Part shown: in pieces, positions 1 to 64,000 of the stretch
Layout: each line of letters starts with the position of its first letter
Numbering within the stretch: the stretch's first letter is position 1
DNA from: Gloeocapsa sp. PCC 7428
GTDB lineage: Bacteria > Cyanobacteriota > Cyanobacteriia > Cyanobacteriales > Chroococcidiopsidaceae
DNA length: 64,000 nucleotides
NCBI RefSeq assembly: GCF_000317555.1
Contig: NC_019745.1
Location: forward strand, 4,712,001-4,776,000
Direction: 5' to 3'
Notes under the pieces: generated by a model
The model's database searches: none
Seen by the model: only the letters and a program-made list of their open reading frames with translations
Told to the model about the DNA's origin: nothing
Program-made: the position numbers and the translations under genes

Positions 1-26
1 TATTAACCTTGAAAAACTTTATGACT

Positions 27-1571
27 CTAATGTCGGGCGTTTTGACAGTAGAAGGGATTGCAATGGCTGTGGTCTAGCCAACCATCGTAGAATTGTTTGA
101 CATAAGGAAAGACTTCTTGCGCTAGTACACAACGACGTTCTTCGGCGGGAGTTAGAGGGACTTTTAGTGAGTTTGCTAATTCTTCTAATGCTTCGGCTTT
201 ATCGACTTTGGTGAATTTGCCTTCTTTGTATATGACTTCTCCTGCAACTATGACTGTTTCTACTCCAGAAGTACGGCTGCGGTGGAGTACAGCATCTAAT
301 ATCGGAATTGCCCGATCTAAATATGGGTAGGCAATATGCTGCCAGTTCATGATGACGATATCTGCTGCTTTACCCGCTTCTATCGTGCCGATTTCATGGG
401 CGAATCCGGTTGTTTTTGCCCCGTGTTCGGTTGCCATTTGGAAGACTTGCGGTGATGTTGGTACTAATTCATCCATTCCAGGAACGCGATGCAATTTTAA
501 GACGAGGCGCATCTCTTGCAACATATCGCGATCGTCGTTGATTCCTGCTTCGTCTAACCCCATACCTACGGTGACACCGCGTTTGACGTAATGATTTAAA
601 GGCGCGATTCCACTTTGCAACCGCAGGTTAGAACTTGCGTTATGGCAAATCATTGTGCCTGATTCTGCGACTAAATCGATATCATCTTCGGTGAGCCAAA
701 CGCCGTGTCCTAGTGTAAGATGCGATCCGAGAATGCCTAAATCATGCAGGTGACGAACAGCAGTTTTGCCAGTGCGTTTTTGAGCATAAACTTTTTGGTA
801 TGCTGTTTCTAGTAGATGCATATGCATCCCAACGTCGTACTTTAAAGAGTAGGTTTGCAATTTCTCTAAAGCTTCGTCTGAACACCAATGCAAGTTAGCT
901 GGTGCAAGTTGAATGCGAATTCTTCCGTTTGCGCTGCGATCCCATTTTTGCCAGAGATGCTCGAAAAAGTTGAGGTAATCTTGTAGTGGGACTTCTTGCA
1001 CTTTGAGAATTGCGGCAATTTCTGGTGCGATATGTGCCGGTAGCTTTTTGACAAATTCCTCGTTTGCTTCGTAGACAAAGTGATTTTGATCGCGGACTGC
1101 AAAGCAATAAGACGATCGCATCCCAATGTCGTGATATGCTTGCAACACTTGATCCGCAATTCCTAACCACGTTGATGCAGGACCTGGACGCCAACCATGA
1201 ATGTGCTGTACAGTGGTGACTCCCGACTCGATCATCTCAAACGCGGAGTAGAGTGTATCGAGGTAGAGATCGACGTTTCGCGCTGCCAGGCGACTCGCAA
1301 ACCACAACTCTAAAGGGTAGTCGGGCGAACCGAGTTGAAATGGCGTCAGCCCTACGTGATGATGGCAGTTAATTAACCCAGGTAAAACGATATCTTCGGA
1401 TGAACCAATGATTTGATTAGGTCGATATTTCTCGCTGAGATCAGTGTATTTCCCAACTTCAATAATTTTGCCGTTTTGTTGAAAAATAGCGCCGTCTTCA
1501 ATAATTTCAACATCAGTTCTACTTAGCGCTTTGCAAATTACATATTTGCCACGAATTAATGATGAGTTCAT
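27..1571 (-). CDS. Amidohydrolase, cytosine/guanine-deaminase-like subgroup
   Basis: A 514-residue metal-dependent amidohydrolase of the AtzA/TrzN/guanine-deaminase-like group, expected to deaminate or hydrolyse a ring C-N bond in a nitrogen heterocycle in the cytoplasm. Visible metal ligands are the H70-x-H72 pair in NCHHHVG, a His in MHMHLLET, a His in LGHGVWL and an Asp in MGLDEAGINDD, so the active site looks complete. Length fits the family. It is the last gene of the minus-strand run racemase-like, hydantoinase, amidase, amidohydrolase, but a 446-bp gap separates it from the amidase, so it may have its own promoter. A second, diverged homologue lies at 17572-19119. The true substrate (guanine, 8-oxoguanine, a triazine or other) cannot be read from sequence. 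Confidence 0.88.
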   Translation of the reverse strand: MNSSLIRGKYVICKALSRTDVEIIEDGAIFQQNGKIIEVGKYTDLSEKYRPNQIIGSSEDIVLPGLINCHHHVGLTPFQLGSPDYPLELWFASRLAARNVDLYLDTLYSAFEMIESGVTTVQHIHGWRPGPASTWLGIADQVLQAYHDIGMRSSYCFAVRDQNHFVYEANEEFVKKLPAHIAPEIAAILKVQEVPLQDYLNFFEHLWQKWDRSANGRIRIQLAPANLHWCSDEALEKLQTYSLKYDVGMHMHLLETAYQKVYAQKRTGKTAVRHLHDLGILGSHLTLGHGVWLTEDDIDLVAESGTMICHNASSNLRLQSGIAPLNHYVKRGVTVGMGLDEAGINDDRDMLQEMRLVLKLHRVPGMDELVPTSPQVFQMATEHGAKTTGFAHEIGTIEAGKAADIVIMNWQHIAYPYLDRAIPILDAVLHRSRTSGVETVIVAGEVIYKEGKFTKVDKAEALEELANSLKVPLTPAEERRCVLAQEVFPYVKQFYDGWLDHSHCNPFYCQNARH

Positions 1572-2017
1572 GAGACTTTTGTCAATTCAATTTTTGAAGT
1601 AAGCTCAAGATTTTGCTAGTCTTCTTAAGAAGAAATTGAATCAATTCAAATATTGATGGTCACAACAAATTGAAGAAGGAAGATATGATTTCTTCTTATG
1701 TCATTAATAGCGATCGCTTGCTTTGTAGAATTCATCATAGTAGCTCGACGGGTGGCTTCAATCAGGATTGTTGCGCTAGCGTTATACAACGCTTTACCTA
1801 TAAGCTTTAGCCACGCCAAGCTAAGCTATTTCCTAGCTTAAAAGTCTTCTAATAAGAAAACTGTATCAGATAAAACAAGTTATTACTTTGCAACAATATC
1901 TATTAATTGGGTAATAGGTAATGGAAGATAGATGTTCTTCCCAATTACCAATGACCATTTACCAGCCTTAAGTTACGTTTATCACCCACTTTCTTATTAA
2001 TTGTATAAGTATCTTTA
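1572..2017. other. Intergenic gap, repeat-containing
   Basis: No gene is visible in these 446 bases. It holds an AT-rich leader for the downstream minus-strand amidohydrolase and, at about 1905-1963, a degenerate inverted repeat built from GGTAAT/ATTACC words (GGGTAATAGGTAATGG on one side, CCCAATTACCAATGACC on the other). The same words recur at about 5745-5795 and 41609-41625, so this is a dispersed element. No convincing promoter could be chosen. Confidence 0.5.
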
Positions 2018-3418
2018 CTAAAGCCAACGATAGCGAAAGTTTAATCTCTCTTGTAGTAAATAAGCAAATTGAAGTAACTCAGCTTCTCCTCTTGGTTTGC
2101 CGATTAATTGCATACCAATAGGTAAACCTGATGTTGTCCAACCACAGGGAATTGAAATAGCAGGTAAACCTGTTAATGAGATTGTGTAGGTAATTGTCAA
2201 GTAATCAATAATATTACGCAATGGAGTGTGATTGATTTCTAAAATCTCTGGTTGCGTGTGCAGAAATGGAGGAACACTGGCGCTGACGGTTGCAAGAATA
2301 TCGTACTTTTTGAAGAAGTTTAAGAAGTTAAGATATAGGCGATCGCGTTCGGCTTCTGCTTGTAAAAGATCGGCTGCTAAAATTCCCTTACCGCGTTCAA
2401 TATTCCAACGCACACTTTCTGAAAGGAGATCGGCGTACTTCGCGTAATGATGCTTTTGTTTGTGTAGTAATGTTGCAGCCCGCAGCGTCTCAAAGGCAAA
2501 TTGCGCCATTGAACAATCAGGATGCGCAGCATCTACCTGAGGACATAAACTTGTAATTTGTGCGATCGCACGTTGAAAAACTGCTTCAACTTCAGCATCA
2601 ATCGTGGCAATTCCTAAATTTGCACTGAAGCCAACACGTACGCTGTTTGGTAAGCGATCGCACGTCTGCGGTGAAAAATCTGGTCTATTCCATTGACTAC
2701 CTACCGATATTGGATCGCCCCAGTCTTCACCTGCGATCGCCGCCAGCATCAATGCAGCATCTTCGACTGTGCGCGCTAAAATTCCATCAGTATCTAAATA
2801 ATCCCACAGTAACATCTTGCGACGACGCGGAATCCGCCCAGCCGAGGGACGCAATCCCACAATGTTACAAAAGCTTGCCGGAGTTCGCACCGATCCACCC
2901 ATATCAGTGCCTTGGGCTAGGTAACACATTCCCGTTGCGACTGCGACAGCTGCGCCACCACTCGATCCACCACAAGTGTAATTGGGGTTGTAAGGGTTAG
3001 CCGTTGGTCCATAAAGTGAGTTTGTACAATGCGCACCTAATCCAAACTCTGGTGTATTTGTTTTACCGATTAAGATACCGCCACTAGATCGCGATCGCGC
3101 AATGCAAAGTTCATCGTGTTGGGGAACATAATCTTGATAAATTACTGAACCAAATGTTGTGCGCACCCCTGCCGTTGGCGTCAAATCTTTGGCTGTAAAA
3201 GGAACACCGTGTAAAATTTTGAATTGCCCTTGTTCAATCGCTGCATCAGCTTGCTTTGCTTCTCTTTGGGCGCGATCGCGACAAGTTGTTATGATTGCTT
3301 GAAGGCGATCGTTGTGTTGTTCAATTTGTTCAAAACACGCAGTCACTGCGTCAACAACGCGGATCTGCTTACTTTGAATTGCTTGCGCAAGTTCCGTGGC
3401 TGTTAACTGATGAATCAT
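2018..3418 (-). CDS. Amidase signature enzyme
   Basis: A 466-residue amidase-signature hydrolase (GatA/AtzE/urea-amidolyase-like fold) that cleaves a carboxamide to acid plus ammonia. The Ser-cisSer-Lys triad is intact: K77 in FTAKDLT, cis-Ser S152 in CGGSSGG and nucleophile S176 in MGGSVRTP. Full length for a stand-alone amidase. The neighbour at 27 bp upstream in transcription is the hydantoinase, so an N-carbamoyl or amide product of ring opening is a plausible substrate (inference from context). It could be misread as GatA of the glutamyl-tRNA amidotransferase, but the catabolic setting and absence of gatB/gatC argue for a catabolic amidase. Substrate is not predictable. Confidence 0.88.
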   Translation of the reverse strand: MIHQLTATELAQAIQSKQIRVVDAVTACFEQIEQHNDRLQAIITTCRDRAQREAKQADAAIEQGQFKILHGVPFTAKDLTPTAGVRTTFGSVIYQDYVPQHDELCIARSRSSGGILIGKTNTPEFGLGAHCTNSLYGPTANPYNPNYTCGGSSGGAAVAVATGMCYLAQGTDMGGSVRTPASFCNIVGLRPSAGRIPRRRKMLLWDYLDTDGILARTVEDAALMLAAIAGEDWGDPISVGSQWNRPDFSPQTCDRLPNSVRVGFSANLGIATIDAEVEAVFQRAIAQITSLCPQVDAAHPDCSMAQFAFETLRAATLLHKQKHHYAKYADLLSESVRWNIERGKGILAADLLQAEAERDRLYLNFLNFFKKYDILATVSASVPPFLHTQPEILEINHTPLRNIIDYLTITYTISLTGLPAISIPCGWTTSGLPIGMQLIGKPRGEAELLQFAYLLQERLNFRYRWL

Positions 3419-3445
3419 GAAATGAATTAGACTAATTCGTAATTA

Positions 3446-4894
3446 TCAATTCTCTCCTACGGGCAAGGCACTGCCTTGCCCCTGTTTGGGGCGGGCGAAA
3501 CTGGATAAACTACACGCTAAGAACTTACCGCGCCCTTTTAATGCAAAAACCTCGCCTTGCTGATAAACTATCTCACCCCGCGATATGGTTATTTCGGGAT
3601 AACCTTGTAGCGCGATACCTTCGTAAGGCGTGTAGTCTACGTTGTGGTGCAACATCTCGTTGGCGATTGTGACTTGTCGCTGCGTATCCCAAATTACTAA
3701 ATCTGCATCTGAACCAATTGCGATCGTGCCTTTTTGCGGATACAACCCGTAAAGTTTTGCGGGATTAGTTGCAGTTAAGGCAACAAAAGTATTTAAATCA
3801 ATACGTCCTTGATTCACACCTTCAGAAAATAGCAATGGTAATCGAGTTTCAATGCCAGGAATACCATTAGGAACGTACTGAAACGAACCGTGAGTGCCAC
3901 AAATTTGTTTACCTTGCGGATCGGCATAACGAAATGGTGCGTGATCTGAGGAGATGACTTGAAAGACACCGTTACACAAACCATCCCAAATCACCTGCTG
4001 ATTTGCTTTGTCGCGTGGCGGGGGACTACAAATACACTTTGCGCCTTCAAATTCAGGTTGATCTAAATCAGCTTCAGTCAGAAATAAGTATTGCGGGCAA
4101 GTTTCTGCATAGATGCGTAATCCACGATTTTGCGCCCATTGAATTTGCTCAACGGCTTCTGCGCCAGAAACATGGACAATGAGAATTGGTACGTCTACAA
4201 GTTCGGCTAAGGCGATCGCCCGATGTGTTGCTTCGCGTTCGACAACCTGCGGACGTGCTGTGGCATGATAGCGTGGAGAGATTTTACCGAGTTGTGCTAA
4301 TCGCTGTACCATCCAGGCGATGCAATCGCTGTTTTCTGCGTGAACCATCACAAACGCACCTTCTTGTCGCGCCACAGCTAAGACATCAAGTAAAGCGCGA
4401 TCGCTCAATTTCAGATCGTCATAAGTCATGTAAACTTTGAATGAGGTATAACCCTTCCCAATAAGTTCGGGGAGTTCCTCATCTAACACTTGCGGCGTAG
4501 GATCAGTGACAATCAAGTGAAACGCGTAATCAATCACTGCTTTGTCGGTAGCGCGTTGATGATAATCTTCCACTGCTGCCTTCAGTGAGTTTCCTTTCAT
4601 TTGACACGCAAAGGGAATCACCGTTGTTGTACCACCGCACAATGCTGAGAGTGTGCCAGTATAAAAATCATCTGCCATCACCGAACCGTCATTCATCGGT
4701 TGATCCATGTGACAATGCGCGTCAACACCACCAGGTAAAACGAGTTTATCGGTAGCATCAATTTCTTGCGTTCCCTTGGGAAGTTCTGCTGCAAGTGCGA
4801 CAATTTGCCCTTGACGAATGCCAATATCGCAATTCATCACATCCGCTGCTGTCGCTACCTTGCCATTACGAATGACTAAATCAAATTCTGTCAT
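3446..4894 (-). CDS. Dihydropyrimidinase / D-hydantoinase
   Basis: A 482-residue cyclic amidohydrolase of the hydantoinase/dihydropyrimidinase type, which opens hydantoin or dihydropyrimidine rings to N-carbamoyl amino acids. Binuclear metal-site residues are all present: H60-x-H62 in GGVDAHCHMDQP, carboxylated K153 in SFKVYMTYDD, H185 in MVHAENSD, H241 in LIVHVSG and D317 in ISSDHAPF. The family Tyr of the oxyanion hole is in VYMTYDD. The last 15 residues include GQGSALPV and are encoded by a palindromic dispersed repeat (3461-3481), so the C-terminus has been extended by repeat DNA. The racemase-like gene ends 5 bp upstream, a classical hydantoin racemase/hydantoinase pairing, and an amidase follows. 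Confidence 0.93.
   Translation of the reverse strand: MTEFDLVIRNGKVATAADVMNCDIGIRQGQIVALAAELPKGTQEIDATDKLVLPGGVDAHCHMDQPMNDGSVMADDFYTGTLSALCGGTTTVIPFACQMKGNSLKAAVEDYHQRATDKAVIDYAFHLIVTDPTPQVLDEELPELIGKGYTSFKVYMTYDDLKLSDRALLDVLAVARQEGAFVMVHAENSDCIAWMVQRLAQLGKISPRYHATARPQVVEREATHRAIALAELVDVPILIVHVSGAEAVEQIQWAQNRGLRIYAETCPQYLFLTEADLDQPEFEGAKCICSPPPRDKANQQVIWDGLCNGVFQVISSDHAPFRYADPQGKQICGTHGSFQYVPNGIPGIETRLPLLFSEGVNQGRIDLNTFVALTATNPAKLYGLYPQKGTIAIGSDADLVIWDTQRQVTIANEMLHHNVDYTPYEGIALQGYPEITISRGEIVYQQGEVFALKGRGKFLACSLSSFARPKQGQGSALPVGEN
3461..3481. repeat. 21-bp palindrome inside the hydantoinase 3' end
   Basis: Perfect palindrome with arms GGGCAAGGCA and TGCCTTGCCC around one base. Read on the minus strand in the gene's frame it encodes GQGSALPV. 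Related copies lie at 36213-36233 (non-coding) and 45614-45634 (inside a permease gene, same reading frame). Confidence 0.9.
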
Positions 4895-4899
4895 ATGCC

Positions 4900-5634
4900 C
4901 TACTTACCAACTGAATGCGAGAATAAACTACCCCATCCCTCAATGCAGCTAGCATCAACACCAGCTATACAAAGTGATTTCCAAACGGCTGCTGCAACGG
5001 TGTCGTAGATTGGAATACCAAGTTCTTTTTCTAAGTCATTCACTAGCGGCGCAGCCCGCAAATTAGTACAAAAAATCAGAATGGCTTGCGGTTGTTCCGC
5101 CGCTACAGTGCGAATCATCGACGTTAGCTTATCTGCGGTAACTTCTGAAAAATCAAAGTTGACTGATAAATTGAGATGTTGCTCAGCAATACAATGAAAC
5201 CCTGCTTCGGCAAAGTTGATGATAATGCGTTCTTGGACATCGGTAAGGTATGGTGTAACAAGTCCAAACTTGGTGATGTGGCGCGATCGCAAAATTTCGA
5301 GAAGTGCTAACACCGAAGTTGTTGCCGGAATTTTTGTCACTTCTGTAATCTGCTGACACAGTTGTACATCAGCCTCAAACCCTAGCCAACCTGCGGATGT
5401 GCCATTCCAGGCGATCGCATCCACTTTAGCATCAGCTAAAAGTTGTGCAGTATCAACGAGTGGCTTGTTGTCAAACTGCTGTAACGCTTGCTCTCGCAAC
5501 GATATCTCTGTAACGCGAAACCGCCCAAAATGTGCCGAGACTTCAGGCAGCATACTCACCATAGCACTCGTTACCGGTTCGAGAACGGTGTTAGAAGAAG
5601 GAGTGAGCATTCCTAAAAGAACTCGCTTAGCCAT
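4900..5634 (-). CDS. Asp/Glu racemase superfamily, arylmalonate-decarboxylase/maleate-isomerase-like
   Basis: A 244-residue member of the Asp/Glu/hydantoin racemase superfamily. The N-terminal TPSSNT motif matches maleate cis-trans isomerases. The first catalytic Cys position instead reads NGTS (G78-T79-S80), as in arylmalonate decarboxylase, while the second Cys is kept (C189 in LIFCTN). With one cysteine, two-base racemisation is unlikely; decarboxylation or isomerisation is more plausible (inference from known AMDase and maleate isomerase chemistry). It sits first in the minus-strand hydantoinase-amidase operon, 5 bp before the hydantoinase start. It may therefore act on an acid released downstream in the pathway, or be a diverged hydantoin racemase. 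Confidence 0.8.
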   Translation of the reverse strand: MAKRVLLGMLTPSSNTVLEPVTSAMVSMLPEVSAHFGRFRVTEISLREQALQQFDNKPLVDTAQLLADAKVDAIAWNGTSAGWLGFEADVQLCQQITEVTKIPATTSVLALLEILRSRHITKFGLVTPYLTDVQERIIINFAEAGFHCIAEQHLNLSVNFDFSEVTADKLTSMIRTVAAEQPQAILIFCTNLRAAPLVNDLEKELGIPIYDTVAAAVWKSLCIAGVDASCIEGWGSLFSHSVGK

Positions 5635-5887
5635 GCATGACTCGCAATAAATCTAAAACAATACTAGTGATGCGATGCTCAGTAAGTAAAAAACTAAAGT
5701 GTAAGTAAGTGGGTAAGAATAAACATAACTTAAGGGCTGGTAACTGGTAATTGGTAATTGGTCAAATAGTATCTATTACCCCTTACCCAATAAATGTCAA
5801 GTGTGATGTTTAATTATGCCCGCCTACTTACTACGAAAATATTTACTCTGAATTTTTGCACAAGGTTGCATGAAATTATCAAATCAC

Positions 5888-5895
5888 TGTATACA
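5888..5895. promoter_or_regulatory. TGTATACA palindrome, candidate GntR operator
   Basis: Perfect 8-bp palindrome TGTATACA in the shared context ACTGTATACAA. The identical 11-mer recurs at 16281-16292, between the divergent ATPase and fifth binding-protein genes. FadR-subfamily GntR proteins typically bind short palindromes with a GT-N-AC core. Binding by the adjacent regulator is inference. Confidence 0.5.
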
Positions 5896-5913
5896 AGAAT
5901 AATGATAAGAACT

Positions 5914-5955
5914 GTATCGCAAAGTACATTTAATTAATTCGTAATTATCTACTCT
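5914..5955 (+). promoter_or_regulatory. NtcA-type activated promoter
   Basis: GTA-TCGCAAAG-TAC (5914-5927) is an exact GTA-N8-TAC NtcA box. Twenty-two bases later, TACTCT (5950-5955) fits TAN3T, the -10 of NtcA class II promoters. The orientation is toward the GntR gene. The -10 lies in sequence that partly recurs near 3432-3450, so chance or repeat origin cannot be excluded. Confidence 0.5.
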
Positions 5956-5978
5956 CCCTGCCAAGCGGCTTAAAATGT

Positions 5979-6020
5979 AAAGTCCCCCTACAGGTGGGGG
6001 ATTTAGGGGGCGAGAAGCTT
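5979..6020. repeat. G-rich dispersed element, copy 1
   Basis: AAAGTCCCCC, a short spacer, then GGGGGATTTAGGGGGC and AAGCTT. A near-identical block is at 30268-30307. It can fold by pairing CCCCC with GGGGG. It lies in the leader of the GntR gene and explains why in-frame codons here should not be read as the protein N-terminus. Confidence 0.8.
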
Positions 6021-6098
6021 TGTATAGAAATTACAAATTATATTGACGTTAAATTAGGAAAAGTACTAAAGACCGTCCGCTACACAGGAGATGTAAGA

Positions 6099-7118
6099 TT
6101 GACCTCTCAATTACCACAACGTAGTAAGCCGCTATACGAACAGACATATCTAGCCTTGCGCTCAGCAATTTTATCAGGTGAGATTTCTGTAGACGAGCGA
6201 CTTATTGAAAGTCAACTTGCACAGCGCTTTCAAGTAAGTAGAACTCCAGTACGCGAAGCGATTCGCCGCTTACAGCAGGAAAATTTACTAGCGTCGGATA
6301 GTGATGGGGCATTGTGCATTACTAAGCTTTCGTTGCGGGATGCCATTAAACTCTACGATTGTCGAATTGCGCTAGAACAGCTAAGTGTTGTAGGAGCCTG
6401 CGAAAACGCTACCACTGAACAGTTAAAGGCAATTGAGCAAACACTTATCCAAGCTGAGAACTTAGCGCAGCAAGGACACAAGCAATTGCAAGATGAACTA
6501 CTCGATCTTAATTTTGACTTTCATCGTTTAATTGCCGAAAGTTCAGATAATCCTTGGTTAGTGCCGCTGTTGGATCATCTATCAAATCATACCCGACTTT
6601 TGAGAACTCAAACATTACAAGCCGAACCTGACATTACAAATATCCACAGCGAACATCGACAAGTGTATGAAGCGATCGCCCATCATGATGTACCAGCCGC
6701 CGTAAAATATATTACGCATCATCTCACCGCAAGCCAGCAGCGAATTATAGAAATATTTGAGCGATCGCATTTAACAACATTGTCAGCAGAAATGATTCCG
6801 CAGCAAGAAGCGCTACAATGCCCTCGGTGTTTGTCTTTTGAGGTAAGCCGTAACGGACGGCGTATGGGTAAGCAAGGTTATATTTGTAAGCAGTGCGGAC
6901 GGCAGTTTCTTGCTACTTATGAATCATCTCGCTACTCAGCAGAAATTCGCGAGAAGTGCATAGTTTTACACAATAACGGCATAGGATTTCGCGAAATTGA
7001 GCGCATGACGGGCGTTAATCATAATACGATTATTCGCTGGGTAAAATCTGCCCCACATAAAGCTTATAAAAGCAATTATAGTAGAGGTCAGGAATCAGAG
7101 GTCGGGAGTCAGGGTTAA
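6099..7118 (+). CDS. GntR/FadR-type regulator fused to an IS1 InsA-like zinc-ribbon/HTH module
   Basis: I place the start at TTG 6099 because AGGAG (6086-6090) sits 8 bases upstream; the open frame extends back to GTG 5994 but only through repeat DNA. From that start the protein has 339 residues. Residues 10-75 are a GntR winged helix (VSRTPVREAIRRLQ), and 80-222 an FCD ligand domain with FH at 141-142, SEH at 184-186 and HH at 207-208 as likely metal ligands. Residues 241-320 carry a zinc ribbon (C241, C244, C263, C266) and the helix MTGVNHNTIIRWVK, which look like the N-terminal part of IS1-family InsA. The last residues are encoded by a dispersed repeat. It probably controls the surrounding transport/catabolic genes. 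Confidence 0.85.
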   Translation: MTSQLPQRSKPLYEQTYLALRSAILSGEISVDERLIESQLAQRFQVSRTPVREAIRRLQQENLLASDSDGALCITKLSLRDAIKLYDCRIALEQLSVVGACENATTEQLKAIEQTLIQAENLAQQGHKQLQDELLDLNFDFHRLIAESSDNPWLVPLLDHLSNHTRLLRTQTLQAEPDITNIHSEHRQVYEAIAHHDVPAAVKYITHHLTASQQRIIEIFERSHLTTLSAEMIPQQEALQCPRCLSFEVSRNGRRMGKQGYICKQCGRQFLATYESSRYSAEIREKCIVLHNNGIGFREIERMTGVNHNTIIRWVKSAPHKAYKSNYSRGQESEVGSQG

Positions 7119-7157
7119 AAGCTCTTTAGGTCAATGACTCTGAGCGCCTACAATGTC

Positions 7158-7310
7158 CTATACAACTTCAGTTATCCAATCATCAATCAAATTCACATTA
7201 AACTCAGGTTCTCGCTCGCGAATCCGCGCCAAACACGCCTCAAGAACTCTGACAGCATCACCCTGCTGCATCTGTTCAACAATAGTTTGAGCAGTTAGGT
7301 AATCTGTCAT
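7158..7310 (-). CDS. Small hypothetical protein, 50 aa
   Basis: An ATG-initiated frame of 50 codons (begins MTDYLTAQTI, ends DDWITEVV) in the gap downstream of the regulator. It is acidic and amphipathic, with no membrane segment. The stretch LEACLARIREREPEFN resembles the helical N-terminus of amidases, so it may be a remnant of an amidase or an independent small protein. No convincing Shine-Dalgarno was seen. I do not recognise a family. Confidence 0.4.
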   Translation of the reverse strand: MTDYLTAQTIVEQMQQGDAVRVLEACLARIREREPEFNVNLIDDWITEVV

Positions 7311-7406
7311 ATTGATTCATATTAACAATCATTTTGGTAGCAAGATAAACTCGTTTATACATGAATTAATGCAGCCTACAGACTAAAGTCTGAGGCTATA
7401 CAAACA

Positions 7407-7462
7407 AAGTGTGCGCAGGCACACTTCATTGCTATTTCAAGAATTAGACCACGAAGGTGGTC
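7407..7462. repeat. Pair of GNAG-tetraloop hairpin repeats
   Basis: Two perfect hairpins: AAGTGTGC-GCAG-GCACACTT (7407-7426) and GACCAC-GAAG-GTGGTC (7447-7462). Both have a G-N-A-G loop. Related hairpins with different but complementary stems are at 12709, 19452, 59328, 59364 and 62465. They lie downstream of the flavin reductase-like gene and could act as terminators or RNA-processing sites. Confidence 0.75.
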
Positions 7463-7479
7463 TTTGTGCGATTCGCCGC

Positions 7480-8097
7480 TCATCCGTGATTCCCCAAGAA
7501 AAACAACTCACCAATCTTGGTATATTCCACCGCACCGCCCAACCGCGTAATTGGCTTCATGCGGACAGTATCGACTAATCCCATTTCAGGACGATACAAG
7601 TCTTCGCGTACGTGAAAGCGTAAAACACGACCTAACACCATAACATTAGTAGCGCCTTCCACAGCAACAATCTGCGTGACTTGACACTCCATCGCCACCG
7701 CAGCATCAGCAATCCGCAACGGCTGCACATCAGTTGCTGGAACAGTGGCGAGTTGCGCAACTTCAAATTCATTCACCCCATAAGGTAAATCAACAGCGGT
7801 TTCAATCATCGCGTTTGCCATTGTCTCATCAACAATATGACAAACAAACTCCTTAACTTCGCGTACATTGCGCAACGTATCTTTTTCCTTGGGTTCTTTC
7901 GTTTGGCGATACGAAACCGAGAACATGATTGTTGGGGGAAAACCCGCAACCGCATTGAAAAACGAATAAGGGGCAAGATTCGGCTTACCATCTTGACTCA
8001 TTGTGGACACCCATGCGATCGGACGCGGTGCAACAATGCTCGTGAGTAAATGATAAGGAGCGCGAGGCTCCATTTCTTCAGGCACAAACGAAAGCAT
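7480..8097 (-). CDS. Flavin reductase-like (FMN-binding split barrel) protein
   Basis: A 205-residue protein of the flavin reductase/DIM6-NTAB family. The core VAPRPIAWVSTMSQDG followed by NLAPYSFFNAV is the usual FMN-binding segment of this fold (about residues 22-55). Such proteins bind FMN and either reduce free flavin for a partner monooxygenase or carry out their own flavin chemistry. No monooxygenase is adjacent, so the partner, if any, is elsewhere. Its start codon shares one base with the stop of the upstream binding protein, which implies translational coupling and places it last in the minus-strand transport operon. A role in oxidising the imported heterocycle is inference. Confidence 0.85.
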   Translation of the reverse strand: MLSFVPEEMEPRAPYHLLTSIVAPRPIAWVSTMSQDGKPNLAPYSFFNAVAGFPPTIMFSVSYRQTKEPKEKDTLRNVREVKEFVCHIVDETMANAMIETAVDLPYGVNEFEVAQLATVPATDVQPLRIADAAVAMECQVTQIVAVEGATNVMVLGRVLRFHVREDLYRPEMGLVDTVRMKPITRLGGAVEYTKIGELFFLGNHG

Positions 8098-9206
8098 TAT
8101 GCCTGTACCTCTCGATTAAAGCGCTCAATCCACGCCGATCGCTGCGTATTAATTGTTTTCCAATCTAAAATACTTACCCTTTGCATAAACTCACTTAGCG
8201 TATTTGCTTGTAGCTGTTGGGCAATCTCAGGTGCTAACTGTACATTTCTATTCGCCGGAATATAGAAATATGGACTACTCGAAAGATACGACTGCACTTC
8301 GTCAGAGAGTGCTGTATCAATATACGAAACCGCTACATCTAAACCCGATCGCGGATTGCTAACAACGTTCATGCTGTAACGCGCCCCAACAAGTCCAGAT
8401 TCAGGAACTGTCCACTGAATTGGGATGCCACGAGTTTTTAAATACGCAGCATCGTTATGCCACATTGGAGCGATATCAACTTCTCCTTGTTGAAACAACG
8501 TCAACAATGCACCAGGATTTGCAGCAACACCATTCACATTCGGTAAAATTTCTTTGAGCATAGCAAACGCAGGTTCAATATTTGATTCACCGCCTCCCTG
8601 CGTGCGTGCTAGTTCAACCATAAAGCTGGTTCCGAGTACGCTATTCATACTCACCAAACCAGCACTACCAGCAAGATTGCTATTCGACAAAGCTTCCCAA
8701 GAAGTTGGTGGAGTTTGGATTCTTTCTGTGTTGTAAGCTAGCACAACTCCCTGCGCATAAAAAATGGGCGCAAAACCTTCCGTACTCAGAAGCGAAGGCT
8801 CAATATTTTTGATATTCTCACTCGCATCTGCGGGAAATTTTTGAATCAAACCTTCGCTAATGGCAATATTTGTTTGTCCATCATCCAGCAATACCACATC
8901 AAACGGTGGATTCGTTGCAGATGCTTTGAGACGCGCAACTTGCTCAAAAGCTAATAATGGCACAATACTTGTTTGCGTACCTGTAGCTTCAGTAAACTCA
9001 GGGACTATTTTTTCGCGAGTCAGCGTTTCAGTTGTTCCAGGAAACGCTGCTGTTATAAACTGCCCGCCACCTTGCGGTGATGACGATGTATTTGTGGCTG
9101 TATCAGGAGCCGATGCACAACTTTTAAGCAGCCAACTTGCGCCTGCAAACATAGCAGTGCCAAGGACTGTACGACGTGAAAACTGATGAGCAAACAACTT
9201 TGACAT
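8097..9206 (-). CDS. ABC transporter substrate-binding protein 1 (PotD-like, Tat lipoprotein)
   Basis: A 369-residue family-1 extracellular solute-binding protein of the spermidine/putrescine-like group. The N-terminus has a twin-arginine motif (FSRRTVLG), a hydrophobic stretch and a lipobox Cys in LLKSC at about residue 30, so it is probably exported folded and lipid-anchored. It shares with four paralogues in this island the motif LFQQGEVDIAP and the C-terminal WIERFNREV. It lies between the HIU-hydrolase-like gene (37 bp upstream) and the flavin reductase-like gene (1-bp overlap). The ligand is probably not a polyamine given the catabolic neighbours; a ureide, hydantoin or pyrimidine is my inference. 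Confidence 0.88.
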   Translation of the reverse strand: MSKLFAHQFSRRTVLGTAMFAGASWLLKSCASAPDTATNTSSSPQGGGQFITAAFPGTTETLTREKIVPEFTEATGTQTSIVPLLAFEQVARLKASATNPPFDVVLLDDGQTNIAISEGLIQKFPADASENIKNIEPSLLSTEGFAPIFYAQGVVLAYNTERIQTPPTSWEALSNSNLAGSAGLVSMNSVLGTSFMVELARTQGGGESNIEPAFAMLKEILPNVNGVAANPGALLTLFQQGEVDIAPMWHNDAAYLKTRGIPIQWTVPESGLVGARYSMNVVSNPRSGLDVAVSYIDTALSDEVQSYLSSSPYFYIPANRNVQLAPEIAQQLQANTLSEFMQRVSILDWKTINTQRSAWIERFNREVQA

Positions 9207-9243
9207 ATGTTTAATCTAAATAACCTACAAAAAACGACGTTAA

Positions 9244-9594
9244 CTATCCGCCGCGAAACAGCGAAAAACCCCAAGGTGAAACCTTAAGTGGAAGATGATA
9301 ATGTTGCTCGACATCACTAACGCCAAAGCGAAACGGAACAACATATAAAAAAGGAAATTCTTCAGGTAAAGCGTAACCAAGTTGACAGTAGAACTGACCA
9401 ATATGAAAGACAACTTTGTAGTTACCAAGTTCAACATTCTCACCACGAACCACAGAATGATCCAACAAGCCTTGGTGCGATAACACACCTGCTGCAATCT
9501 TCTCGCCGCCAACTTTAAAAATTTCTACTTTCATTCCAGCAGCAGGTAATCCCCGCGTGACATCAACAACATGAATTGAAATTCCACCAGCCAT
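9244..9594 (-). CDS. 5-hydroxyisourate hydrolase-like (transthyretin-related) protein
   Basis: A 116-residue transthyretin-fold protein matching HIU hydrolase end to end. It keeps the first catalytic His (H8 in ISIHVVD) and the HYH motif (98-100). The canonical Arg of the DGR segment is replaced: the aligned position reads QGLL, with L43. The C-terminal YRGS signature has become FRGG, losing the Ser. True HIU hydrolase turns 5-hydroxyisourate into OHCU in urate degradation, but with two of four catalytic residues changed this copy may act on another cyclic ureide or be non-catalytic. No uricase or OHCU decarboxylase is nearby. It is flanked by transporter genes on the same strand. Confidence 0.82.
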   Translation of the reverse strand: MAGGISIHVVDVTRGLPAAGMKVEIFKVGGEKIAAGVLSHQGLLDHSVVRGENVELGNYKVVFHIGQFYCQLGYALPEEFPFLYVVPFRFGVSDVEQHYHLPLKVSPWGFSLFRGG

Positions 9595-9782
9595 GAGTTC
9601 CGTTTTGCTTTAAGGTTGGTACATAAGGGCAGCAGAGGAGCAGGGGAGCAGGGGAGAATAAATAATGACGAGTTAGACTTACAAGCAACCTTACACAAGA
9701 ACTCTTCTTCCTTGGTGTCCTCTGCGTCTACCCTGCGGGAAAGCTACGCCAATATGGTTCATTTTGCCTAACTTCTGCACAA

Positions 9783-10628
9783 CTAAGACTTAACCAAGAA
9801 CTTAGATAAACCCGAAACACGCTCCATCAACACCATCAACAACGCCGTGATCACAATTAAAATTCCTGAAATTGCTGCGGCGCGGACATCCAAATCATTC
9901 TCAATCATTGACCACATCCGAATTGGTAAAACTTCGGTACGCGCATCAGATAAAAACAACGAAACTGTGATATTGTCAAACGAAGTCAAAAATGACATAA
10001 ATGCGCCTGTAATCACCCCTTGTTTAATCAGTGGTAGCGTGACGTGAAAGAAGGTAAACACAGGACTTGCACCTAGTACAGTTGAAGCTTCGCGCAACGA
10101 TGTTCCCAGTTGAATTAAACTTGCGAGTGTTGTGCGCAGTAAGTAAGGAATACAAATGACAACGTGACTAATCACAAGCGTGATCAAGGAAAGTCTGATT
10201 CCCAGTAAACTGAAATAAGTTAGAATTCCCAAGCCTACGGCAATACCTGGTAACGCCAAAGGAGACATGACTAACGCATCCATTGCGGCTACCCAGCGGG
10301 CGCGACTTCCTGCCATCGCTAAAGAAGCACAAACACCAAGTACGATACAAATTAACGTTGTCCACAACGCTGCTTGAAAACTGGTTATCGCCGCTGACCA
10401 TAGTTCTGGATAGTTGAACAACGCGATATACCACTGCAATGAAAAACCTGTGGGAGGAAATCGCAAAGTTTGTGCTGAACTAAATGAGGCAATTAAGACA
10501 ATTAAAGTTGGCATTGTGAGAACAATGAGACTAAAAATCGCAACGCCCCACATCACCCAATTAAAAGATACGCGGTCTAATTTATCAAACTGACCTGATG
10601 AAGTGCGAACGGTTGTAGTAGTTGACAC
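9783..10628 (-). CDS. ABC transporter permease, PotC-like
   Basis: A 281-residue inner-membrane permease with six predicted hydrophobic segments and the EAA loop SLREASTVLGASPVFTFF (about residues 178-195) that contacts the ATPase. It resembles PotC of polyamine-type importers. It starts 10 bp after the stop of the PotB-like permease, so the two form the transmembrane dimer of the island's importer. The 188-bp gap downstream, before the HIU-hydrolase-like gene, contains GGGGAGCAGGGGAG-type repeat DNA. Confidence 0.92.
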   Translation of the reverse strand: MSTTTTVRTSSGQFDKLDRVSFNWVMWGVAIFSLIVLTMPTLIVLIASFSSAQTLRFPPTGFSLQWYIALFNYPELWSAAITSFQAALWTTLICIVLGVCASLAMAGSRARWVAAMDALVMSPLALPGIAVGLGILTYFSLLGIRLSLITLVISHVVICIPYLLRTTLASLIQLGTSLREASTVLGASPVFTFFHVTLPLIKQGVITGAFMSFLTSFDNITVSLFLSDARTEVLPIRMWSMIENDLDVRAAAISGILIVITALLMVLMERVSGLSKFLVKS

Positions 10629-10638
10629 AGGTTAACTC

Positions 10639-11487
10639 CTAGCGAACGTAATCACGACTTTTCTGACCCAAACTACTGAGTCCAAAGACAACGATTAAAA
10701 CCATGACAAGTAAAATTGCAGAGATGGTTGCCGCAAACGAGCGGTTTAAAAGCACAACACCTTGCTGATAAATCAGCGTCGGCATATACATGATTTGCCC
10801 GCCACCGATAATTGAGGGAGTCACGAAAGAACTGACTGTAATGGCAAACACAAGCAAGCAACCGGAAATGATTCCAGGTAATGTCAGCGGAAAGATAATT
10901 TTCCAAAATGTTCGCCAAGCACCACCGCCTAAACTTGCTGATGCTGCCGCAAGTCGCGGATCGATTTGTGCTAGCGATGCAACGATGGGCAAAATCATTA
11001 AAGGTAGCTGAATTTGCGTCATCGCGATCGCGACTCCTTGATGCGTAAACAGTAACCTAATGGGTTCTTCGATAAACCCCACACCTTGCAGCAGCGAATT
11101 GACGAGTCCTTGTCTTCCTAAAATGACAACCCAGCCGAAAGTCCGTACCACCGAACTTGTAAGCAGCGGTAACAGAATCAAAAATGTCAAAAGTCCCTTC
11201 CACTTTGCGGGTGCATTCGCATAAATATACGCGACAGGATAGCCAAACAATAAGCAACTCAGTGTGACTTGCACTCCTAACCAAAACGTATCGAGTAGAA
11301 CTTTACGATTTACAGCATCTTGGAAGAATTGCCAGTACTGCGCCAAAGTAAAGCTAGGGACATCAGGTGCTGTTTGAAAGCTTGATGCCAGCAAAACAGC
11401 TAAAGGCGCAACGTAGAATAAGTGTAAGAAAATAGCGAGTGGTAGTGCTAGCTGCCATTCTCGCGGGGCAAATAACTTCGCGGTCAT
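10639..11487 (-). CDS. ABC transporter permease, PotB-like
   Basis: A 282-residue inner-membrane permease with a cytoplasmic N-terminus, about six membrane spans and an EAA-type loop (LAAASASLGGGAWRTFWKII, about residues 179-198). It resembles PotB. One base separates it from the upstream binding protein 2, and the PotC-like permease follows after 10 bp, so all three should be cotranscribed. Together with the ATPase at 15013-16158 it is the only permease pair visible for the five binding proteins of this island. Confidence 0.92.
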   Translation of the reverse strand: MTAKLFAPREWQLALPLAIFLHLFYVAPLAVLLASSFQTAPDVPSFTLAQYWQFFQDAVNRKVLLDTFWLGVQVTLSCLLFGYPVAYIYANAPAKWKGLLTFLILLPLLTSSVVRTFGWVVILGRQGLVNSLLQGVGFIEEPIRLLFTHQGVAIAMTQIQLPLMILPIVASLAQIDPRLAAASASLGGGAWRTFWKIIFPLTLPGIISGCLLVFAITVSSFVTPSIIGGGQIMYMPTLIYQQGVVLLNRSFAATISAILLVMVLIVVFGLSSLGQKSRDYVR

Positions 11488-11488
11488 G

Positions 11489-12571
11489 TTAAATTTTTAC
11501 CTCTCGATCAAAACGCTCAATCCAAGCTGAACGATTAGGGTTAATCGCTTGCCAATCTGGAATAAAAACTACTTCATCTAAGCGATCGCTCGGACTTTTC
11601 CCCAGCTTTTGCGCGAGTTCTTCTGGAATCGGCGCGTCTTGGTGCGTGGGAACAAAGTTATAAGGTGGCTGCGCCACCGCACTTTGCACTTCTAACGAAA
11701 GTGCTGTATCAATGTAAGCTGCTGCAAGTTCTGTCGCGCCTGAGTTTTTGACAATTTGCAAGGAGGAACTCGATGAAGCTAGTTCTTCGGTAGGAGCAAC
11801 CCACTCAACACTGGCTCCTTTGCCGCGAATGCCGCTAATATAGTCGAACCAATGCGGCGCGATATCGATTTCACCCTGTTGTAAAAGTGTTGCTAAACTT
11901 CCAGGATTGGGAGCAACCGCAGCCAGATTCGGACGAAGTTGCGCTAACTTGCGAAATGCACCTTCCGCATCATTTTCACTTCCTCCCTCTAACCGCGCCA
12001 GTTCGACAAAAAACGTCGTTCCCAACCCGCTTTCTAACGAAGGAATCCCGACGCGATCGCGATACTCTGAATTCCATAGTTCTAATAGCGATCGCGGTGG
12101 ATTTTTAATTCGTTCGGGATTATAAGCAATTCCCAAAACTTGCGACGCTACCATCGGCGCTAATGCTTGATTGCGATACTGCGGCAAAATATTGGCATAA
12201 TTTTGACTCGTCGCTTGCGGAAATTCTTGCAGAACGCCTTCGGCATTTGCCATAAACATTGGTCCTTCAGGAATTAAAATGACGTCATACGGCGGTTGCT
12301 GACGCGCTGCAATCACTTTGGCAACGGCTTCTAAACCTGGTTCGGAAATCACTCGCACGTTAACGTTATGCGCTTTTGTAAATGAACTTGCAAGTTCGCG
12401 ACGATGCCCTTCTTCCCAGGAACCACCATAGGTTGTCACAATTAATTCGCTTGTACTTGATACCGAATTTGACGCATTTTGACAGCCCTTTAATATCAAA
12501 CTAGAACCAATAAAAAGTCCTGCACCAAGCACAGTGCGGCGAGTCATTTTAGTGGTTAGTACGTGAGACAT
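11489..12571 (-). CDS. ABC transporter substrate-binding protein 2 (PotD-like, Tat lipoprotein)
   Basis: A 360-residue periplasmic binding protein. The twin-arginine signal TRRTVLG, hydrophobic core and lipobox LILKGC (Cys about residue 30) indicate Tat export and lipid anchoring. The internal motif LLQQGEIDIAPHW and the C-terminal WIERFDREV are shared with its four paralogues. It is translated just ahead of the PotB-like permease (1-bp gap), the canonical place for the principal binding protein. The upstream gap of 196 bp holds GNAG hairpins that separate it from binding protein 3. Ligand unknown; divergence among the paralogues suggests different but related ligands. Confidence 0.88.
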   Translation of the reverse strand: MSHVLTTKMTRRTVLGAGLFIGSSLILKGCQNASNSVSSTSELIVTTYGGSWEEGHRRELASSFTKAHNVNVRVISEPGLEAVAKVIAARQQPPYDVILIPEGPMFMANAEGVLQEFPQATSQNYANILPQYRNQALAPMVASQVLGIAYNPERIKNPPRSLLELWNSEYRDRVGIPSLESGLGTTFFVELARLEGGSENDAEGAFRKLAQLRPNLAAVAPNPGSLATLLQQGEIDIAPHWFDYISGIRGKGASVEWVAPTEELASSSSSLQIVKNSGATELAAAYIDTALSLEVQSAVAQPPYNFVPTHQDAPIPEELAQKLGKSPSDRLDEVVFIPDWQAINPNRSAWIERFDREVKI

Positions 12572-12708
12572 GGTGTTTTTAGTAAATAGAAACAGAGAAA
12601 GAAGCAGGGGAGCAGAGGAAGCAGGGGAGATTAGAGTATTTAATTATTGTTGTTAGTATGCATAGACGAACTTTACTTTTATCGGTTTATACAACGCTGA
12701 GTTGGTGA

Positions 12709-12758
12709 GTCCACGTAGGTGGACAGGGTTTTTCAGCCGCGACAGGAGTCGCTAGGCT
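12709..12758. repeat. GNAG hairpin pair between binding-protein genes
   Basis: GTCCAC-GTAG-GTGGAC (12709-12724) followed by a second stem AGCC/GCGAC-AGGA-GTCGC/GGCT (12735-12758). Same architecture as the blocks at 7407, 59325 and 62465. It lies in the gap between binding proteins 3 and 2 on the minus strand and may attenuate or process the operon transcript. Confidence 0.75.
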
Positions 12759-12767
12759 ATCTTCACG

Positions 12768-13868
12768 TCAAACTTGCACTTCGCGATCAAACCGCTCAAT
12801 CCAAGCCGTACGCTGTTTATTAATGGCGTTCCAATCAAGGAGTACCAATTTATCTAAAACTTCTTCTGAGTTATTCCCTAGCTTTTGTGCCAACACACCT
12901 GATAAGACAACATTGCGATTAGAAGGTAAAAAGTAATAAGGCTCCGATGCCATCGCAGTTTGCACGTCAACACTCAGCGCAGTATCAATAAACGCCGCCG
13001 CTAGTTCTGGATCGACACTTGTATTTCTGACGATCTGCTGCGCGGGACGCAAGGCGATTCCGCCTTCTTGAGGCATTACCCAATCAACATTGACACCACG
13101 CGATCGCAGCGCCACAACATTATTCAAATCGTGTGGTGCTAAATCAATTTCCTCTTGCTGAAAAAGTGTCGCTAAAGCTCCTGCATTTGCAGCAATTCCT
13201 GTTAAATTTGGTTTTAAATCTTGAAGTGCGGCAAACGCTGGCTCAATATTTGTTTCATCTCCGCCGCGCATTTTCGCAATTTGTACCATCAAAGAAGTTC
13301 CTTGAGTCGTTTGCATTCCTTGCATCGATACGCGATTGCGATACTTGGAATCCCACAGATCTTCCCAAGACGTCGGCGGCGTTGCCACTGTTTTAGGATT
13401 ATAGGCAATACCCATAACTTGAACGCCTGTTGTTGGTGCCCAACCAGCAGGATTTTGCAACTCTGGTAAGACATCGGCGTAATTTTGAATTAAATTAACA
13501 TCAGGCTTGACAAATAACTGCTCTTGTGGGGCAGCATTAAACGGTCCTTCATCAAGTAAAACAATATCAAACGGCGGATTATTAGGCGATGCAGTGAGTT
13601 GCGCGACTTGCTCTAGCGACACCATTGGCACTAAGCTAACCTCGCCTCCATGCGCTTTGGTGAAAGCCGGAATCAGAACATTGCGATAAAACTGTTCCCA
13701 GCTACCCGCGAAGCACGTAGCAATAATTCTCCCACCTGTATTACTGTCACTCGTTGCCGTTGTTCCACCACAAGCTTTCAGAACGAGACTTGTCCCTGCA
13801 AATAAACTTGTTCCTAGCATGGCTCGACGACTCATGACGAGCATTCGGCGGTTCAGCATAGTTTTCAT
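12768..13868 (-). CDS. ABC transporter substrate-binding protein 3 (PotD-like, Tat lipoprotein)
   Basis: A 366-residue binding protein with an N-terminal SRRAMLG twin-arginine motif and a lipobox LVLKAC (Cys about residue 33). The middle reads LFQQEEIDLAPHDLN and the C-terminus WIERFDREV, both shared with the paralogues. Its start overlaps the end of binding protein 4 by 4 bases, so translation of 4 and 3 is coupled and both products should be made together. This direct tandem of two binding proteins without a permease between them points to duplication and specialisation. Confidence 0.88.
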   Translation of the reverse strand: MKTMLNRRMLVMSRRAMLGTSLFAGTSLVLKACGGTTATSDSNTGGRIIATCFAGSWEQFYRNVLIPAFTKAHGGEVSLVPMVSLEQVAQLTASPNNPPFDIVLLDEGPFNAAPQEQLFVKPDVNLIQNYADVLPELQNPAGWAPTTGVQVMGIAYNPKTVATPPTSWEDLWDSKYRNRVSMQGMQTTQGTSLMVQIAKMRGGDETNIEPAFAALQDLKPNLTGIAANAGALATLFQQEEIDLAPHDLNNVVALRSRGVNVDWVMPQEGGIALRPAQQIVRNTSVDPELAAAFIDTALSVDVQTAMASEPYYFLPSNRNVVLSGVLAQKLGNNSEEVLDKLVLLDWNAINKQRTAWIERFDREVQV

Positions 13869-14953
13869 ACCGTGATTTCTCGGTTAAAACGCTCAATCCA
13901 TTGCGATCGCTGTTGAGAGATCGTTGCCCAATCTTGATAGATAAACTTTTCGTACTCGTCAAAATCGGTAGCAATCTTTTCAGCAAGCACACCCTGAAGT
14001 GGCGCATTTTTGTTGACTGGAGCAACATAGTACGGCGCTTGTGCCATCGCAGTTTGCACTTCGGTACTCAAAGCCGTATCAATATAAGCGGTTGCCAATT
14101 CCACGCTTGATGTGGGATTTTTCACAACGTGCATCGACGCACCAAACGCATAACTTCCTTCGCGAGGAATCACCCATTCCACATCAACGCCTTTATCTTG
14201 CAATACGGCAATGCTGCTAAGATTGTGCGGCGCAATATCAACTTCCCCTTGCTGAAACAGCGTTGATAAAGCACCTGGATTGGCGGCGACGGCGGCTAAA
14301 TTGGGTAACAACTCTTGCACCGCTTGAAAGGCTGGTTCAATATTTGTTTCACTTCCGCCATTCATTTTGGCAATCTCGACCATCCAACCTGTCCCCAGGC
14401 TACTATTCATATTGGGAATTCCAACACGACCTCGATACTGTGACAACCACAAGTCTTTCCACGAAGCTGGTGGAGTTGTAATTTTCTTTGGGTTATAGGC
14501 AATTCCCACAAACTGTAGTCCGACAATTGGTTCCCAGTTGCCAGTATCTGTCCCTTGATAGCGTGGTAGAACGTCTGCAAAGTACTGACTTAAATTTGCA
14601 GGAAACGGTTGTAGAATGTCTTGTTTAGGTGCAGTAATTAACGGATCTGGATCGAGCATTGCGGTATCAAACGGCGGATTTATTGCTGATGCTTGCAAAC
14701 GCGCAACCTGATCGACGGCTAAAAGAGGAACTAACGTCACGTCGGCTCCTCTTGCTTTCTTAAAAGGTGTTACTAAAATACTCCGGTGGGCATCTTCCCA
14801 GTTACCAGGATAAGTTGCGGCGACTAAACTTCCTGCGGGCGATGAATCACTGCTTCCCTGTGATTGAGCGCTACACGAGCCTAATCCTGTCATCGCCATA
14901 CCTGTCATAAAACTTGCGCCTAGAAATGTGCGGCGCTTCATGCGATGATTCAT
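13865..14953 (-). CDS. ABC transporter substrate-binding protein 4 (PotD-like, Tat lipoprotein)
   Basis: A 362-residue binding protein. The signal contains KRRTFLG and a lipobox-like GLGSC (about residues 24-28), and the signal core (MTGMAMTG) differs from the FAGTSLLLK type of paralogues 3 and 5. The shared motifs LFQQGEVDIAPHN and WIERFNREI are present. It is the first binding-protein gene after the ATPase, 59 bp downstream of it, and its stop overlaps the start of binding protein 3. Periplasmic lipid-anchored ligand capture is inferred from family; the ligand is unknown. Confidence 0.88.
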   Translation of the reverse strand: MNHRMKRRTFLGASFMTGMAMTGLGSCSAQSQGSSDSSPAGSLVAATYPGNWEDAHRSILVTPFKKARGADVTLVPLLAVDQVARLQASAINPPFDTAMLDPDPLITAPKQDILQPFPANLSQYFADVLPRYQGTDTGNWEPIVGLQFVGIAYNPKKITTPPASWKDLWLSQYRGRVGIPNMNSSLGTGWMVEIAKMNGGSETNIEPAFQAVQELLPNLAAVAANPGALSTLFQQGEVDIAPHNLSSIAVLQDKGVDVEWVIPREGSYAFGASMHVVKNPTSSVELATAYIDTALSTEVQTAMAQAPYYVAPVNKNAPLQGVLAEKIATDFDEYEKFIYQDWATISQQRSQWIERFNREITV

Positions 14954-15012
14954 ATATTTAATTCGGTTGAATAACCAGGCGATCGTTAGTTACTGAGAAT
15001 ATGTCATTCCGC

Positions 15013-16158
15013 TCAACTTACTGCGGGAAACAATGCACAAGCTTGCGGCGATGCAAGTTCCAGATAAATTTGCTGTCCTTGTTGCAGCGGACGCGATCCT
15101 GGAAGGCGCGGTTGTGTCACCTTAACTTTCGTGTTCGGTGCGATTTGCACTTCGTACGCCATCACAGCCCCTAAAGGTAAACACATTTCTACAATGGTTG
15201 GTAGAGAATGCGTAGTAGGTTGCGTTTGAATCCGCAAGTTTTCCGGTCGAACAGCAAGCAAGACATCGTTATGCGATTGCAATGTATCGTGATTTGCAAC
15301 TCGTAGTTTTCCGCCGCCTGGAACTTCTACTAGGCAATCTAAAGTATCGCGTTCGACAAGTTTACCTGGTAGAAGGTTACACGTACCAACAAAGGTGCTA
15401 ACAAACAGTGTGGCAGGTTGGTCGTAGATTTGACTTGGAGTATCGAATTGATGAATTGTTCCCTGCGACATGACTGCAATGCGATCCGACATACTCATTG
15501 CTTCTTCTTGGTCGTGAGTCACTAGAATCGCTGTAATTCCTTGTTCGCTTAATAGGCGGCGAATTTCAATTTGCATATCGAGGCGCAGATTTTTATCTAA
15601 CGCGCTGAAAGGCTCATCTAAAAGCATGAGTTTCGGTTCTACGGCTAAAGCACGCGCGATCGCAACTCGCTGTTGTTGTCCGCCAGATAATTCACTCGGA
15701 TAACGCTTGGCAAGATGACTTAGTTGCACAAGTTCGAGCATCTCGCCAACTTTATTAGCAACTCTACCACGCGGCACTCGGTTAGCACGCAATCCATACG
15801 CCACGTTGTCCCAAACCGTCATGTGGGGAAACAAGGCGTAGTTTTGAAAGACAATTCCTACACCCCGCTGCTTGGGTGAAAGTGCGCCTACCGATTGACC
15901 ATCGATCAGAATTCTGCCAGAAGTTGGTTTGAGAAAGCCAGAGATAATTCGCAGTAGCGTTGTTTTACCGCAACCACTTGGACCAAGCAGCGAGACAAAT
16001 TCACCTGGTTGAATATTCAGATGAATATCTTGCAGCGCCACCATGTCTCCAAAACGATGCACGATCTCCTCAAGCGCTAAGCTATGACCAGAGTAATCTT
16101 CGCTAGCTCGAACTGGAACAGGGCTGGTAACTAAGTCAATATGCTTCACCGATTCCAT
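15013..16158 (-). CDS. ABC transporter ATP-binding protein, PotA-like
   Basis: A 381-residue importer ATPase. Walker A GPSGCGKTT, the Q-loop VFQNYALFPHMTV, the signature LSGGQQQRVAIARAL, Walker B LMLLDEPFSALD and the switch His in VTHDQEEAMSMSD are all intact (about residues 58-235). A TOBE-type regulatory domain follows (about 280-375). It is the first gene of the minus-strand transport operon and the only ATPase in the island, so it should energise the two PotB/PotC-type permeases. A plausible promoter (TTGCAA, 18-bp spacer, TATAAA on the minus strand) lies just upstream. Confidence 0.93.
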   Translation of the reverse strand: MESVKHIDLVTSPVPVRASEDYSGHSLALEEIVHRFGDMVALQDIHLNIQPGEFVSLLGPSGCGKTTLLRIISGFLKPTSGRILIDGQSVGALSPKQRGVGIVFQNYALFPHMTVWDNVAYGLRANRVPRGRVANKVGEMLELVQLSHLAKRYPSELSGGQQQRVAIARALAVEPKLMLLDEPFSALDKNLRLDMQIEIRRLLSEQGITAILVTHDQEEAMSMSDRIAVMSQGTIHQFDTPSQIYDQPATLFVSTFVGTCNLLPGKLVERDTLDCLVEVPGGGKLRVANHDTLQSHNDVLLAVRPENLRIQTQPTTHSLPTIVEMCLPLGAVMAYEVQIAPNTKVKVTQPRLPGSRPLQQGQQIYLELASPQACALFPAVS

Positions 16159-16178
16159 GTGTTTGTACTTAAGTAGGG

Positions 16179-16208
16179 TTTATATCAGCGTCGCAATATA
16201 ATTTGCAA
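16179..16208 (-). promoter_or_regulatory. Candidate promoter of the PotA-like gene
   Basis: Read on the minus strand: TTGCAA (16203-16208), an 18-base spacer, then TATAAA (16179-16184), ending 20 bases before the ATG at 16158. This leaves a short leader. The match to the -35/-10 consensus is good but rests on sequence alone. Confidence 0.45.
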
Positions 16209-16283
16209 TAATTCGACATCTTACTTTGTGCTGATTTTGTGGACGTTTAAAAGAGATATTAAACTAATGATTGACTAGGATAC

Positions 16284-16291
16284 TGTATACA
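16284..16291. promoter_or_regulatory. TGTATACA palindrome, second candidate GntR operator
   Basis: Same 8-bp palindrome and flanks (ACTGTATACAA) as at 5888-5895. It sits in the 330-bp divergent gap between the ATPase operon and the fifth binding protein, where one bound regulator could control both directions. Confidence 0.5.
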
Positions 16292-16488
16292 AAAAAGCAT
16301 GATGTATCACAGATAACAAAATTTTCAGCGTTATTGAGCGATAAACAAATTGCGTGCAGCGTACAGCAATAACGAAGTGTGAATGTCAACCGTTGCGATC
16401 GCAAATTGACTCTGAACAAATCATTACTAACTTTCCTGCTGCCAAGCTGTATCTTCATGCTTACTTTGAATCGCTCAGCAAACGACTT

Positions 16489-17568
16489 ATGTCTGATTTA
16501 ATCCGGATGTCGCGTCGCGCTTTTTTGGGGGCTGGACTTTTTGCAGGAACAAGCTTACTGCTCAAAGGTTGTGGTGGGAATGAAGCATCGCAAGGCAATG
16601 GTGGTAGACTTGTTGCCGCAACTTTTACCGGAAGTTGGGAAGAAGCACATCGCACGATTTTAGTGCCTTACTTTGCCCAAAAAATCGGAGCTACAGTTAA
16701 CTTAGTACCACAATTAGCGATTGACCAAGTTGCACAACTCACAGCATCAGCCAATAGCCCTCCGTATGATGTGACGCTTTTAGATGAAGGACCATTTCGC
16801 AATGCTCCAGTAGAGCAAATTTTACAACCGTTTCCCGTTGACCTCAGTGAAAACTTTCAAGATCTGTTACCGCAGTATCAAACAAAAGCGGATCAATGGG
16901 GACCTACTATAGCTGTTCAAGCAATTGGTATTGGTTATAATACTGAACGCATTTCCACACCACCGACATCGTGGGAAGATTTATGGAAGCCAGAATATGC
17001 AGGTCGTCTTGGGCTTGTGAGTATGCAAAGTACGGTGGGAACGGCTTTTATGGTACAACTTGCGCGGATGCGCGGCGGTGGTGAAAACAATATTGAACCT
17101 GCTTTTGAGGCAATTCGTGAAATTTTACCCAACGTCGCAGCGGTTGCGTCTAATCCTGGTGCGCTTTCGGTTTTGTTTCAACAAGGTGAAATTGATATCG
17201 CCCCGCATTATTTAAATAATATGGCTCCGCTCACAGCCGCAGGAACTCCAGTCGATTGGGTTGTGCCGCAAGAAGGCGCATTACTGATTAGCCCATCAAT
17301 GCACGTTGTCAGGAATCCCAGAGAGCGCGAACTCGCTGCTGCATATATTGATGCCGCAATTAGCCCTGAGGTGCAAACACAAATGGCTTCAGCACCTTAT
17401 TATTTTGTACCAACGAATAGCAAAGCTCAAATTTCCGGTTTCATTGCCGAAAGACTAGGTAATACAACCGAGGCGGTTGTTGATAAGCTTATTCCTCTCG
17501 ATTGGCAAACAATTAGTAAAAACTTGCCAACATGGATTGAACGCTTCAACCGTGAAGTTGTGGTTTAA
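16489..17568 (+). CDS. ABC transporter substrate-binding protein 5 (PotD-like, Tat lipoprotein)
   Basis: I place the start at ATG 16489 (359 residues, MSDLIRMSRRAFLG), because this puts the twin-arginine signal at the N-terminus as in the paralogues; the frame stays open back to 16354. The lipobox is LLLKGC (Cys about residue 29). Shared motifs are LFQQGEIDIAPHYLN and the C-terminal WIERFNREV. It is divergent from the ATPase and 3 bp ahead of the second amidohydrolase, an arrangement that ties this binding protein to that enzyme's substrate. No strong Shine-Dalgarno precedes either possible start. Confidence 0.86.
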   Translation: MSDLIRMSRRAFLGAGLFAGTSLLLKGCGGNEASQGNGGRLVAATFTGSWEEAHRTILVPYFAQKIGATVNLVPQLAIDQVAQLTASANSPPYDVTLLDEGPFRNAPVEQILQPFPVDLSENFQDLLPQYQTKADQWGPTIAVQAIGIGYNTERISTPPTSWEDLWKPEYAGRLGLVSMQSTVGTAFMVQLARMRGGGENNIEPAFEAIREILPNVAAVASNPGALSVLFQQGEIDIAPHYLNNMAPLTAAGTPVDWVVPQEGALLISPSMHVVRNPRERELAAAYIDAAISPEVQTQMASAPYYFVPTNSKAQISGFIAERLGNTTEAVVDKLIPLDWQTISKNLPTWIERFNREVVV

Positions 17569-17571
17569 CAA

Positions 17572-19119
17572 ATGAGCATTTCGGCAAAAACGGATAAGTT
17601 GCTCGTCAAAAATGCTTTGGTGCTAGCATCAGGGGATGCCTTGGCGCGATCGCATACAGATATTTTGATTGATAAGGGGACAATTGTCGCAGTTGCTGCG
17701 AATTTAGCGATTCCTCCAGGCTATACCGTCATTGATGCAACAGGGCTATTGGTAACTCCTGGGTGGATTAATGGACACTTTCATTCGCACGAACATTTTC
17801 ATAAAGGACGATTTGACAACTTACCGCTTGAGTTGTGGATGCACTTTGTCCGCCCGCCAGTTGCACCGCCACCGCTAACGCCAGAGCAAGTATATCTGCG
17901 CACGATGATCGGCGCGATCGAAGCGATTCGCACAGGGGCAACGTTTGTTGTTGATGATGTCAATCATGCTCCCCATTTTTCTATGGAGTGTATTGATGCG
18001 GTTTTTCAAGCTTATGAAGATATTGGATTACGTGCATTAGTGAGCGTGAGCCTTTACGATTTACCGTTTTACCGTGCAGTACCTTTCTTTGATGAAGAAA
18101 TGCCAGTTCATCTGCGCGAACAACTCGATCGCCAAGCATTACCCGATCGCGATCGCCTCTTAACTATTGCACAACATCTCGCACAAACGCGCCACCCAAA
18201 TCAACATCGCGTCGGATATATCGTTGCACCCTCAGCACCGCAGCGTTGTAGTAAATCTTTCCTGGTTGAGCTTGAGAAACTCGCAAAAGCATACAATCTG
18301 CCTGTAATGCTGCATTTACTCGAAACGCGTTTACAAGCGGTTACAGGTCAATTATTTTACCAGCGTTCGATGACCGAGTATTTAGCCGATTTGGGTTTTT
18401 TAAGCGATCGCGTTGCTTTGCAACATTGTGTTTGGCTGACACCGCATGATGTAGAACTTATTGCTGAATCGGGAGCGAGTGTTATTTACAATCCACTATC
18501 TAACCTCAAACTTGGTAGCGGTAGAATGGCGGTGCGGGCAATTCAAGCCGCAGGAGTCAACATTGCGCTTGCGAGTGATGGCTGTGGATCGCGAGATAGT
18601 CTGAATATGCTTTCTGTTGTACAGGCGGCAGCGATGCTCAACAAATCACCGACAATTGCTCCAGAACACTGGATTTCTGCCGAAGAAGTCTTTGAGTTTG
18701 CAACAATAGGTGGGGCTAAAGCCTTTGGCGTTGAGCAACTTGGAAAAATTGCCCCTGGCTACAAAGCTGATTTTGTCGGCTACCGACTCGATGCGCTATC
18801 TTTTGTACCGTTGAATCATCCATTACGGCAACTCGTGTATGCAGAAACAGGTGCTGCTGTTGATTTAGTTGTCGTCGATGGCGTTGCTGTTATGCGCGAC
18901 GGTAAGCTAACTCAAGTTAACGAGCAAGCTTTAATTGAAGCAATCTGCAAAGTACATCATCAGATTTTACCTGCAATCCAAGCCTCTGAAGCAACGGTAC
19001 AAACTTTTTTACCCTACTACCGTCGAATTTACGATCGCTGCTTATCCCAAACCGTCGATCCAGCAATTCTCACTCCTGATAATCAATCCTCTCCTATCGA
19101 CATGTATCGTACTGAATAA
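17572..19119 (+). CDS. Amidohydrolase, cytosine/guanine-deaminase-like, second copy
   Basis: A 515-residue metal-dependent amidohydrolase, homologous over its length to the one at 27-1571 but diverged. The HxH pair is H69-x-H71 in NGHFHSHEHFH; further ligands are in VMLHLLETR, LQHCVWLTPHD and LASDGCGSRD. The N-terminal beta domain (residues 1-60) and metal site are complete, and the length fits the subgroup. It is cotranscribed with binding protein 5 (3-bp gap), so it probably acts on what that protein captures. Deamination or hydrolysis of a cyclic C-N bond is expected from the family; the exact substrate is open. Confidence 0.88.
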   Translation: MSISAKTDKLLVKNALVLASGDALARSHTDILIDKGTIVAVAANLAIPPGYTVIDATGLLVTPGWINGHFHSHEHFHKGRFDNLPLELWMHFVRPPVAPPPLTPEQVYLRTMIGAIEAIRTGATFVVDDVNHAPHFSMECIDAVFQAYEDIGLRALVSVSLYDLPFYRAVPFFDEEMPVHLREQLDRQALPDRDRLLTIAQHLAQTRHPNQHRVGYIVAPSAPQRCSKSFLVELEKLAKAYNLPVMLHLLETRLQAVTGQLFYQRSMTEYLADLGFLSDRVALQHCVWLTPHDVELIAESGASVIYNPLSNLKLGSGRMAVRAIQAAGVNIALASDGCGSRDSLNMLSVVQAAAMLNKSPTIAPEHWISAEEVFEFATIGGAKAFGVEQLGKIAPGYKADFVGYRLDALSFVPLNHPLRQLVYAETGAAVDLVVVDGVAVMRDGKLTQVNEQALIEAICKVHHQILPAIQASEATVQTFLPYYRRIYDRCLSQTVDPAILTPDNQSSPIDMYRTE

Positions 19120-19260
19120 GTCTTGTTATGTTCCTTGGACTGCGATTCTATGAATTCGAGGAGGTTGAAGTTGTAGAGGCAACGATCGCACCAATTATCC
19201 CTGCATTGACTGCGGTTTGTACGCTGATAACCGTATCAGAAACTGCCTTACCCATTTGTT

Positions 19261-19368
19261 TGGGCGATCGCACTGACAGCGTATACCGCTGAGTTTGACC
19301 AATAACAAGCGTTGCAAGCTGGTTTTCAGCGACATCTTACCAAACCAATCGAACCTGAGGCACTAGTT
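19261..19368 (+). pseudogene. Remnant of a response-regulator receiver domain
   Basis: One frame reads WAIALTAYTAEFDQ, a TAA stop (19303-19305), then QALQAGFQRHLTKPIEPEAL. This is the C-terminal third of a REC domain as found at the end of cyanobacterial hybrid histidine kinases: the Thr-Ala-Tyr switch segment, and the Lys-Pro motif. Nothing upstream matches the phospho-acceptor part. It is a broken fragment, left from a deletion or transfer event next to the island boundary. Confidence 0.8.
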
Positions 19369-19451
19369 AAAGAGGAAGCAGAGGGGCAGAGGAGAAATGA
19401 TTTGTAGTTTTTATTGGGTGAAATGGTCTTACCCGTAAAAATCTTGTTTTA

Positions 19452-19469
19452 GTGTACGAAGGTACACTT
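19452..19469. repeat. GNAG-tetraloop hairpin
   Basis: AGTGTAC-GAAG-GTACACT, a perfect 7-bp stem closed by a G-A-A-G loop. It is the same fold as the AAGTGTGC/GCACACTT hairpin at 7407 but with A-T in place of a G-C pair, a compensatory change. Confidence 0.75.
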
Positions 19470-19721
19470 TGCTTGGATAGCCATGAAGGAAGTCGGAGGG
19501 CGTCTGTGATTCATGCAGGAGGTTTATTGATTCAGCAATCTGGAGATCAGAGTTAAAAGTTATGTTCTGAACATTTCAGCATTATTCTGATTTGTGGGTG
19601 AGGCAAACTCTTAAGTTATTTTGAGTAGCAAGCGCACCTCCAGGGAAGCAACTAGAGAATCTCAATTTTACCTGAAAATATTCTGAATAATTACATAACT
19701 CATTGCATAATTCTCCCTTGT

Positions 19722-19828
19722 TAGACCGATATATGTATAGGCGTTATAATCGCCTTGCTTCTCTAAACTCTATACTGAACTCAATATGTACAACCAAAGC
19801 CCTGGTGTTATGCTAGGGCTTTATAATT
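19722..19828 (+). ncRNA. Candidate small RNA with own promoter and terminator-like hairpin
   Basis: TAGACC (19722-19727), a 17-base spacer and a perfect TATAAT (19745-19750) form a promoter. About 45 bases downstream is the hairpin AAAGCCCT ... AGGGCTTT (19796-19803 with 19815-19822, 11-base loop) followed by ATAATTTT. The predicted transcript, about 19757-19828, is roughly 70 nt and has no open frame of note. It shows neither the Yfr1 core ACTCCTCAC nor other motifs I know. The weak U-tract is the main doubt. Confidence 0.4.
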
Positions 19829-20374
19829 TTGCTAGTTTTCAAATAAAGTGACAACAACCGCTTTCACAGGTAACGCCCTTGATTCTCTGGCACTCGCTGA
19901 CTCATAATCCCCTGTTAAGAAAGCGATCGCTATTGTTAGTAATCAGCTAATTCCAAAATACCAAGCAATTGTACTTTTAATCTGAACAGCTTTTGCTACA
20001 CTATTGAGACTATTATCAACCATCCAGTGGTGGCGAACTCTCATTTTTTATACCCCAAACTTTCCAGCAGCGTTCTCATCAAAATACATTTTGTTTTCCA
20101 ACAGTTTTGTAGTTCTTAGTACACTGTGCCAGCTAACGAAAATGACAACTTGTATTACGTGCCTGGGAAAATGAGAGATGATTACCAAAAGTAAATGCTA
20201 TTTTATTAAGCAATGCAGACATAACAAGCTGCTTAACGAATGTCTGCCTGGACTGTTAGTCACCCTTTAGTTATTTTTCTTTCGAGTACCAATCTTTTAT
20301 GGATGTTAATGAATAAAGGATGATAGATCTTTAGCCCAAAGCAGACAATCTAAATATTTTCTTCTCAAAAAGTC

Positions 20375-20905
20375 TCAATCAAATTTATAAATTGTATAAC
20401 TCCTAATGCCAGATCTTAATCCACCCGATTGACCTGGAATAGAACATTGCAAGTAAGCATAGTTTTCATACGAACCAATATCAAAAATTGAGCCGACTGT
20501 ACTTAGGGTGGAAATACCTGTACCACTTGAGTTCCTAACGACGCTATTATTACATGAAGTTCCATCAGCACTGCAAGATCTGACATAGCAGGAAATATTA
20601 GCATTTGGATTTCTATCATCAACAGCTACCCACCAATATGCACGATCAACATAGTTAAAAGTATCTGCTACCGAAAGGTAAGTATTAAATACAGGACATA
20701 CAAAAGTATTGGCTCCAGCAGCAGTATTGTAAGCATTGCCACCAGAGTAAATAATCTCTGGAGTTGTATCGCTTAACTCAACGCATTCGGTGCCTGGATG
20801 CGTTGTAATTAAAAGTCCTGCGTGCGCTGGTGATGCTAATAACATTGGCGAAACAACAAGACTAGTTGTCACAACCAGTGACATCGATTTGATGATACTA
20901 TTCAT
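20375..20905 (-). CDS. Small secreted cysteine-containing protein, unknown function
   Basis: Start chosen at ATG 20905 because AGGAG (20914-20918) precedes it by 8 bases; the frame stays open back to 20941. The 176-residue product begins with a Sec signal peptide ending near SPAHA (about residues 1-30). The mature part of about 146 residues contains seven or more Cys, including CYVRSCSADGTSCNN, which suggests disulfide bonds outside the cytoplasm, and is rich in Ser, Thr and Gly. I recognise no family. It stands alone, divergent from arfB, with repeat-filled gaps on both sides. Confidence 0.7.
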   Translation of the reverse strand: MNSIIKSMSLVVTTSLVVSPMLLASPAHAGLLITTHPGTECVELSDTTPEIIYSGGNAYNTAAGANTFVCPVFNTYLSVADTFNYVDRAYWWVAVDDRNPNANISCYVRSCSADGTSCNNSVVRNSSGTGISTLSTVGSIFDIGSYENYAYLQCSIPGQSGGLRSGIRSYTIYKFD

Positions 20906-21221
20906 AGTAATTTCTCCTCTGCTGGATGATGTTTCATCCAAGCATTATTTGAATAATAGCTGTAGTTTAAGCTATTAATTCTTACTCCAAATGAGATTTT
21001 GTGTTTACGTAAGAAACGACCTTTTTGTATAAAATCTTTATATAATTAATTCTGCAACAAATACGTGCCGAAAACATTAGTTTTTGGTATTTTCGTTTGG
21101 TAGTTTACTAGCCAATTAGTATGTATGGCTCAAAAATTTAGCATTATTGTTCTCGTCCTTTGATGAATCGTGCTAACTTGCTTAGGGGAGGATACAGTAA
21201 GATAAACTGCTAACTAGAACT

Positions 21222-21635
21222 ATGCTTCAGGTTTCTAAAACAGTTGCCATTCCCGATCGCGAAATTGAAATCAGCGCGGTTCGTTCTCAAGGATCGGGCG
21301 GTCAAAATGTCAACAAAGTAGCGACAGCGATTCATCTGCGCTTTGATATCTTAGCTTCCTCGTTACCTGATATTTATAAAGAGCGGCTATTGAAACTCAA
21401 CGATCAACGCATCACTAAAGAAGGCGTAATTGTCATTAAAGCCCAAGAACACCGCAGCCAAGAGCAAAATCGCGAGGAAGCATTGAAGCGCTTACAAGAG
21501 TTGATTCAAAGCGTGACAATTGTACCTAAAAAGCGCAAACCAACTAAGCCATCGTATCTTTCTCAGCAAAAGCGCCTCGATAGTAAAATTAAGCGATCGC
21601 GCATTAAGGCAACTAGAAGAAAAGTGATTGAATAA
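21222..21635 (+). CDS. arfB: Ribosome-rescue peptidyl-tRNA hydrolase ArfB
   Basis: A 137-residue ICT1/YaeJ-type release factor homologue that hydrolyses peptidyl-tRNA on stalled ribosomes. The catalytic GGQ is at residues 26-28 within RSQGSGGQNVNKV, the class I release-factor signature. The C-terminal tail is strongly basic (KKRKPTKPS ... KIKRSRIKATRRK), as required for entry into the empty mRNA channel. Length agrees with E. coli ArfB (140). It appears monocistronic. A full-length RF1/RF2 is excluded by the small size and lack of a codon-recognition domain. Confidence 0.93.
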   Translation: MLQVSKTVAIPDREIEISAVRSQGSGGQNVNKVATAIHLRFDILASSLPDIYKERLLKLNDQRITKEGVIVIKAQEHRSQEQNREEALKRLQELIQSVTIVPKKRKPTKPSYLSQQKRLDSKIKRSRIKATRRKVIE

Positions 21636-21703
21636 AGTCAGGTGAAATCCAGTTGATTCGTGATGATAAAAATGATGGAGGGTGAGTAGTGGCTAGTGAC
21701 TAG

Positions 21704-21794
21704 TATAGCCATAGTCAATAGAGTTAGGACATTATCGAAGCTCGTAGTGATGTCCCTGAGGAGAGTTTAACCCTGACCTCTGACCCCTGCTATA
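21704..21794 (-). mobile_element. MITE-like element, copy D
   Basis: About 91 bp bounded by TATAGCCA and CTGCTATA, inverse orientation to the other copies. It contains GGGGTCAGAGGTCAGGGTT and TGTCCTAACT on the minus strand. It ends one base from the stop codon of the mannitol-type dehydrogenase. See copies at 29844, 29959 and 47262. Confidence 0.7.
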
Positions 21795-21795
21795 G

Positions 21796-23289
21796 TTAGC
21801 AAGATTTCAATAACTGCTGTAATGTTCCTTTAGCACCAAGCGTCCACAAGTTATTTAGCTGAGTACGAACTGCTTCGACGAAATGCGATGACTGCGATAA
21901 ATCGCCAAAAATCTCTGATAGATTGAGCAACGGTTGCGGATCAGAACCACCACGACGGGCTTGTTGAGTTAGAATATCGGCGATCGGGTCATCAATTGCG
22001 ATCGCTTTGCCTTGATCGTCTTGTGCATTCAAGTAGCGGAACCAAGCGGCAATGGTTAAACTTATGTAGTCGATCGCACCACCTTGTGCAAGTTTATCGC
22101 GGAGCGAACCTAGAATAAATTTTGGCACTTTTGCAGAACCGTTGAGGCAAAGACGCGGCAGTTGATCGCAAATTTTGGGATTCGCAAATCGTTCAACTAA
22201 AGTCTTTTTATAATCTCTCAAATCAATTCCTGGTAAAGGTTCGAGCGTAGGCGTCACCTCTTCCATCAAGTGAGCAACTGCTTGCAGAAATAACGGATCT
22301 GCCATGACTTCATGGACGTAGGTGTAACCTGCTAAAGAGCCAAGATAGCCAATTAACAAGTGACTTGCATTGAGTAGCCGAATCTTCATCATTTCGTAGG
22401 GATGAACATTATCCGTCATCTGTACGCCAACCGTTTCCCAATCGGGTCTACCACCACAGAAATCGTCTTCCACAACCCACTGAAGAAACGGTTCTGCCAC
22501 AACGGGAAAAGCATCATCGATACCAAACTGTTTTGCTACCATTGCGATATCGGATGGAGTCGTCGCGGGAGTAATGCGATCGACCATGCAGTTAGGAAAT
22601 GCGACGTGTTCAGTAACCCAACGACCTAATTGTGGATTTTGCAATTCGGCAAAACTCGTTAACATTTTACGAGCAATGTTGCCGTTACCTTGCAAGTTGT
22701 CACACGATAACACGGTAAATGGCGCTAAGCCTTGTTTACGGCGCTGATCGAGCGCAGCTGTTAAAAATCCATACACTCCAATCGGTTGATCAGGATGCTG
22801 CAAATCTTGCTGAATTGTGGGATGATTAGCATCAAATTCGCCGCTGCCTTCAATGTAGTAGTAACCGCCTTCGGTAATCGTCAGCGTTACAATTCGGCAG
22901 TTGGGATGTGCTAAAGCGTCAATGACAGCTTGTCGATTGTCTGGCGCGAAGAGATATTGTATCATAGAGCCGATAACACGCGCGCGATCGCCCTTTGACG
23001 ATCGTTCAACAAGGGTGTACAAGCAATCTTGCGAATGCAGTGCATCGCGCATCCGGCGATCGTATTCCAGCAGCCCCACACCGCAGATTCCCCAGTCGTT
23101 TGTACGATTGAGATGTAGGTAGTCATCAAGGTACAACGCTTGATGCGCCCGATGAAATCCACCAACACCAATATGGACAATGCCATTCGTAACTTGTTGG
23201 CGATCGTAACTCGGTACGCGGACGTTAGCTAAACGAGATAAAGCGGCTTGATTCAGCTTGATAGCTGAACCGGTACTGATGTTGCTCAT
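21796..23289 (-). CDS. mtlK: Mannitol 2-dehydrogenase / polyol long-chain dehydrogenase
   Basis: A 497-residue polyol-specific long-chain dehydrogenase that oxidises mannitol (or arabinitol, or reduces fructuronate) with NAD. The N-terminal nucleotide-binding segment VHIGVGGFHRAHQ (about residues 35-47) and the catalytic signature K-x4-N-x2-H in MMKIRLLNASH are intact. Full length. It is the last gene of the transporter operon, 4 bp after the ATPase, which matches the Rhodobacter smo/mtlK arrangement and favours mannitol or sorbitol-type substrates over uronates. The exact polyol is inference. Confidence 0.9.
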   Translation of the reverse strand: MSNISTGSAIKLNQAALSRLANVRVPSYDRQQVTNGIVHIGVGGFHRAHQALYLDDYLHLNRTNDWGICGVGLLEYDRRMRDALHSQDCLYTLVERSSKGDRARVIGSMIQYLFAPDNRQAVIDALAHPNCRIVTLTITEGGYYYIEGSGEFDANHPTIQQDLQHPDQPIGVYGFLTAALDQRRKQGLAPFTVLSCDNLQGNGNIARKMLTSFAELQNPQLGRWVTEHVAFPNCMVDRITPATTPSDIAMVAKQFGIDDAFPVVAEPFLQWVVEDDFCGGRPDWETVGVQMTDNVHPYEMMKIRLLNASHLLIGYLGSLAGYTYVHEVMADPLFLQAVAHLMEEVTPTLEPLPGIDLRDYKKTLVERFANPKICDQLPRLCLNGSAKVPKFILGSLRDKLAQGGAIDYISLTIAAWFRYLNAQDDQGKAIAIDDPIADILTQQARRGGSDPQPLLNLSEIFGDLSQSSHFVEAVRTQLNNLWTLGAKGTLQQLLKSC

Positions 23290-23293
23290 AACA

Positions 23294-24403
23294 TTAATTA
23301 AGAGTTAGATGGTGACGACGGACTTTAGGAATTGCTTCACCTTGTTGGTTAAACAAGTGGCACAGATCGCCATTAATATGAATCGGTACGCGATCGTGTA
23401 ACTGACTGGTATCATCTCCATCCGTTTGCACGATGAGAGTATCGCCATTGGCAATCTTGACGTAGAGATAAGTTTCACCGCCAAGTCGTTCAACAACCAG
23501 CACCTCGCCGTTTATTGTTGCTTGCGTTCGATCTAAGCGTAGATGTTCAGGACGAATTCCTAACGTGGCGCGATCGCCAACGGATAAGCTTCCAGGTTTG
23601 ACAGGAATCGTCACACTCACATCATCAGGAAGTTTAACAGTCGTACCCGAATCATTAACACCTGCAACGGTCACTGATACGAAGTTCATCCGAGGTGAAC
23701 CGATAAATCCAGCAACAAACAGATTGCGCGGATGATGGTACAGTTCGAGTGGTGAGCCTACTTGCTCGACAATACCGCCTTGCAACACGACAATTTTATT
23801 TGCCAGTGTCATTGCTTCAACTTGATCGTGCGTGACGTAAATCATCGTTGATTGCAAACTATCATGCAAACTTGCAAGTTCAATGCGCATCTGTACCCGT
23901 AACGCCGCATCAAGGTTCGAGAGTGGTTCATCAAACAAAAACACTTTAGGATTGCGAACGAGGGCGCGACCGATCGCGACCCGTTGGCGCTGTCCTCCCG
24001 ATAGTTCTCGCGGCTTCCGGTTCAAAAGCGGCTCTAATTGTAAAATCCGCGCCACATCACGCGCGCGTTGCAGCCGTTGTACTTTGGGAACACCAGCAAG
24101 CCGCAGGCTAAACGCCATATTCTCCGCAACCGTCATATGCGGATACAAAGCATACGTTTGAAACACCATCGCCAAGCCCCGTTTATCCGGCGGTACATCA
24201 TTCACTCGCTGACCATCAATCAGCAATTCACCAGCGGTGATTTCTTCAAGTCCAGCAATCATGCGGAGTAAAGTAGATTTGCCACAACCAGATGGACCGA
24301 CGAAAACAACAAATTCGCGATCGCTAATATCCAGGTCGATACCTTTAATAACCTCACTATCCGCATACGTTTTGTGGATATTTTTTAAAGCAACTGTTGA
24401 CAT
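23294..24403 (-). CDS. smoK: Sugar/polyol ABC transporter ATPase (MalK/SmoK/UgpC-like)
   Basis: A 369-residue CUT1-type ATPase. Walker A GPSGCGKST (about residues 37-45), Q-loop VFQTYALYPHMTV, signature LSGGQRQRVAIGRAL, Walker B VFLFDEPLSNLD and the His switch in VTHDQVEAMTL are present. The C-terminal regulatory domain carries the GIRPEHLRL motif typical of MalK/UgpC. It lies 150 bp after the second permease and 4 bp before the mannitol-type dehydrogenase. The 150-bp gap contains GTCAGAGG-type repeat DNA. The symbol follows the Rhodobacter operon it resembles; orthology is inferred from gene order. Confidence 0.9.
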   Translation of the reverse strand: MSTVALKNIHKTYADSEVIKGIDLDISDREFVVFVGPSGCGKSTLLRMIAGLEEITAGELLIDGQRVNDVPPDKRGLAMVFQTYALYPHMTVAENMAFSLRLAGVPKVQRLQRARDVARILQLEPLLNRKPRELSGGQRQRVAIGRALVRNPKVFLFDEPLSNLDAALRVQMRIELASLHDSLQSTMIYVTHDQVEAMTLANKIVVLQGGIVEQVGSPLELYHHPRNLFVAGFIGSPRMNFVSVTVAGVNDSGTTVKLPDDVSVTIPVKPGSLSVGDRATLGIRPEHLRLDRTQATINGEVLVVERLGGETYLYVKIANGDTLIVQTDGDDTSQLHDRVPIHINGDLCHLFNQQGEAIPKVRRHHLTLN

Positions 24404-24553
24404 AAAAAGCTTCCGTTAATTTAGGGATCAGAGATCAGAGGTCGGAGGTCAGGGAGTTAAAAAAGCAGAGGAGGAATAGTGTTTTAGATAATTCAAAATT
24501 CAACACTAGCCACTAATCACTTCTAATTCACAACTTAAAACCTTAGTAAATGA

Positions 24554-25375
24554 TTACTTCACTGCACCAAAAGTTAACCCTCGGACTAATTGCCGTTGAC
24601 TCAACCAACCGAAGATGAGGATAGGAGCGATCGCCATTGTTGAGGCAGCGGAAAGTTTCGCCCAAAACAATCCTTGCGGACTCGAAAACGAAGCAATAAA
24701 TGCCGTCAACGGCGCAGCATTTGCTGTGGTTAAATTCAGACTCCAGAAAGCTTCGTTCCACGACAAAATAATCGATAGTAGAGCCGTTGAAGCAATTCCA
24801 GGTAAGGCGAGAGGTAGTAACACGTGAACGAGTTCTTGTTGCGTCGTTGCACCGTCCATGCGATCGGCTTCTAAAATTTCTTTGGGAACTTCCTTAAAAA
24901 AGCTGTAGATCATCCAAACGACGATTGGTAAATTAATCAGCGTATAAATGACGATCAAGCCAATTCGAGTATCCAATAGCCCAAAGTTACGCGCCAAAAT
25001 GTAGATTGGCACCAATACGCCAACCGGCGGTAGCATTTTGGTAGACAACATCCACAATAATGTTCCTTTGGTACGTTTTGTGGGAAAGAACGCCATCGCG
25101 TACGCCGCAGGTACTGCTAGTAGCAGCGCTAGTATAGTCGAACCCAGTGAAACGGCAACGCTATTAAACGCATAATTGAAATAATCCGCCCGCGCTTCGA
25201 TTGCCACATAGTTTTCTAAAGTTGGCTGGAAAAACAACTGTGGAGGCGTTGCGACTGCCGCGACTTCCGTTTTAAAACTGGTAAGAAACATCCAGAAAAT
25301 CGGGAAAAACAAGATGCAGGCGACAAGCCAGCCGAGTAATGTAAATAGCCAACGACGAGAAGTTTTACTTGCCAT
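24554..25375 (-). CDS. smoG: Sugar/polyol ABC transporter permease, MalG/SmoG-like
   Basis: A 273-residue inner-membrane permease with about six membrane segments and the EAA loop EILEADRMDGATTQQEL (about residues 167-183) of CUT1 MalG-type permeases. It begins 3 bp after the stop of the MalF-type permease, so the pair is translated together and forms the channel. The ATPase follows. Substrate range is set by the binding protein of the same operon. Confidence 0.9.
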   Translation of the reverse strand: MASKTSRRWLFTLLGWLVACILFFPIFWMFLTSFKTEVAAVATPPQLFFQPTLENYVAIEARADYFNYAFNSVAVSLGSTILALLLAVPAAYAMAFFPTKRTKGTLLWMLSTKMLPPVGVLVPIYILARNFGLLDTRIGLIVIYTLINLPIVVWMIYSFFKEVPKEILEADRMDGATTQQELVHVLLPLALPGIASTALLSIILSWNEAFWSLNLTTANAAPLTAFIASFSSPQGLFWAKLSAASTMAIAPILIFGWLSQRQLVRGLTFGAVK

Positions 25376-25378
25376 TGT

Positions 25379-26296
25379 TTAAGTATCCAAATTACGAGCA
25401 ACACTACGCATCAAAAAGATCGCCACAATGTTGGCAAGAATCACGGCAATTAATCCCCCAGCAGAGGCACCGCCGACATCAAATTCCAACAAAGCTTTGA
25501 GGAAGATGTAATACGCCAAGTTAGTCGTCGCTAATCCAGGACCACCACCTGTGGTTACAAAAATTTCGGCGAAAATCGTGAGAAAGAAGATTGTCTCGAT
25601 CATTGCCACAACAGCGATCGCACGGCTAAGATGCGGCAGCATGACAAACCGAAATAACGCCACAGGATTCGCGCCATCCATGCGGGCTGCTTCTAACTGT
25701 TCGCGATCGAGAGATTGAATTGCTGTAAGTAGAATCAGCAACGCAAACGGCAACCATTCCCAGGAGACAATAATAATGATTGCTAGCAAGGGAAAATCGG
25801 CAAACCAATCGATCGCACCCCATCCTAAACCTGTAGTAATCTGCGCAAACAGCCCATTAACTGGATGCATCAGCATATTTTTCCAAATCAGCGCACTTAC
25901 CGTCGGCATCACAAAAAACGGTGAAATTGCCAGTACCCGCGCAACGCCTTGTCCAAAAAAGTCTTGGTCAAACAGTACCGCGAGTAAAGTTCCCAGCCCA
26001 ATCGTGATTGCTAAGACTGCACCAACGAGAATCACTGTCGTGACAATCGAACTCCAAAAGCCTGGATCGGTCAAAATAAACGTGAAGTTTTCAATACCGA
26101 TAAATTCACGTACATCAGGATTGAGTAAGTTATACCGCTGAAAAGCAAACCATACTGTCATTGCCAGCGGCACAATCATCCACAGCAACAAGGCAATCAC
26201 CGAAGGAGCAACTAGCGGTAAGGTTGATACCTGTCGTTTGCGTTGCTTAATGCGTGGCGTTTCGTGGCGGGGCTTGACAACGAGTGTAGAAGACAT
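25379..26296 (-). CDS. smoF: Sugar/polyol ABC transporter permease, MalF/SmoF-like
   Basis: A 305-residue CUT1 permease. A cytoplasmic basic N-terminus is followed by about six membrane segments and the EAA-type loop REQLEAARMDGANPVALF (about residues 203-220). It lies 23 bp after the binding protein and 3 bp before the second permease. It resembles SmoF/MalF. No oddities were seen. Confidence 0.9.
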   Translation of the reverse strand: MSSTLVVKPRHETPRIKQRKRQVSTLPLVAPSVIALLLWMIVPLAMTVWFAFQRYNLLNPDVREFIGIENFTFILTDPGFWSSIVTTVILVGAVLAITIGLGTLLAVLFDQDFFGQGVARVLAISPFFVMPTVSALIWKNMLMHPVNGLFAQITTGLGWGAIDWFADFPLLAIIIIVSWEWLPFALLILLTAIQSLDREQLEAARMDGANPVALFRFVMLPHLSRAIAVVAMIETIFFLTIFAEIFVTTGGGPGLATTNLAYYIFLKALLEFDVGGASAGGLIAVILANIVAIFLMRSVARNLDT

Positions 26297-26319
26297 AGCC
26301 TGAAGAAGTGATAATAGTT

Positions 26320-27666
26320 TTACTCGATATATCCGGTATGGCGCATAAAGCGTTCCGTCGATCGCTGCGATTGTTCTAATGCTTGCTCTACGCTGATGTT
26401 GTTAGTCAAAGCGGCTGCTATAGTTTGTCCCACTTGCGCGCCGATCGCTTGAAATTCTGGAATGTCAACGTATTGCACGCCTTTGTAAGGCGTTGGTTTG
26501 ATCGCTGGACGCGTAATATCCGCCGATTCAATTGATCGCAGTACAATTTCTGTAAACGGTGCAGCTTGTTGGTAGTTGGGATTTTCGTAAGTTGATGTCC
26601 GCGTACCAGGTGGCACTGCAACCCAGCCATTCTCGTTCGCGACTAACTGGATATATTCTTTTGATGTTGCCCACGCAACGAACCTTTGTGCTGCTTCGGG
26701 TGATTCTGAGGTTTTAGGAACTGCGAGTGCCCAAGCCCACAGCCAATTTGAGCCATTCGGATATTCGGCGATCGGCGCGCGGGTAAAACCAACAGTGTCG
26801 GCGACTTGCGATTCTTTCGGATTCGATAACAATCCAGCGGCAACAGTAGCATCGATCCACATTCCGCATCTACCTGTTGAGAACAATGCTAGATTCTCGT
26901 TGAATCCATTGGAACTCGCGCCAGGTGGACCATAGTTGTTGAGTAAATTGATATAAAAGCTAACTGCGTTTTTCCATTCAGGAGTATTAATCGTGGGTTG
27001 CCACTCCATATCAAACCAACGTCCTCCGAAGGTGTTAACCAACGTTGAGAGAAATGCCATATTTTCTCCCCAACCAGGTTTACCGCGCAGGCAAATGCCG
27101 TAAACTCCATTCGCCGGATCGTGGACTTGGCTTGCCCATTGTTGAATTTGTGCATATGTCGGCTGTTCGGGTACGGCAATTCCTGCTTTTTCAAACAAGT
27201 CTTTGCGGTAATACAGCATCGAACTTTCACCGTAGAAGGGAACGGCATAAAGTTGACCTTCGTGGGAAAGTCCTTCGCGAATCGGTGTAAGTAAGTCGTT
27301 TACGTCGTAACTAGCAGGAAGTTGTAAGGGCGTTAGCCAATCGCGTCTAGCCCAAATCGGTGTTTCATACGAACCAATCGTTAAAACATCAAATTGTCCG
27401 CCTTGACTCGCAACGTCGGTGGTGGTGCGTTGGCGTAATATGTTTTCTTCTAGAACAACCCATCGCAGTTCAATATCAGGATTGGCTGCCTCGAAGTGGC
27501 GTGAAAGATCCTGCATAACCACCATGTCGCCATTATTAACGGTGGCGATCGTCAGTCGCGTTTTCTGTGCCGCTTGCGAACTTGGCGCACAGGCGTGTAG
27601 CAATTGCACTAGCATTACTCCTGCAAGGAATGCCGCTAGCACTTTAGCGAAGCGGGGAATACGCAT
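26320..27666 (-). CDS. smoE: Sugar/polyol ABC transporter substrate-binding protein, SmoE-like
   Basis: A 448-residue family-1 periplasmic binding protein. The N-terminus is a Sec lipoprotein signal (hydrophobic segment AFLAGVMLVQLLHAC, Cys about residue 26). An AGGAG seven bases before ATG 27666 supports the start. It lacks the twin-arginine motif of the binding proteins in the nitrogen island, so the two families use different export routes. It is the first gene of the operon and is divergent from the SDR dehydrogenase. Sorbitol/mannitol binding is inferred from the resemblance of the operon to Rhodobacter smoEFGK. Confidence 0.88.
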   Translation of the reverse strand: MRIPRFAKVLAAFLAGVMLVQLLHACAPSSQAAQKTRLTIATVNNGDMVVMQDLSRHFEAANPDIELRWVVLEENILRQRTTTDVASQGGQFDVLTIGSYETPIWARRDWLTPLQLPASYDVNDLLTPIREGLSHEGQLYAVPFYGESSMLYYRKDLFEKAGIAVPEQPTYAQIQQWASQVHDPANGVYGICLRGKPGWGENMAFLSTLVNTFGGRWFDMEWQPTINTPEWKNAVSFYINLLNNYGPPGASSNGFNENLALFSTGRCGMWIDATVAAGLLSNPKESQVADTVGFTRAPIAEYPNGSNWLWAWALAVPKTSESPEAAQRFVAWATSKEYIQLVANENGWVAVPPGTRTSTYENPNYQQAAPFTEIVLRSIESADITRPAIKPTPYKGVQYVDIPEFQAIGAQVGQTIAAALTNNISVEQALEQSQRSTERFMRHTGYIE

Positions 27667-27682
27667 CGCATGGCTCCTTTCA

Positions 27683-27716
27683 TTGTTAACAAACGAATAA
27701 ATTAAAATTTTAATTT
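27683..27716. promoter_or_regulatory. Candidate operator region of the polyol divergon
   Basis: Two palindromes lie in the 161-bp divergent gap: TTGTTAACAA (27683-27692) and the 18-bp AAATTAAAATTTTAATTT (27699-27716). Their placement between the transporter operon and the dehydrogenase/regulator pair suits binding by the SorC-family regulator encoded at 28808-29761. The second is pure A/T and may simply be a promoter element. Confidence 0.4.
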
Positions 27717-27827
27717 TATGCTCTAACTTTGGGCAAAAGCTCGATAATAGAAATCATACTTGGCTTTGTTGCAAAACTGAGAAGTTTATGCAGATTTGCA
27801 ATAATTCTTCAATACAAGGTGAAAACG

Positions 27828-28631
27828 ATGACAGCAAAAGCAACCTATGACTTTACAGATAAAACGATTCTGATTACCGGTGGTGCGGGAGAAATTGGCA
27901 AGACGACGGCTCGCCGTTTTGCGGCTAATGGTGCAGGTGTCGTGCTGCTCGATTTAAATGAAGCAGGAATGACACAGGTGGCTGAAGAACTCAAAGAGTA
28001 CAACGTCCGAGTGAGTACATTTCGCTGTGACGTTACGTCTGCTAACGATGTTCATCAAGCCTTTACAGAGGCTGTGGGGCAGTTTGGGCACATTGATTAT
28101 GTTTTTAACAATGCAGGGTATCAAGGCGCGTTTGCGAAGACTGACGAGTATCCTGAAGATGACTTTCAAAAAGTCATTGATATCAACGTAATCGGTGTTT
28201 TTTACATTCTTAAGGCTGCGGCGCGACATCTGCGCGATATCGGTGGAGGCGCGATTGTCAATATGGCAAGCTTCGCAGGGGTGGTAGGTCCAGCGAATAT
28301 GTTGGCTTACGCGGCTTCTAAGTTCGCAGTTGTTGGTATGACTCAAACCGCAGCAAAAGACCTTGCACCTTATGGTATTCGCGTCAATGCGCTGTCGCCT
28401 TCATTGATTGGTCCTGGTTTTATGTGGACGCGACAGACGGAATTACAAGCAGCAGTAGGATCGCAGTATTTTGATAGTGACCCTAAAGTAGTAGAGCAGC
28501 AGATGATTAATTCAGTACCAATGCGTCGCTTGGGAAGTTTAGAAGAAGTTGCTAATGGCGTAGCGTTTTTGATGAGTGAAGAGGCAAGTTATATTACAGG
28601 ATTTAATCTAGAAATTACTGGTGGGCAATAG
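27828..28631 (+). CDS. Short-chain dehydrogenase, polyol type
   Basis: Start placed at ATG 27828 (preceded by AAGGTGAAAACG); the frame is open back to 27729. The 267-residue classical SDR has the cofactor motif TGGAGEIG (17-24), NNAG (94-97), S148 and the catalytic Y161-x3-K165 in YAASK. D42 after the second strand predicts NAD rather than NADP preference. It is divergent from the transporter operon and is followed by the SorC-type regulator, matching a sorbitol (SmoS-like) or xylitol dehydrogenase role by context. The substrate is inference. Confidence 0.85.
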   Translation: MTAKATYDFTDKTILITGGAGEIGKTTARRFAANGAGVVLLDLNEAGMTQVAEELKEYNVRVSTFRCDVTSANDVHQAFTEAVGQFGHIDYVFNNAGYQGAFAKTDEYPEDDFQKVIDINVIGVFYILKAAARHLRDIGGGAIVNMASFAGVVGPANMLAYAASKFAVVGMTQTAAKDLAPYGIRVNALSPSLIGPGFMWTRQTELQAAVGSQYFDSDPKVVEQQMINSVPMRRLGSLEEVANGVAFLMSEEASYITGFNLEITGGQ

Positions 28632-28807
28632 AATTGCGATCGCTTCTCATTTTTTGAGCAATGTATATTTTATTGAGCATTTGCTTATATTTGTAAATCA
28701 TTCTTTTGGTAGTTGCTCCATTTCACCCTACGAGCAACACAAATACATTTCCCCCCTGCTTCCTCTGCTTCCTCTGCCCCTTCTGCTTTCTTACGTCAAG
28801 GTACGAT

Positions 28808-29761
28808 ATGAGAGAACCCTTACTAGAGCGGCGCGATCGCAAACTTGATCTCGCTGCACGCGCGGCTTGGCTATATTACATTGCAGGAAATACTCAAGAA
28901 GAAATTGCGGCAAAGCTCAATGTCTCTCGACAAGCTGCGCAACGCTTAGTTGCATTTGCAGTCAGCGAAAAACTGATCAAATTTCGGCTCGATCATCCTT
29001 TGAGTGAATGCATTGCGCTGGCTGAATCGTTACGCGACAAGTTCGCGCTGTCTTTGTGTGAAATAGTCCCAACGGGTGAAACCTTTGATGGAATTGGCGT
29101 GTGTGCTGCTACGTATCTAGAGGCTTACCTGATGGCAAAAGCCCCAACCGTATTGGCATTTTCTTCAGGACGCACATTGCGATTAATGGTTGAGCAAATT
29201 CCTGCAATGAACCAACCGCAGCATAAAATTGTGTCAATTATTGGTAATATGTCGCATTGCGGACGCGCGGGACGCAATGAGGTTGTGATCCATTTATCGG
29301 ATCGCGTTGGTTCGCAAGCGTATCCAGTGCCGACTCCGGTTGTCGCAACAAGTAGCGAAGAACGGGAACTGTTACAAACGCAGCGATCGTTTATAACGGT
29401 AAAGACGCTTGCAGAACAAGCTAAAGCAACATTTGTCGGGATTGGCGACATTGCGTGGAATGCACCGTTACATCAAGAAGGCTTTATCAATGATGAAGAA
29501 GTTGCTGAGTTACTTGAACTTGGAGCAGTTGGAGAAGTCGCAGGTTGGGCATACAATCGCCACGGAGAGATACTGCAAAAAGGCACAAATCGTCGTGTTG
29601 CGAGCGTACCACTTGAACAACCCGCGCAGCGACTGATTATTGGTGTAGCAGGCGGTGCAAAAAAAGCAGAAGCCATTCTAGCTGCGCTGCGTGGCAAGTT
29701 AATCACGGGACTCATTGCGGATGAAGCCGCTGCTCAAAGGAGTCTTGCACTGGTAATCTAA
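28808..29761 (+). CDS. SorC/DeoR-family sugar-responsive regulator
   Basis: Start placed at ATG 28808 (317 residues); the frame stays open back to 28706 but only through C/T-rich repeat DNA. An N-terminal HTH (about residues 20-55, NTQEEIAAKLNVSRQAAQRLV) is followed by the SorC sugar-binding domain (about 60-315) with the phosphosugar-isomerase-like fold, ending in VAGGAKKAEAILAALRGKLI. The family binds sugar phosphates or polyols and usually controls adjacent transport and dehydrogenase genes, as Rhodobacter SmoC does. It lies 176 bp after the SDR gene. Confidence 0.88.
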   Translation: MREPLLERRDRKLDLAARAAWLYYIAGNTQEEIAAKLNVSRQAAQRLVAFAVSEKLIKFRLDHPLSECIALAESLRDKFALSLCEIVPTGETFDGIGVCAATYLEAYLMAKAPTVLAFSSGRTLRLMVEQIPAMNQPQHKIVSIIGNMSHCGRAGRNEVVIHLSDRVGSQAYPVPTPVVATSSEERELLQTQRSFITVKTLAEQAKATFVGIGDIAWNAPLHQEGFINDEEVAELLELGAVGEVAGWAYNRHGEILQKGTNRRVASVPLEQPAQRLIIGVAGGAKKAEAILAALRGKLITGLIADEAAAQRSLALVI

Positions 29762-29843
29762 GATTGCGTCCGGTTCAAGACTTATTCATTCAGGAAGCGG
29801 GGGAGAACTTCTTTATAGTTGTCATTTTGTGAAATGGTGTATG

Positions 29844-29929
29844 TATAGCAGAGATTAGGGTTGAAAATCAGTTAGGGTAGTGGTTATTCGTGCCTTCAAT
29901 GTCCTAACTACCCCAACGAGACTGCTGTA
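29844..29929 (+). mobile_element. MITE-like element, copy A
   Basis: About 86 bp bounded by TATAGCAG and CTGCTGTA, with internal TTGAAAATCAGTTAGGGTA and ATGTCCTAACTACCCC. No coding capacity. It is one of four related copies in the window. Confidence 0.75.
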
Positions 29930-29958
29930 ATACCAATTCGATAAATGAATGCTATAGA

Positions 29959-30063
29959 TATAGCAGAGGTCAGGAGTCAGAGGTCAGAGGTCAGGGGTGA
30001 AAATCAGTTAGGGTAATGGCTATTCGTACCTCCAATGTCCTAACGATCCCTTCGACTGCCATA
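29959..30063 (+). mobile_element. MITE-like element, copy B
   Basis: About 105 bp bounded by TATAGCAG and CTGCCATA. It is longer than copy A because of extra GTCAGAGG-type units near its left end. The core TGAAAATCAGTTAGGGTAA and AATGTCCTAACG match copy A, only 29 bp away. Confidence 0.75.
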
Positions 30064-30267
30064 AACCCCACCGCCTTATACCGTTTCACTTTGAAGTTGC
30101 TACAAATAGGCAGCAGAGGAGCAGAGGAGAAATTAATTGTAGTTCTCATTTAGTGAAACAGTATTACCCAACTACCGTGTACACACAAGTGGTCGGATTA
30201 GCAAAGTCCCTGGCGAAGTACCCCCCAACCCCCATGCATTGCGGGACTTCTGAGCCAGTTCTGCTTC

Positions 30268-30310
30268 AAAGTCCCCCAAATATGGGGGATTTAGGGGGCA
30301 AAAAGCTTGG
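30268..30310. repeat. G-rich dispersed element, copy 2
   Basis: AAAGTCCCCC, then TATGGGGGATTTAGGGGGCA and AAGCTT. It matches the element at 5979-6020 in order and spacing. The CCCCC and GGGGG runs can pair as a hairpin. Confidence 0.8.
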
Positions 30311-30424
30311 AGCGAAGCCAGTCTAGACTTGTGTGTACACTGTAGCCTTACCCAAGGGGAGGTTGGGAGGGGTATACCGATGATGTGTAGCTACTAAAAA
30401 AGGGTATTGGTATAAAACAGTGTT

Positions 30425-33400
30425 TCAACTAAGGCACTGATTGAGTTTAGATAAAATACCTGCCCAAGTAATATCAGCGAAATTCGGTAACACGACATGA
30501 GCGTTTCCGACGCGTTCTACAGGACCTAGACCTACTGACCACATTCCGGCGGCTAGGGCTGCTTCAATGCCTGCGGTGGCGTCTTCAAACACAACACATT
30601 CAGCGGGAGGAAGCTTGAGTTGATTCGCGGCGTAGAGAAAGAGATCGGGGGCAGGTTTAGGGCGCTCTACACTGTATCCATCGGCGATCGCATCAACTAA
30701 TTCAGTAATGTTTAATTTTTCAATGACAGTACGAGCATTTTTACTCGCCGATGCGATCGCAATTTGTATTTGCTGTTGGCGAAGTTCGGTAAGGAGCGAT
30801 CGCACTCCTGGTAGTAAGTCATTGAGTGACATTGAGTCGATGAATTCTTGATAGTAGCGATTTTTGCGCTCCATCATTTCTTCAAGTTGGGCTTCGCTAT
30901 AGGTGCGATCGCCGACGATTTTGAGCAGCGACTCGCGCCGAGAGATTCCACGTAATGCTTCGTTTGCTTGGCGATCGAAGGGTAACTCTTCTTCGTCGGC
31001 TAAACGTTGCCAAGCGCGGTAATGATACTCTGCGGTGTCGGTTAACACGCCATCGAGGTCAAAAATCGCGCCGCGCAGGTTAATGGTGGGAGAAGCTTCG
31101 TGCATTTCTGGTGATGGGGATGGGTGGTGCGAATTCATTTCAGATGCTGAATGAGTGATATCAAAGGGATGCCATGTGCCGCGCCAATGTAGCTTAAACG
31201 CAAGTCGCGTCCAATGTGGGGGAAGGTGGGGGGTAGCAATTGGCTGATTATCCTGGAAGCGAATTCCCGCAAAGCCAAAAACGATCGCTTGCCATGCACC
31301 TCCAGCACAAGCGCCATGAATGCCTTCGGCAGTGTTACCGCGCGTGTTTTCTAAGTCCACCAATGCGGCTTGCAAAAAGTGTTTGTACGCGGTTTGACTA
31401 TCACCTAAGTCGGCTGCTAAGATCGCATGAATCGCAGGTCCAAGCGATGAGCCATACGTAATATCGGTGCGCGGAGCGTAATAATCCCAATTGGTTTTTA
31501 AACTCTCAGGATTGTAAGGAAACTCCTGCAATTGCCGCATTAAGTACAGCAACATTAAAACATCGGGCTGTTTCAAAACTTGTCGTTTATTTGCCCCATC
31601 AATGCCCAGAATCGTTTGCATCGATTTGGTGCGGGGTTCATAATCTTGTAAGTTAATATCTTCTAAATTGCAGAAGCCTTCAAACTGCTCGATGAAACCT
31701 GTTTCTGCGCGATACGGAATCCAAAGGTGATTTGCAATATCTTGCCAGCGTTGCCGACGTTCAGGCGTGATTTCGAGTTTTTGGGCGAGTGCGGCAGCTT
31801 GTTCGGGAAACGTGCGATCCAACCATGCGTAGACAGCGATCGCTTTTTCTAAATGCCACTGCGTCATGCGGTTGGTGAAGGCATTATTGTTCACGTGATG
31901 CTCGTGATATTCATCCGCGCCGATCACTTCGCGCAGTTCGTAGCGTTCAAATTGGCTATTCCACTCTACCCGACTCATCCAAAATACAGCAGTATCTAGA
32001 ATGATTTCGGCACCATAATCGCGCATCCAAAGTTCGTCGCCTGTCGCTTGCCAGTAATTCCAGATCGCATAAGCAATATCGGCACTGATGTGAATTTCGC
32101 GATCGCGGCACCAAATACGAATATCGCTCGCATACGGATCGGAAGGTAGTGCCCAGCGGGGTGTGACCTCATCGCCTGTGTCGGCACTTTCCCAAGCATA
32201 CATTGCACCTTTGTAGCCGTAACTGCGGGCTTTGCGCCGCGCTCCTTCTAAGGTGTGATAGCGGTAGGTGAGTAGACGGCGCGCTAATTCTGGCTGCGTC
32301 AACGTAAATAGCGGCAGAATAAAAATTTCAGTATCCCAAAAAATGTGACCTCGATAGCCAAAACCAGATAACGTTTTTGCGGGAATACTCGCTTGCTGGT
32401 GATGCCAGGGAGCGCTAATAAGTAATTGAAACACGCTATAGCGAATCGCTAACTGCGCGCGAATATCGCCTTCAACGATGACATCACTTGTGTGCCAAGC
32501 TGATTTCCATGCTTGTTTGTGCTGTTCCCAACATTCTGGATAACTCGGCAATGTTACTAATTTACTCTGCGCTGCCTTGAGGGGATATTCGATGTCTTGC
32601 GAAGTATAAACTGTAACCATCTTTTCCACTAACACCGTTTGTCCGATTGCAGCTTGATACGATGTAGTGAGCGTGGGATAGCCTGGTGCGCTTTCACGTT
32701 GAAATGTCGCGTCTACGCCCTGAATGATTAATTTGGCTGCCATCCCCAATTCAATTTGAGATTGACGAGTACGCGCCGCTAGCCAAATTGCAGGTTCGAG
32801 TTGCAGATCTTCGGTGAAATTTGTTTCCGTTTGGTCTTGAGTTAACAAATCCCAATGATTAAAACCCTGGTTTTCTGCGTAGCCATTGATACTTGCGTGA
32901 ACGGCGATCGCGCCTTCCCAATCGATGGGTGTAATCAAACAGCGCAATCCTAAAACATGAGGATCGGCTAAACTGGCAAATCGTTCAAATTGGAGATCGA
33001 GCGTTTTACCGCTGGGGCTACGCCAGCGAATTGACCGCCGCAGCAATCCGTAGCGCAAATCAAGTCGGCGTTCGTAGGATAACACCTCGCCTTGGTCGAG
33101 GCGAAATCGTTCGCTACGTCTTGGATCGTCATTAAGCGTAATCGTTAATGGCAGCCAGTCGGGGCAATTCACGAGTTCGGTGTACATCACAGGAACCGCA
33201 TCATAAACGCCCTGAATCAATGTCACAGGCATCGCCCGCGGGTAGCCTTCTTCAAAACTGCCGCGCGTTCCTAAGTAGCCGTTGCCAATCGTAAATACGG
33301 TTTCTCTTGCATGAAGTTGGTTCGGGTCGAAACCTCGCTCGATGAGAACCCAGTCGGTATACCGTAGGTTGTTGGTTTGTGAGGGTACCGGTGCTTGAAC

Positions 33401-33442
33401 GCTAGTAGTTTCCCTTAAAAATTGACTGACCGCCTGACTCAT
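30425..33442 (-). CDS. Bifunctional GH65 glycoside phosphorylase / beta-phosphoglucomutase
   Basis: A 1005-residue two-enzyme fusion. Residues 30-760 are a GH65 inverting phosphorylase (maltose, trehalose or kojibiose type) with the catalytic acid E511 in VIGADEYHE and the surrounding NNNAFTN segment. Residues 790-1005 are a HAD-type beta-phosphoglucomutase with the nucleophile and acid Asp in FDLDGVLTD (D795, D797) and ADGYSVERPKPAPD. The first half would release beta-glucose-1-phosphate, which the second converts to glucose-6-phosphate. Separate genes are common in other bacteria; here the two steps are on one chain. The sucrose synthase gene lies 19 bp upstream in transcription. The disaccharide cannot be fixed from sequence. 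Confidence 0.93.
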   Translation of the reverse strand: MSQAVSQFLRETTSVQAPVPSQTNNLRYTDWVLIERGFDPNQLHARETVFTIGNGYLGTRGSFEEGYPRAMPVTLIQGVYDAVPVMYTELVNCPDWLPLTITLNDDPRRSERFRLDQGEVLSYERRLDLRYGLLRRSIRWRSPSGKTLDLQFERFASLADPHVLGLRCLITPIDWEGAIAVHASINGYAENQGFNHWDLLTQDQTETNFTEDLQLEPAIWLAARTRQSQIELGMAAKLIIQGVDATFQRESAPGYPTLTTSYQAAIGQTVLVEKMVTVYTSQDIEYPLKAAQSKLVTLPSYPECWEQHKQAWKSAWHTSDVIVEGDIRAQLAIRYSVFQLLISAPWHHQQASIPAKTLSGFGYRGHIFWDTEIFILPLFTLTQPELARRLLTYRYHTLEGARRKARSYGYKGAMYAWESADTGDEVTPRWALPSDPYASDIRIWCRDREIHISADIAYAIWNYWQATGDELWMRDYGAEIILDTAVFWMSRVEWNSQFERYELREVIGADEYHEHHVNNNAFTNRMTQWHLEKAIAVYAWLDRTFPEQAAALAQKLEITPERRQRWQDIANHLWIPYRAETGFIEQFEGFCNLEDINLQDYEPRTKSMQTILGIDGANKRQVLKQPDVLMLLYLMRQLQEFPYNPESLKTNWDYYAPRTDITYGSSLGPAIHAILAADLGDSQTAYKHFLQAALVDLENTRGNTAEGIHGACAGGAWQAIVFGFAGIRFQDNQPIATPHLPPHWTRLAFKLHWRGTWHPFDITHSASEMNSHHPSPSPEMHEASPTINLRGAIFDLDGVLTDTAEYHYRAWQRLADEEELPFDRQANEALRGISRRESLLKIVGDRTYSEAQLEEMMERKNRYYQEFIDSMSLNDLLPGVRSLLTELRQQQIQIAIASASKNARTVIEKLNITELVDAIADGYSVERPKPAPDLFLYAANQLKLPPAECVVFEDATAGIEAALAAGMWSVGLGPVERVGNAHVVLPNFADITWAGILSKLNQCLS

Positions 33443-33461
33443 TTCTTACTCCTCTGCCCGT

Positions 33462-35867
33462 TTATCGCTGCTTATGCTCGTCTAAAATTTGTGCGGCTCT
33501 GGGTTTATACAATAAGTGGAATAAGGCATCGAGATAGCTTTGCAGCGCTTCTCGACTGCTGCGCGAAATATAATCCCAAAAACCATAGATTCTAGCAAAC
33601 AACAGTAATTGTTTCACATGAGTTTGCCAATTGCAGTGGCGATCGATGCGCTGAATCGCGCGATCGGAAATCGTTTGCCACAATTGGGGATCTGCATCGC
33701 ATTGGTTGAGAAAATTTAAAATTTTCCAGGTGGTGTCATCAAAGTTGGTGGGGTTGATGTAAAAACCGTTGTCGCCATCTTGAATAATTTCGGCAATACC
33801 GCCAAATTCAGTAGCAAAGACAGGTAAGCCCGATCGCATCGCTTCGAGAACACTGCGCCCGAATGCCTCAAAGCGCGCAAAGTTGATAAAGATGCCACGT
33901 TTGTCTGCGATCGCGCGATAAACTTCGCTCATCTGGTCGCTATGAAGTTGCATCCCAATCCAGCGGATTTGTCCTGCGAGTTGATATTGCGCAATCAGCG
34001 CATGAAGTTTTTCGATTTCTCGTGCTTCTTCAGAAGTACTTGCTTCGGTAACGTGCTGTTTATTCGTAATCAAAATTAAATTGCAGCGATCGCGCAGTGT
34101 TGGCGACTGCCCAAACCAAGCAATTAATCCCGTTTGGTTATTCGTTTGACTAATCGAACCGACGGCTAGAATCGGGCATTTTTCCGCGTCGTCTAAGGTT
34201 CCAAAAATTGCAGCGTCTTGGCGATGAAACAGCAGATCGCGCACGCGATCGCGTTGGTGTCGCGCTTCAGTTTGGAAGTAAGGATAATAGCGCAATTCAT
34301 TGATACCAGGCGGAACAACATTAAACCGAGGACTAAATAAATTGATACCATCTACCACGTGGTAAAGCTGCGGCATTGTAAAGCATTTGTAAGATTCATA
34401 CTGACCGATCGCATCTGGAGTGCCAACAATTTCTTGATACGACGAAGCAATAACGAAATCTGCCGCATTCATACTGATCAGATCAGCCGTAAATTGCGCT
34501 GAGAAATGGTAGTGTGGCTCAAATTCCTGCCAGTAGAGATCGCTAAACAAATATCTCGATTTTTCTAACGAATGCGCAATGTTACACTGAATTGCGTTGA
34601 ATTGGCGCGCGAGGAGAAATGATACCAAGTTGCCATCGCTATAATGACCGATGACTAAATGGGGATGTCCGCCAAAATGTCTGACAAGTTGCGGTGCGGC
34701 ATCGAGGGCGAAAGATTCGAGATAAGGCCAAATTTCAAACTTCGAGATCCAGTTTTGCGTCACATTCGGGTTAAATTCGCGAAACGGGACGCGCAAAATC
34801 CAACCGTTTTCTGTACCTTCGAGTTTTTCAATGCGTTGATTGCAATAAGTTCCTTCGCAGTTGGGAATGAGCCGCGTCAAAATTGTAACCTGCGGTTGAA
34901 TACCCAGCCATGCAAGTCCTGCTTGTTGGACATCTGCTTGCAGTTGTTGTTCTAGGTGTCGTGCTTGTTCTAGAACATAAATAACTTGCCCCATCGTTTC
35001 GGCGCGTCCTAGAACTTCTTCTTGCCCTACCCAACCGTGAATGGATACCAACACAACGCGCAAAAAGGCAGGAATCCGCGATACAAAGGCTTCGAGTAAA
35101 GCCGGCGATGGAGTTGTGAGCAGGCGATCGAGCAATTCAAGCGTTTCGTAAACTCGTCCGGCGGTATTGCCCCACCCTGGTTCAAAGCCTAATTCCTGCA
35201 AAGCAGGGTGTAGCGTAGTATAAGGCGTATCTGATGGATATTGACTCACTTTTTTCAAAGCTTGCGCCACTGACTCATGCAGTTGCGTCCTTGATGCGAT
35301 GCGATCGCCGATCAACAACGGAATACCATCAAATTCTTGGCGCTGTAAAACTCGAAACAGTGCTTGTACCCAATAGTCAGGATTTGCCGATAGTTGATCG
35401 CATAAATAATGATTGAGAAATGTTAATCCCTGACCAATGTTTCGCGGGTCATCAATGCTGGGCGTGTCGCGATGAAATGGTTGAAAGTTAATTTTCAGAA
35501 TTTGCGAATGTTCGCTGTGGACAAAGCGATCGCGGACATCAAGCAACGCGCGTACCGAAACAGGTTTAAACTGTGATAAATCAGCACTCAACCACCAACT
35601 TTCTTGACTAGCAATGCGCGTGCGTAGCATCAACCAAATAGCGCCGTCTTCTAAGAGAATCTCATGAATCGCATGGATCAGTTCGCCAATGGCTGATGAG
35701 CGAAAGAAATAAACGGGTTTTTCTTGTTCCTGGCAATAGTTGGCAAAGGCATGGAGAATTTCATTTCTCAGCAGATATACCCGATCAATCGCAGATAATT
35801 GCTCAATAAACTGCTGAAAATCCTTTTTCTCTTCACTCTCTAAAACTGCCCGAATTAACGTTTCCAT
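33462..35867 (-). CDS. susA: Sucrose synthase
   Basis: Start placed at ATG 35867, with AGGAG six bases upstream (within CCAGGAGTCGATT); the frame runs on to 35927. The 801-residue GT-B glucosyltransferase reversibly converts sucrose plus NDP to fructose plus NDP-glucose. The N-terminal regulatory part (about 1-250) precedes the synthase core containing IHGWVGQEEVLGRAETMGQV, and the GT4 E-x7-E motif is E667/E675 in FEAFGRSVLEA. Length matches plant and cyanobacterial SUS. It is followed on the same strand by the GH65/PGM fusion, so the pair likely works in sucrose and disaccharide breakdown. Confidence 0.95.
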   Translation of the reverse strand: METLIRAVLESEEKKDFQQFIEQLSAIDRVYLLRNEILHAFANYCQEQEKPVYFFRSSAIGELIHAIHEILLEDGAIWLMLRTRIASQESWWLSADLSQFKPVSVRALLDVRDRFVHSEHSQILKINFQPFHRDTPSIDDPRNIGQGLTFLNHYLCDQLSANPDYWVQALFRVLQRQEFDGIPLLIGDRIASRTQLHESVAQALKKVSQYPSDTPYTTLHPALQELGFEPGWGNTAGRVYETLELLDRLLTTPSPALLEAFVSRIPAFLRVVLVSIHGWVGQEEVLGRAETMGQVIYVLEQARHLEQQLQADVQQAGLAWLGIQPQVTILTRLIPNCEGTYCNQRIEKLEGTENGWILRVPFREFNPNVTQNWISKFEIWPYLESFALDAAPQLVRHFGGHPHLVIGHYSDGNLVSFLLARQFNAIQCNIAHSLEKSRYLFSDLYWQEFEPHYHFSAQFTADLISMNAADFVIASSYQEIVGTPDAIGQYESYKCFTMPQLYHVVDGINLFSPRFNVVPPGINELRYYPYFQTEARHQRDRVRDLLFHRQDAAIFGTLDDAEKCPILAVGSISQTNNQTGLIAWFGQSPTLRDRCNLILITNKQHVTEASTSEEAREIEKLHALIAQYQLAGQIRWIGMQLHSDQMSEVYRAIADKRGIFINFARFEAFGRSVLEAMRSGLPVFATEFGGIAEIIQDGDNGFYINPTNFDDTTWKILNFLNQCDADPQLWQTISDRAIQRIDRHCNWQTHVKQLLLFARIYGFWDYISRSSREALQSYLDALFHLLYKPRAAQILDEHKQR

Positions 35868-36332
35868 AATCGACTCCTGGCAATTGCCCATCGCTAGCGC
35901 AGAGTCAGGACATAAACTTATCTGCACAAAGCAGTTTGACTATGACATCAATTCTCAATTGAGAAGCATTATCTTCATCAACGCTGAGCGTCAACTTGGA
36001 TTGTGCCTCCTTTATTTGAAAGCTAGTGTCATACCTCCCTTGATCAAATAGCGACGTGACTAGAAGTGACCTAATTATGCCTCCTTGAAAGCAGGCTCTG
36101 CCACAAACTAAGGGTGTAGATTCTTCTGGTATTCTTAGTTTTTTCTATGAAGCTTGGCAGATAACTTCGCAACGACTATGGCAATTAAACTGTTTGCTTT
36201 TAACCCTGCTACGGGCAACGTATTGCCTTGCCCCCAGACTCTTGCTATCAATAATTTCCGAGATTTTGCCATAGCACATCGAGCATAACTGCGATACGAT
36301 CGCATATCTGGGGCATTCCGGTGACTAGGGTA
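35868..36332. other. Divergent gap with palindrome
   Basis: This 465-bp gap separates sucrose synthase (minus) from the c-di-GMP protein (plus). It contains a degenerate copy of the 21-bp GGGCAAGGCA palindrome at 36213-36233 (GGGCAACGTA on one arm). I could not pick a confident promoter for either gene. Confidence 0.5.
36213..36233. repeat. Imperfect copy of the 21-bp palindrome
   Basis: Arms GGGCAACGTA and TGCCTTGCCC. One arm has diverged from the perfect copies at 3461 and 45614. This copy is non-coding. Confidence 0.75.
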
Positions 36333-39161
36333 ATGACAACAACACTCACGCTGATAGCGACTTATGATGTTCGCTTAGTGACGCTTTCGGTAGTTATTGC
36401 GCTATTTGGTTCTTACATTGCTTTAGACCTCGCAGGACAAATTGCCTCGGCGCAAGGATCGGCAAAAAAATTATGGCTTATTGGCGGTACAGTTTGCTTA
36501 GGTATGAGCATCTGGGCAATGCACTTTATTGCGATGCTTGCTTACCAGTTGCCGATTCCGGCAGTATATGACTTGACGATTGTCTTTGTCTCGATGGCGA
36601 TTGCAATTACGGGTGCGGGTGCTGGATTATTTATTGTTACCAATAAGCAACCTCTGCAACGGTTCTCTTTATTAGCAGGCGCATTGTTTGTGGGGTTAGG
36701 AATTGTTGGTTTGCACTTGACTGCGATGGCGTCGATGCGCGTTGCTGCTGTTCCGGTGTATAGTCCACAACTGATGATGCTTGCTGCTACTACGGCTGTC
36801 GCGTGTTCGGGTAGTGCTTTATGGTTGGAATTTCACCCTTGGACGATACAGGCGATCGCTTCTAGTATCCGTAAAATCGGCAGTACATTTCTCCTCGCAA
36901 CGGCAATTGTAGGAATGCACTACATTGCTATGATTGCTGTTAACTTCCAGCCCGACGCGCAAATAACAGCACAAACTTCACCAGAAGTCAATAATGGTCG
37001 GTTAGCACTCTTAATTGGAGTTGCAACTTTGATCATTTTGATTCTGACGCTGTTGGCTTCGTTCTTTGGGCAGCAATCAATTGCTAACATAGCTAAACTT
37101 GAAGCTCAACGTCAAAGTGAAGCTCGATTCCGCGCGCTTGTACAAAACGCTTCGGATATTATTGTCATTATTGCAGCAGATTGCACCATAAGTTATCTTA
37201 GTCCATCTGCTAGTCGCATTTTGGGCTTAGAACCAGAACAAGAACTTGGCAAAAATGCTTTGGAACTTGTACACCAAGAGGATGTTTCTAAAGCACAGCA
37301 ATTACACGCAGAATTACAAAACACTACTGGTGTCAAGATCACAACAGAATTACGCCTCAAACATATCAACGGCGATTGGCGCGATTTTGAAGTGATTATT
37401 AATAACTTACTCGCCGAAGCGGATATCGGGGGGATTGTCGCTACGTGTCGGGATATTAGCGATCGCAAAGCACAACAGCAACAGCTATATATGTTAGAAC
37501 GCGCTGTCGATCAGTCAATTGATGGCATTGCTGTAAGCGATTTAGAAGGCAAAATACTCTTTATTAATCCGGCTTGGGCACAAATGCACCGCTGTAGCCA
37601 AACTGAAGTCGTTGGGCAGCACCTTAGCATCTTTCACACCGAAGAACAGATGCAGCAAGAAGTTTTCCCTTTTCTGGAAAAATTGCAACGACTAGGGGCT
37701 GACTCTGGAGAAATTGGACACAAACGTTTTGATGGTACTCTCTTTCCTGCTCAAAAAGCAGTTGCGGTACTCAAAGATGGTACGGGTAAAGCCATCGGTT
37801 ATACTGCGATCGCCCGCGATATTACCGAACGCAAGCGCGCCGAAGCTCAACTGCGCGAATATGCATTCCACGACCCCTTGACAAAACTGCCAAATCGTGC
37901 ATTATTTATGGAGCGTTTGGAGTACGCACTGCATAAAATCAGACGCGATCGAGACTATTTATTTGCCGTTTTGTTTCTTGATTTAGACCGCTTCAAAGTG
38001 ATTAATGATAGTTTAGGGCATAGTTGCGGCGATCAATTACTTGTTGCGATCGCCCACAGAACCAAAAATTGTCTGCGCCCTACCGATACCGCCGCGCGCC
38101 TTGGTGGTGATGAATTTACAATTCTTTTAGAAGATATAAAACATATCACTGATGCGATTCGCGTTGCCGATCGCATTCAAAACGAACTCAAGTTACCCTT
38201 TACGCTAGGCGAGTACGAAGTCTTCACAACCGCAAGCATCGGCATTGCTTTGAGTCATTCCGGTTACGATCGCGCTTCCGATTTATTACGCGACGCTGAC
38301 ATTGCAATGTATCGCGCGAAAACGCACGGTAAAGCGCGCTACGAGATTTTTAACACTGAGATGCACGTGCAAGCAATGGCACGCTTGCAATTAGAGAATG
38401 ATTTGCGCCGCGCCGTAGAACGTCAAGAGTTTCAACTTTACTATCAACCGATTGTATCGCTCAACAGCGGTAAGATAGCTAGCTTTGAAGCTTTACTCCG
38501 CTGGCGACATCCTCAGCGAGGCTTACTACTACCCAATGAGTTTTTGTCAGTCGTAGAAGAAACAGGGCTAAGCGTAGCCTTAAACTTGTGGGTGTTGTGG
38601 AAAGCTTGCCAACAAATGCAACAATGGCAGCAGCAGTTTACTACCAATGCACCGTTAGCGATTTGCGTAAATTTTTGCAGTCAACTCTTTGCACAAACAA
38701 ATTTAGTCGAACAAGTGAAAACGGTGCTTGAGGAAACAAACTTAAATCCTCAAAGCTTGAAAATCGAGATTACCGAAAGTGTCATTTTAGAAAATGCTGC
38801 ATCGGCAACAACACTGCTTTTAGAACTCAAAGCTTTAGGTATTCAACTTGCGATCGATGATTTTGGCATAGGATACTCATCATTGGGTCGATTATACAGT
38901 TTTCCGATCAATGTTTTAAAAATCGACCGTTCATTTATTGCGCAAGCTGATACGAACTCAGATAGCTTAGATATTTTTGCGACGATCGTTACATTAGCGC
39001 ACAGTTTAGGCGTTGATGTCACCGCAGAAGGAATAGAAACCGCACAACAACTTGCGAGAATTAGAGAACTCCACTGCGAATACGGACAAGGTAATTATTT
39101 CTCATTACCAGTTGATAGCAAAGCCGCCGCCGCACTTATCAAACAGCAACCACAGTGGTAG
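36333..39161 (+). CDS. MHYT-PAS-PAS-GGDEF-EAL c-di-GMP signalling protein
   Basis: A 942-residue sensor from ATG 36333 (GTG 36321 would add four residues). An N-terminal MHYT membrane domain of about seven segments (10-245) carries its three repeats: AMHFIAM, LHLTAM and GMHYIAM, thought to bind a metal and a small gas. Two PAS domains (about 265-380 and 388-500) follow, then GGDEF with an intact LGGDEFTILL and EAL with intact EALLRW, ITESVIL and DDFGIGYSSLGRL. Both cyclase and phosphodiesterase activities look possible. The gene stands alone and divergent from sucrose synthase. No target pathway is evident nearby. Confidence 0.94.
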   Translation: MTTTLTLIATYDVRLVTLSVVIALFGSYIALDLAGQIASAQGSAKKLWLIGGTVCLGMSIWAMHFIAMLAYQLPIPAVYDLTIVFVSMAIAITGAGAGLFIVTNKQPLQRFSLLAGALFVGLGIVGLHLTAMASMRVAAVPVYSPQLMMLAATTAVACSGSALWLEFHPWTIQAIASSIRKIGSTFLLATAIVGMHYIAMIAVNFQPDAQITAQTSPEVNNGRLALLIGVATLIILILTLLASFFGQQSIANIAKLEAQRQSEARFRALVQNASDIIVIIAADCTISYLSPSASRILGLEPEQELGKNALELVHQEDVSKAQQLHAELQNTTGVKITTELRLKHINGDWRDFEVIINNLLAEADIGGIVATCRDISDRKAQQQQLYMLERAVDQSIDGIAVSDLEGKILFINPAWAQMHRCSQTEVVGQHLSIFHTEEQMQQEVFPFLEKLQRLGADSGEIGHKRFDGTLFPAQKAVAVLKDGTGKAIGYTAIARDITERKRAEAQLREYAFHDPLTKLPNRALFMERLEYALHKIRRDRDYLFAVLFLDLDRFKVINDSLGHSCGDQLLVAIAHRTKNCLRPTDTAARLGGDEFTILLEDIKHITDAIRVADRIQNELKLPFTLGEYEVFTTASIGIALSHSGYDRASDLLRDADIAMYRAKTHGKARYEIFNTEMHVQAMARLQLENDLRRAVERQEFQLYYQPIVSLNSGKIASFEALLRWRHPQRGLLLPNEFLSVVEETGLSVALNLWVLWKACQQMQQWQQQFTTNAPLAICVNFCSQLFAQTNLVEQVKTVLEETNLNPQSLKIEITESVILENAASATTLLLELKALGIQLAIDDFGIGYSSLGRLYSFPINVLKIDRSFIAQADTNSDSLDIFATIVTLAHSLGVDVTAEGIETAQQLARIRELHCEYGQGNYFSLPVDSKAAAALIKQQPQW

Positions 39162-39168
39162 CAGCTTA

Positions 39169-39789
39169 TTAAAGTTTTGAAAACTGGCTAGCTGCAACAA
39201 TTTGTTCTACAGTCAGGTTTATTTCTGGGAAAGTTGGCGAACTAATTTTATCCGCACCTTTAAAAGCTTGTGTTTGATACTTATTATTGATTAACTGGTG
39301 AATAAAAACAGTAGGTACTTTCGGCGAACCTAAGATTGTGCGAGAAGCGATCGCTAAATAATCAACAATCCAATATTCAAAAATTCCTAACCGCTGATAC
39401 TCATCAAACTTATCAACGTAATCATCTTCCCAATTTGTAGAAATAACTTCTACCGCAAGTTGAATCGGTTCCGTCACCGCACCGTAAGTCGATACATTAC
39501 TGTTCCATAATGTACTAGAAACAACCCCAACATCAGGGTTTCTTCCTTGTTCCTTCCCAGATGCTGTAACAGTTCGGATAATAATATCTTTATCAACAAT
39601 GTAATCGAGTCCTAACCGCCTGATTTCATCATTGAAAGCAAACATGAGAAACCTAGCAACATTTTTGTGCGCCCTCGTCGGTTCCACCTGAACAATTTCT
39701 CCATCCACCAGTTCAAAGATACCTCTACCATCTGGGTACTGTTCAAGAAATTCGATGAAACTCAATTTTTTTACTGTGGTGATATTCAT
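39169..39789 (-). CDS. Uma2-family putative endonuclease (DUF820)
   Basis: A 206-residue PD-(D/E)xK-fold protein of the Uma2 family, greatly expanded in cyanobacteria. Recognisable blocks are FELVDGEIVQVEPT near residue 24, NPDVGVV, LAVEVISTNWEDDYVDK with the catalytic-type Glu and later Lys (about 110-130), and the closing EYWIVDY. The family is predicted to cleave nucleic acid but its biological role is poorly known. It ends 8 bp from the end of the convergent c-di-GMP gene. A second member is at 62504-63214. Confidence 0.85.
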   Translation of the reverse strand: MNITTVKKLSFIEFLEQYPDGRGIFELVDGEIVQVEPTRAHKNVARFLMFAFNDEIRRLGLDYIVDKDIIIRTVTASGKEQGRNPDVGVVSSTLWNSNVSTYGAVTEPIQLAVEVISTNWEDDYVDKFDEYQRLGIFEYWIVDYLAIASRTILGSPKVPTVFIHQLINNKYQTQAFKGADKISSPTFPEINLTVEQIVAASQFSKL

Positions 39790-39839
39790 ACGATTTGAGA
39801 ATTGAGATTTTGATCGCGTATCAGGTAGAGATTTGGTAT

Positions 39840-40334
39840 TTAGTCACTACTAACTTTGCTACTCCAAAAATCCTGTAGCATCGAATCATCAACAACGTAG
39901 GCTGAATCACCATCGCGGATCGCACGTTTGCCCAACCGAGGAAAAACACCGATATCACAATCTTTTTTTTCACCACCCATGAGATAAACAAGATCTTCAC
40001 GAAAAGGATTGCGGAGATGGTGTGGTTGTTGCGGTAACCCAAAGCCCATAAAGTCACCTGCTGCGACTTCGTATTCACTGTCGCCAATTTCTGCAATACC
40101 TTTACCCGCGAGGATATAAATCCATTCTTCCTCGTGACGATGCAAATGATATATAAACGATTCCTTACCTGGTGGTACGCGGGCGATCGTCACTGCGATA
40201 CGCTCAAGTCCAACTATACGACTGAGTGTCCGCATATAGAGTTCTGAATTTGGGTTGAGTGGGTGGTGAAATTCAATCTCATCCATCGAGTGAATCTCTG
40301 ATGCTTTGAGTAGAGAAGGTGGTTGCTGCTCCAT
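39840..40334 (-). CDS. Cupin-domain protein
   Basis: I favour ATG 40334 (164 residues), with GAAGAG five bases upstream; a TTG at 40361 is also in frame. A single conserved barrel contains cupin motif 1, HLHRHEEEWIYILAGKGIAEIG, with metal-type His and Glu residues, and a weaker motif 2 around FMGFGLPQQPHHLRN. It may bind a metal and a small organic ligand; function is unknown. It is divergent from the protein kinase. Confidence 0.8.
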   Translation of the reverse strand: MEQQPPSLLKASEIHSMDEIEFHHPLNPNSELYMRTLSRIVGLERIAVTIARVPPGKESFIYHLHRHEEEWIYILAGKGIAEIGDSEYEVAAGDFMGFGLPQQPHHLRNPFREDLVYLMGGEKKDCDIGVFPRLGKRAIRDGDSAYVVDDSMLQDFWSSKVSSD

Positions 40335-40450
40335 AATGACTCTTCTCGTAATTTGATTCAATGATTTAAGCTACTCACAATCTTGGCACAAATAAGCTGA
40401 GCGTAACTGTGACTACATTAGAGAAGGGGGTTTTGAGGAATCGCGATTTC

Positions 40451-41605
40451 ATGCTGCATTGCGGACAAATTTTACAAGGGCGCTATCAACTGCAAGAAAA
40501 ACTCAAAGATTCGCTACTCAAGCAAACTTGGCTAGCAGTCGATCTGGCGACACAACCAACAACGTTTGTAGTGATTAAACTACTAACTTTCACCGATGCT
40601 ACACGGTGGGAAGAGTTAAAACTATTTGAACGCCAAGCCCAGGTACTCAAGCAGTTAAATTATCCACAAATTCCACGCTATCAAGATGAATTTTGGCTAG
40701 AAGCGCAAGAGTCTGCTTATGTTCTTGTTCAAGAATACATTCCTGGTAGATCGCTTGAACAGTTACAACAACGTTGGAGTGAAGCACAAATTCACCAAAT
40801 TGCGAAACAGGTATTAGATATCCTTGCATACCTCCACGAGTTACATCCGCCAGTTATCCATCGTGACATCAAGCCGAGTAATTTAATTTGGGGTGATGAC
40901 GATAAAGTTTATTTAGTTGATTTTGGTGGAGTTCAAGATCAAACTGTATCGCCAGGTGCAACATTTACAGTAGTCGGAACTTATGGTTATACACCATTAG
41001 AACAATTTGGCGGTAAAGCCGTTGCCGCATCGGATTTGTATGCTTTGGGTGCAACTTTAATTCATTTGCTCACTGGCATCCTACCCGCAGACTTGCCGCA
41101 ACACAACTTACAATTGCAATTTGCAGAATTAGTCAATTGTAGTCCTAGTCTACTAAGTTGGTTGCAGAAAATGACCGAACCCGCACTAGAAAAGCGATTT
41201 GGTTGTGCACGTCAAGCGCTAGCTGCTTTAGAATCTGGAATTGTGCTTGATGCAACTTTGGTAAATAACTCTGGTAAGGGTGGTTTATTTAATGCATCGA
41301 TCGCCGTACCCGCAGAAATTCAAGGTTGGAACTGGGGCGCTTTTTTACTTGCACCATTTTGGTTAGTCGCGAATCGCGTGTGGATTGGGGTATTATCCTG
41401 GGTTCCCATCTTGGGATTTTGGATGGCGATCGCGCTTGGTGTTAAAGGTAACGAATGGGCGTGGAAAAGTCGCCGCTGGGAAAGTATTGAACACTTCCAA
41501 AAGTCTCAAAAACGTTGGGCGATCGCTGGAATTACTGCGGGAATTGCCATTAATCTTGTCGTTTGGCACTTGGGAATATTGTTTTTACTTTCAACTCTTT
41601 TCTAA
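40451..41605 (+). CDS. Serine/threonine protein kinase with C-terminal membrane segments
   Basis: Start placed at ATG 40451 (384 residues; MLHCGQILQGRYQL is the usual start of cyanobacterial kinases); a GTG at 40409 is also open. Catalytic residues are present: K43 (VVIKLL), D139 in HRDIKPSN and D157 in DFGG, and the activation segment has GTYGYTPLEQ. The glycine-rich loop is absent: the aligned segment reads LKDSLLKQTWLA. After residue 290 there are two or three hydrophobic segments (WGAFLLAPFWLVANRVWIG; ILGFWMAIALGV; and a C-terminal stretch), so the kinase domain is membrane-tethered. Confidence 0.88.
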   Translation: MLHCGQILQGRYQLQEKLKDSLLKQTWLAVDLATQPTTFVVIKLLTFTDATRWEELKLFERQAQVLKQLNYPQIPRYQDEFWLEAQESAYVLVQEYIPGRSLEQLQQRWSEAQIHQIAKQVLDILAYLHELHPPVIHRDIKPSNLIWGDDDKVYLVDFGGVQDQTVSPGATFTVVGTYGYTPLEQFGGKAVAASDLYALGATLIHLLTGILPADLPQHNLQLQFAELVNCSPSLLSWLQKMTEPALEKRFGCARQALAALESGIVLDATLVNNSGKGGLFNASIAVPAEIQGWNWGAFLLAPFWLVANRVWIGVLSWVPILGFWMAIALGVKGNEWAWKSRRWESIEHFQKSQKRWAIAGITAGIAINLVVWHLGILFLLSTLF

Positions 41606-41653
41606 AAGGGGTAATTGGTAATTGGTGTTGGTTTGATGATGGACGAGCCGAGT

Positions 41654-42361
41654 TTAAATTTTTAGTTCGGCTAATCCCAAATACTCAATACCTGCGGGGG
41701 TAATGTTGAAGCGACATGGTAGTATTTTTAAACCTAATGCGATCGCTGCACGCAATAATTGACCATAAATTGGATCGGCACTATCTCCAGGGGCAAATGC
41801 GGTACAATCACCGCGATTGATAAAGTACAACATCACTGCATCGCTTGCTGGTATTAATGCGGTAAGTTCGCGTAAATGTTTTTGTCCGCGTGTTGTTTCT
41901 GTATCAGGAAATAACCCGGTACGCCCGTGAACCCAAGTTGTGCTTTTGACTTCGATGTATGTTGTGCGATCGCCCGTCAACACAAAATCTACGCGACTTT
42001 TCTTGTCTGCACCGTAGGGAACTTCAAAGCGAATATTGTCGTAACTCCCCAAAGGAAACAAGTTTTCTTCTAACGCTAGCTTAACAATCCGATTCGGTAA
42101 ACTTGTATTCACACCTACCCAAGTCGGTTCATTGTCATTGACTAGAATCATTTCCCAAGTGTACTTAAGCGATCGCTTCGGATTGTCACTATAAGACACC
42201 TGTACAGCACTACCAGGTTGACAAATTCCTGTCATTGGTCCTGTATTCGGACAATGTGCTGTCACAACTTCCCCAGACGCCAACTGCACATCTGCAAAAA
42301 ACCGCTTATAGCGTTTGAGAAGAACACCAGGATACAACGTTGGGTAGTGGTAAAGAATCAT
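41654..42361 (-). CDS. sfsA: SfsA family DNA-binding/nuclease-like protein
   Basis: A 235-residue SfsA (sugar fermentation stimulation) protein. Diagnostic blocks are RYKRFFADV, THE segment AHCPNTGPMTG, TYIEVKSTTWVHGRTGLFPDTETTRGQKHLREL and MLYFINRGDCTAFAP. The EVKS and D residues form a PD-(D/E)xK-like site. First named for an effect on maltose metabolism in E. coli; the molecular role is still unclear. A TTG one codon earlier is an alternative start. Stands alone. Confidence 0.95.
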   Translation of the reverse strand: MILYHYPTLYPGVLLKRYKRFFADVQLASGEVVTAHCPNTGPMTGICQPGSAVQVSYSDNPKRSLKYTWEMILVNDNEPTWVGVNTSLPNRIVKLALEENLFPLGSYDNIRFEVPYGADKKSRVDFVLTGDRTTYIEVKSTTWVHGRTGLFPDTETTRGQKHLRELTALIPASDAVMLYFINRGDCTAFAPGDSADPIYGQLLRAAIALGLKILPCRFNITPAGIEYLGLAELKI

Positions 42362-42447
42362 CAATCAAGCAAAAGCAATGCTACTACTGTAACAGCCTTA
42401 GTATCCTTAGTATCCTAGGTGGTTCAATCAATCAATTTCCTGTATTC

Positions 42448-42906
42448 CTACGCGATCGCCCGATTTGCTTGTGCATCCATTGCCAAAACTGCCATTGCCG
42501 CATCAATATTATACGGACATGGTGGTCTGTGTGGTTTATAGTCTTTTTCGCTCGTTGCGCGATGGCGTAATACCGCATTGACTAATACGCATGGTTCTGG
42601 AGATAAATTAATTGCTCCATGCAACACTCCTGGGGGAATTTTTACTACTGTAGGTTTGCGATCGCTCAAGGGTATGTATTGATAACGGCGATTCACCAAC
42701 ACCACTAACACAAAACTTCCTTTGACTACCAATAGTTGGTCAGTTTGTGTTTTATGAACAAAAAGATCGTCAATTGTGTTTGGTGGAATCTGTACCAGCA
42801 TTGTCTCGTGACTTGATTGAGGGGTATAAAACTCAGTCATACCCCCCTTTATTGCTGATAGCGGACGAATCTCTACACCCCTGACCGAACTCATACCAGC
42901 ACCCAT
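42448..42906 (-). CDS. RmlC-like cupin protein
   Basis: A 152-residue single-domain protein from ATG 42906 (an upstream TTG 42915 and a downstream ATG 42894 are alternatives). The barrel resembles dTDP-4-dehydrorhamnose 3,5-epimerase-type cupins (DDLFVHKTQTDQLLVVKGSF; TVVKIPPGVLHGAINLSPEP). The conserved His in PPGVLHG is present, but the full epimerase His/Asp pair cannot be confirmed. No sugar-nucleotide genes lie nearby, so the role is open. Confidence 0.75.
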   Translation of the reverse strand: MGAGMSSVRGVEIRPLSAIKGGMTEFYTPQSSHETMLVQIPPNTIDDLFVHKTQTDQLLVVKGSFVLVVLVNRRYQYIPLSDRKPTVVKIPPGVLHGAINLSPEPCVLVNAVLRHRATSEKDYKPHRPPCPYNIDAAMAVLAMDAQANRAIA

Positions 42907-43120
42907 AGATTTCAAGACTTGCTCTCTAGTCTATGCCACCTTTTTATAAACAGTTGTTACAGATGAACAAAAATGCCCAAAATATGGTATGGAATGAGGG
43001 GCAGAGATCAGCGCATAAATCTTGATAGCTGCTTTGTTGCCACAAAATTTCGGTTTTCTTGATATATCCCTCCTCTATAAACCACAGGTGTCTTGCGATT
43101 GAGGTTTCGTTTATTTAGCT

Positions 43121-43134
43121 GCGAATTTATTCGC
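43121..43134. repeat. GCGAATTTATTCGC palindrome
   Basis: A 14-bp palindrome with a flanking TTTAGCT. The inverse copy, GCGAATAAATTCGC followed by AGCTAAA, lies at 59298-59311 at the head of a hairpin block. Non-coding, between a cupin gene and pgi. Confidence 0.6.
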
Positions 43135-43178
43135 TAAGCTTTGTTATTGGGTTTCAGTTTTTCTATTACCCTAAATTA

Positions 43179-44771
43179 CTAATTGATCGTTACCGTTAAA
43201 CTACTGGGATCGCCAAAATTACCGTTTAAAGTCACACCGCGTTTATTCGCATGGAGGTGACGCAGAATTTTGTAAATTGTCTCAACTTGGTCAGTTGCTT
43301 GGGCTTTTTCTGCAAGTTGCGCGATGGAAATCGAACGACTTTCGTCTTCCAGAATTTGTAAGACGCGTTTTTGTAAATCCAAAACCGCAGCAGCAGCTTT
43401 TTTACCAGCCTCAACGCCTGGCTGATGGTAAGCGTTGACATTGACTAAAGAACCATACAAACCAACCGCGCGATCGTAAAGCGCAATCAGTGCGCCTACC
43501 GTGCGTGGATTAACTTGCAAAATTGTGACGGTAATTGAATCGCGATGATTATCGTACAATGCTTGGCGCGTTCCTTGAAGGAATCCTGACAGGTAATCAC
43601 CCGATGTTGTTCCTGGTTCTAATTCAGGTGAAGCACCTTGACGGTCTTCTAAAACTTCAATAAAGGTGACAAAGAAATTCGGTACGCCTTCGCGTAATTG
43701 TTGCACATAGGCGTGTTGATCGGTTGATCCCTTGTTGCCATAAACCGCAATTCCTTGATTGACAACATTCCCATCCAAGTCTTTTTCTTTGCCTAGCGAT
43801 TCCATGACCAACTGTTGCAAATAGCGACTGAATAAGAGTAAGCTGTCTTTGTAAGGTAGGATCACCATGTCTTTTTCGCCGCGCCCGTTACCAGCATAGT
43901 ACCAACTCAATGCCAGTAAAGCCGCTGGATTGTTTTTAATATCGGGTACGCGCGTTGCATCATCCATTTCTTTGGCTCCAGCTAGCATCGCTTGGATATC
44001 AATTCCCTGTAAAGCCGCAGGTAGCAAGCCGACAGCAGACATTTCTGAGGTACGTCCGCCTACCCAATCGAACATGGGAAAGGTTGCTAACCATCTTTCC
44101 GATTGCGCAAGTTGATCTAATTTGCTATCAGGAGTGGTAATGGCGATCGCATAGTGAGAAAAATCTAAATTCTGCCCTGCATAAGCTCTTTTGACTTCAA
44201 GCATTCCGTTGCGTGGTTCTGGGGTTCCACCTGATTTAGAAATCACAATGACTAATGTGCTTGCTAGGCGGTTGCGCAAGCGTGTCAAAACGCGGTCAAT
44301 TCCCGCTGGATCGGAATTGTCGATAAAATGAATTCCCAGTGGGGGAAAATCTGGGGCGAGGGCTTCGGCGACAAATTGCGGTCCCAATGCCGAACCACCA
44401 ATCCCAATTGAGAGAATGTCGGTAAAGCGCGGGGCTTGCGGTGGGTGAATCGCACCGCTATGAATTTTGCGGGTAAATGTTTCGATTTGTTCAATCGTTT
44501 GCGTAATATCTTGTTTGATTTCTGGTGTTGGGGCAAGATCGGGATTGCGCAACCAGTAATGACCTACCATTCGATCTTCGTCAGGATTAGCGATCGCGCC
44601 TCCTTCTAAAGCCGCCATATCTTGAAACGCTTTGTCAAACTTCGCTTGCAATTGCGCGACAAACGCATCATCAAATCTCATGCGACTGACGTCTAAATAG
44701 AATTCTAAACCTTCGTGGTAATAAAGCCAGTCTTGGTAACGTTGCCACAGTGTTGCAGCATCCATAGTCAA
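43179..44771 (-). CDS. pgi: Glucose-6-phosphate isomerase
   Basis: A 530-residue Pgi interconverting glucose-6-phosphate and fructose-6-phosphate. Motifs include [33 protein letters not shown], the signature [32 protein letters not shown] with the catalytic Glu/His region, and the C-terminal Lys in [12 protein letters not shown]. The length and the winged-helix-like C-terminal extension (about 470-530) fit cyanobacterial Pgi. Apparently monocistronic, it would take glucose-6-phosphate from the GH65/PGM fusion into glycolysis or the reverse. Confidence 0.97.
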
Positions 44772-45037
44772 TCTCTACTTACTCGTATCATCACACCAGT
44801 TTAATTTAAGTGTTCAAGGATAAACGTTCAGCCCTCTACAGTGGGATTGTTCTTGTGCGATCGGCGATGTGCTGTAGAATTCATTTTTAAAGAGGTCAGA
44901 GGTCGGGTATCAGAGGTCAGGGGGAAGAACTTGAATCCGTAGCGGGAGGAATGTTGCTGAAGGCTTATTAAGCATCAATCCGATTTCTGATCCCTGACTT
45001 TTTTAACATCAATACGCGACAACGAACACTAACGTCT

Positions 45038-46249
45038 ATGATCCAGAATTTATCAGGTTGGGTTGGTTATCTAATTTTTCTTATCATCTCAACTGCTGTT
45101 TTTGCTTTATTTAGTTTAGGCTTAAATTTGCAATGGGGATTTACTGGGCTAATTAACTTTGGTCATGTCGCCTTTATGACCGTAGGCGCTTATACAACGG
45201 TTTTGCTAACCTTGCACGGCGTTCCTCTGATTATCGCTGCACTTGTTGGAGCAGGTGCCGCTGCATTGTTAGGATTGATTATTGGTTTATCGACACTACG
45301 TTTACGGCAAGATTATCTAGCAATTGTCACGATTGGTGTCTCTGAATTACTACGATTAGTTGTTAATAATCAAGATTTACCAACAGGAAACGGGTTTACA
45401 CCAGGTTCGTTTGGCGTACAAGGCTATCCTCTACCACTCGTAAGTTTTGACCCGACGTTGCTGACACGTTTGGGTATGATTGCGTTGCTGACGTTGATTG
45501 TTGGAGTGTGTTATTGGCGTTTGTGGAAGTGGGTGGGAAAGGCGCAGCAGGGATTGCAGAAATCGCAGGCATTGCAGAAATTGCAGAAATTGCAGGGATT
45601 GCAGGGATTGCAGGGGCAAGGCAATGCCTTGCCCGTACGAAATTTTTCATCGCGATTGGTGTTGGGGATTTTGGCAGCGGGATTGATTTTAGTGTTGTTT
45701 CTCGCGGGGGCGATCGCGCTCTATAATTACACGAGTTATGCCAATGCGGGGTTGATGCTGATCTCGGTTTTGGTGTTAGCGCTAGTGTTTTGGCGGCTAG
45801 AAGTCTTGGTGCGATCGCCTTGGGGAAGAGTCCTCAAAGCGATTCGGGAAGATGAAGATGTCGCGACGGCGTTGGGAAAAAACGTGTTTTGGTACAAGTT
45901 GCAAGCGTTGATGTTGGGAGGTGCGATCGCAGGAGTTTCGGGCGCATTATTAGCATGGCAATTGACAACGATTTACCCTGATAATTTCCAACCACAAATT
46001 ACGTTTGATGCTTGGACGATGGTGATTTTAGGTGGTGCAGGAAATAATGTTGGCACGTTACTCGGTGCGGTGATTTACTGGGCGTATGATGCGATTACGC
46101 GCTTTGCTTTACCTGCAATTTTCCCGCTGGATGAAGCGCGCTTAGGTGCATTTCGGATTATGGTGATTGGTTTAATTTTGATGTTACTGATGCTGTGGCG
46201 TCCACAAGGGATTTTAGGTAAGAAAAAGGAATTAACGCTGGGAAAATGA
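45038..46249 (+). CDS. Branched-chain/neutral amino-acid ABC permease (LivM-like) with repeat insertion
   Basis: A 403-residue HAAT-family permease with about ten hydrophobic segments and the GAIAGVSGALLAWQ and ILGGAGNNVGTLLGAV motifs of LivM. The loop between segments around residues 165-205 is unusual: seven 9-base units encode an LQ-rich repeat (172-192), directly followed by GQGNALPV (193-200) from the 21-bp palindrome. The reading frame is kept through both. A LivG-type ATPase follows 44 bp later. No LivH, LivF or binding protein lies nearby, so the system must be completed from elsewhere, as in the scattered cyanobacterial Nat systems. Confidence 0.9.
   Translation: MIQNLSGWVGYLIFLIISTAVFALFSLGLNLQWGFTGLINFGHVAFMTVGAYTTVLLTLHGVPLIIAALVGAGAAALLGLIIGLSTLRLRQDYLAIVTIGVSELLRLVVNNQDLPTGNGFTPGSFGVQGYPLPLVSFDPTLLTRLGMIALLTLIVGVCYWRLWKWVGKAQQGLQKSQALQKLQKLQGLQGLQGQGNALPVRNFSSRLVLGILAAGLILVLFLAGAIALYNYTSYANAGLMLISVLVLALVFWRLEVLVRSPWGRVLKAIREDEDVATALGKNVFWYKLQALMLGGAIAGVSGALLAWQLTTIYPDNFQPQITFDAWTMVILGGAGNNVGTLLGAVIYWAYDAITRFALPAIFPLDEARLGAFRIMVIGLILMLLMLWRPQGILGKKKELTLGK
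45551..45613 (+). repeat. Seven tandem 9-bp units in a permease gene
   Basis: Seven in-frame units of the form RRA-TTG-CAG (GGATTGCAG or AAATTGCAG, with two variants) encode a GLQ/KLQ repeat. The array ends exactly where the 21-bp palindrome begins at 45614. A short array of this kind can expand or contract by slippage without breaking frame. Confidence 0.95.
45614..45634. repeat. 21-bp palindrome inside the LivM-like gene
   Basis: Perfect arms GGGCAAGGCA and TGCCTTGCCC around a central A. It is translated as GQGNALPV, in the same frame as the copy in the hydantoinase gene. Confidence 0.9.
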
Positions 46250-46293
46250 GTGGCTAGTAGTTAGTGGCTTGAAAAAGGAATTACTCATACACA

Positions 46294-47055
46294 ATGGATA
46301 CACCCTTATTAGCAGCGAGTGGTTTAGTTAAAAGTTTTGGTGGAATTAAAGCAGTTGACAATGCCGAAATTACTGTAGCACCAGGTAGTATTACAGGTTT
46401 AATTGGTCCCAATGGTGCAGGAAAAACAACATTGTTTAACTTGCTATCAAACTTTATTCGCCCAGATAAAGGTCGCGTAATTTTCGATGGCGAACCGATT
46501 CAAGAGTTTCAATCGCACAAAATTGCGCAACAAGGAATGGTGCGGACGTTTCAGGTAGCCCGAACGCTTTCGCGGCTATCGGTGATGGAAAATATGCTGC
46601 TAGCCGCGCAAAATCAACTCGGAGAGAACTTTTGGCAAGTGCAGTTACGACCATACCTGATTAAGAAACAAGAACGTCACTTGCAACAGCGTGCAATGTT
46701 GCTTTTAGAATCGGTTGGGTTAGCGCATATGGCGTATGAGTATGCGGGGGCGCTATCAGGGGGACAGCGCAAGTTGTTGGAAATGGCGCGGGCGTTGATG
46801 ACACAACCGAAGTTAATTTTATTAGATGAACCTGCGGCGGGAGTAAATCCCACATTGATCAATCAAATCTGCGATCGCATCCAAACTTGGAACCGCGAAG
46901 GAATGACGTTTTTGATTATTGAACACAATATGGATGTGATTATGTCTTTGTGCGATCGCGTTTGGGTTCTTGCTGAAGGTCGCAATCTTGCAGTTGGTAC
47001 TCCGAGTGAAATTCAAAGTAATCCACAAGTTTTAGCAGCGTATTTAGGTCAATAG
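46294..47055 (+). CDS. livG: Branched-chain/neutral amino-acid ABC ATPase, LivG-like
   Basis: A 253-residue HAAT-family ATPase with Walker A GPNGAGKTT, Q-loop TFQVARTLSRLSVMEN, signature LSGGQRKLLEMARAL, Walker B LILLDEPAAGVNP and the His switch IIEHNMDVIMSL. The DEPAAGVNP form and the VRTFQ segment are typical of LivG rather than LivF. It lies 44 bp after the LivM-like permease on the same strand. The partner LivF, LivH and binding protein are not in this window. Confidence 0.92.
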   Translation: MDTPLLAASGLVKSFGGIKAVDNAEITVAPGSITGLIGPNGAGKTTLFNLLSNFIRPDKGRVIFDGEPIQEFQSHKIAQQGMVRTFQVARTLSRLSVMENMLLAAQNQLGENFWQVQLRPYLIKKQERHLQQRAMLLLESVGLAHMAYEYAGALSGGQRKLLEMARALMTQPKLILLDEPAAGVNPTLINQICDRIQTWNREGMTFLIIEHNMDVIMSLCDRVWVLAEGRNLAVGTPSEIQSNPQVLAAYLGQ

Positions 47056-47261
47056 ATGATTGGTTCGCCAGAAATCAACAAAATCATCAGAAAAATTTTA
47101 TCTCCTGTGCTTCGAGACAGCAGAAGAGTTTTGACTTTTTTACAGATAGCTCGTTGTCTTGCTCGATTCACGTCTTGATTATTCTTAACAAGTCAGTATA
47201 AATAAATACATTCGTTCCTATTTGTAGTGTATATCTTTAAAAAATCTACAAAAAATCATGC

Positions 47262-47350
47262 TATAGCAGAGGTCAGAGGTCAGGGTTGAAAATGAGTTGG
47301 GGTAATATTCGTACCTTCAATGTCCCAACTACCCCAACGAGACTGCTATA
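47262..47350 (+). mobile_element. MITE-like element, copy C
   Basis: 89 bp bounded by perfect 8-bp inverted repeats TATAGCAG and CTGCTATA, with inner partners GAGTTGGGGTA and TACCCCAACGA. It is the best-preserved copy, lacks coding capacity and lies 33 bp upstream of the porin gene. The 328-bp gap around it (47056-47383) shows nothing else. Confidence 0.8.
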
Positions 47351-47383
47351 TCTACAAAATTAAATTGTGTGTGAGGAGAGTCT

Positions 47384-49081
47384 GTGTCAAAAGTATTACA
47401 CCAAATAGCGAGTTATAGCCTTTTTGTACTTCATTTCTTGCTATATCAATTCGCTGTTGTTGCAAATGCTTCAGAAGCAAATCCAGATAATCTTTTAACT
47501 CAATCTAAATCTGCCTCAACGCCAGAAATGGCGCAAGTGACATCGGTTTCGCAACTTTCCGACGTACAACCTACAGATTGGGCGTTTCAAGCACTACAGT
47601 CGTTAGTTGAGCGTTATGGTTGTATCGCGGGATATCCTGATGGAACTTATCTTGGTAATCGCGCATTAACACGCTATGAATTTGCTGCGGGGTTGAATGC
47701 GTGTGGTAATCGGATCAACGAACTCATTGCCGCAGCCACAAGCGATCGACTAAGTCGGGAAGATTTAGCGATTCTCCAAAGATTACAAGAAGAATTTGCG
47801 GCTGAACTTGCAAGCTTGCGCGGAAGAGTCGATGCTTTAGAAGCCCAAACCGCCGAACTTGAAGCAAATCAGTTTTCTACCACAACAAAACTTGTAGGGG
47901 AAGCTCTTACCTATGTTGGCGATGCTTTTGGTGAAACTGCGGGTGATATTAATAATACAACGTTGGGTTATCGCGTTCGCCTTAATTTTGATACAAGTTT
48001 CACTGGACAAGATCGCTTGCGAACTCGCTTACAAGCAACAAATTTAAGATTATTCGATTCAGGCGGAACGTTTGGCGGTAGTCAAGGAACCCGTGAGGGA
48101 CAAGACGTTACAGATCCACCAGAACTATTTGGATTTGGTAACACAGGTGAAACGCGCGTAGCACCTAGTAGTATTGCCCAGAGTGGTGAAGTTATCTTAA
48201 CTACGTTGCAGTATCAGTTTCCTGTAAGCGATCGCTTGCGCATTTACTTAGAAGCAAATGGAACCGATCCGACATCCATTACCGATCCAATTAGTCCATT
48301 TTCTGTTACGGCAACGGGTGCAGTGTCTAACTTTGGACAACTTAATCCAGTGTATTTCTCTATTGGCAATCGGGCTGGTATTGGGGCAAACTTTTTAGTG
48401 ACGCCAGAACTCAGCTTAGACTTTGGCTATTTAGGAGGAACTAACGCCAATAACCCAGATTCAGGCTTATTTAACGGCGATTACAGTGCGTTTACCCAGT
48501 TAGTTTACAGCAGCGATCGCTTCAAAGTTGGTTTATTTTATCTCAATGGTTATTCTGGTAATTTTGGCGTTGATACGCTTGCGGGTAGCAATCCGGCGAA
48601 AGTGGTTGTTGTCAACGATGTCAACAATCCAGAAAATAACTTGAATAATCCAATAGTTGCTAACGTCTACGGCGCACAACTCAATTTCCGCGTTTTTGAA
48701 GGGTTTGAAATTGGTGGTTGGGTAGGTTATACTGCGGCGCGGGCTGTGGGTGAAATTAAAGGTGATGCCGATATCTGGAATTATGCCGTCACGTTACATT
48801 TTCCTGATTTATTCCGCGAAGGAAACGCCGGTGGGATTGTGGTAGGAATGCAACCACGCTTAACAGGAACAAGTAATGCTATTTTAGCCTCAGCGATTGG
48901 TTTACCCGACGGGCAAAGAAGCGATCGCGATACAGGTTTACACCTTGAAGCCTTTTACCGTTATCAGTTAACCGATAATATCTCAATTACGCCTGGTGTC
49001 TTTTGGTTAACTGCACCAAACCACGATGCGCGAAATCCCGATGTTGTGATTGGCGTCATCAGAACTTCATTTCTATTCTAG
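47384..49081 (+). CDS. SLH-OprB outer-membrane porin (iron/solute uptake type)
   Basis: GTG start at 47384 supported by AGGAG five bases upstream; 565 residues. A signal peptide (about 1-30) is followed by an SLH domain (about 58-112, DVQPTDWAFQALQSLVERYG and GYPDGTYLGNRALTRYEFAAGLNA), a short coiled coil (about 125-160, DLAILQRLQEE... DALEAQTAELE) and an OprB-type beta-barrel to the end, finishing with the outer-membrane signature FLF. The SLH domain binds peptidoglycan-linked polymer. Cyanobacterial homologues conduct inorganic ions including iron. A MITE-like element lies immediately upstream. Confidence 0.92.
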   Translation: MSKVLHQIASYSLFVLHFLLYQFAVVANASEANPDNLLTQSKSASTPEMAQVTSVSQLSDVQPTDWAFQALQSLVERYGCIAGYPDGTYLGNRALTRYEFAAGLNACGNRINELIAAATSDRLSREDLAILQRLQEEFAAELASLRGRVDALEAQTAELEANQFSTTTKLVGEALTYVGDAFGETAGDINNTTLGYRVRLNFDTSFTGQDRLRTRLQATNLRLFDSGGTFGGSQGTREGQDVTDPPELFGFGNTGETRVAPSSIAQSGEVILTTLQYQFPVSDRLRIYLEANGTDPTSITDPISPFSVTATGAVSNFGQLNPVYFSIGNRAGIGANFLVTPELSLDFGYLGGTNANNPDSGLFNGDYSAFTQLVYSSDRFKVGLFYLNGYSGNFGVDTLAGSNPAKVVVVNDVNNPENNLNNPIVANVYGAQLNFRVFEGFEIGGWVGYTAARAVGEIKGDADIWNYAVTLHFPDLFREGNAGGIVVGMQPRLTGTSNAILASAIGLPDGQRSDRDTGLHLEAFYRYQLTDNISITPGVFWLTAPNHDARNPDVVIGVIRTSFLF

Positions 49082-49173
49082 TGGAAACTGATCGCCGATC
49101 CTCGTTCACTAAATATAAAATGTGGGGTAGGCATCTTGCCTGCCCACGTTGACTCACTTAATAAATCAATCCT

Positions 49174-49989
49174 GTGAACAATAAATCAGTATGTGATAGT
49201 TGGTTTGCAACTCACAAAATTAGCGATCTCCTCTACTGCATCAACGAAATTCACTACTGGGAATGGAATCGGGCGAATATCTGGTTAATCAAAGGACAAA
49301 AGCAAGATTTACTCATTGATACAGGTTTAGGTGTTGCGAGTCTGCGGCAATACATCGCGAGTTTAATCGATAAACCATTACTGGCGATCGCTTCTCACGT
49401 TCATTTCGATCACGCGGGTGGAATTCATGAATTTGACGATATTGCGATTCACACCGCCGAAGCTGAAGCTTTACGTCATGGCGATTGTCACGCGGCTTTG
49501 TGCAATCCTGAATCAGGTTGGATACTTGACGAACACTTTTCTCAATTACCCTATCCAGGTTTTACCGCGACACAGTACACGTTTCATGCAGCCGAACCAA
49601 CACAACTACTGCAAGCAGGAGACGTGATTGATTTAGGCGATCGCGCTTTTGAAATTTTACACCTGCCTGGACACTCTCCTGGATGCATTGCCTTATACGA
49701 TCCATTTAGCCAAGAACTCTTTTCCGGCGATATTATTTACGACGGCGACTTACTCGATCAACTTCCTGGTAGCGATATTTCCGCTTACATTGCATCTTAC
49801 GAATACCTACAGCACTTACCCGTAGAAATCGTCTACCCTGGACACTATCATATGTTCGGAGAACAACGAATGCAAGAACTTATTGCCGATTACCTCGACG
49901 CTAAACGTCAACCAGGTTGCCCTTCAAAAAATTTTAGCCTTAATACTCAAGAAATCGTTAAGCAACACACGCGTAGAAGTGGTAGCTAA
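49174..49989 (+). CDS. Metallo-beta-lactamase-fold hydrolase
   Basis: A 271-residue MBL-fold protein. The zinc-binding HxHxDH is in SHVHFDHAGG (about residues 73-78), a later His is in LHLPGHSPGC, an Asp in LFSGDIIYDGD, and a last His in VYPGHYHMFG, so the binuclear site is complete. This is a general hydrolase scaffold (glyoxalase II-, lactonase- or arylsulfatase-like); substrate not predictable. It is 92 bp after the porin and converges on the TetR gene with a 7-bp gap. Confidence 0.88.
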   Translation: MNNKSVCDSWFATHKISDLLYCINEIHYWEWNRANIWLIKGQKQDLLIDTGLGVASLRQYIASLIDKPLLAIASHVHFDHAGGIHEFDDIAIHTAEAEALRHGDCHAALCNPESGWILDEHFSQLPYPGFTATQYTFHAAEPTQLLQAGDVIDLGDRAFEILHLPGHSPGCIALYDPFSQELFSGDIIYDGDLLDQLPGSDISAYIASYEYLQHLPVEIVYPGHYHMFGEQRMQELIADYLDAKRQPGCPSKNFSLNTQEIVKQHTRRSGS

Positions 49990-49996
49990 ACACTAA

Positions 49997-50662
49997 TTAA
50001 ACCTGTTCTCGAAACTGATCCAGACCATTGAGGATCAATTCAAGTCCGAACTCGAAGTCATGAATACCGTCATAACGACCTTCAATGACGTGATGTGTAA
50101 GCTGATTGAGGTAAGGGTACTGATCCGCAGGGATGAATGAAACGAAGTTTTTCGCGACCTCTGCATACTCTGTCGCTGCGAGGGGAAAGTTCAATTCCTG
50201 AAGCGTAAATCCATAAATATGGCTATCGATCGCATTCCACGCTCGATCTGCCATCTCAAACGAAAAGCCTGCTTTGTGTAGACAACCCAACGTCGCATCT
50301 ACATAGCGCAACATTGCTGAACCTGTATTCATCTGTGACATTAACGCCATCGTTGCCCAAGGATGACGCAACAGCACTTCGTGAGCCGAGATCGCCCGTC
50401 GCCGCATTGCTGTTTTCCAGTCAGTTTCAAGGCTAGGCACTTCAATTTCGCTCACTACAATATCAACGATGCCACATAAGATATCGTCCTTATTGGTCAC
50501 GTGATTATACAGTGACATCGCCTTGACGCCCAATTTCTGAGCCAGCTTCCGCATAGAGAGTGATTCAACGCCTTCCTCGTCAGCTAGGCGCATAGCCGCG
50601 TGCAGCACTTTTTCCCGACTTATTGGGGTTGGGGGAGGTGTATGAGAACTTTTTTTAGCCAT
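49997..50662 (-). CDS. TetR-family transcriptional repressor
   Basis: A 221-residue TetR protein. HTH at about residues 30-60 (LSMRKLAQKLGVKAMSLYNHVTNKDDI), with a TetR_C-type ligand domain (MALMSQMNTGSAMLRYVDATLGCLHKAGF and following). The basic N-terminus is short. It is divergent from the alcohol dehydrogenase gene, and the 108-bp gap between them contains two tandem palindromes that overlap the promoter. It probably represses both genes and releases on binding an unknown small compound. Confidence 0.9.
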   Translation of the reverse strand: MAKKSSHTPPPTPISREKVLHAAMRLADEEGVESLSMRKLAQKLGVKAMSLYNHVTNKDDILCGIVDIVVSEIEVPSLETDWKTAMRRRAISAHEVLLRHPWATMALMSQMNTGSAMLRYVDATLGCLHKAGFSFEMADRAWNAIDSHIYGFTLQELNFPLAATEYAEVAKNFVSFIPADQYPYLNQLTHHVIEGRYDGIHDFEFGLELILNGLDQFREQV

Positions 50663-50726
50663 CTAATCGGATCAATTCTTAACGCACAGAACAAGCAAAT
50701 TCTAGGGTTTGAGTTTGCTTTTCATC

Positions 50727-50766
50727 TTGACAAACTTACGGCGTAAGTTAAACTTACAGTGTAAGT
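50727..50766 (+). promoter_or_regulatory. Promoter with two tandem TetR operators
   Basis: TTGACA (50727-50732) and TAAACT (50749-50754) with a 16-bp spacer form a promoter toward the dehydrogenase. Two identical-arm palindromes, ACTTAC-N3-GTAAGT, lie at 50734-50748 and 50752-50766. The first fills the spacer and the second covers the -10 and start site. Centre-to-centre distance is 18 bp, which puts two dimers on neighbouring faces of the helix. Confidence 0.8.
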
Positions 50767-50770
50767 CAGA

Positions 50771-51808
50771 ATGTTGAAGGTCATGAAAACATCGAGTACC
50801 CCCATCCCCGTACCAGGGGACAACAAAAATGACAAAATGAAAGCGATCGTCCAAACCAAATACGGTTCACCAGAGGTGTTGAGTCTGCAAGAAGTTGACA
50901 AGCCGGTTGTGCCAGACAATGGCGTACTGGTGCGGGTTCATGCTGCGTCTGTCAATGCTGGCGACTGGCATCTGATGCGAGGAACTCCATTCTTCATGCG
51001 CTTGATGTTTGGGGGATTCCTCAAGCCAAAAATCAAGATCATCGGTTTTGATATAGCAGGACAAGTTGAAGCCGTTGGTAAAGATGTCACGCAGTTTAAG
51101 CCTGGTGATGAAGTCTTTGGAGACTTGTCTGAGTGTGGTTTCGGTGCATTCGCCGAGTACGTTTGTGCAACAGAAACTGCATTAGTGCTAAAGCCGAGTG
51201 CCACGCCATTTGAAGCAGCTGCAACTGTTCCTGGGGCAGCCCTTACCGCTTTGCAGGGTTTGCGAGATGTAGGTGAGATTCAGTCAGGGCAGAAGGTGTT
51301 AATTGCTGGTGCATCCGGCGGTGTGGGTTCTTTCGCAGTGCAGATTGCTAAGGCATTGGGCGCTGAGGTGACTGCTGTATGCAGCACAAAAAAAATGAAT
51401 ATGGTGCGATCGCTGGGTGCAGATCTCGTGATTGACTACACTCAAACAGATGTCACCCAAAATGAGCAGCGTTATGACCTAATATTTGATGCGGCAGCGT
51501 ACCGTTCAGTTTTTGACTACTTGCCAATATTGACTCCTGAGGGAACCTACGTCATGGTTGGCGGATCTATCGCTCGATTTTTCCAAGTAATGCTTCTTGG
51601 ATCTGGGATTTCGAGAATCAGCCGCCGCAAGGTAAAATGTCTAGCTGTAAAACCTAATCAAAAGGATCTCGTCACATTGAGAGAGTTGATGGTAGCAGGC
51701 AAGATCGTCCCCTTTATCGATCGATACTACGACTTGAGTGAAGTCCCTGCCGCAATTCGCCACCTTGAACACAGACAAGTGATGGGAAAAGTTGCTATTC
51801 GTGTTTGA
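50771..51808 (+). CDS. Zinc-independent MDR alcohol dehydrogenase / quinone oxidoreductase
   Basis: A 345-residue medium-chain dehydrogenase from ATG 50771; ATG 50837 (MKAIVQTKYGSPEVL) is the more usual family start and would give 323 residues. The NADP-binding loop is LIAGASGGVGSFAVQIAKALGA (about 178-199). Zinc-ligand cysteines of true ADHs are lacking, so it belongs to the quinone-reductase-like NADPH group. Expression is likely repressed by the divergent TetR via the tandem operators. Such pairs commonly respond to electrophiles or quinones (inference). Confidence 0.88.
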   Translation: MLKVMKTSSTPIPVPGDNKNDKMKAIVQTKYGSPEVLSLQEVDKPVVPDNGVLVRVHAASVNAGDWHLMRGTPFFMRLMFGGFLKPKIKIIGFDIAGQVEAVGKDVTQFKPGDEVFGDLSECGFGAFAEYVCATETALVLKPSATPFEAAATVPGAALTALQGLRDVGEIQSGQKVLIAGASGGVGSFAVQIAKALGAEVTAVCSTKKMNMVRSLGADLVIDYTQTDVTQNEQRYDLIFDAAAYRSVFDYLPILTPEGTYVMVGGSIARFFQVMLLGSGISRISRRKVKCLAVKPNQKDLVTLRELMVAGKIVPFIDRYYDLSEVPAAIRHLEHRQVMGKVAIRV

Positions 51809-51899
51809 TATGCAGCTTATTAGTTTGTATTTCTCATTACAAAACAAAATTCTCTCTCACCTATACTTGTTATAATATGTACAAGTCACGCGCCTTGTT

Positions 51900-52928
51900 A
51901 TGGGATCTACCATTGCAATCAAAGCCAAATCAGTTGACGCCTCTTACTATTTGCATCATAAAAAGCATCTGTGGAATGCGATCGCAATTACTTATGCTTT
52001 AGGTAGTTACAGCGGCGCGATCGCGCTGTTCCTTGCAAATTTTTGGCTCAATGCCTTAGGAGTTGTACTACTTACCCATAGCCTGATTATTTCAGCATAT
52101 CTCTCTCATGAGTTTATGCACGGCACAATCTTTACTGAGCGCAAGTGGAACGCCATAGTTGGTAATATCATGCTTTGGCTTAATGGTGGCTGCTATGCTC
52201 GATTCAAAGATTTAACTCAAGATCATATTGCTCATCACATCAATCGCGTAGACTTTGCCTCTTTTAATTTACCAAGCTGGATGCATCAACTTCCTGCACC
52301 TATTTGCCGTGTAACTTTAGCTTTAGAATGGTTGCATTTTCCGATTATTTCCTTGATCTTCCAATGGCGCAGTATTTTAGCCCCTTTTTGGGAACCCCGA
52401 CGACAAGATGAACAAAAACGTGTCATTACGATACTTATTTTACGCAGTTTGTTATTAATAGCATTAGCCTTGCTTTCTCTTAAAGCTGTGGCACTTTATT
52501 TTCTCAGTTACATTGGCATGATTATTGTGCTGCGATTTGTTGATGCTTTTCAGCATACTTATGAAGCGATTCCTGTCGGTTCGCCGTTACCGAAACGAGA
52601 TTACACCTACGAACAAACCAACACATTTTCTAACGTGATTTCGCAACGTTACTGGTGGCTGAACTTGTTACTTTTAAACTTTGGCTATCACAACGCACAT
52701 CACGAACTGATGAAATGTCCTTGGCATAGTTTACACGAACTTGACCGCGAGATATTTACAGGCGAAGAAGTTCACTACGTTACGCTACCGCAATTATTAG
52801 GAAACTACCATCGCTTTCGGATAGCGCGAATTTTCTCGGATCAAGGGACTGCAATTGATGAACAGGGTAACTTGCAATTAGAGACGTTTTATGGTGCGAT
52901 CGGTGTGTCGTTCTTAGTGAAGTTTTAA
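51900..52928 (+). CDS. Membrane fatty-acid desaturase
   Basis: A 342-residue integral membrane di-iron desaturase or hydroxylase. Three His boxes are present: HEFMH (70-74), HIAHH (109-113) and HNAHH (264-268). Hydrophobic pairs lie around 30-65 and 180-215. The spacing is shorter than in DesA/DesB and more like alkane/beta-carotene ring hydroxylase or omega-type lipid desaturase relatives, so the substrate is uncertain. The GAF-domain gene starts 4 bp after it, suggesting cotranscription. Confidence 0.86.
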   Translation: MGSTIAIKAKSVDASYYLHHKKHLWNAIAITYALGSYSGAIALFLANFWLNALGVVLLTHSLIISAYLSHEFMHGTIFTERKWNAIVGNIMLWLNGGCYARFKDLTQDHIAHHINRVDFASFNLPSWMHQLPAPICRVTLALEWLHFPIISLIFQWRSILAPFWEPRRQDEQKRVITILILRSLLLIALALLSLKAVALYFLSYIGMIIVLRFVDAFQHTYEAIPVGSPLPKRDYTYEQTNTFSNVISQRYWWLNLLLLNFGYHNAHHELMKCPWHSLHELDREIFTGEEVHYVTLPQLLGNYHRFRIARIFSDQGTAIDEQGNLQLETFYGAIGVSFLVKF

Positions 52929-52932
52929 TTTC

Positions 52933-53457
52933 ATGCAATTACCTGAAGCTTTAGAAAACGTTTTTGCGGATAATAGCGAACCTGATGCAATTTTTAATGC
53001 ATTGCTACCTGCATTATGTAATGTATTGCAAACAGATCGGTGCTTTCTGTATCTGCGCAATCCGCACAATCAAAAGGGGAAAGTAGCATACTGCTGGCGA
53101 CGCAGTGAGGAAATTCCTGATGTCATAGATTCAGAATGGAGTAGAGAACCTGAATCACTCGCCGCAGAAGATCCGTTATTCTCCGCAGCGTTACAAGCTA
53201 AACCTTCTGTGTATGTAGAAGATGTTGAAACAGCAAATCCAGAAGTTGTTAATTTAGGATTTGAACGCAAACATTTTGGTCATCGTGCATTAATTCACGC
53301 TCACTTGTGCGAAGATGATTTATTGTGGGGAATTTTGCAACCGTGTATTTTTGGTAAACCTAGAGTTTGGAGTGAGAGCGATCGCGCTATTATTACAGAA
53401 CTAGAACAACGATTGACACCGCTAGCAATCACTTATGTCAAGACTGTAGGGATGTAA
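52933..53457 (+). CDS. GAF-domain protein
   Basis: A 174-residue stand-alone GAF domain (core about residues 15-170; LCNVLQTDRCFLYLRN, then VEDVETANPEVVNLGFERKHFGHRALIHAHL). No HTH, kinase or tetrapyrrole-binding Cys-His motif is attached; the Cys in TDRCFLYL is the usual structural one. It may sense a small ligand and act on a partner protein. The 4-bp spacing couples it to the desaturase. It converges on the ABC ATPase gene with 3 bp between stops. Confidence 0.8.
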   Translation: MQLPEALENVFADNSEPDAIFNALLPALCNVLQTDRCFLYLRNPHNQKGKVAYCWRRSEEIPDVIDSEWSREPESLAAEDPLFSAALQAKPSVYVEDVETANPEVVNLGFERKHFGHRALIHAHLCEDDLLWGILQPCIFGKPRVWSESDRAIITELEQRLTPLAITYVKTVGM

Positions 53458-53460
53458 TTT

Positions 53461-54270
53461 TTAACAATTGCGCAAACAGTGCATTACTTCGCGTTTGATT
53501 GTGGTGAATTCCGAAGTTAACTTCATTTCAACATCGCGATTTTGCGGTAAATTGACAACGATTTCTTGTTTGATTTCTCCTGGATGCGCACTCATCACAA
53601 AAACACGCTGCGATAAAAAGACAGCTTCTTCAACATCGTGCGTAATCATCCAAATTGTCGTACGCGTTTGTTGCCACAAATCGAGTAAAAATTGCTGCAT
53701 TTGCTCTTTGGTTTGAGCATCTAATGCACCAAAAGGTTCATCCATTAATAATACATCAGGTTCATTCGCTAAAGCACGCGCGATGGCCACTCGTTGTTTC
53801 ATTCCCCCTGATAATTGCTTAGGATACGCTTTGGCAAATCGAGTTAATCCCACAACGTCTAAAAAGTAAGCGATGCGTTCGTTGCGTTGTTTTGGAGGAA
53901 GCGATCGCAGTCGCGAACCAAAGCCGATATTACCAGCGACAGTTAGCCAAGGGTACAAAGTGTAATTTTGAAATACCATACCGCGATCGGGTCCTGGACC
54001 AAGCACAATTTCACCATCAACTTTGACTTCGCCTAACGTCGGTTGCATTAATCCGGCAATAATATTAATTAACGTTGATTTACCGCAACCAGAAGCCCCG
54101 ACAACACAAACAAACTCGCTTGCGTATAACTGAAAATTAATGTTTTGTAAAACTGCGAACGATTTACCTTGACTTGGAAAACTTTTGCTTAAATGACTAA
54201 CTTCTAACTTTGGTTGTTTGCTGCGATCGCCAGCTTGTGTTGTATAAGTTTCTAGCGAAATTCGAGTCAT
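53461..54270 (-). CDS. SsuB/TauB-type ABC transporter ATPase
   Basis: A 269-residue ATPase of the nitrate/sulfonate/taurine class. Walker A GASGCGKST, Q-loop VFQNYTLYPWLTV, signature [15 protein letters not shown], Walker B VLLMDEPFGALD and the switch ITHDVEEAVFLS are intact. It is divergent from the permease at 54421, with both starting in a 150-bp AT-rich gap, so they probably form one transporter. The nearest binding protein is at 55888-56934. Confidence 0.9.
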   Translation of the reverse strand: MTRISLETYTTQAGDRSKQPKLEVSHLSKSFPSQGKSFAVLQNINFQLYASEFVCVVGASGCGKSTLINIIAGLMQPTLGEVKVDGEIVLGPGPDRGMVFQNYTLYPWLTVAGNIGFGSRLRSLPPKQRNERIAYFLDVVGLTRFAKAYPKQLSGGMKQRVAIARALANEPDVLLMDEPFGALDAQTKEQMQQFLLDLWQQTRTTIWMITHDVEEAVFLSQRVFVMSAHPGEIKQEIVVNLPQNRDVEMKLTSEFTTIKREVMHCLRNC

Positions 54271-54420
54271 TACATTTATTTATCAGTGCAAGTCGGAAAT
54301 ACTTTTTATCTAAGCAAATAACAAAGTAATAAACTGTTAATTAAGATACAATGCTGTCGGTTGAATAACAAGCATAATTTTCTCGAATCTTATTAATTTA
54401 GCTCACAGCTTCATTTTGTA

Positions 54421-55257
54421 ATGACTCAAGTATTTCCTCACTCCCGCAAAAGGTATCTTCCACCTTCGACGTTTTGGAGTTTGCGTCAAGGATTTCCGCA
54501 ATGGTTGCGTCTTTTGCTATCAGCGATCGCCTTAGCTTTACCATTATTATTATGGGCATTAATTAGTTACAGCGGATTAACAACTCCTGTCTTTCTGCCA
54601 ACACCTACAGCGGTAATTGATGCCGGAATTCGGATGTTTACCGAAGAAGATTTACACTTAGATATTATTGCAAGTAGTTTGCGCGTTGCGGCGGGGTTTC
54701 TTGTGGCTGCGTTCGTCGGTGTACCTATTGGAATTTTAATGGGAACTTTTTATAGCATGGAAAGCTTATTTAGTCCAATTGTTGGTACAGTTCGTTATAT
54801 GCCGGTTGTGGCATTTGTGCCTTTAATTATTATTTGGGTTGGTTTAGGTGAAGCGGCAAAAGTTCTCATTATTTTTCTCGGAGTTGTTCTTTATAATGCA
54901 ATGATGGTTGCGGATGCGGTGAAATTTATTCCGGATGAAATGCTTAATGTTGCTTATACTTTAGGTTCTAATCGCCGAGAAGTGTTATTTCGCGTGATCA
55001 TTCCTGCAACGTTTCCGAGTGTTTTAGATACATTGCGTGTTAATATTTCTGGAGCGTGGAATTATTTAGTTATTGCTGAATTAATTGCTTCGCAAAATGG
55101 CTTAGGACATCGCATTGTACAATCGCAGCGTTTCTTACAAACTGACAAAGTTTTATTTGCGATCGCCATCATTGGAGTTATCGGTTTACTCATTGATTAC
55201 AGCTTGAAATTACTTTCTAAAGCTTTAACACCTTGGGCAGATCAAACGCGTAGCTAA
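54421..55257 (+). CDS. SsuC/TauC-type ABC transporter permease
   Basis: A 278-residue permease with about six membrane segments and an EAA-type loop (LNVAYTLGSNRREVLFRVI, about residues 178-196) of the SsuC/NrtB/TauC family. It precedes the isochorismatase-family gene directly and is divergent from the ATPase. Class members import sulfonates, nitrate, cyanate, riboflavin precursors and pyrimidine precursors; the adjacent amidase-like hydrolase favours an organic nitrogen compound here (inference). Confidence 0.9.
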   Translation: MTQVFPHSRKRYLPPSTFWSLRQGFPQWLRLLLSAIALALPLLLWALISYSGLTTPVFLPTPTAVIDAGIRMFTEEDLHLDIIASSLRVAAGFLVAAFVGVPIGILMGTFYSMESLFSPIVGTVRYMPVVAFVPLIIIWVGLGEAAKVLIIFLGVVLYNAMMVADAVKFIPDEMLNVAYTLGSNRREVLFRVIIPATFPSVLDTLRVNISGAWNYLVIAELIASQNGLGHRIVQSQRFLQTDKVLFAIAIIGVIGLLIDYSLKLLSKALTPWADQTRS

Positions 55258-55875
55258 GTGATGACTTTCTTCTCAAATACTATGAAGCAACTAAATCAAT
55301 CAAAAACAGCATTAATTTGCGTCGATATGCAAACGGGCGTATTTACTGGTGAAGGAAATCTACCGCACGTTGGCGCATTAGAAGTTCTTCCCAAAGCGAA
55401 AAAAGTTTTAGCAGCAGCGCGAGAAGCCAAAATACCAATCGTTCACTTTCAAGAAGTCCATCGTAAAGAAATGGTAGACTTTGGTAGAGAATTAGATGGT
55501 GCTGAACCTGTGCATTGTTTAGAAACTTGGGCTAGCACCAACTACTATTGGGAACTCGCACCGATTGATGGTGAGTTTGCTATTGCTAAAAGACGTTACA
55601 GTTGCTTTTTTGGAACAGATTTAGAAATTCTCCTACGTGGGTTGAAGGTTGATACTGTTGTGTTAATGGGGATGATGACAAATGTTTGCGTTCATTACAC
55701 CGCAGTTGATGCGCATCAACGCGACTATCACTTTCATGTTATAGAAGATTGTTGCGCTGGTTCAGATTGGGATGCACATTGGGCGGCTTTAACAGCAATG
55801 GAATATTTACAAACAGGTGCGCGTATTTTCCATACTGATTTTATTGCCACTTTGCATCCCGTAGCAGTTAAGTGA
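55258..55875 (+). CDS. Isochorismatase-family cysteine amidohydrolase
   Basis: A 205-residue cysteine hydrolase. The catalytic triad is intact: D23 in CVDMQTGVF, K111 in AKRRYSCFFGTDL and C144 in MMTNVCVHYTAVDA; the cis-peptide MMTN segment precedes the Cys. The KRRYSxFFxTDL and TNVCVxxTAxDA blocks resemble RutB (ureidoacrylate amidohydrolase), biuret hydrolase and nicotinamidase relatives. The start (GTG 55258, ATG 55261 or ATG 55282) is uncertain. It sits between the permease and the binding protein of one importer, so it may release ammonia from what is imported. Confidence 0.86.
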   Translation: MMTFFSNTMKQLNQSKTALICVDMQTGVFTGEGNLPHVGALEVLPKAKKVLAAAREAKIPIVHFQEVHRKEMVDFGRELDGAEPVHCLETWASTNYYWELAPIDGEFAIAKRRYSCFFGTDLEILLRGLKVDTVVLMGMMTNVCVHYTAVDAHQRDYHFHVIEDCCAGSDWDAHWAALTAMEYLQTGARIFHTDFIATLHPVAVK

Positions 55876-55887
55876 AGCGTATGTTGT

Positions 55888-56934
55888 TTATGCTTGCACT
55901 TCTCGCAAAAACCTTGGTTCTAGGGTATTAGTTAAATCTGGGGCTTGGGGAATTTGTTTCTGAGAAACGAGAAATTGTGACAAGTCGTTCATGTGATTGA
56001 GTAAATATATATCACTTTGTGGATTACCGAGCATTTCTAAGTTCGTTGGTAAATCGATGAGTCTGACGCCTTTGAGTTGTTCTTCAACTTCTTGCGGTGT
56101 GAGTTGCAAACGTTTACCAGCGATCGCTAGTGCTTCATCGCGGTTTGTTTCCATAAATTCGCGCGCCTGCAAAATTCCGCGAATGAAACCTGTGACTGCG
56201 TTGGGATGTGCTTCGATAAACCTCGTCCCGAATAAATACACGTCAACAATCGCGGTTGGCATTTTAGAAGTATCGTAAATAATTCTGCCGTCTTGCTGCG
56301 CTTGATCTGCTTTTTGTAAGAATGGCGAATATGTTACTGCAATCTCAGTTCTTCCTGCTTGATAGGCCGCTGCTGCTGCATCGGGTGTAACGTTTGTGAG
56401 TCTAACATCATCACCACTCAAGCCTGCTTCTTTCAAAACTTGGAGTAAGAAGAAATGACTCACTCCGCCAACTTCGACAGCGACTTCTTTGCCTTTAAAG
56501 TCAGCAATACTGGTAATACTATTGCGCGCTAAAATTCCATCACCGCCTAGCGAGTTATCCGCTGCCATAATAATGCGATAGTCTACTCCCTTGGCTGAAA
56601 GCGACACAGCTTCGGATGTCACCAGCGCTTGACTGTCAAGACGCCCTGCACCAAAAGCCGCCATCGCATCGGTAGCTGAACTAAAATCTCTAAAATCGAG
56701 GTTTAAACCGTTTTCCTGAAAAAAGCCTTTTTCTAAAGCAATGTACAACGGCGTGTAACCAATCCACAGCGTACTTCCTGATGTCGCCGGAACTTGGTTT
56801 GTCGTAGATGATGTATTAGACAGCGTTCCTGATTGTTGTTGAGTACACGCGTGTAGCGCCAAACTTCCTGCAAAGCCTGTGAATAATGATAATGCTTGAC
56901 GGCGTGTCCAATGTGACTTACTACTCATGCTCAT
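55888..56934 (-). CDS. NMT1/SsuA-like ABC substrate-binding protein
   Basis: A 348-residue binding protein of the NMT1/THI5/SsuA fold (YTPLYIALEKGFFQENGL near the N-terminus of the mature part). The twin-arginine motif TRRQALS and lipobox LALHAC (Cys about residue 30) suggest Tat export and lipid anchoring, as for the five binding proteins of the nitrogen island. It converges on the isochorismatase-family gene (12 bp). With the ATPase at 53461 and permease at 54421 it completes an importer whose genes are split over both strands. Confidence 0.88.
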   Translation of the reverse strand: MSMSSKSHWTRRQALSLFTGFAGSLALHACTQQQSGTLSNTSSTTNQVPATSGSTLWIGYTPLYIALEKGFFQENGLNLDFRDFSSATDAMAAFGAGRLDSQALVTSEAVSLSAKGVDYRIIMAADNSLGGDGILARNSITSIADFKGKEVAVEVGGVSHFFLLQVLKEAGLSGDDVRLTNVTPDAAAAAYQAGRTEIAVTYSPFLQKADQAQQDGRIIYDTSKMPTAIVDVYLFGTRFIEAHPNAVTGFIRGILQAREFMETNRDEALAIAGKRLQLTPQEVEEQLKGVRLIDLPTNLEMLGNPQSDIYLLNHMNDLSQFLVSQKQIPQAPDLTNTLEPRFLREVQA

Positions 56935-57103
56935 GAGTATCTTTATTCCTAAATTGCTCTGAGCATCATTAAGCGATTTATTTTAGTGAAAAAATGTTAA
57001 TAAAAATACAATTTGCATAGTTATAATTCTATAACTTTTTAGGTATCTGTTAGTAGCATCTACGCATGAGCAGACAAATTGCTGCTTTATTAATCTACTT
57101 GCA

Positions 57104-58564
57104 ATGAAAAAACTTAGGCTATTATTTTCGATTTCGCTTGCAGCAATCGTTGCTTTAATTATCGTTGTCGGTGATGGTATAAATAACAAAATTGCTGCTC
57201 AATCACAATACGCTGGGCGCACTTTGGTGATGGTAACATCTGCTGATTACCCACCCTATGAATTTAGAGATACAGCGCAGGGAAATGAAATTATTGGCTT
57301 CGATATTGATATTGCAAATTATATTGCCCGCGAGCTAGGATTTGAATTAAAAATTCAAGATACAGACTTTAGTGGTATAATACCAGCCTTACAATCGCAA
57401 CGTGCTGATTTTGCGATGGCGGGGATGACACCTACAGCCGAACGCCGACAGAATGTAGACTTTTCTGATATTTATTACGAAGCAAAAAACACGATTGTTG
57501 CGCTTAAGGGTAGCAACTTTCAGCAACCTGAAGATTTAGCAGGAAAAAGAGTCGGCGTTCAACTTGGTTCAATTCAAGAAACTGCGGCGAAAGAATTTAA
57601 AGATGTCACAATCGTTCCCCTCAATCGCACGGGTGAGATTATTCAAGAAGTCAAAGCAAGGCGTGTTGATGCGGCAATTATTGAAGATACGATCGCCACA
57701 GGCTTTGTTGCAAATAATCCCGATTTAGAATTTAACACAATTGATGCAGGCGAAGGCGGTTCGGCGATCGCATTTCCTAAAGGTTCTCCTTTAGTTGCAG
57801 ACTTCAACCGCGTTTTGCAACAAATGCAAAGTAGTGGAGAAATTGAGAAGTTAGTTAACAAGTGGTTTGGCGGCGAACCCGCAACGACAGCAACTGCAAA
57901 TGATGGGGGGTTTTCTTTTGCACAAATCGCGCCGAGTATTCCCTTTATTCTACGCGGTATTTTAGTCACTTTACAGTTCACTGCCTTATCCGCAGTTTTT
58001 GGGTTTATTTGGGGAACAATTCTTTCCCTGTTTAAAATCTCGACTTTTAAACCGTTAGTTTGGTTTGCAACAGCTTACACATCAATTTTTCGCGGGACAC
58101 CATTACTATTGCAAATTGCTTTAGTTTACTACGCCACGCCCCAAATCACCGGCTACAATATTCCCGCATTATTAGCTGGGGTGATTACATTTACCCTTAA
58201 TTCGGGTGCATATATTTCTGAAACAATTCGCGGTGGTATTCTTGCAGTTGATAAAGGACAACGCGAAGCGGCACTTTCTTTAGGTGTTCCTTACCGACCA
58301 ATGATGTTAGATATTATCTTACCTCAGGCAATTAAAAATATTTTGCCTGCGTTGGTGAATGAAAGTATTGCGTTACTTAAAGATTCAGCTTTAGTTTCTA
58401 CAATTGGTGTAGCAGATCTATTGCGTCGCGCTCAAATTGTTGGTGCAGAAAGGTATATTTACTTTGAACCGCTGATCGTGGCTGGCGTTATTTACTACTT
58501 AATGGTGATGAGTTTAACTTGGGGGGGCTATGCGCTTGAAAGAAGATTACAACGTAGCAGTTGA
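57104..58564 (+). CDS. Glutamine-type amino-acid binding protein fused to permease (GlnH-GlnP)
   Basis: A 486-residue fusion. Residues 1-30 are a signal or anchor segment, 38-255 a family-3 amino-acid-binding domain ([47 protein letters not shown]), and 275-486 a HisM/GlnP-type permease with the EAA loop [19 protein letters not shown]. Such SBP-permease fusions tether the receptor to the membrane. The GlnQ-type ATPase overlaps its 3' end by 35 bases. Glutamine or another polar amino acid is expected from family only. Confidence 0.92.
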
Positions 58565-59291
58565 TGTTGCGGTTGATGTTGAAGATTTACACAAATCCTT
58601 TGGCAATCTTAAAGTTTTACGCGGAATTTCTACTAAAGTTAATAAAGGCGAAGTTGTTGCAATTATTGGTCCAAGCGGTTCCGGAAAATCAACTTTCTTG
58701 CGCTGCATGAATTTGTTAGAAATACCAACATCAGGGAAAATTTACATCGATGGTGTCGATATTACATCGCGCAAATGCGACATCATGAAAATTCGGCAAA
58801 ATGTGGGAATGGTGTTTCAGCACTTTCATTTGTTTCCACATATGACGGTGCTAGATAATGTGACGTATGCGCCTATCAACGTTAAGCACGTCGATAAAGC
58901 AGTAGCGCGGCAAGAAGCAATGGATTTGCTAACTAAAGTAGGGTTGGCAGAAAAAGCTGATGTTTATCCTTCTAAACTATCTGGAGGACAAAAACAACGC
59001 GTAGCGATCGCGCGATCTTTAGCAATGAAACCGCAGGTGATGCTGTTTGATGAACCTACTTCTGCACTCGATCCCGAAATGGTGAAAGAAGTGTTAGAGG
59101 TGATGAAAGATTTAACGCAAACTGGCATTACAATGGCGATTGTGACGCATGAAATGGGCTTTGCGAGAGAAGTCGCACACCGAATCTTATTTCTAGATGA
59201 AGGGCGTTTAGCTGAAGATGCAACCCCGAAGGAGTTTTTCAATAATCCGCAGTGTGATCGCGCGAAACAATTTCTCGAAAAAATGCTGTAA
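58530..59291 (+). CDS. glnQ: Polar amino-acid ABC ATPase, GlnQ-like
   Basis: A 253-residue ATPase: Walker [11 protein letters not shown]-loop [13 protein letters not shown], signature [15 protein letters not shown], Walker [15 protein letters not shown] and the switch [11 protein letters not shown]. The start at ATG 58530 lies inside the upstream gene; no later ATG or GTG occurs before the conserved VEDLHKSFG, so the 35-base overlap is probably real and couples translation to the fused permease. Full length. Confidence 0.93.
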
Positions 59292-59292
59292 C

Positions 59293-59414
59293 TTAAGCGA
59301 ATAAATTCGCAGCTAAACAAACAAAGCCCACGAAGGTGGACTTGTTCATAAAAATATTATTTTAGTGTGCGCAGGCACACTTCGTTTGTTTAGCCCCGAC
59401 TTCAGTCGCAGGGC
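59293..59414. repeat. Hairpin repeat block between convergent glnQ and gyrB
   Basis: Four palindromic units: GCGAATAAATTCGC (59298-59311), CCAC-GAAG-GTGG (59328-59339), AGTGTGC-GCAG-GCACACT (59364-59381), and GCCCCGACTTCAGTCG with GGGC (59393-59413). The order and loops match the blocks at 7407, 12709 and 62465. Position between two convergent stops suits a bidirectional terminator. Confidence 0.8.
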
Positions 59415-61355
59415 TTAAATGTCGAGTTCAGTAAGATTCAGGCGCGAACCGTAGGTTTCGATAAATTCACGCCGAGGTGCAACGCGATCGCCCATCAAGA
59501 TTGTGAAAATGCGATCGGCTTCCGCAGCATCTTCAATCTCCACTTGTTTCATTGTGCGCGTTTCTGGGTTCATTGTTGTTTCCCAGAGTTGGTCGGGCAT
59601 CATTTCGCCTAAACCTTTGAAACGTTGAATTGTATAATTAGCATTATCAGGGAACTCGTGCTGAATAAGATTTTGGAGTTCGCGATCGCTATAGCAGTAG
59701 TAGTGACTGCGCCCGCGTTCGACTTTAAATAGTGGCGGACAGGCAATATAAATATAGCCTTGATCGATCAGTTCGCGTTGATAGCGGTAGAAGAACGTGA
59801 GTAATAAGGTGCGGATGTGCGCGCCGTCTACGTCTGCGTCAGTCATAATTACAATCCGGTGGTAGCGCAACTGCGAAGCATCAAACTCCTCACCTTTGAC
59901 ACCTAATCCAAGGGCGGTAATTAAGGCTTGAATTTCGGTGTTTTTGTAGATTTTGGCGTCGTCGGTTTTCTCAATGTTGAGGATTTTACCGCGTAAGGGT
60001 AGGATGGCTTGGAAGCGGCGATCGCGTCCTTGTTTGGCACTTCCACCCGCTGAATCTCCTTCAACGATGAAGATTTCTGATTCACTCGCGTCTCTAGAAC
60101 TGCAATCGGCTAATTTGCCAGGTAACGGCGATGATTCTAATACTGACTTACGTCGTACTAATTCGCGTGCGTGACGCGCAGCTTCTGCGGCTTTAAACGC
60201 TTGAATCGCTTTGTCTAAAACCGAGTCAGCGACATTAGGATGAAAATCAAGGTACTCAGTGAGAACTTCGCCTACAAGCGAGTCAACAATACCGCGAACT
60301 TCGGTATTTCCGAGTTTCGTTTTCGTTTGTCCTTCAAATTCAGGATCGGGGACTTTAACCGAGATAACTCCTGTTAAACCTTCGCGAACGTGTTCGCCAC
60401 TAAGATTCGGTTCGTTGTCTTTAATTTTATTCCGCTTGCGCGCGATCGCATTGAGTGTCCGCGTCAGTACAGCTTTTAATCCTTCTAAGTGCGTTCCACC
60501 ATCAACCGTACGAATGTTGTTAGCAAAGCCTAATATATTATCGGTATAAGCATCAACGGACCACTGTAAAGCAACTTCTACTTGAACATTGTTGCGTTCT
60601 CCCTGCACAAAGATGATTTCTTCGTGTAAGGGTTGCTTTTCACGGTTCATGTACGCGACATATTCTTTAATTCCACCTTTATACTCGTATGTCTCGACTT
60701 TCGGTTCGCTGCTTTTGAGGAGTTCTAAGCGGCGATCGCTAAATGTAATCTTGACACCAGCGTTTAAGTATGCTAGTTCGCGCAAACGTCCAGCTAGTGT
60801 GATGTAATCAAACTCGGTTCCTGTTGTAAAAATTGTGGCATCCGGTTGAAACGTGACAGAAGTTCCGGTTTTTGCTTCTTTGCTCGGTTTTACTTGCAGT
60901 TCTGTCACTGGTATGCCACGCTCGAAGCGTTGAACGTGAACGTGCTTGTCACGCCATACTGTAACTTCAATCCATTCTGATAAGGCATTAACAACCGAAA
61001 TCCCAACTCCGTGCAATCCTCCAGAAACTTTGTACCCACCGCCACCAAATTTACCTCCGGCGTGTAATACTGTCATTACAGTTTCTAGTGCTGATTTGCC
61101 AGTTTGGGGGTGTGTATCTGTGGGAATGCCTCGACCATCATCTGTAACGGTTACTGAACCATCCGCATTTAAGTCCACCTCCACATGCGTGCAGTATCCC
61201 GCCAAAGCTTCATCAATCGAATTGTCTACAACCTCGTAAACTAGATGATGGAGTCCTCGCGGACCAGTGGAGCCAATGTACATACCCGGTCTTTTGCGCA
61301 CCGGTTCCAGACCTTCCAGAACTTGAATCTGATCGGCGCTGTAACTGCTAGTCAT
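59415..61355 (-). CDS. gyrB: DNA gyrase subunit B
   Basis: A 646-residue type II topoisomerase subunit. The GHKL ATPase domain (1-220) has [20 protein letters not shown] and [16 protein letters not shown]; the transducer domain follows (220-390); the TOPRIM domain has [14 protein letters not shown] and the metal-binding [12 protein letters not shown] (about 430-515); the C-terminal [17 protein letters not shown] is typical of GyrB and not ParE. Length agrees with other cyanobacterial GyrB. It is divergent from miaA. Confidence 0.98.
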
Positions 61356-61487
61356 GCAAGGTATTCTCCACGAAAATTAAAGTTTGAGCCGCGATCCGAC
61401 TCAAAAAATAGAAAAACACTCCTAAATTGTAGCATAAAAGCCTTCAAGACGGCTGTAGAGGGATTTTAGAGGAAATTTTTCAGGGGG

Positions 61488-62423
61488 ATGTACCCAACTA
61501 ATTTTTATCGATCTTGCTTAATGACAATTTGTGGAGCGACAGCAACGGGAAAATCAGGACTTGCGATCGCGCTTGCTACCAAACTCAACGCTGTCATTCT
61601 CAGCGCCGACTCGCGCCAAGTATACCGCGAATTCAACATTGGCACAGCCAAGCCATCAGTTGCGGAACAAAACTTAGTACCGCATTATTTAATTGATATC
61701 TGCGCACCTACCGAAATCCTCACCGTTGCAGATTACCAAGCCCAAGCACAGACTTTAATCGCTCAATTTCAGCAACAAGGGCAAATTCCGCTGTTAGTTG
61801 GTGGTACTGGGTTGTATATTCGTGCAGTGGTACAGGGGTTGAAGATTCCTAGAGTCGCGCCGCATATCGAGTTGCGATCGCAGTTAGAATCGCTCGGTCA
61901 AACGCAACTATACAGTATTTTGCAACAAGTTGATGCGGTTGCAGCGCAGAAAATTCACCCGAATGATGCAGTCAGAACACTACGCGCATTAGAAGTCTTT
62001 TATGTTACAGGGCGTCCGATTTCACAACAACAAGGAGAAAACCCACCAGATTATCCAATTTTACAGATTGGCTTAGATTGTCGTGGAGAGAGTTTGCGCG
62101 ATCGCATTACGCAACGTACTGAACAAATGATTGCAAACGGCTTAGTCGCTGAAGTGGAATACCTTTGTGATAAATACGGTACTGACTTACCTTTGTTAAA
62201 TACTTTGGGATATCACGAGATCAAACAGTATCTTACTGGTGAAATTACCCTCGATGCAGCAAAAGAATTAACCGTTTTGCATACACGACAATTTGCTAAG
62301 CGACAGCGTACCTGGTTTCGCGCCTATCCTCAGATTGAATGGTTCAATGCTGATGCGCCTGATTTGCTAGAACAAGTTTACCAACGAGTACAAGCATTTT
62401 TGAATAATCAACCTCTTGCTTGA
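61488..62423 (+). CDS. miaA: tRNA dimethylallyltransferase
   Basis: A 311-residue MiaA that prenylates N6 of A37 in tRNAs reading UNN codons. P-loop GATATGKSGLA near the N-terminus, DSRQVYREFNIGTAKP, VGGTGLYIRAVVQGL, ALEVFYVTGRPISQQQ and the C-terminal FAKRQRTWFR are present. ATG 61488 gives 311 residues; ATG 61521 (MTICGATATGKS) is an alternative with a family-like start. Divergent from gyrB. Confidence 0.96.
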   Translation: MYPTNFYRSCLMTICGATATGKSGLAIALATKLNAVILSADSRQVYREFNIGTAKPSVAEQNLVPHYLIDICAPTEILTVADYQAQAQTLIAQFQQQGQIPLLVGGTGLYIRAVVQGLKIPRVAPHIELRSQLESLGQTQLYSILQQVDAVAAQKIHPNDAVRTLRALEVFYVTGRPISQQQGENPPDYPILQIGLDCRGESLRDRITQRTEQMIANGLVAEVEYLCDKYGTDLPLLNTLGYHEIKQYLTGEITLDAAKELTVLHTRQFAKRQRTWFRAYPQIEWFNADAPDLLEQVYQRVQAFLNNQPLA

Positions 62424-62464
62424 ATGCTTAACAAATTTGTTATTCCCATAAAACTCCTATCATA

Positions 62465-62519
62465 AAGTGGGCGCAGGCACACTTCGCTTATGTAGCCCCG
62501 ACTTCAATCGGAAGGCTCA
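62465..62519. repeat. Hairpin repeat block downstream of miaA
   Basis: AAGTGGGC-GCAG-GCACACTT (62465-62484, one mismatched stem pair), then AGCCCCGACTTCAATCG and a GGCT partner. It matches the second half of the block at 59293-59414. The last bases overlap the 3' end of the convergent Uma2 gene. Confidence 0.75.
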
Positions 62520-63214
62520 ATTCCCATCCTCCGCAATTGTTCAGCCAAGAGTTGGGCGCGTTGTTCAGCTTGTGAAGCGCGTTGTTCAGCTTGCGCAGCG
62601 CGTTCATCTCCAGTCAGTAAAATACTTCCATCTTGGTAGCACCAGCGTAACCAGGTATCTTGCCTACCTTCAAATTCTCCTTGCCATATTGTGACACCTA
62701 GTCCAACTTGTTCGAGCCAAGTTTCACTAATTTCCGAATATCGCATTCCTCGGAGTTCATACACCCGCAGCACTTGTCCAAACTGCCCAGTTGGATCGTA
62801 CACAATATAGTAGCTAACACGCATATGCTCGTAGATTGTGAGTTTTTTCCCTAGTTCATCACCCTCTTTGTTAGAAACAATCTCAATCGCAACTTCCGGT
62901 GGTTTTCCAAAACGCCACACCATGTAACAACGATTTTGCTTATCCCACCAATTTTGTGGTACTTGCACGTCAAAACTAAGAAAGACATCGGGGACAATCG
63001 CGGGTTGCAAGTCAGTGTAGTAAACACCGACATTTGCTTCAGCTAAGAAAGTTTGTGTCTTTAAGGAACTGTAAAGGGAACTAACAAGTAGGCGTTGTTG
63101 TTTAGCAGAGGCGAAATTATCCACAGGTGTATCGTCTTCAGTCACTAGCTGATTAGCATCTGGTACGTAGTAGTCATCGTCACAGATAAAAGTTTGCTCA
63201 ACCATGATTACCAC
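62504..63214 (-). CDS. Uma2-family putative endonuclease (DUF820), C-terminal coiled coil
   Basis: A 236-residue Uma2 protein. The PD-(D/E)xK core spans about 20-190: IVPDVFLSFDVQVP, WRFGKPPEVAIEIVSNKEGDE with the catalytic-type Glu, GKKLTIYEHMRVSYYIVYDP, then a core end at LRWCYQDGSILLTG. The tail is a repeated heptad-like AQAEQRASQAEQRAQ coiled coil (about 205-230), usual for this cyanobacterial subgroup. It converges on miaA, and its 3' end reaches into a dispersed hairpin repeat. Function unproven. Confidence 0.85.
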   Translation of the reverse strand: MVIMVEQTFICDDDYYVPDANQLVTEDDTPVDNFASAKQQRLLVSSLYSSLKTQTFLAEANVGVYYTDLQPAIVPDVFLSFDVQVPQNWWDKQNRCYMVWRFGKPPEVAIEIVSNKEGDELGKKLTIYEHMRVSYYIVYDPTGQFGQVLRVYELRGMRYSEISETWLEQVGLGVTIWQGEFEGRQDTWLRWCYQDGSILLTGDERAAQAEQRASQAEQRAQLLAEQLRRMGIEPSD

Positions 63215-63319
63215 TTGAGAAACGCTATTTTTAGCTTAGTTGATAGATATGATTTACTCGTATATGAACAAATCTTGTCAGAATATTATTTAAAGCCCTT
63301 CGTTAAACACAAGCCACCC

Positions 63320-64000
63320 ATGCTTCTTAAAAATCAGCAGCACAGCAAATGGAAGCCAATTATCAAGCAATTTGAGGCTGTTCTTGGTAAAAATGGCGTA
63401 GTGCAGCGCAAGGAAGAGTTGATTACCTATGAGTGTGATGGTTTAACAAGCTATCGTCAGCGCCCTGCGGTAGTTGTGTTACCGCGCACAACAGAACAAG
63501 TTGCGGAGGTGGTGAAAATCTGCGATCGCAACTCGATTCCCTTCATCGCACGCGGTTCTGGTACTGGCTTATCGGGTGGTGCGCTACCAATTGAAGATTG
63601 CGTGTTGATTGTCACCGCCATGATGCGGCAAATTCTCAAGATAGATTTAGAAAATCAGCAAGTTGTTGTCCAACCTGGAGTTATTAACAATTGGGTAACG
63701 CAAACCGTTAGCGGTGCTGGATTTTATTACGCTCCTGATCCTTCAAGTCAAATTATCTGCTCAATTGGTGGTAATGTTGCAGAAAATTCAGGTGGCGTCC
63801 ACTGTCTCAAATATGGCGTCACCACAAACCACGTTCTCGGATTGAAACTCGTACTTCCTAACGGCACAGTTACTGAAGTCGGCGGACAAGTTCCAGAAAT
63901 GCCTGGATACGATCTTACAGGCGTTTTTGTCGGTTCAGAAGGTACGCTAGGAATCGCCACCGAAATTACCTTAAAGATCCTCAAAACTGCCGAATCAATC
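63320..64000 (+). CDS. glcD: Glycolate oxidase subunit GlcD, 5' part
   Basis: An open frame of 227 codons from ATG 63320 (MLLKNQQHSKWKP) runs off the window end without a stop. It is the N-terminal half of an FAD-linked oxidase/glycolate dehydrogenase: LITYECDGLTSYRQRPAVVV, VVLPRTTEQVAEVVKIC, FIARGSGTGLSGGALP, VVQPGVINNWV, GFYYAPDPSSQ, SIGGNVAENSGG and VGSEGTLGIATEITLKI are the PCMH-type FAD-binding signatures. GlcD oxidises glycolate from photorespiration with GlcE and GlcF. The C-terminal FAD-oxidase part is outside the window. Confidence 0.93.
   Translation, partial: MLLKNQQHSKWKPIIKQFEAVLGKNGVVQRKEELITYECDGLTSYRQRPAVVVLPRTTEQVAEVVKICDRNSIPFIARGSGTGLSGGALPIEDCVLIVTAMMRQILKIDLENQQVVVQPGVINNWVTQTVSGAGFYYAPDPSSQIICSIGGNVAENSGGVHCLKYGVTTNHVLGLKLVLPNGTVTEVGGQVPEMPGYDLTGVFVGSEGTLGIATEITLKILKTAESI

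Follow-up and report, generated by a model that had tools for sequence, protein, structure and literature searches.

An island of importer, amidohydrolase and hydantoinase genes in Gloeocapsa sp. PCC 7428 with a proposed role in the scavenging of cyclic ureides

What do the 16 genes at positions 27–19119 of the window (the whole 64 kb stretch of DNA that was analysed) take up and degrade, and do they belong together? They encode an importer, binding proteins, ring-opening enzymes and a regulator in a host that three PsaA/PsaB genes above cut-off mark as a cyanobacterium, and searches of one open-access library yielded no description of this gene set in cyanobacteria. An earlier note had read the locus as a scavenging pathway for cyclic ureides. 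Every gene that it named was located here, namely the single PotABC-type importer (POTA, POTB and POTC), five binding proteins (SBP1–SBP5) and all listed enzymes; absent from it were the GntR regulator at 5994–7118 and a NitT/TauT ABC importer that lies directly left of the window (L029, 16935–19775). We lean towards the view that the island, under GntR control, takes up and hydrolyses one or more cyclic ureides, or related amide-rich nitrogen heterocycles, as a supply of nitrogen. Domains and families were called with NCBIfam curated cut-offs and Pfam cut-offs; AHY1, AHY2, AMI, RAC and the HIUH-like protein matched known superfamilies, none of them above an NCBIfam cut-off. The features are as follows.

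27..1571, minus strand: AHY1, amidohydrolase, cog0402/TRZ-ATZ/SAH-deaminase-like, no equivalog (best NCBIfam score 233.8 bits, cut-off 522)
2018..3418, minus strand: AMI, amidase-signature hydrolase (Pfam Amidase 349.8 bits; PRK07486 379, cut-off 465)
3446..4894, minus strand: HYD, cyclic amidohydrolase of the D-hydantoinase/dihydropyrimidinase family (two NCBIfam cut-offs passed)
4900..5634, minus strand: RAC, member of the Asp/Glu-racemase superfamily that has only one catalytic cysteine, with AMDase-type Gly78/Cys189 (profiles and alignment)
5887..5896, no strand: operator-like CTGTATACAA in the RAC/GNTR divergent promoter region (motif scan)
5914..5927, no strand: NtcA-like GTAN8TAC site between RAC and GNTR (motif scan)
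5994..7118, plus strand: GNTR, GntR-FCD regulator with an IS1 InsA-like zinc-ribbon/HTH domain (Pfam)
7480..8097, minus strand: FLR, flavin-reductase-like FMN protein (Pfam Flavin_Reduct 82.3, cut-off 27)
8097..9206, minus strand: SBP1, solute-binding protein (profile searches)
9244..9594, minus strand: HIUH-like transthyretin-family protein lacking the catalytic arginine (TIGR02962 81.1, cut-off 87.45)
9783..10628, minus strand: POTC, ABC permease (profile searches)
10639..11487, minus strand: POTB, ABC permease (profile searches)
11489..12571, minus strand: SBP2, solute-binding protein (profile searches)
12768..13868, minus strand: SBP3, solute-binding protein (profile searches)
13865..14953, minus strand: SBP4, solute-binding protein (the islands of G001 and G002 lack a close match)
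15013..16158, minus strand: POTA, ABC ATPase (TIGR01187 348.6, cut-off 355.6)
16283..16292, no strand: second CTGTATACAA, in the POTA/SBP5 divergent promoter region (motif scan)
16489..17568, plus strand: SBP5, solute-binding protein (start taken as the first ATG of the open reading frame 16354–17568 that opens the conserved part)
17572..19119, plus strand: AHY2, amidohydrolase, cog0402-like, no equivalog (best NCBIfam score 246.3, cut-off 617)

A search for the same neighbourhood in other genomes, as the earlier note had suggested, recovered four relatives that keep the island (G001, G002, G010 and G014), with the gene order retained in the first three and partly broken in G014, where the island is decaying. 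The dN/dS comparison covered G001, G002 and G010 and gave values of 0.02–0.19 for orthologous pairs, with the HIUH-like gene as the exception at 0.21–0.28; paralogue matches (SBP4 against G001 and G002, SBP5 and AHY2 against G010) were left out of this table. Since the gene order is kept and dN/dS is low, the arrangement reflects more than chance. NitT genes lie beside AHY1 in G000, G001, G010 and G014, the sequence of G002 not being covered at this place. Across the phylum the island was found in 1 of 386 sampled genomes, a sample in which the four island-bearing relatives do not appear, and close relatives of the island genes reside mainly in soil Proteobacteria.

The assignment of the enzymes is clearest for HYD, which scores 800.1 against PRK13404 (cut-off 647) and 575.6 against the D-hydantoinase model TIGR02033 (cut-off 393.25). 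Residues H60, H62, K153, H185, H241 and D317, which we take to be the metal ligands of this family (HxH, carboxylated lysine, two histidines and aspartate), are identical in all 78 aligned homologues; HYD is a genuine hydantoinase/dihydropyrimidinase-family enzyme whose metal ligands are intact. Neither a dihydropyrimidine dehydrogenase nor a beta-ureidopropionase was found among the 16 island proteins, as reductive pyrimidine catabolism would involve, and the island holds no N-carbamoylase of known type, for which AMI, with the lysine and serine-rich motifs of its family present, is a candidate only. AHY1 carries the HxH, His, His and Asp motifs and shares 29% identity with AHY2, which starts three bases after SBP5; isoxanthopterin/pterin deaminase was considered for both, a search of the open-access literature giving nothing useful. 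FLR passed only a Pfam superfamily cut-off and matched no NCBIfam model, its nearest solved structures being NTA monooxygenase component B and 2-nitrobenzoate nitroreductase.

The gene five bases from HYD carries the automatic label 'racemase', which is misleading. In RAC the residues N15, G78, T79, S80, Y129, N159, C189 and T190 are conserved in 94 of 94 aligned sequences, and the notion of a two-cysteine racemase therefore has to be given up: Gly78 replaces the first catalytic cysteine throughout, and only Cys189 is kept. Hydantoin racemase and maleate isomerase were rejected on account of the missing cysteine, and cyclic-imide degradation (imidase, half-amidase and maleate isomerase) was set aside for the same reason. 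Maleate cis-trans isomerase nonetheless shares its superfamily with RAC, its second cysteine and an Asn at position 159 align, and together with the AMDase of the Bordetella bronchiseptica type it is the nearest solved relative. When compared to the residue and motif criteria given for AMDases in PMC4996985, RAC keeps the equivalents of Gly74, Thr75, Ser76, Tyr126 and Cys188, the pair G74/C188 appearing as G78/C189 in all 94 sequences. Within the dioxyanion hole T79, S80 and Y129 are kept, but G189 is changed to T190; in the hydrophobic pocket V156 becomes Asn159 and M159 becomes Phe162 (L40, V43 and Y48 lie outside the alignment), and motifs 11 and 12 differ as well. RAC reaches 79.7 against the NCBIfam AMDase model, below its cut-off of 225, and 80.8 against the Pfam Amdase family, above its cut-off of 25.9. 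Because the equivalents of G189, V156 and M159 differ, we do not take RAC for a plain AMDase.

The HIUH-like protein bears the label 'hydroxyisourate hydrolase', which is equally misleading. Its family membership, as proposed earlier, holds, and the columns of H8 and H98 are invariant in the alignment; what is missing are the catalytic arginine, replaced in 6 of 6 aligned subfamily members (Leu, Thr, Ala, Gln, Gln and Val), and the tyrosine and serine of the C-terminal tail, which reads FRGG as compared to the canonical YRGS. A catalytic role of the corresponding Arg41 in kpHIUH is described in PMC8272043. The canonical HIU hydrolase of the host genome keeps this arginine and is encoded 0.57 Mb from the island together with a urate hydroxylase and a xanthine permease. 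Should the island, then, be assigned to urate or purine degradation with the HIUH-like protein acting as HIU hydrolase? The classical urate-to-allantoate pathway has ureide chemistry in common with our reading, and the HIUH-like gene of Defluviimonas has puuE, uraH, puuD and uraD nearby; that of Paracoccaceae La 6 immediately follows a gene whose annotation is uric-acid-degradation protein. The pathway is present in the host, however, outside the island: HpxO, xanthine permease, canonical HIU hydrolase, OHCU decarboxylase and PuuE are encoded elsewhere, the classical urate genes lying at 2.90, 3.97 and 5.29 Mb as opposed to 4.71 Mb for the island. Within the island dN/dS is moreover highest for the HIUH-like gene, which in G014 is split and in G002 finds a match only over residues 1–93, and PMC11698098 ascribes another function to a second HIUH homologue of marine bacteria. 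Given the lost catalytic residues and the separate urate genes, we reject urate catabolism through this protein and hold a place of the island in that pathway to be highly improbable. The only HIUH-like gene found in L078 is of the island type. Trimethyl-HIU hydrolase, of the C-8 oxidation of caffeine, was considered as a candidate identity for the protein.

The importer might alternatively transport polyamines or 2-aminoethylphosphonate and have nothing to do with its neighbours, given that its best family matches are PotA/B/C and PhnS/T models. Yet every one of these matches stays below its cut-off, and the positions of D168, E171 and D257, which we take to be the acidic polyamine ligands of PotD, are occupied by M/L, T/V/G/S and P/Y/S/A, respectively, and are acidic in none of the five binding proteins (38–53% pairwise identity). 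Enzyme genes also accompany the importer in Azospirillum and Burkholderiales. With the Pot models below cut-off and the PotD ligands missing, polyamine import was ruled out as the main reading, and an unrelated importer of this kind appears very unlikely to us.

Control of the island by GNTR is suggested by its domains and by the promoter regions. GNTR, whose translation probably starts near 6099, combines a GntR domain (56.9, Pfam cut-off 27) and an FCD domain (87.8, cut-off 24.3) with the InsA-like domain at residues about 275–358. Within the 64 kb, TGTATACA occurs solely in the two divergent promoter regions of the island, and CTGTATACAA has 2 matches where 0.04 are expected. The TGTATACA core is kept in the four relatives, and TTGTATACAA adjoins the GntR gene of G022 and of three Azospirillum records; even when one mismatch is allowed, the palindrome is missing from many related loci, including L070, L079, L080, L129 and L143 as well as L159, L160, L161 and L164. 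The sequence GTAN8TAC, which stands between RAC and GNTR and which we take as the NtcA consensus, is not significant by itself in the window (14 occurrences against 8.6 expected, a number reached in 6 of 100 shuffles). Paired with a -10-like box at a constant spacing it occurs 4 times against 0.28 expected, two of these being the site 5914..5927 read on both strands, and the core of this NtcA-like site is kept in 5 of 5 genomes.

Whether all genes act in one pathway was judged from loci elsewhere. The RAC loci comprise 79 among the best 80 matches listed. Among these listed matches, HYD lies less than 300 bases from RAC in 62 of the 79 and within about 7 kb in 5 more, and it is absent from L078, L079 and L088, the closest cyanobacterial relatives among them; AHY2 is found in 10 of the 12 listed RAC loci with POTB. 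An AHY1 relative of at least 49% identity adjoins a NitT/TauT importer in 5 of the 6 plasmid loci that were inspected, a set that leaves out the Klebsiella oxytoca plasmid match (H110). Plasmid searches with RAC, the HIUH-like protein and POTB, run separately, converge on one set of 9 Azospirillum records, where their matches fall within 14 kb. Genes for PuuE-like proteins, M20 enzymes of the hydantoinase/carbamoylase type, carbon-nitrogen hydrolases and urate catabolism are present in addition at related loci of Proteobacteria and cyanobacteria.

These loci bear on a rival explanation, in which NitT-AHY1, RAC-HYD-AMI and PotABC-SBP-AHY2 are independent scavenging modules for different compounds and form no single pathway. 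Among the 79 listed loci the most frequent arrangement is RAC-HYD with neither POTB nor NitT, and L150 alone combines POTB with NitT (ATPase identity of 45% or more); Sodalis (L158) and Paraburkholderia (L157) have AHY1-NitT loci that lack RAC, the binding-protein content varies between genomes, and G022 retains only the transporter part and FLR. Operator-like sites at both divergent promoters nevertheless speak against this explanation, and the modules do meet elsewhere. On plasmid p2 of Azospirillum brasilense MTCC4039 (NZ_CP032347, L072), a locus for which we know of no function, a GntR gene, a NitT importer, an amidohydrolase, RAC (59%), HYD (67%) and AMI (50%) are followed by POTA (52%), SBP (48%), POTB (50%), POTC (52%) and an HIUH-like gene (53%), all within 25 kb. 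Unlike the island with its five, it has a single Pot-type binding protein; it also lacks a match to FLR, its amidohydrolase is nearer to AHY2 (29%), and no InsA-type fusion is visible. On a plasmid of Salipiger sp. CCB-MM3 (NZ_CP014599, L159), the NitT importer, AHY1 (49%) and AHY2 (38%) stand in a row, joined by a Pot-type importer, an amidase, a racemase-family gene, a GntR gene and a PuuE-like gene of the polysaccharide-deacetylase family; HYD and FLR have no match there, the importer and amidase are only 26–43% identical, and RAC is unmatched by tblastn at 1e-15. We regard independent modules as the less likely account. The scavenging of ureides or other nitrogen heterocycles, as the earlier note had it, remains the best reading in view of HYD, the neighbouring genes and the absent PotD ligands, and its single pathway is tentative, as RAC-HYD, NitT-AHY1 and PotABC-AHY2 also occur apart.

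Under the scavenging reading, for which we infer both the substrate and the membership of all genes in one pathway, the five binding proteins would feed the one PotABC importer with related nitrogen-rich solutes, and the adjoining NitT importer would serve AHY1. AHY1 and AHY2 may hydrolytically strip exocyclic amino or similar groups, HYD would open the ring, and AMI could then cut the resulting amide or carbamoyl group. The one-cysteine RAC might deprotonate, protonate or decarboxylate the ring-opened acid, and the released ammonia would enter assimilation.

More speculatively, and with clear reservations, RAC-HYD, the AHY-type deaminases and AMI could constitute an undescribed cyclic-ureide pathway that has spread over a few cyanobacteria, Azospirillum and Burkholderiales. 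HYD would open the ring, and RAC would then carry out a step that needs one cysteine and no cofactor (decarboxylation or deprotonation/protonation); in the cyanobacterial family the pathway would have come under the control of a regulator that had acquired a transposase DNA-binding domain. Should the scavenging reading be right, some cyanobacteria would obtain organic ring nitrogen through an island whose other known carriers are soil Proteobacteria. According to PMC4996985, the distribution of AMDases and their presumed role in metabolism are poorly known, and the conserved RAC-HYD pair would then offer a concrete metabolic setting in which to seek the compound that an AMDase-like enzyme acts on in nature.

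We lean towards reading the island (27–19119) as a GntR-controlled system for the import and hydrolysis of cyclic ureides or related N-heterocycles, because it harbours a hydantoinase and because of the companions that its genes have in other loci. The window (G000:C1:4712001-4776000) belongs to a genome of 5.88 Mb, whose PsaA/PsaB genes identify the host as a cyanobacterium, and the island comprises 16 genes arranged as follows.

Leftward: AHY1 (amidohydrolase), AMI (amidase), HYD (hydantoinase) and RAC (Asp/Glu-racemase superfamily), with 27 bases between AMI and HYD and 5 between HYD and RAC
5994–7118, divergent from the AHY1-AMI-HYD-RAC block: GNTR, regulator
Leftward: FLR (flavin-reductase-like), SBP1 (binding protein), HIUH (HIU-hydrolase-like), POTC, POTB, SBP2, SBP3, SBP4 (binding proteins) and POTA; POTA, POTB and POTC form a PotABC-type importer
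Divergent from the POTA block: SBP5 (binding protein) and AHY2 (second amidohydrolase), 3 bases apart
Outside the window on the left, adjoining AHY1 (L029, 16935–19775): NitT/TauT-type importer with binding protein, permease and ATPase

All genes named in the earlier note were found, and its gene list was thus correct; the regulator had gone unmentioned and the NitT/TauT importer lies beyond the window edge. A further NitT/TauT-type ABC importer at 53461–56934 flanks an isochorismatase-family amidase (BiuH 90.3 bits, cut-off 370) on both sides, perhaps another small amide-nitrogen scavenging unit.

Among the companions in related loci, PuuE-like genes occur in G022 (of another family, with a partial island), Vasconcelosia, Phormidesmis and Salipiger, exceeding the PuuE cut-off only in G022. 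The Phormidesmis locus also encodes an M20 hydantoinase/carbamoylase-family enzyme (394.9, cut-off 204), the Methylobacterium locus carries polysaccharide-deacetylase-family genes, the Defluviimonas locus urate genes, and nitrilase-type carbon-nitrogen hydrolases adjoin AHY1 in three loci. Against a firm ureide claim count the lack of a known carbamoylase among the 16 island genes and of a characterised close homologue.

The gene order is preserved in G001 and G002 of the same genus and in G010 and G014 of the same family. G001 and G002 lack a close match to SBP4, whereas G010 and G014 possess an additional SBP3-like protein and their fetched stretches contain no match to SBP5 or AHY2; in G002, G010 and G014 an extra amidase adjoins FLR or its place. 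The G014 island (L034) is decaying, with SBP1, HIUH and SBP3 fragmented, SBP4 partial and FLR unmatched. NITA, a NitT importer gene, follows AHY1 in G001, G010 and G014, whose stretches, unlike that of G002, cover this position. G022 retains SBP1-POTA-SBP3-FLR-POTB-POTC next to a GntR gene. Orthologous pairs against G001, G002 and G010 gave dN/dS values of 0.02–0.19 (HIUH 0.21–0.28). POTB at ≥81% identity is present in 6 of 120 near relatives, G000 counted, FLR at ≥77% in three of 386 phylum genomes (G216 lacking island neighbours) and RAC at E ≤1e-40 in one genome of a 386-genome sample of the phylum. Named cyanobacteria bearing RAC are Leptolyngbya sp. BL0902, Phormidium tenue FACHB-886, Vasconcelosia minhoensis and Phormidesmis priestleyi Ana.

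Parts of the island recur in Proteobacteria. From a RAC scan of genome contigs the 79 best-matching loci were taken, to which all RAC-locus counts relate. HYD (≥50% identity over ≥300 residues) lies at most 300 bases from RAC in 62 of them and within about 7 kb in five more; L082 has only a 49-residue piece, and HYD is absent from 11, including all three cyanobacterial loci. POTB (≥40%) is found in 12 loci, ten of which also contain AHY2, and NitT genes in 16. When RAC, the HIUH-like protein and POTB were each used as a separate query against plasmids, their matches converged within 14 kb on the same nine Azospirillum records, which all belong to one genus and hence are not nine independent cases. 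Relatives of AHY1 (≥49%) adjoin NitT genes in five of six plasmid loci viewed, namely in Paraburkholderia, Burkholderia, Sodalis, Salipiger and Methylobacterium, not in Leptolyngbya. Rhizobium johnstonii 3841 pRL10 (L160) presents the module in a different version: AHY2 (51%), RAC (52%), an AHY1-like gene (31%), a GntR gene and one for a DUF3830 protein follow one another, with a RidA-family gene and an importer of the amino-acid type alongside. In the RAC tree, the nine cyanobacterial rows can be separated, with weak support (73/45), as one side of a branch among proteobacterial rows, a grouping with which a single origin within the cyanobacteria would be compatible; eight of the nine form a supported set (98/80). 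The main rival reading, that several modules were gathered at one place with partly shared control, we hold to be rather unlikely.

CTGTATACAA occurs twice in the 64-kb window (0.04 expected), at 5887 and 16283, one copy per divergent promoter region, and both operator-like sites are preserved in G001, G002, G010 and G014. Elsewhere in the window there is no TGTATACA, an 8-mer that by itself is not rare, two copies being reached in 19 of 100 shuffles. The gap separating the GntR gene from its neighbour contains TTGTATACAA in three Azospirillum plasmids and, in two copies, in G022; Paraburkholderia (L130) and Caballeronia (L137) have this sequence close to both GntR and RAC. The 79 RAC loci contain three perfect copies versus 0.24 expected by base composition, and many related loci lack it even with one mismatch allowed. 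We infer that the palindromic site is a putative GNTR operator. The RAC/GNTR gap, shared with the operator-like site, also holds an NtcA-like site. GNTR combines GntR-FCD with a C-terminal IS1 InsA-like zinc-ribbon/HTH domain (NF050000 43.1, cut-off 28; Pfam InsA models under cut-off). Among the matches listed from 243 order genomes, every full-length fusion comes from one of the five genomes that bear the island, in all of which the fused reading frame is intact; the remaining listed matches cover one half each. With a dN/dS of 0.12–0.19 in the three pairs tested, the InsA part looks like a transposase DNA-binding domain retained by the regulator.

In kpHIUH an arginine polarises the substrate carbonyl, as described in PMC8272043. 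Six aligned HIUH-like members from cyanobacteria and Azospirillum carry Leu, Thr, Ala, Gln, Gln or Val at this position and an altered YRGS tail, and retain the His pair. A canonical HIU hydrolase with the arginine (125, cut-off 87.45) is encoded in the same genome next to HpxO (619.2, cut-off 500) and a xanthine permease (434.9, cut-off 414.15); this urate locus (L040 1908–9357, G000:C1 5.28 Mb) has a NitT/TauT-type importer alongside. Also outside the island are PuuE (552.6, cut-off 424.6) and an OHCU decarboxylase, whose adjoining ORFs resemble xanthine dehydrogenase subunits as judged by eye. At D168, E171 and D257 of PotD, which we take to be ligand positions, the alignments place no acidic residue in any of the five island binding proteins.

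N15, G78, T79, S80, Y129, N159, C189 and T190 of RAC are invariant in all 94 homologues. In alignments with solved structures, G78 matches Gly74 of AMDase and the first cysteine of maleate isomerase, and C189 the second cysteine. Of the AMDase criteria in PMC4996985, which include G74, T75, S76, Y126, C188, G189, V156 and M159, RAC has equivalents of the first five, whereas G189, V156 (Asn in RAC) and M159 (Phe in RAC) lack one; Asn at the V156 position is likewise found in the maleate-isomerase alignment. From this residue pattern, RAC is assigned to the AMDase/maleate-isomerase branch as a single-cysteine enzyme, possibly a decarboxylase. A two-cysteine racemase is unsupported, the first cysteine position being G78.

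Searches of one open-access library turned up no account of the RAC-HYD pair, nor of an island with this gene set in a cyanobacterium.
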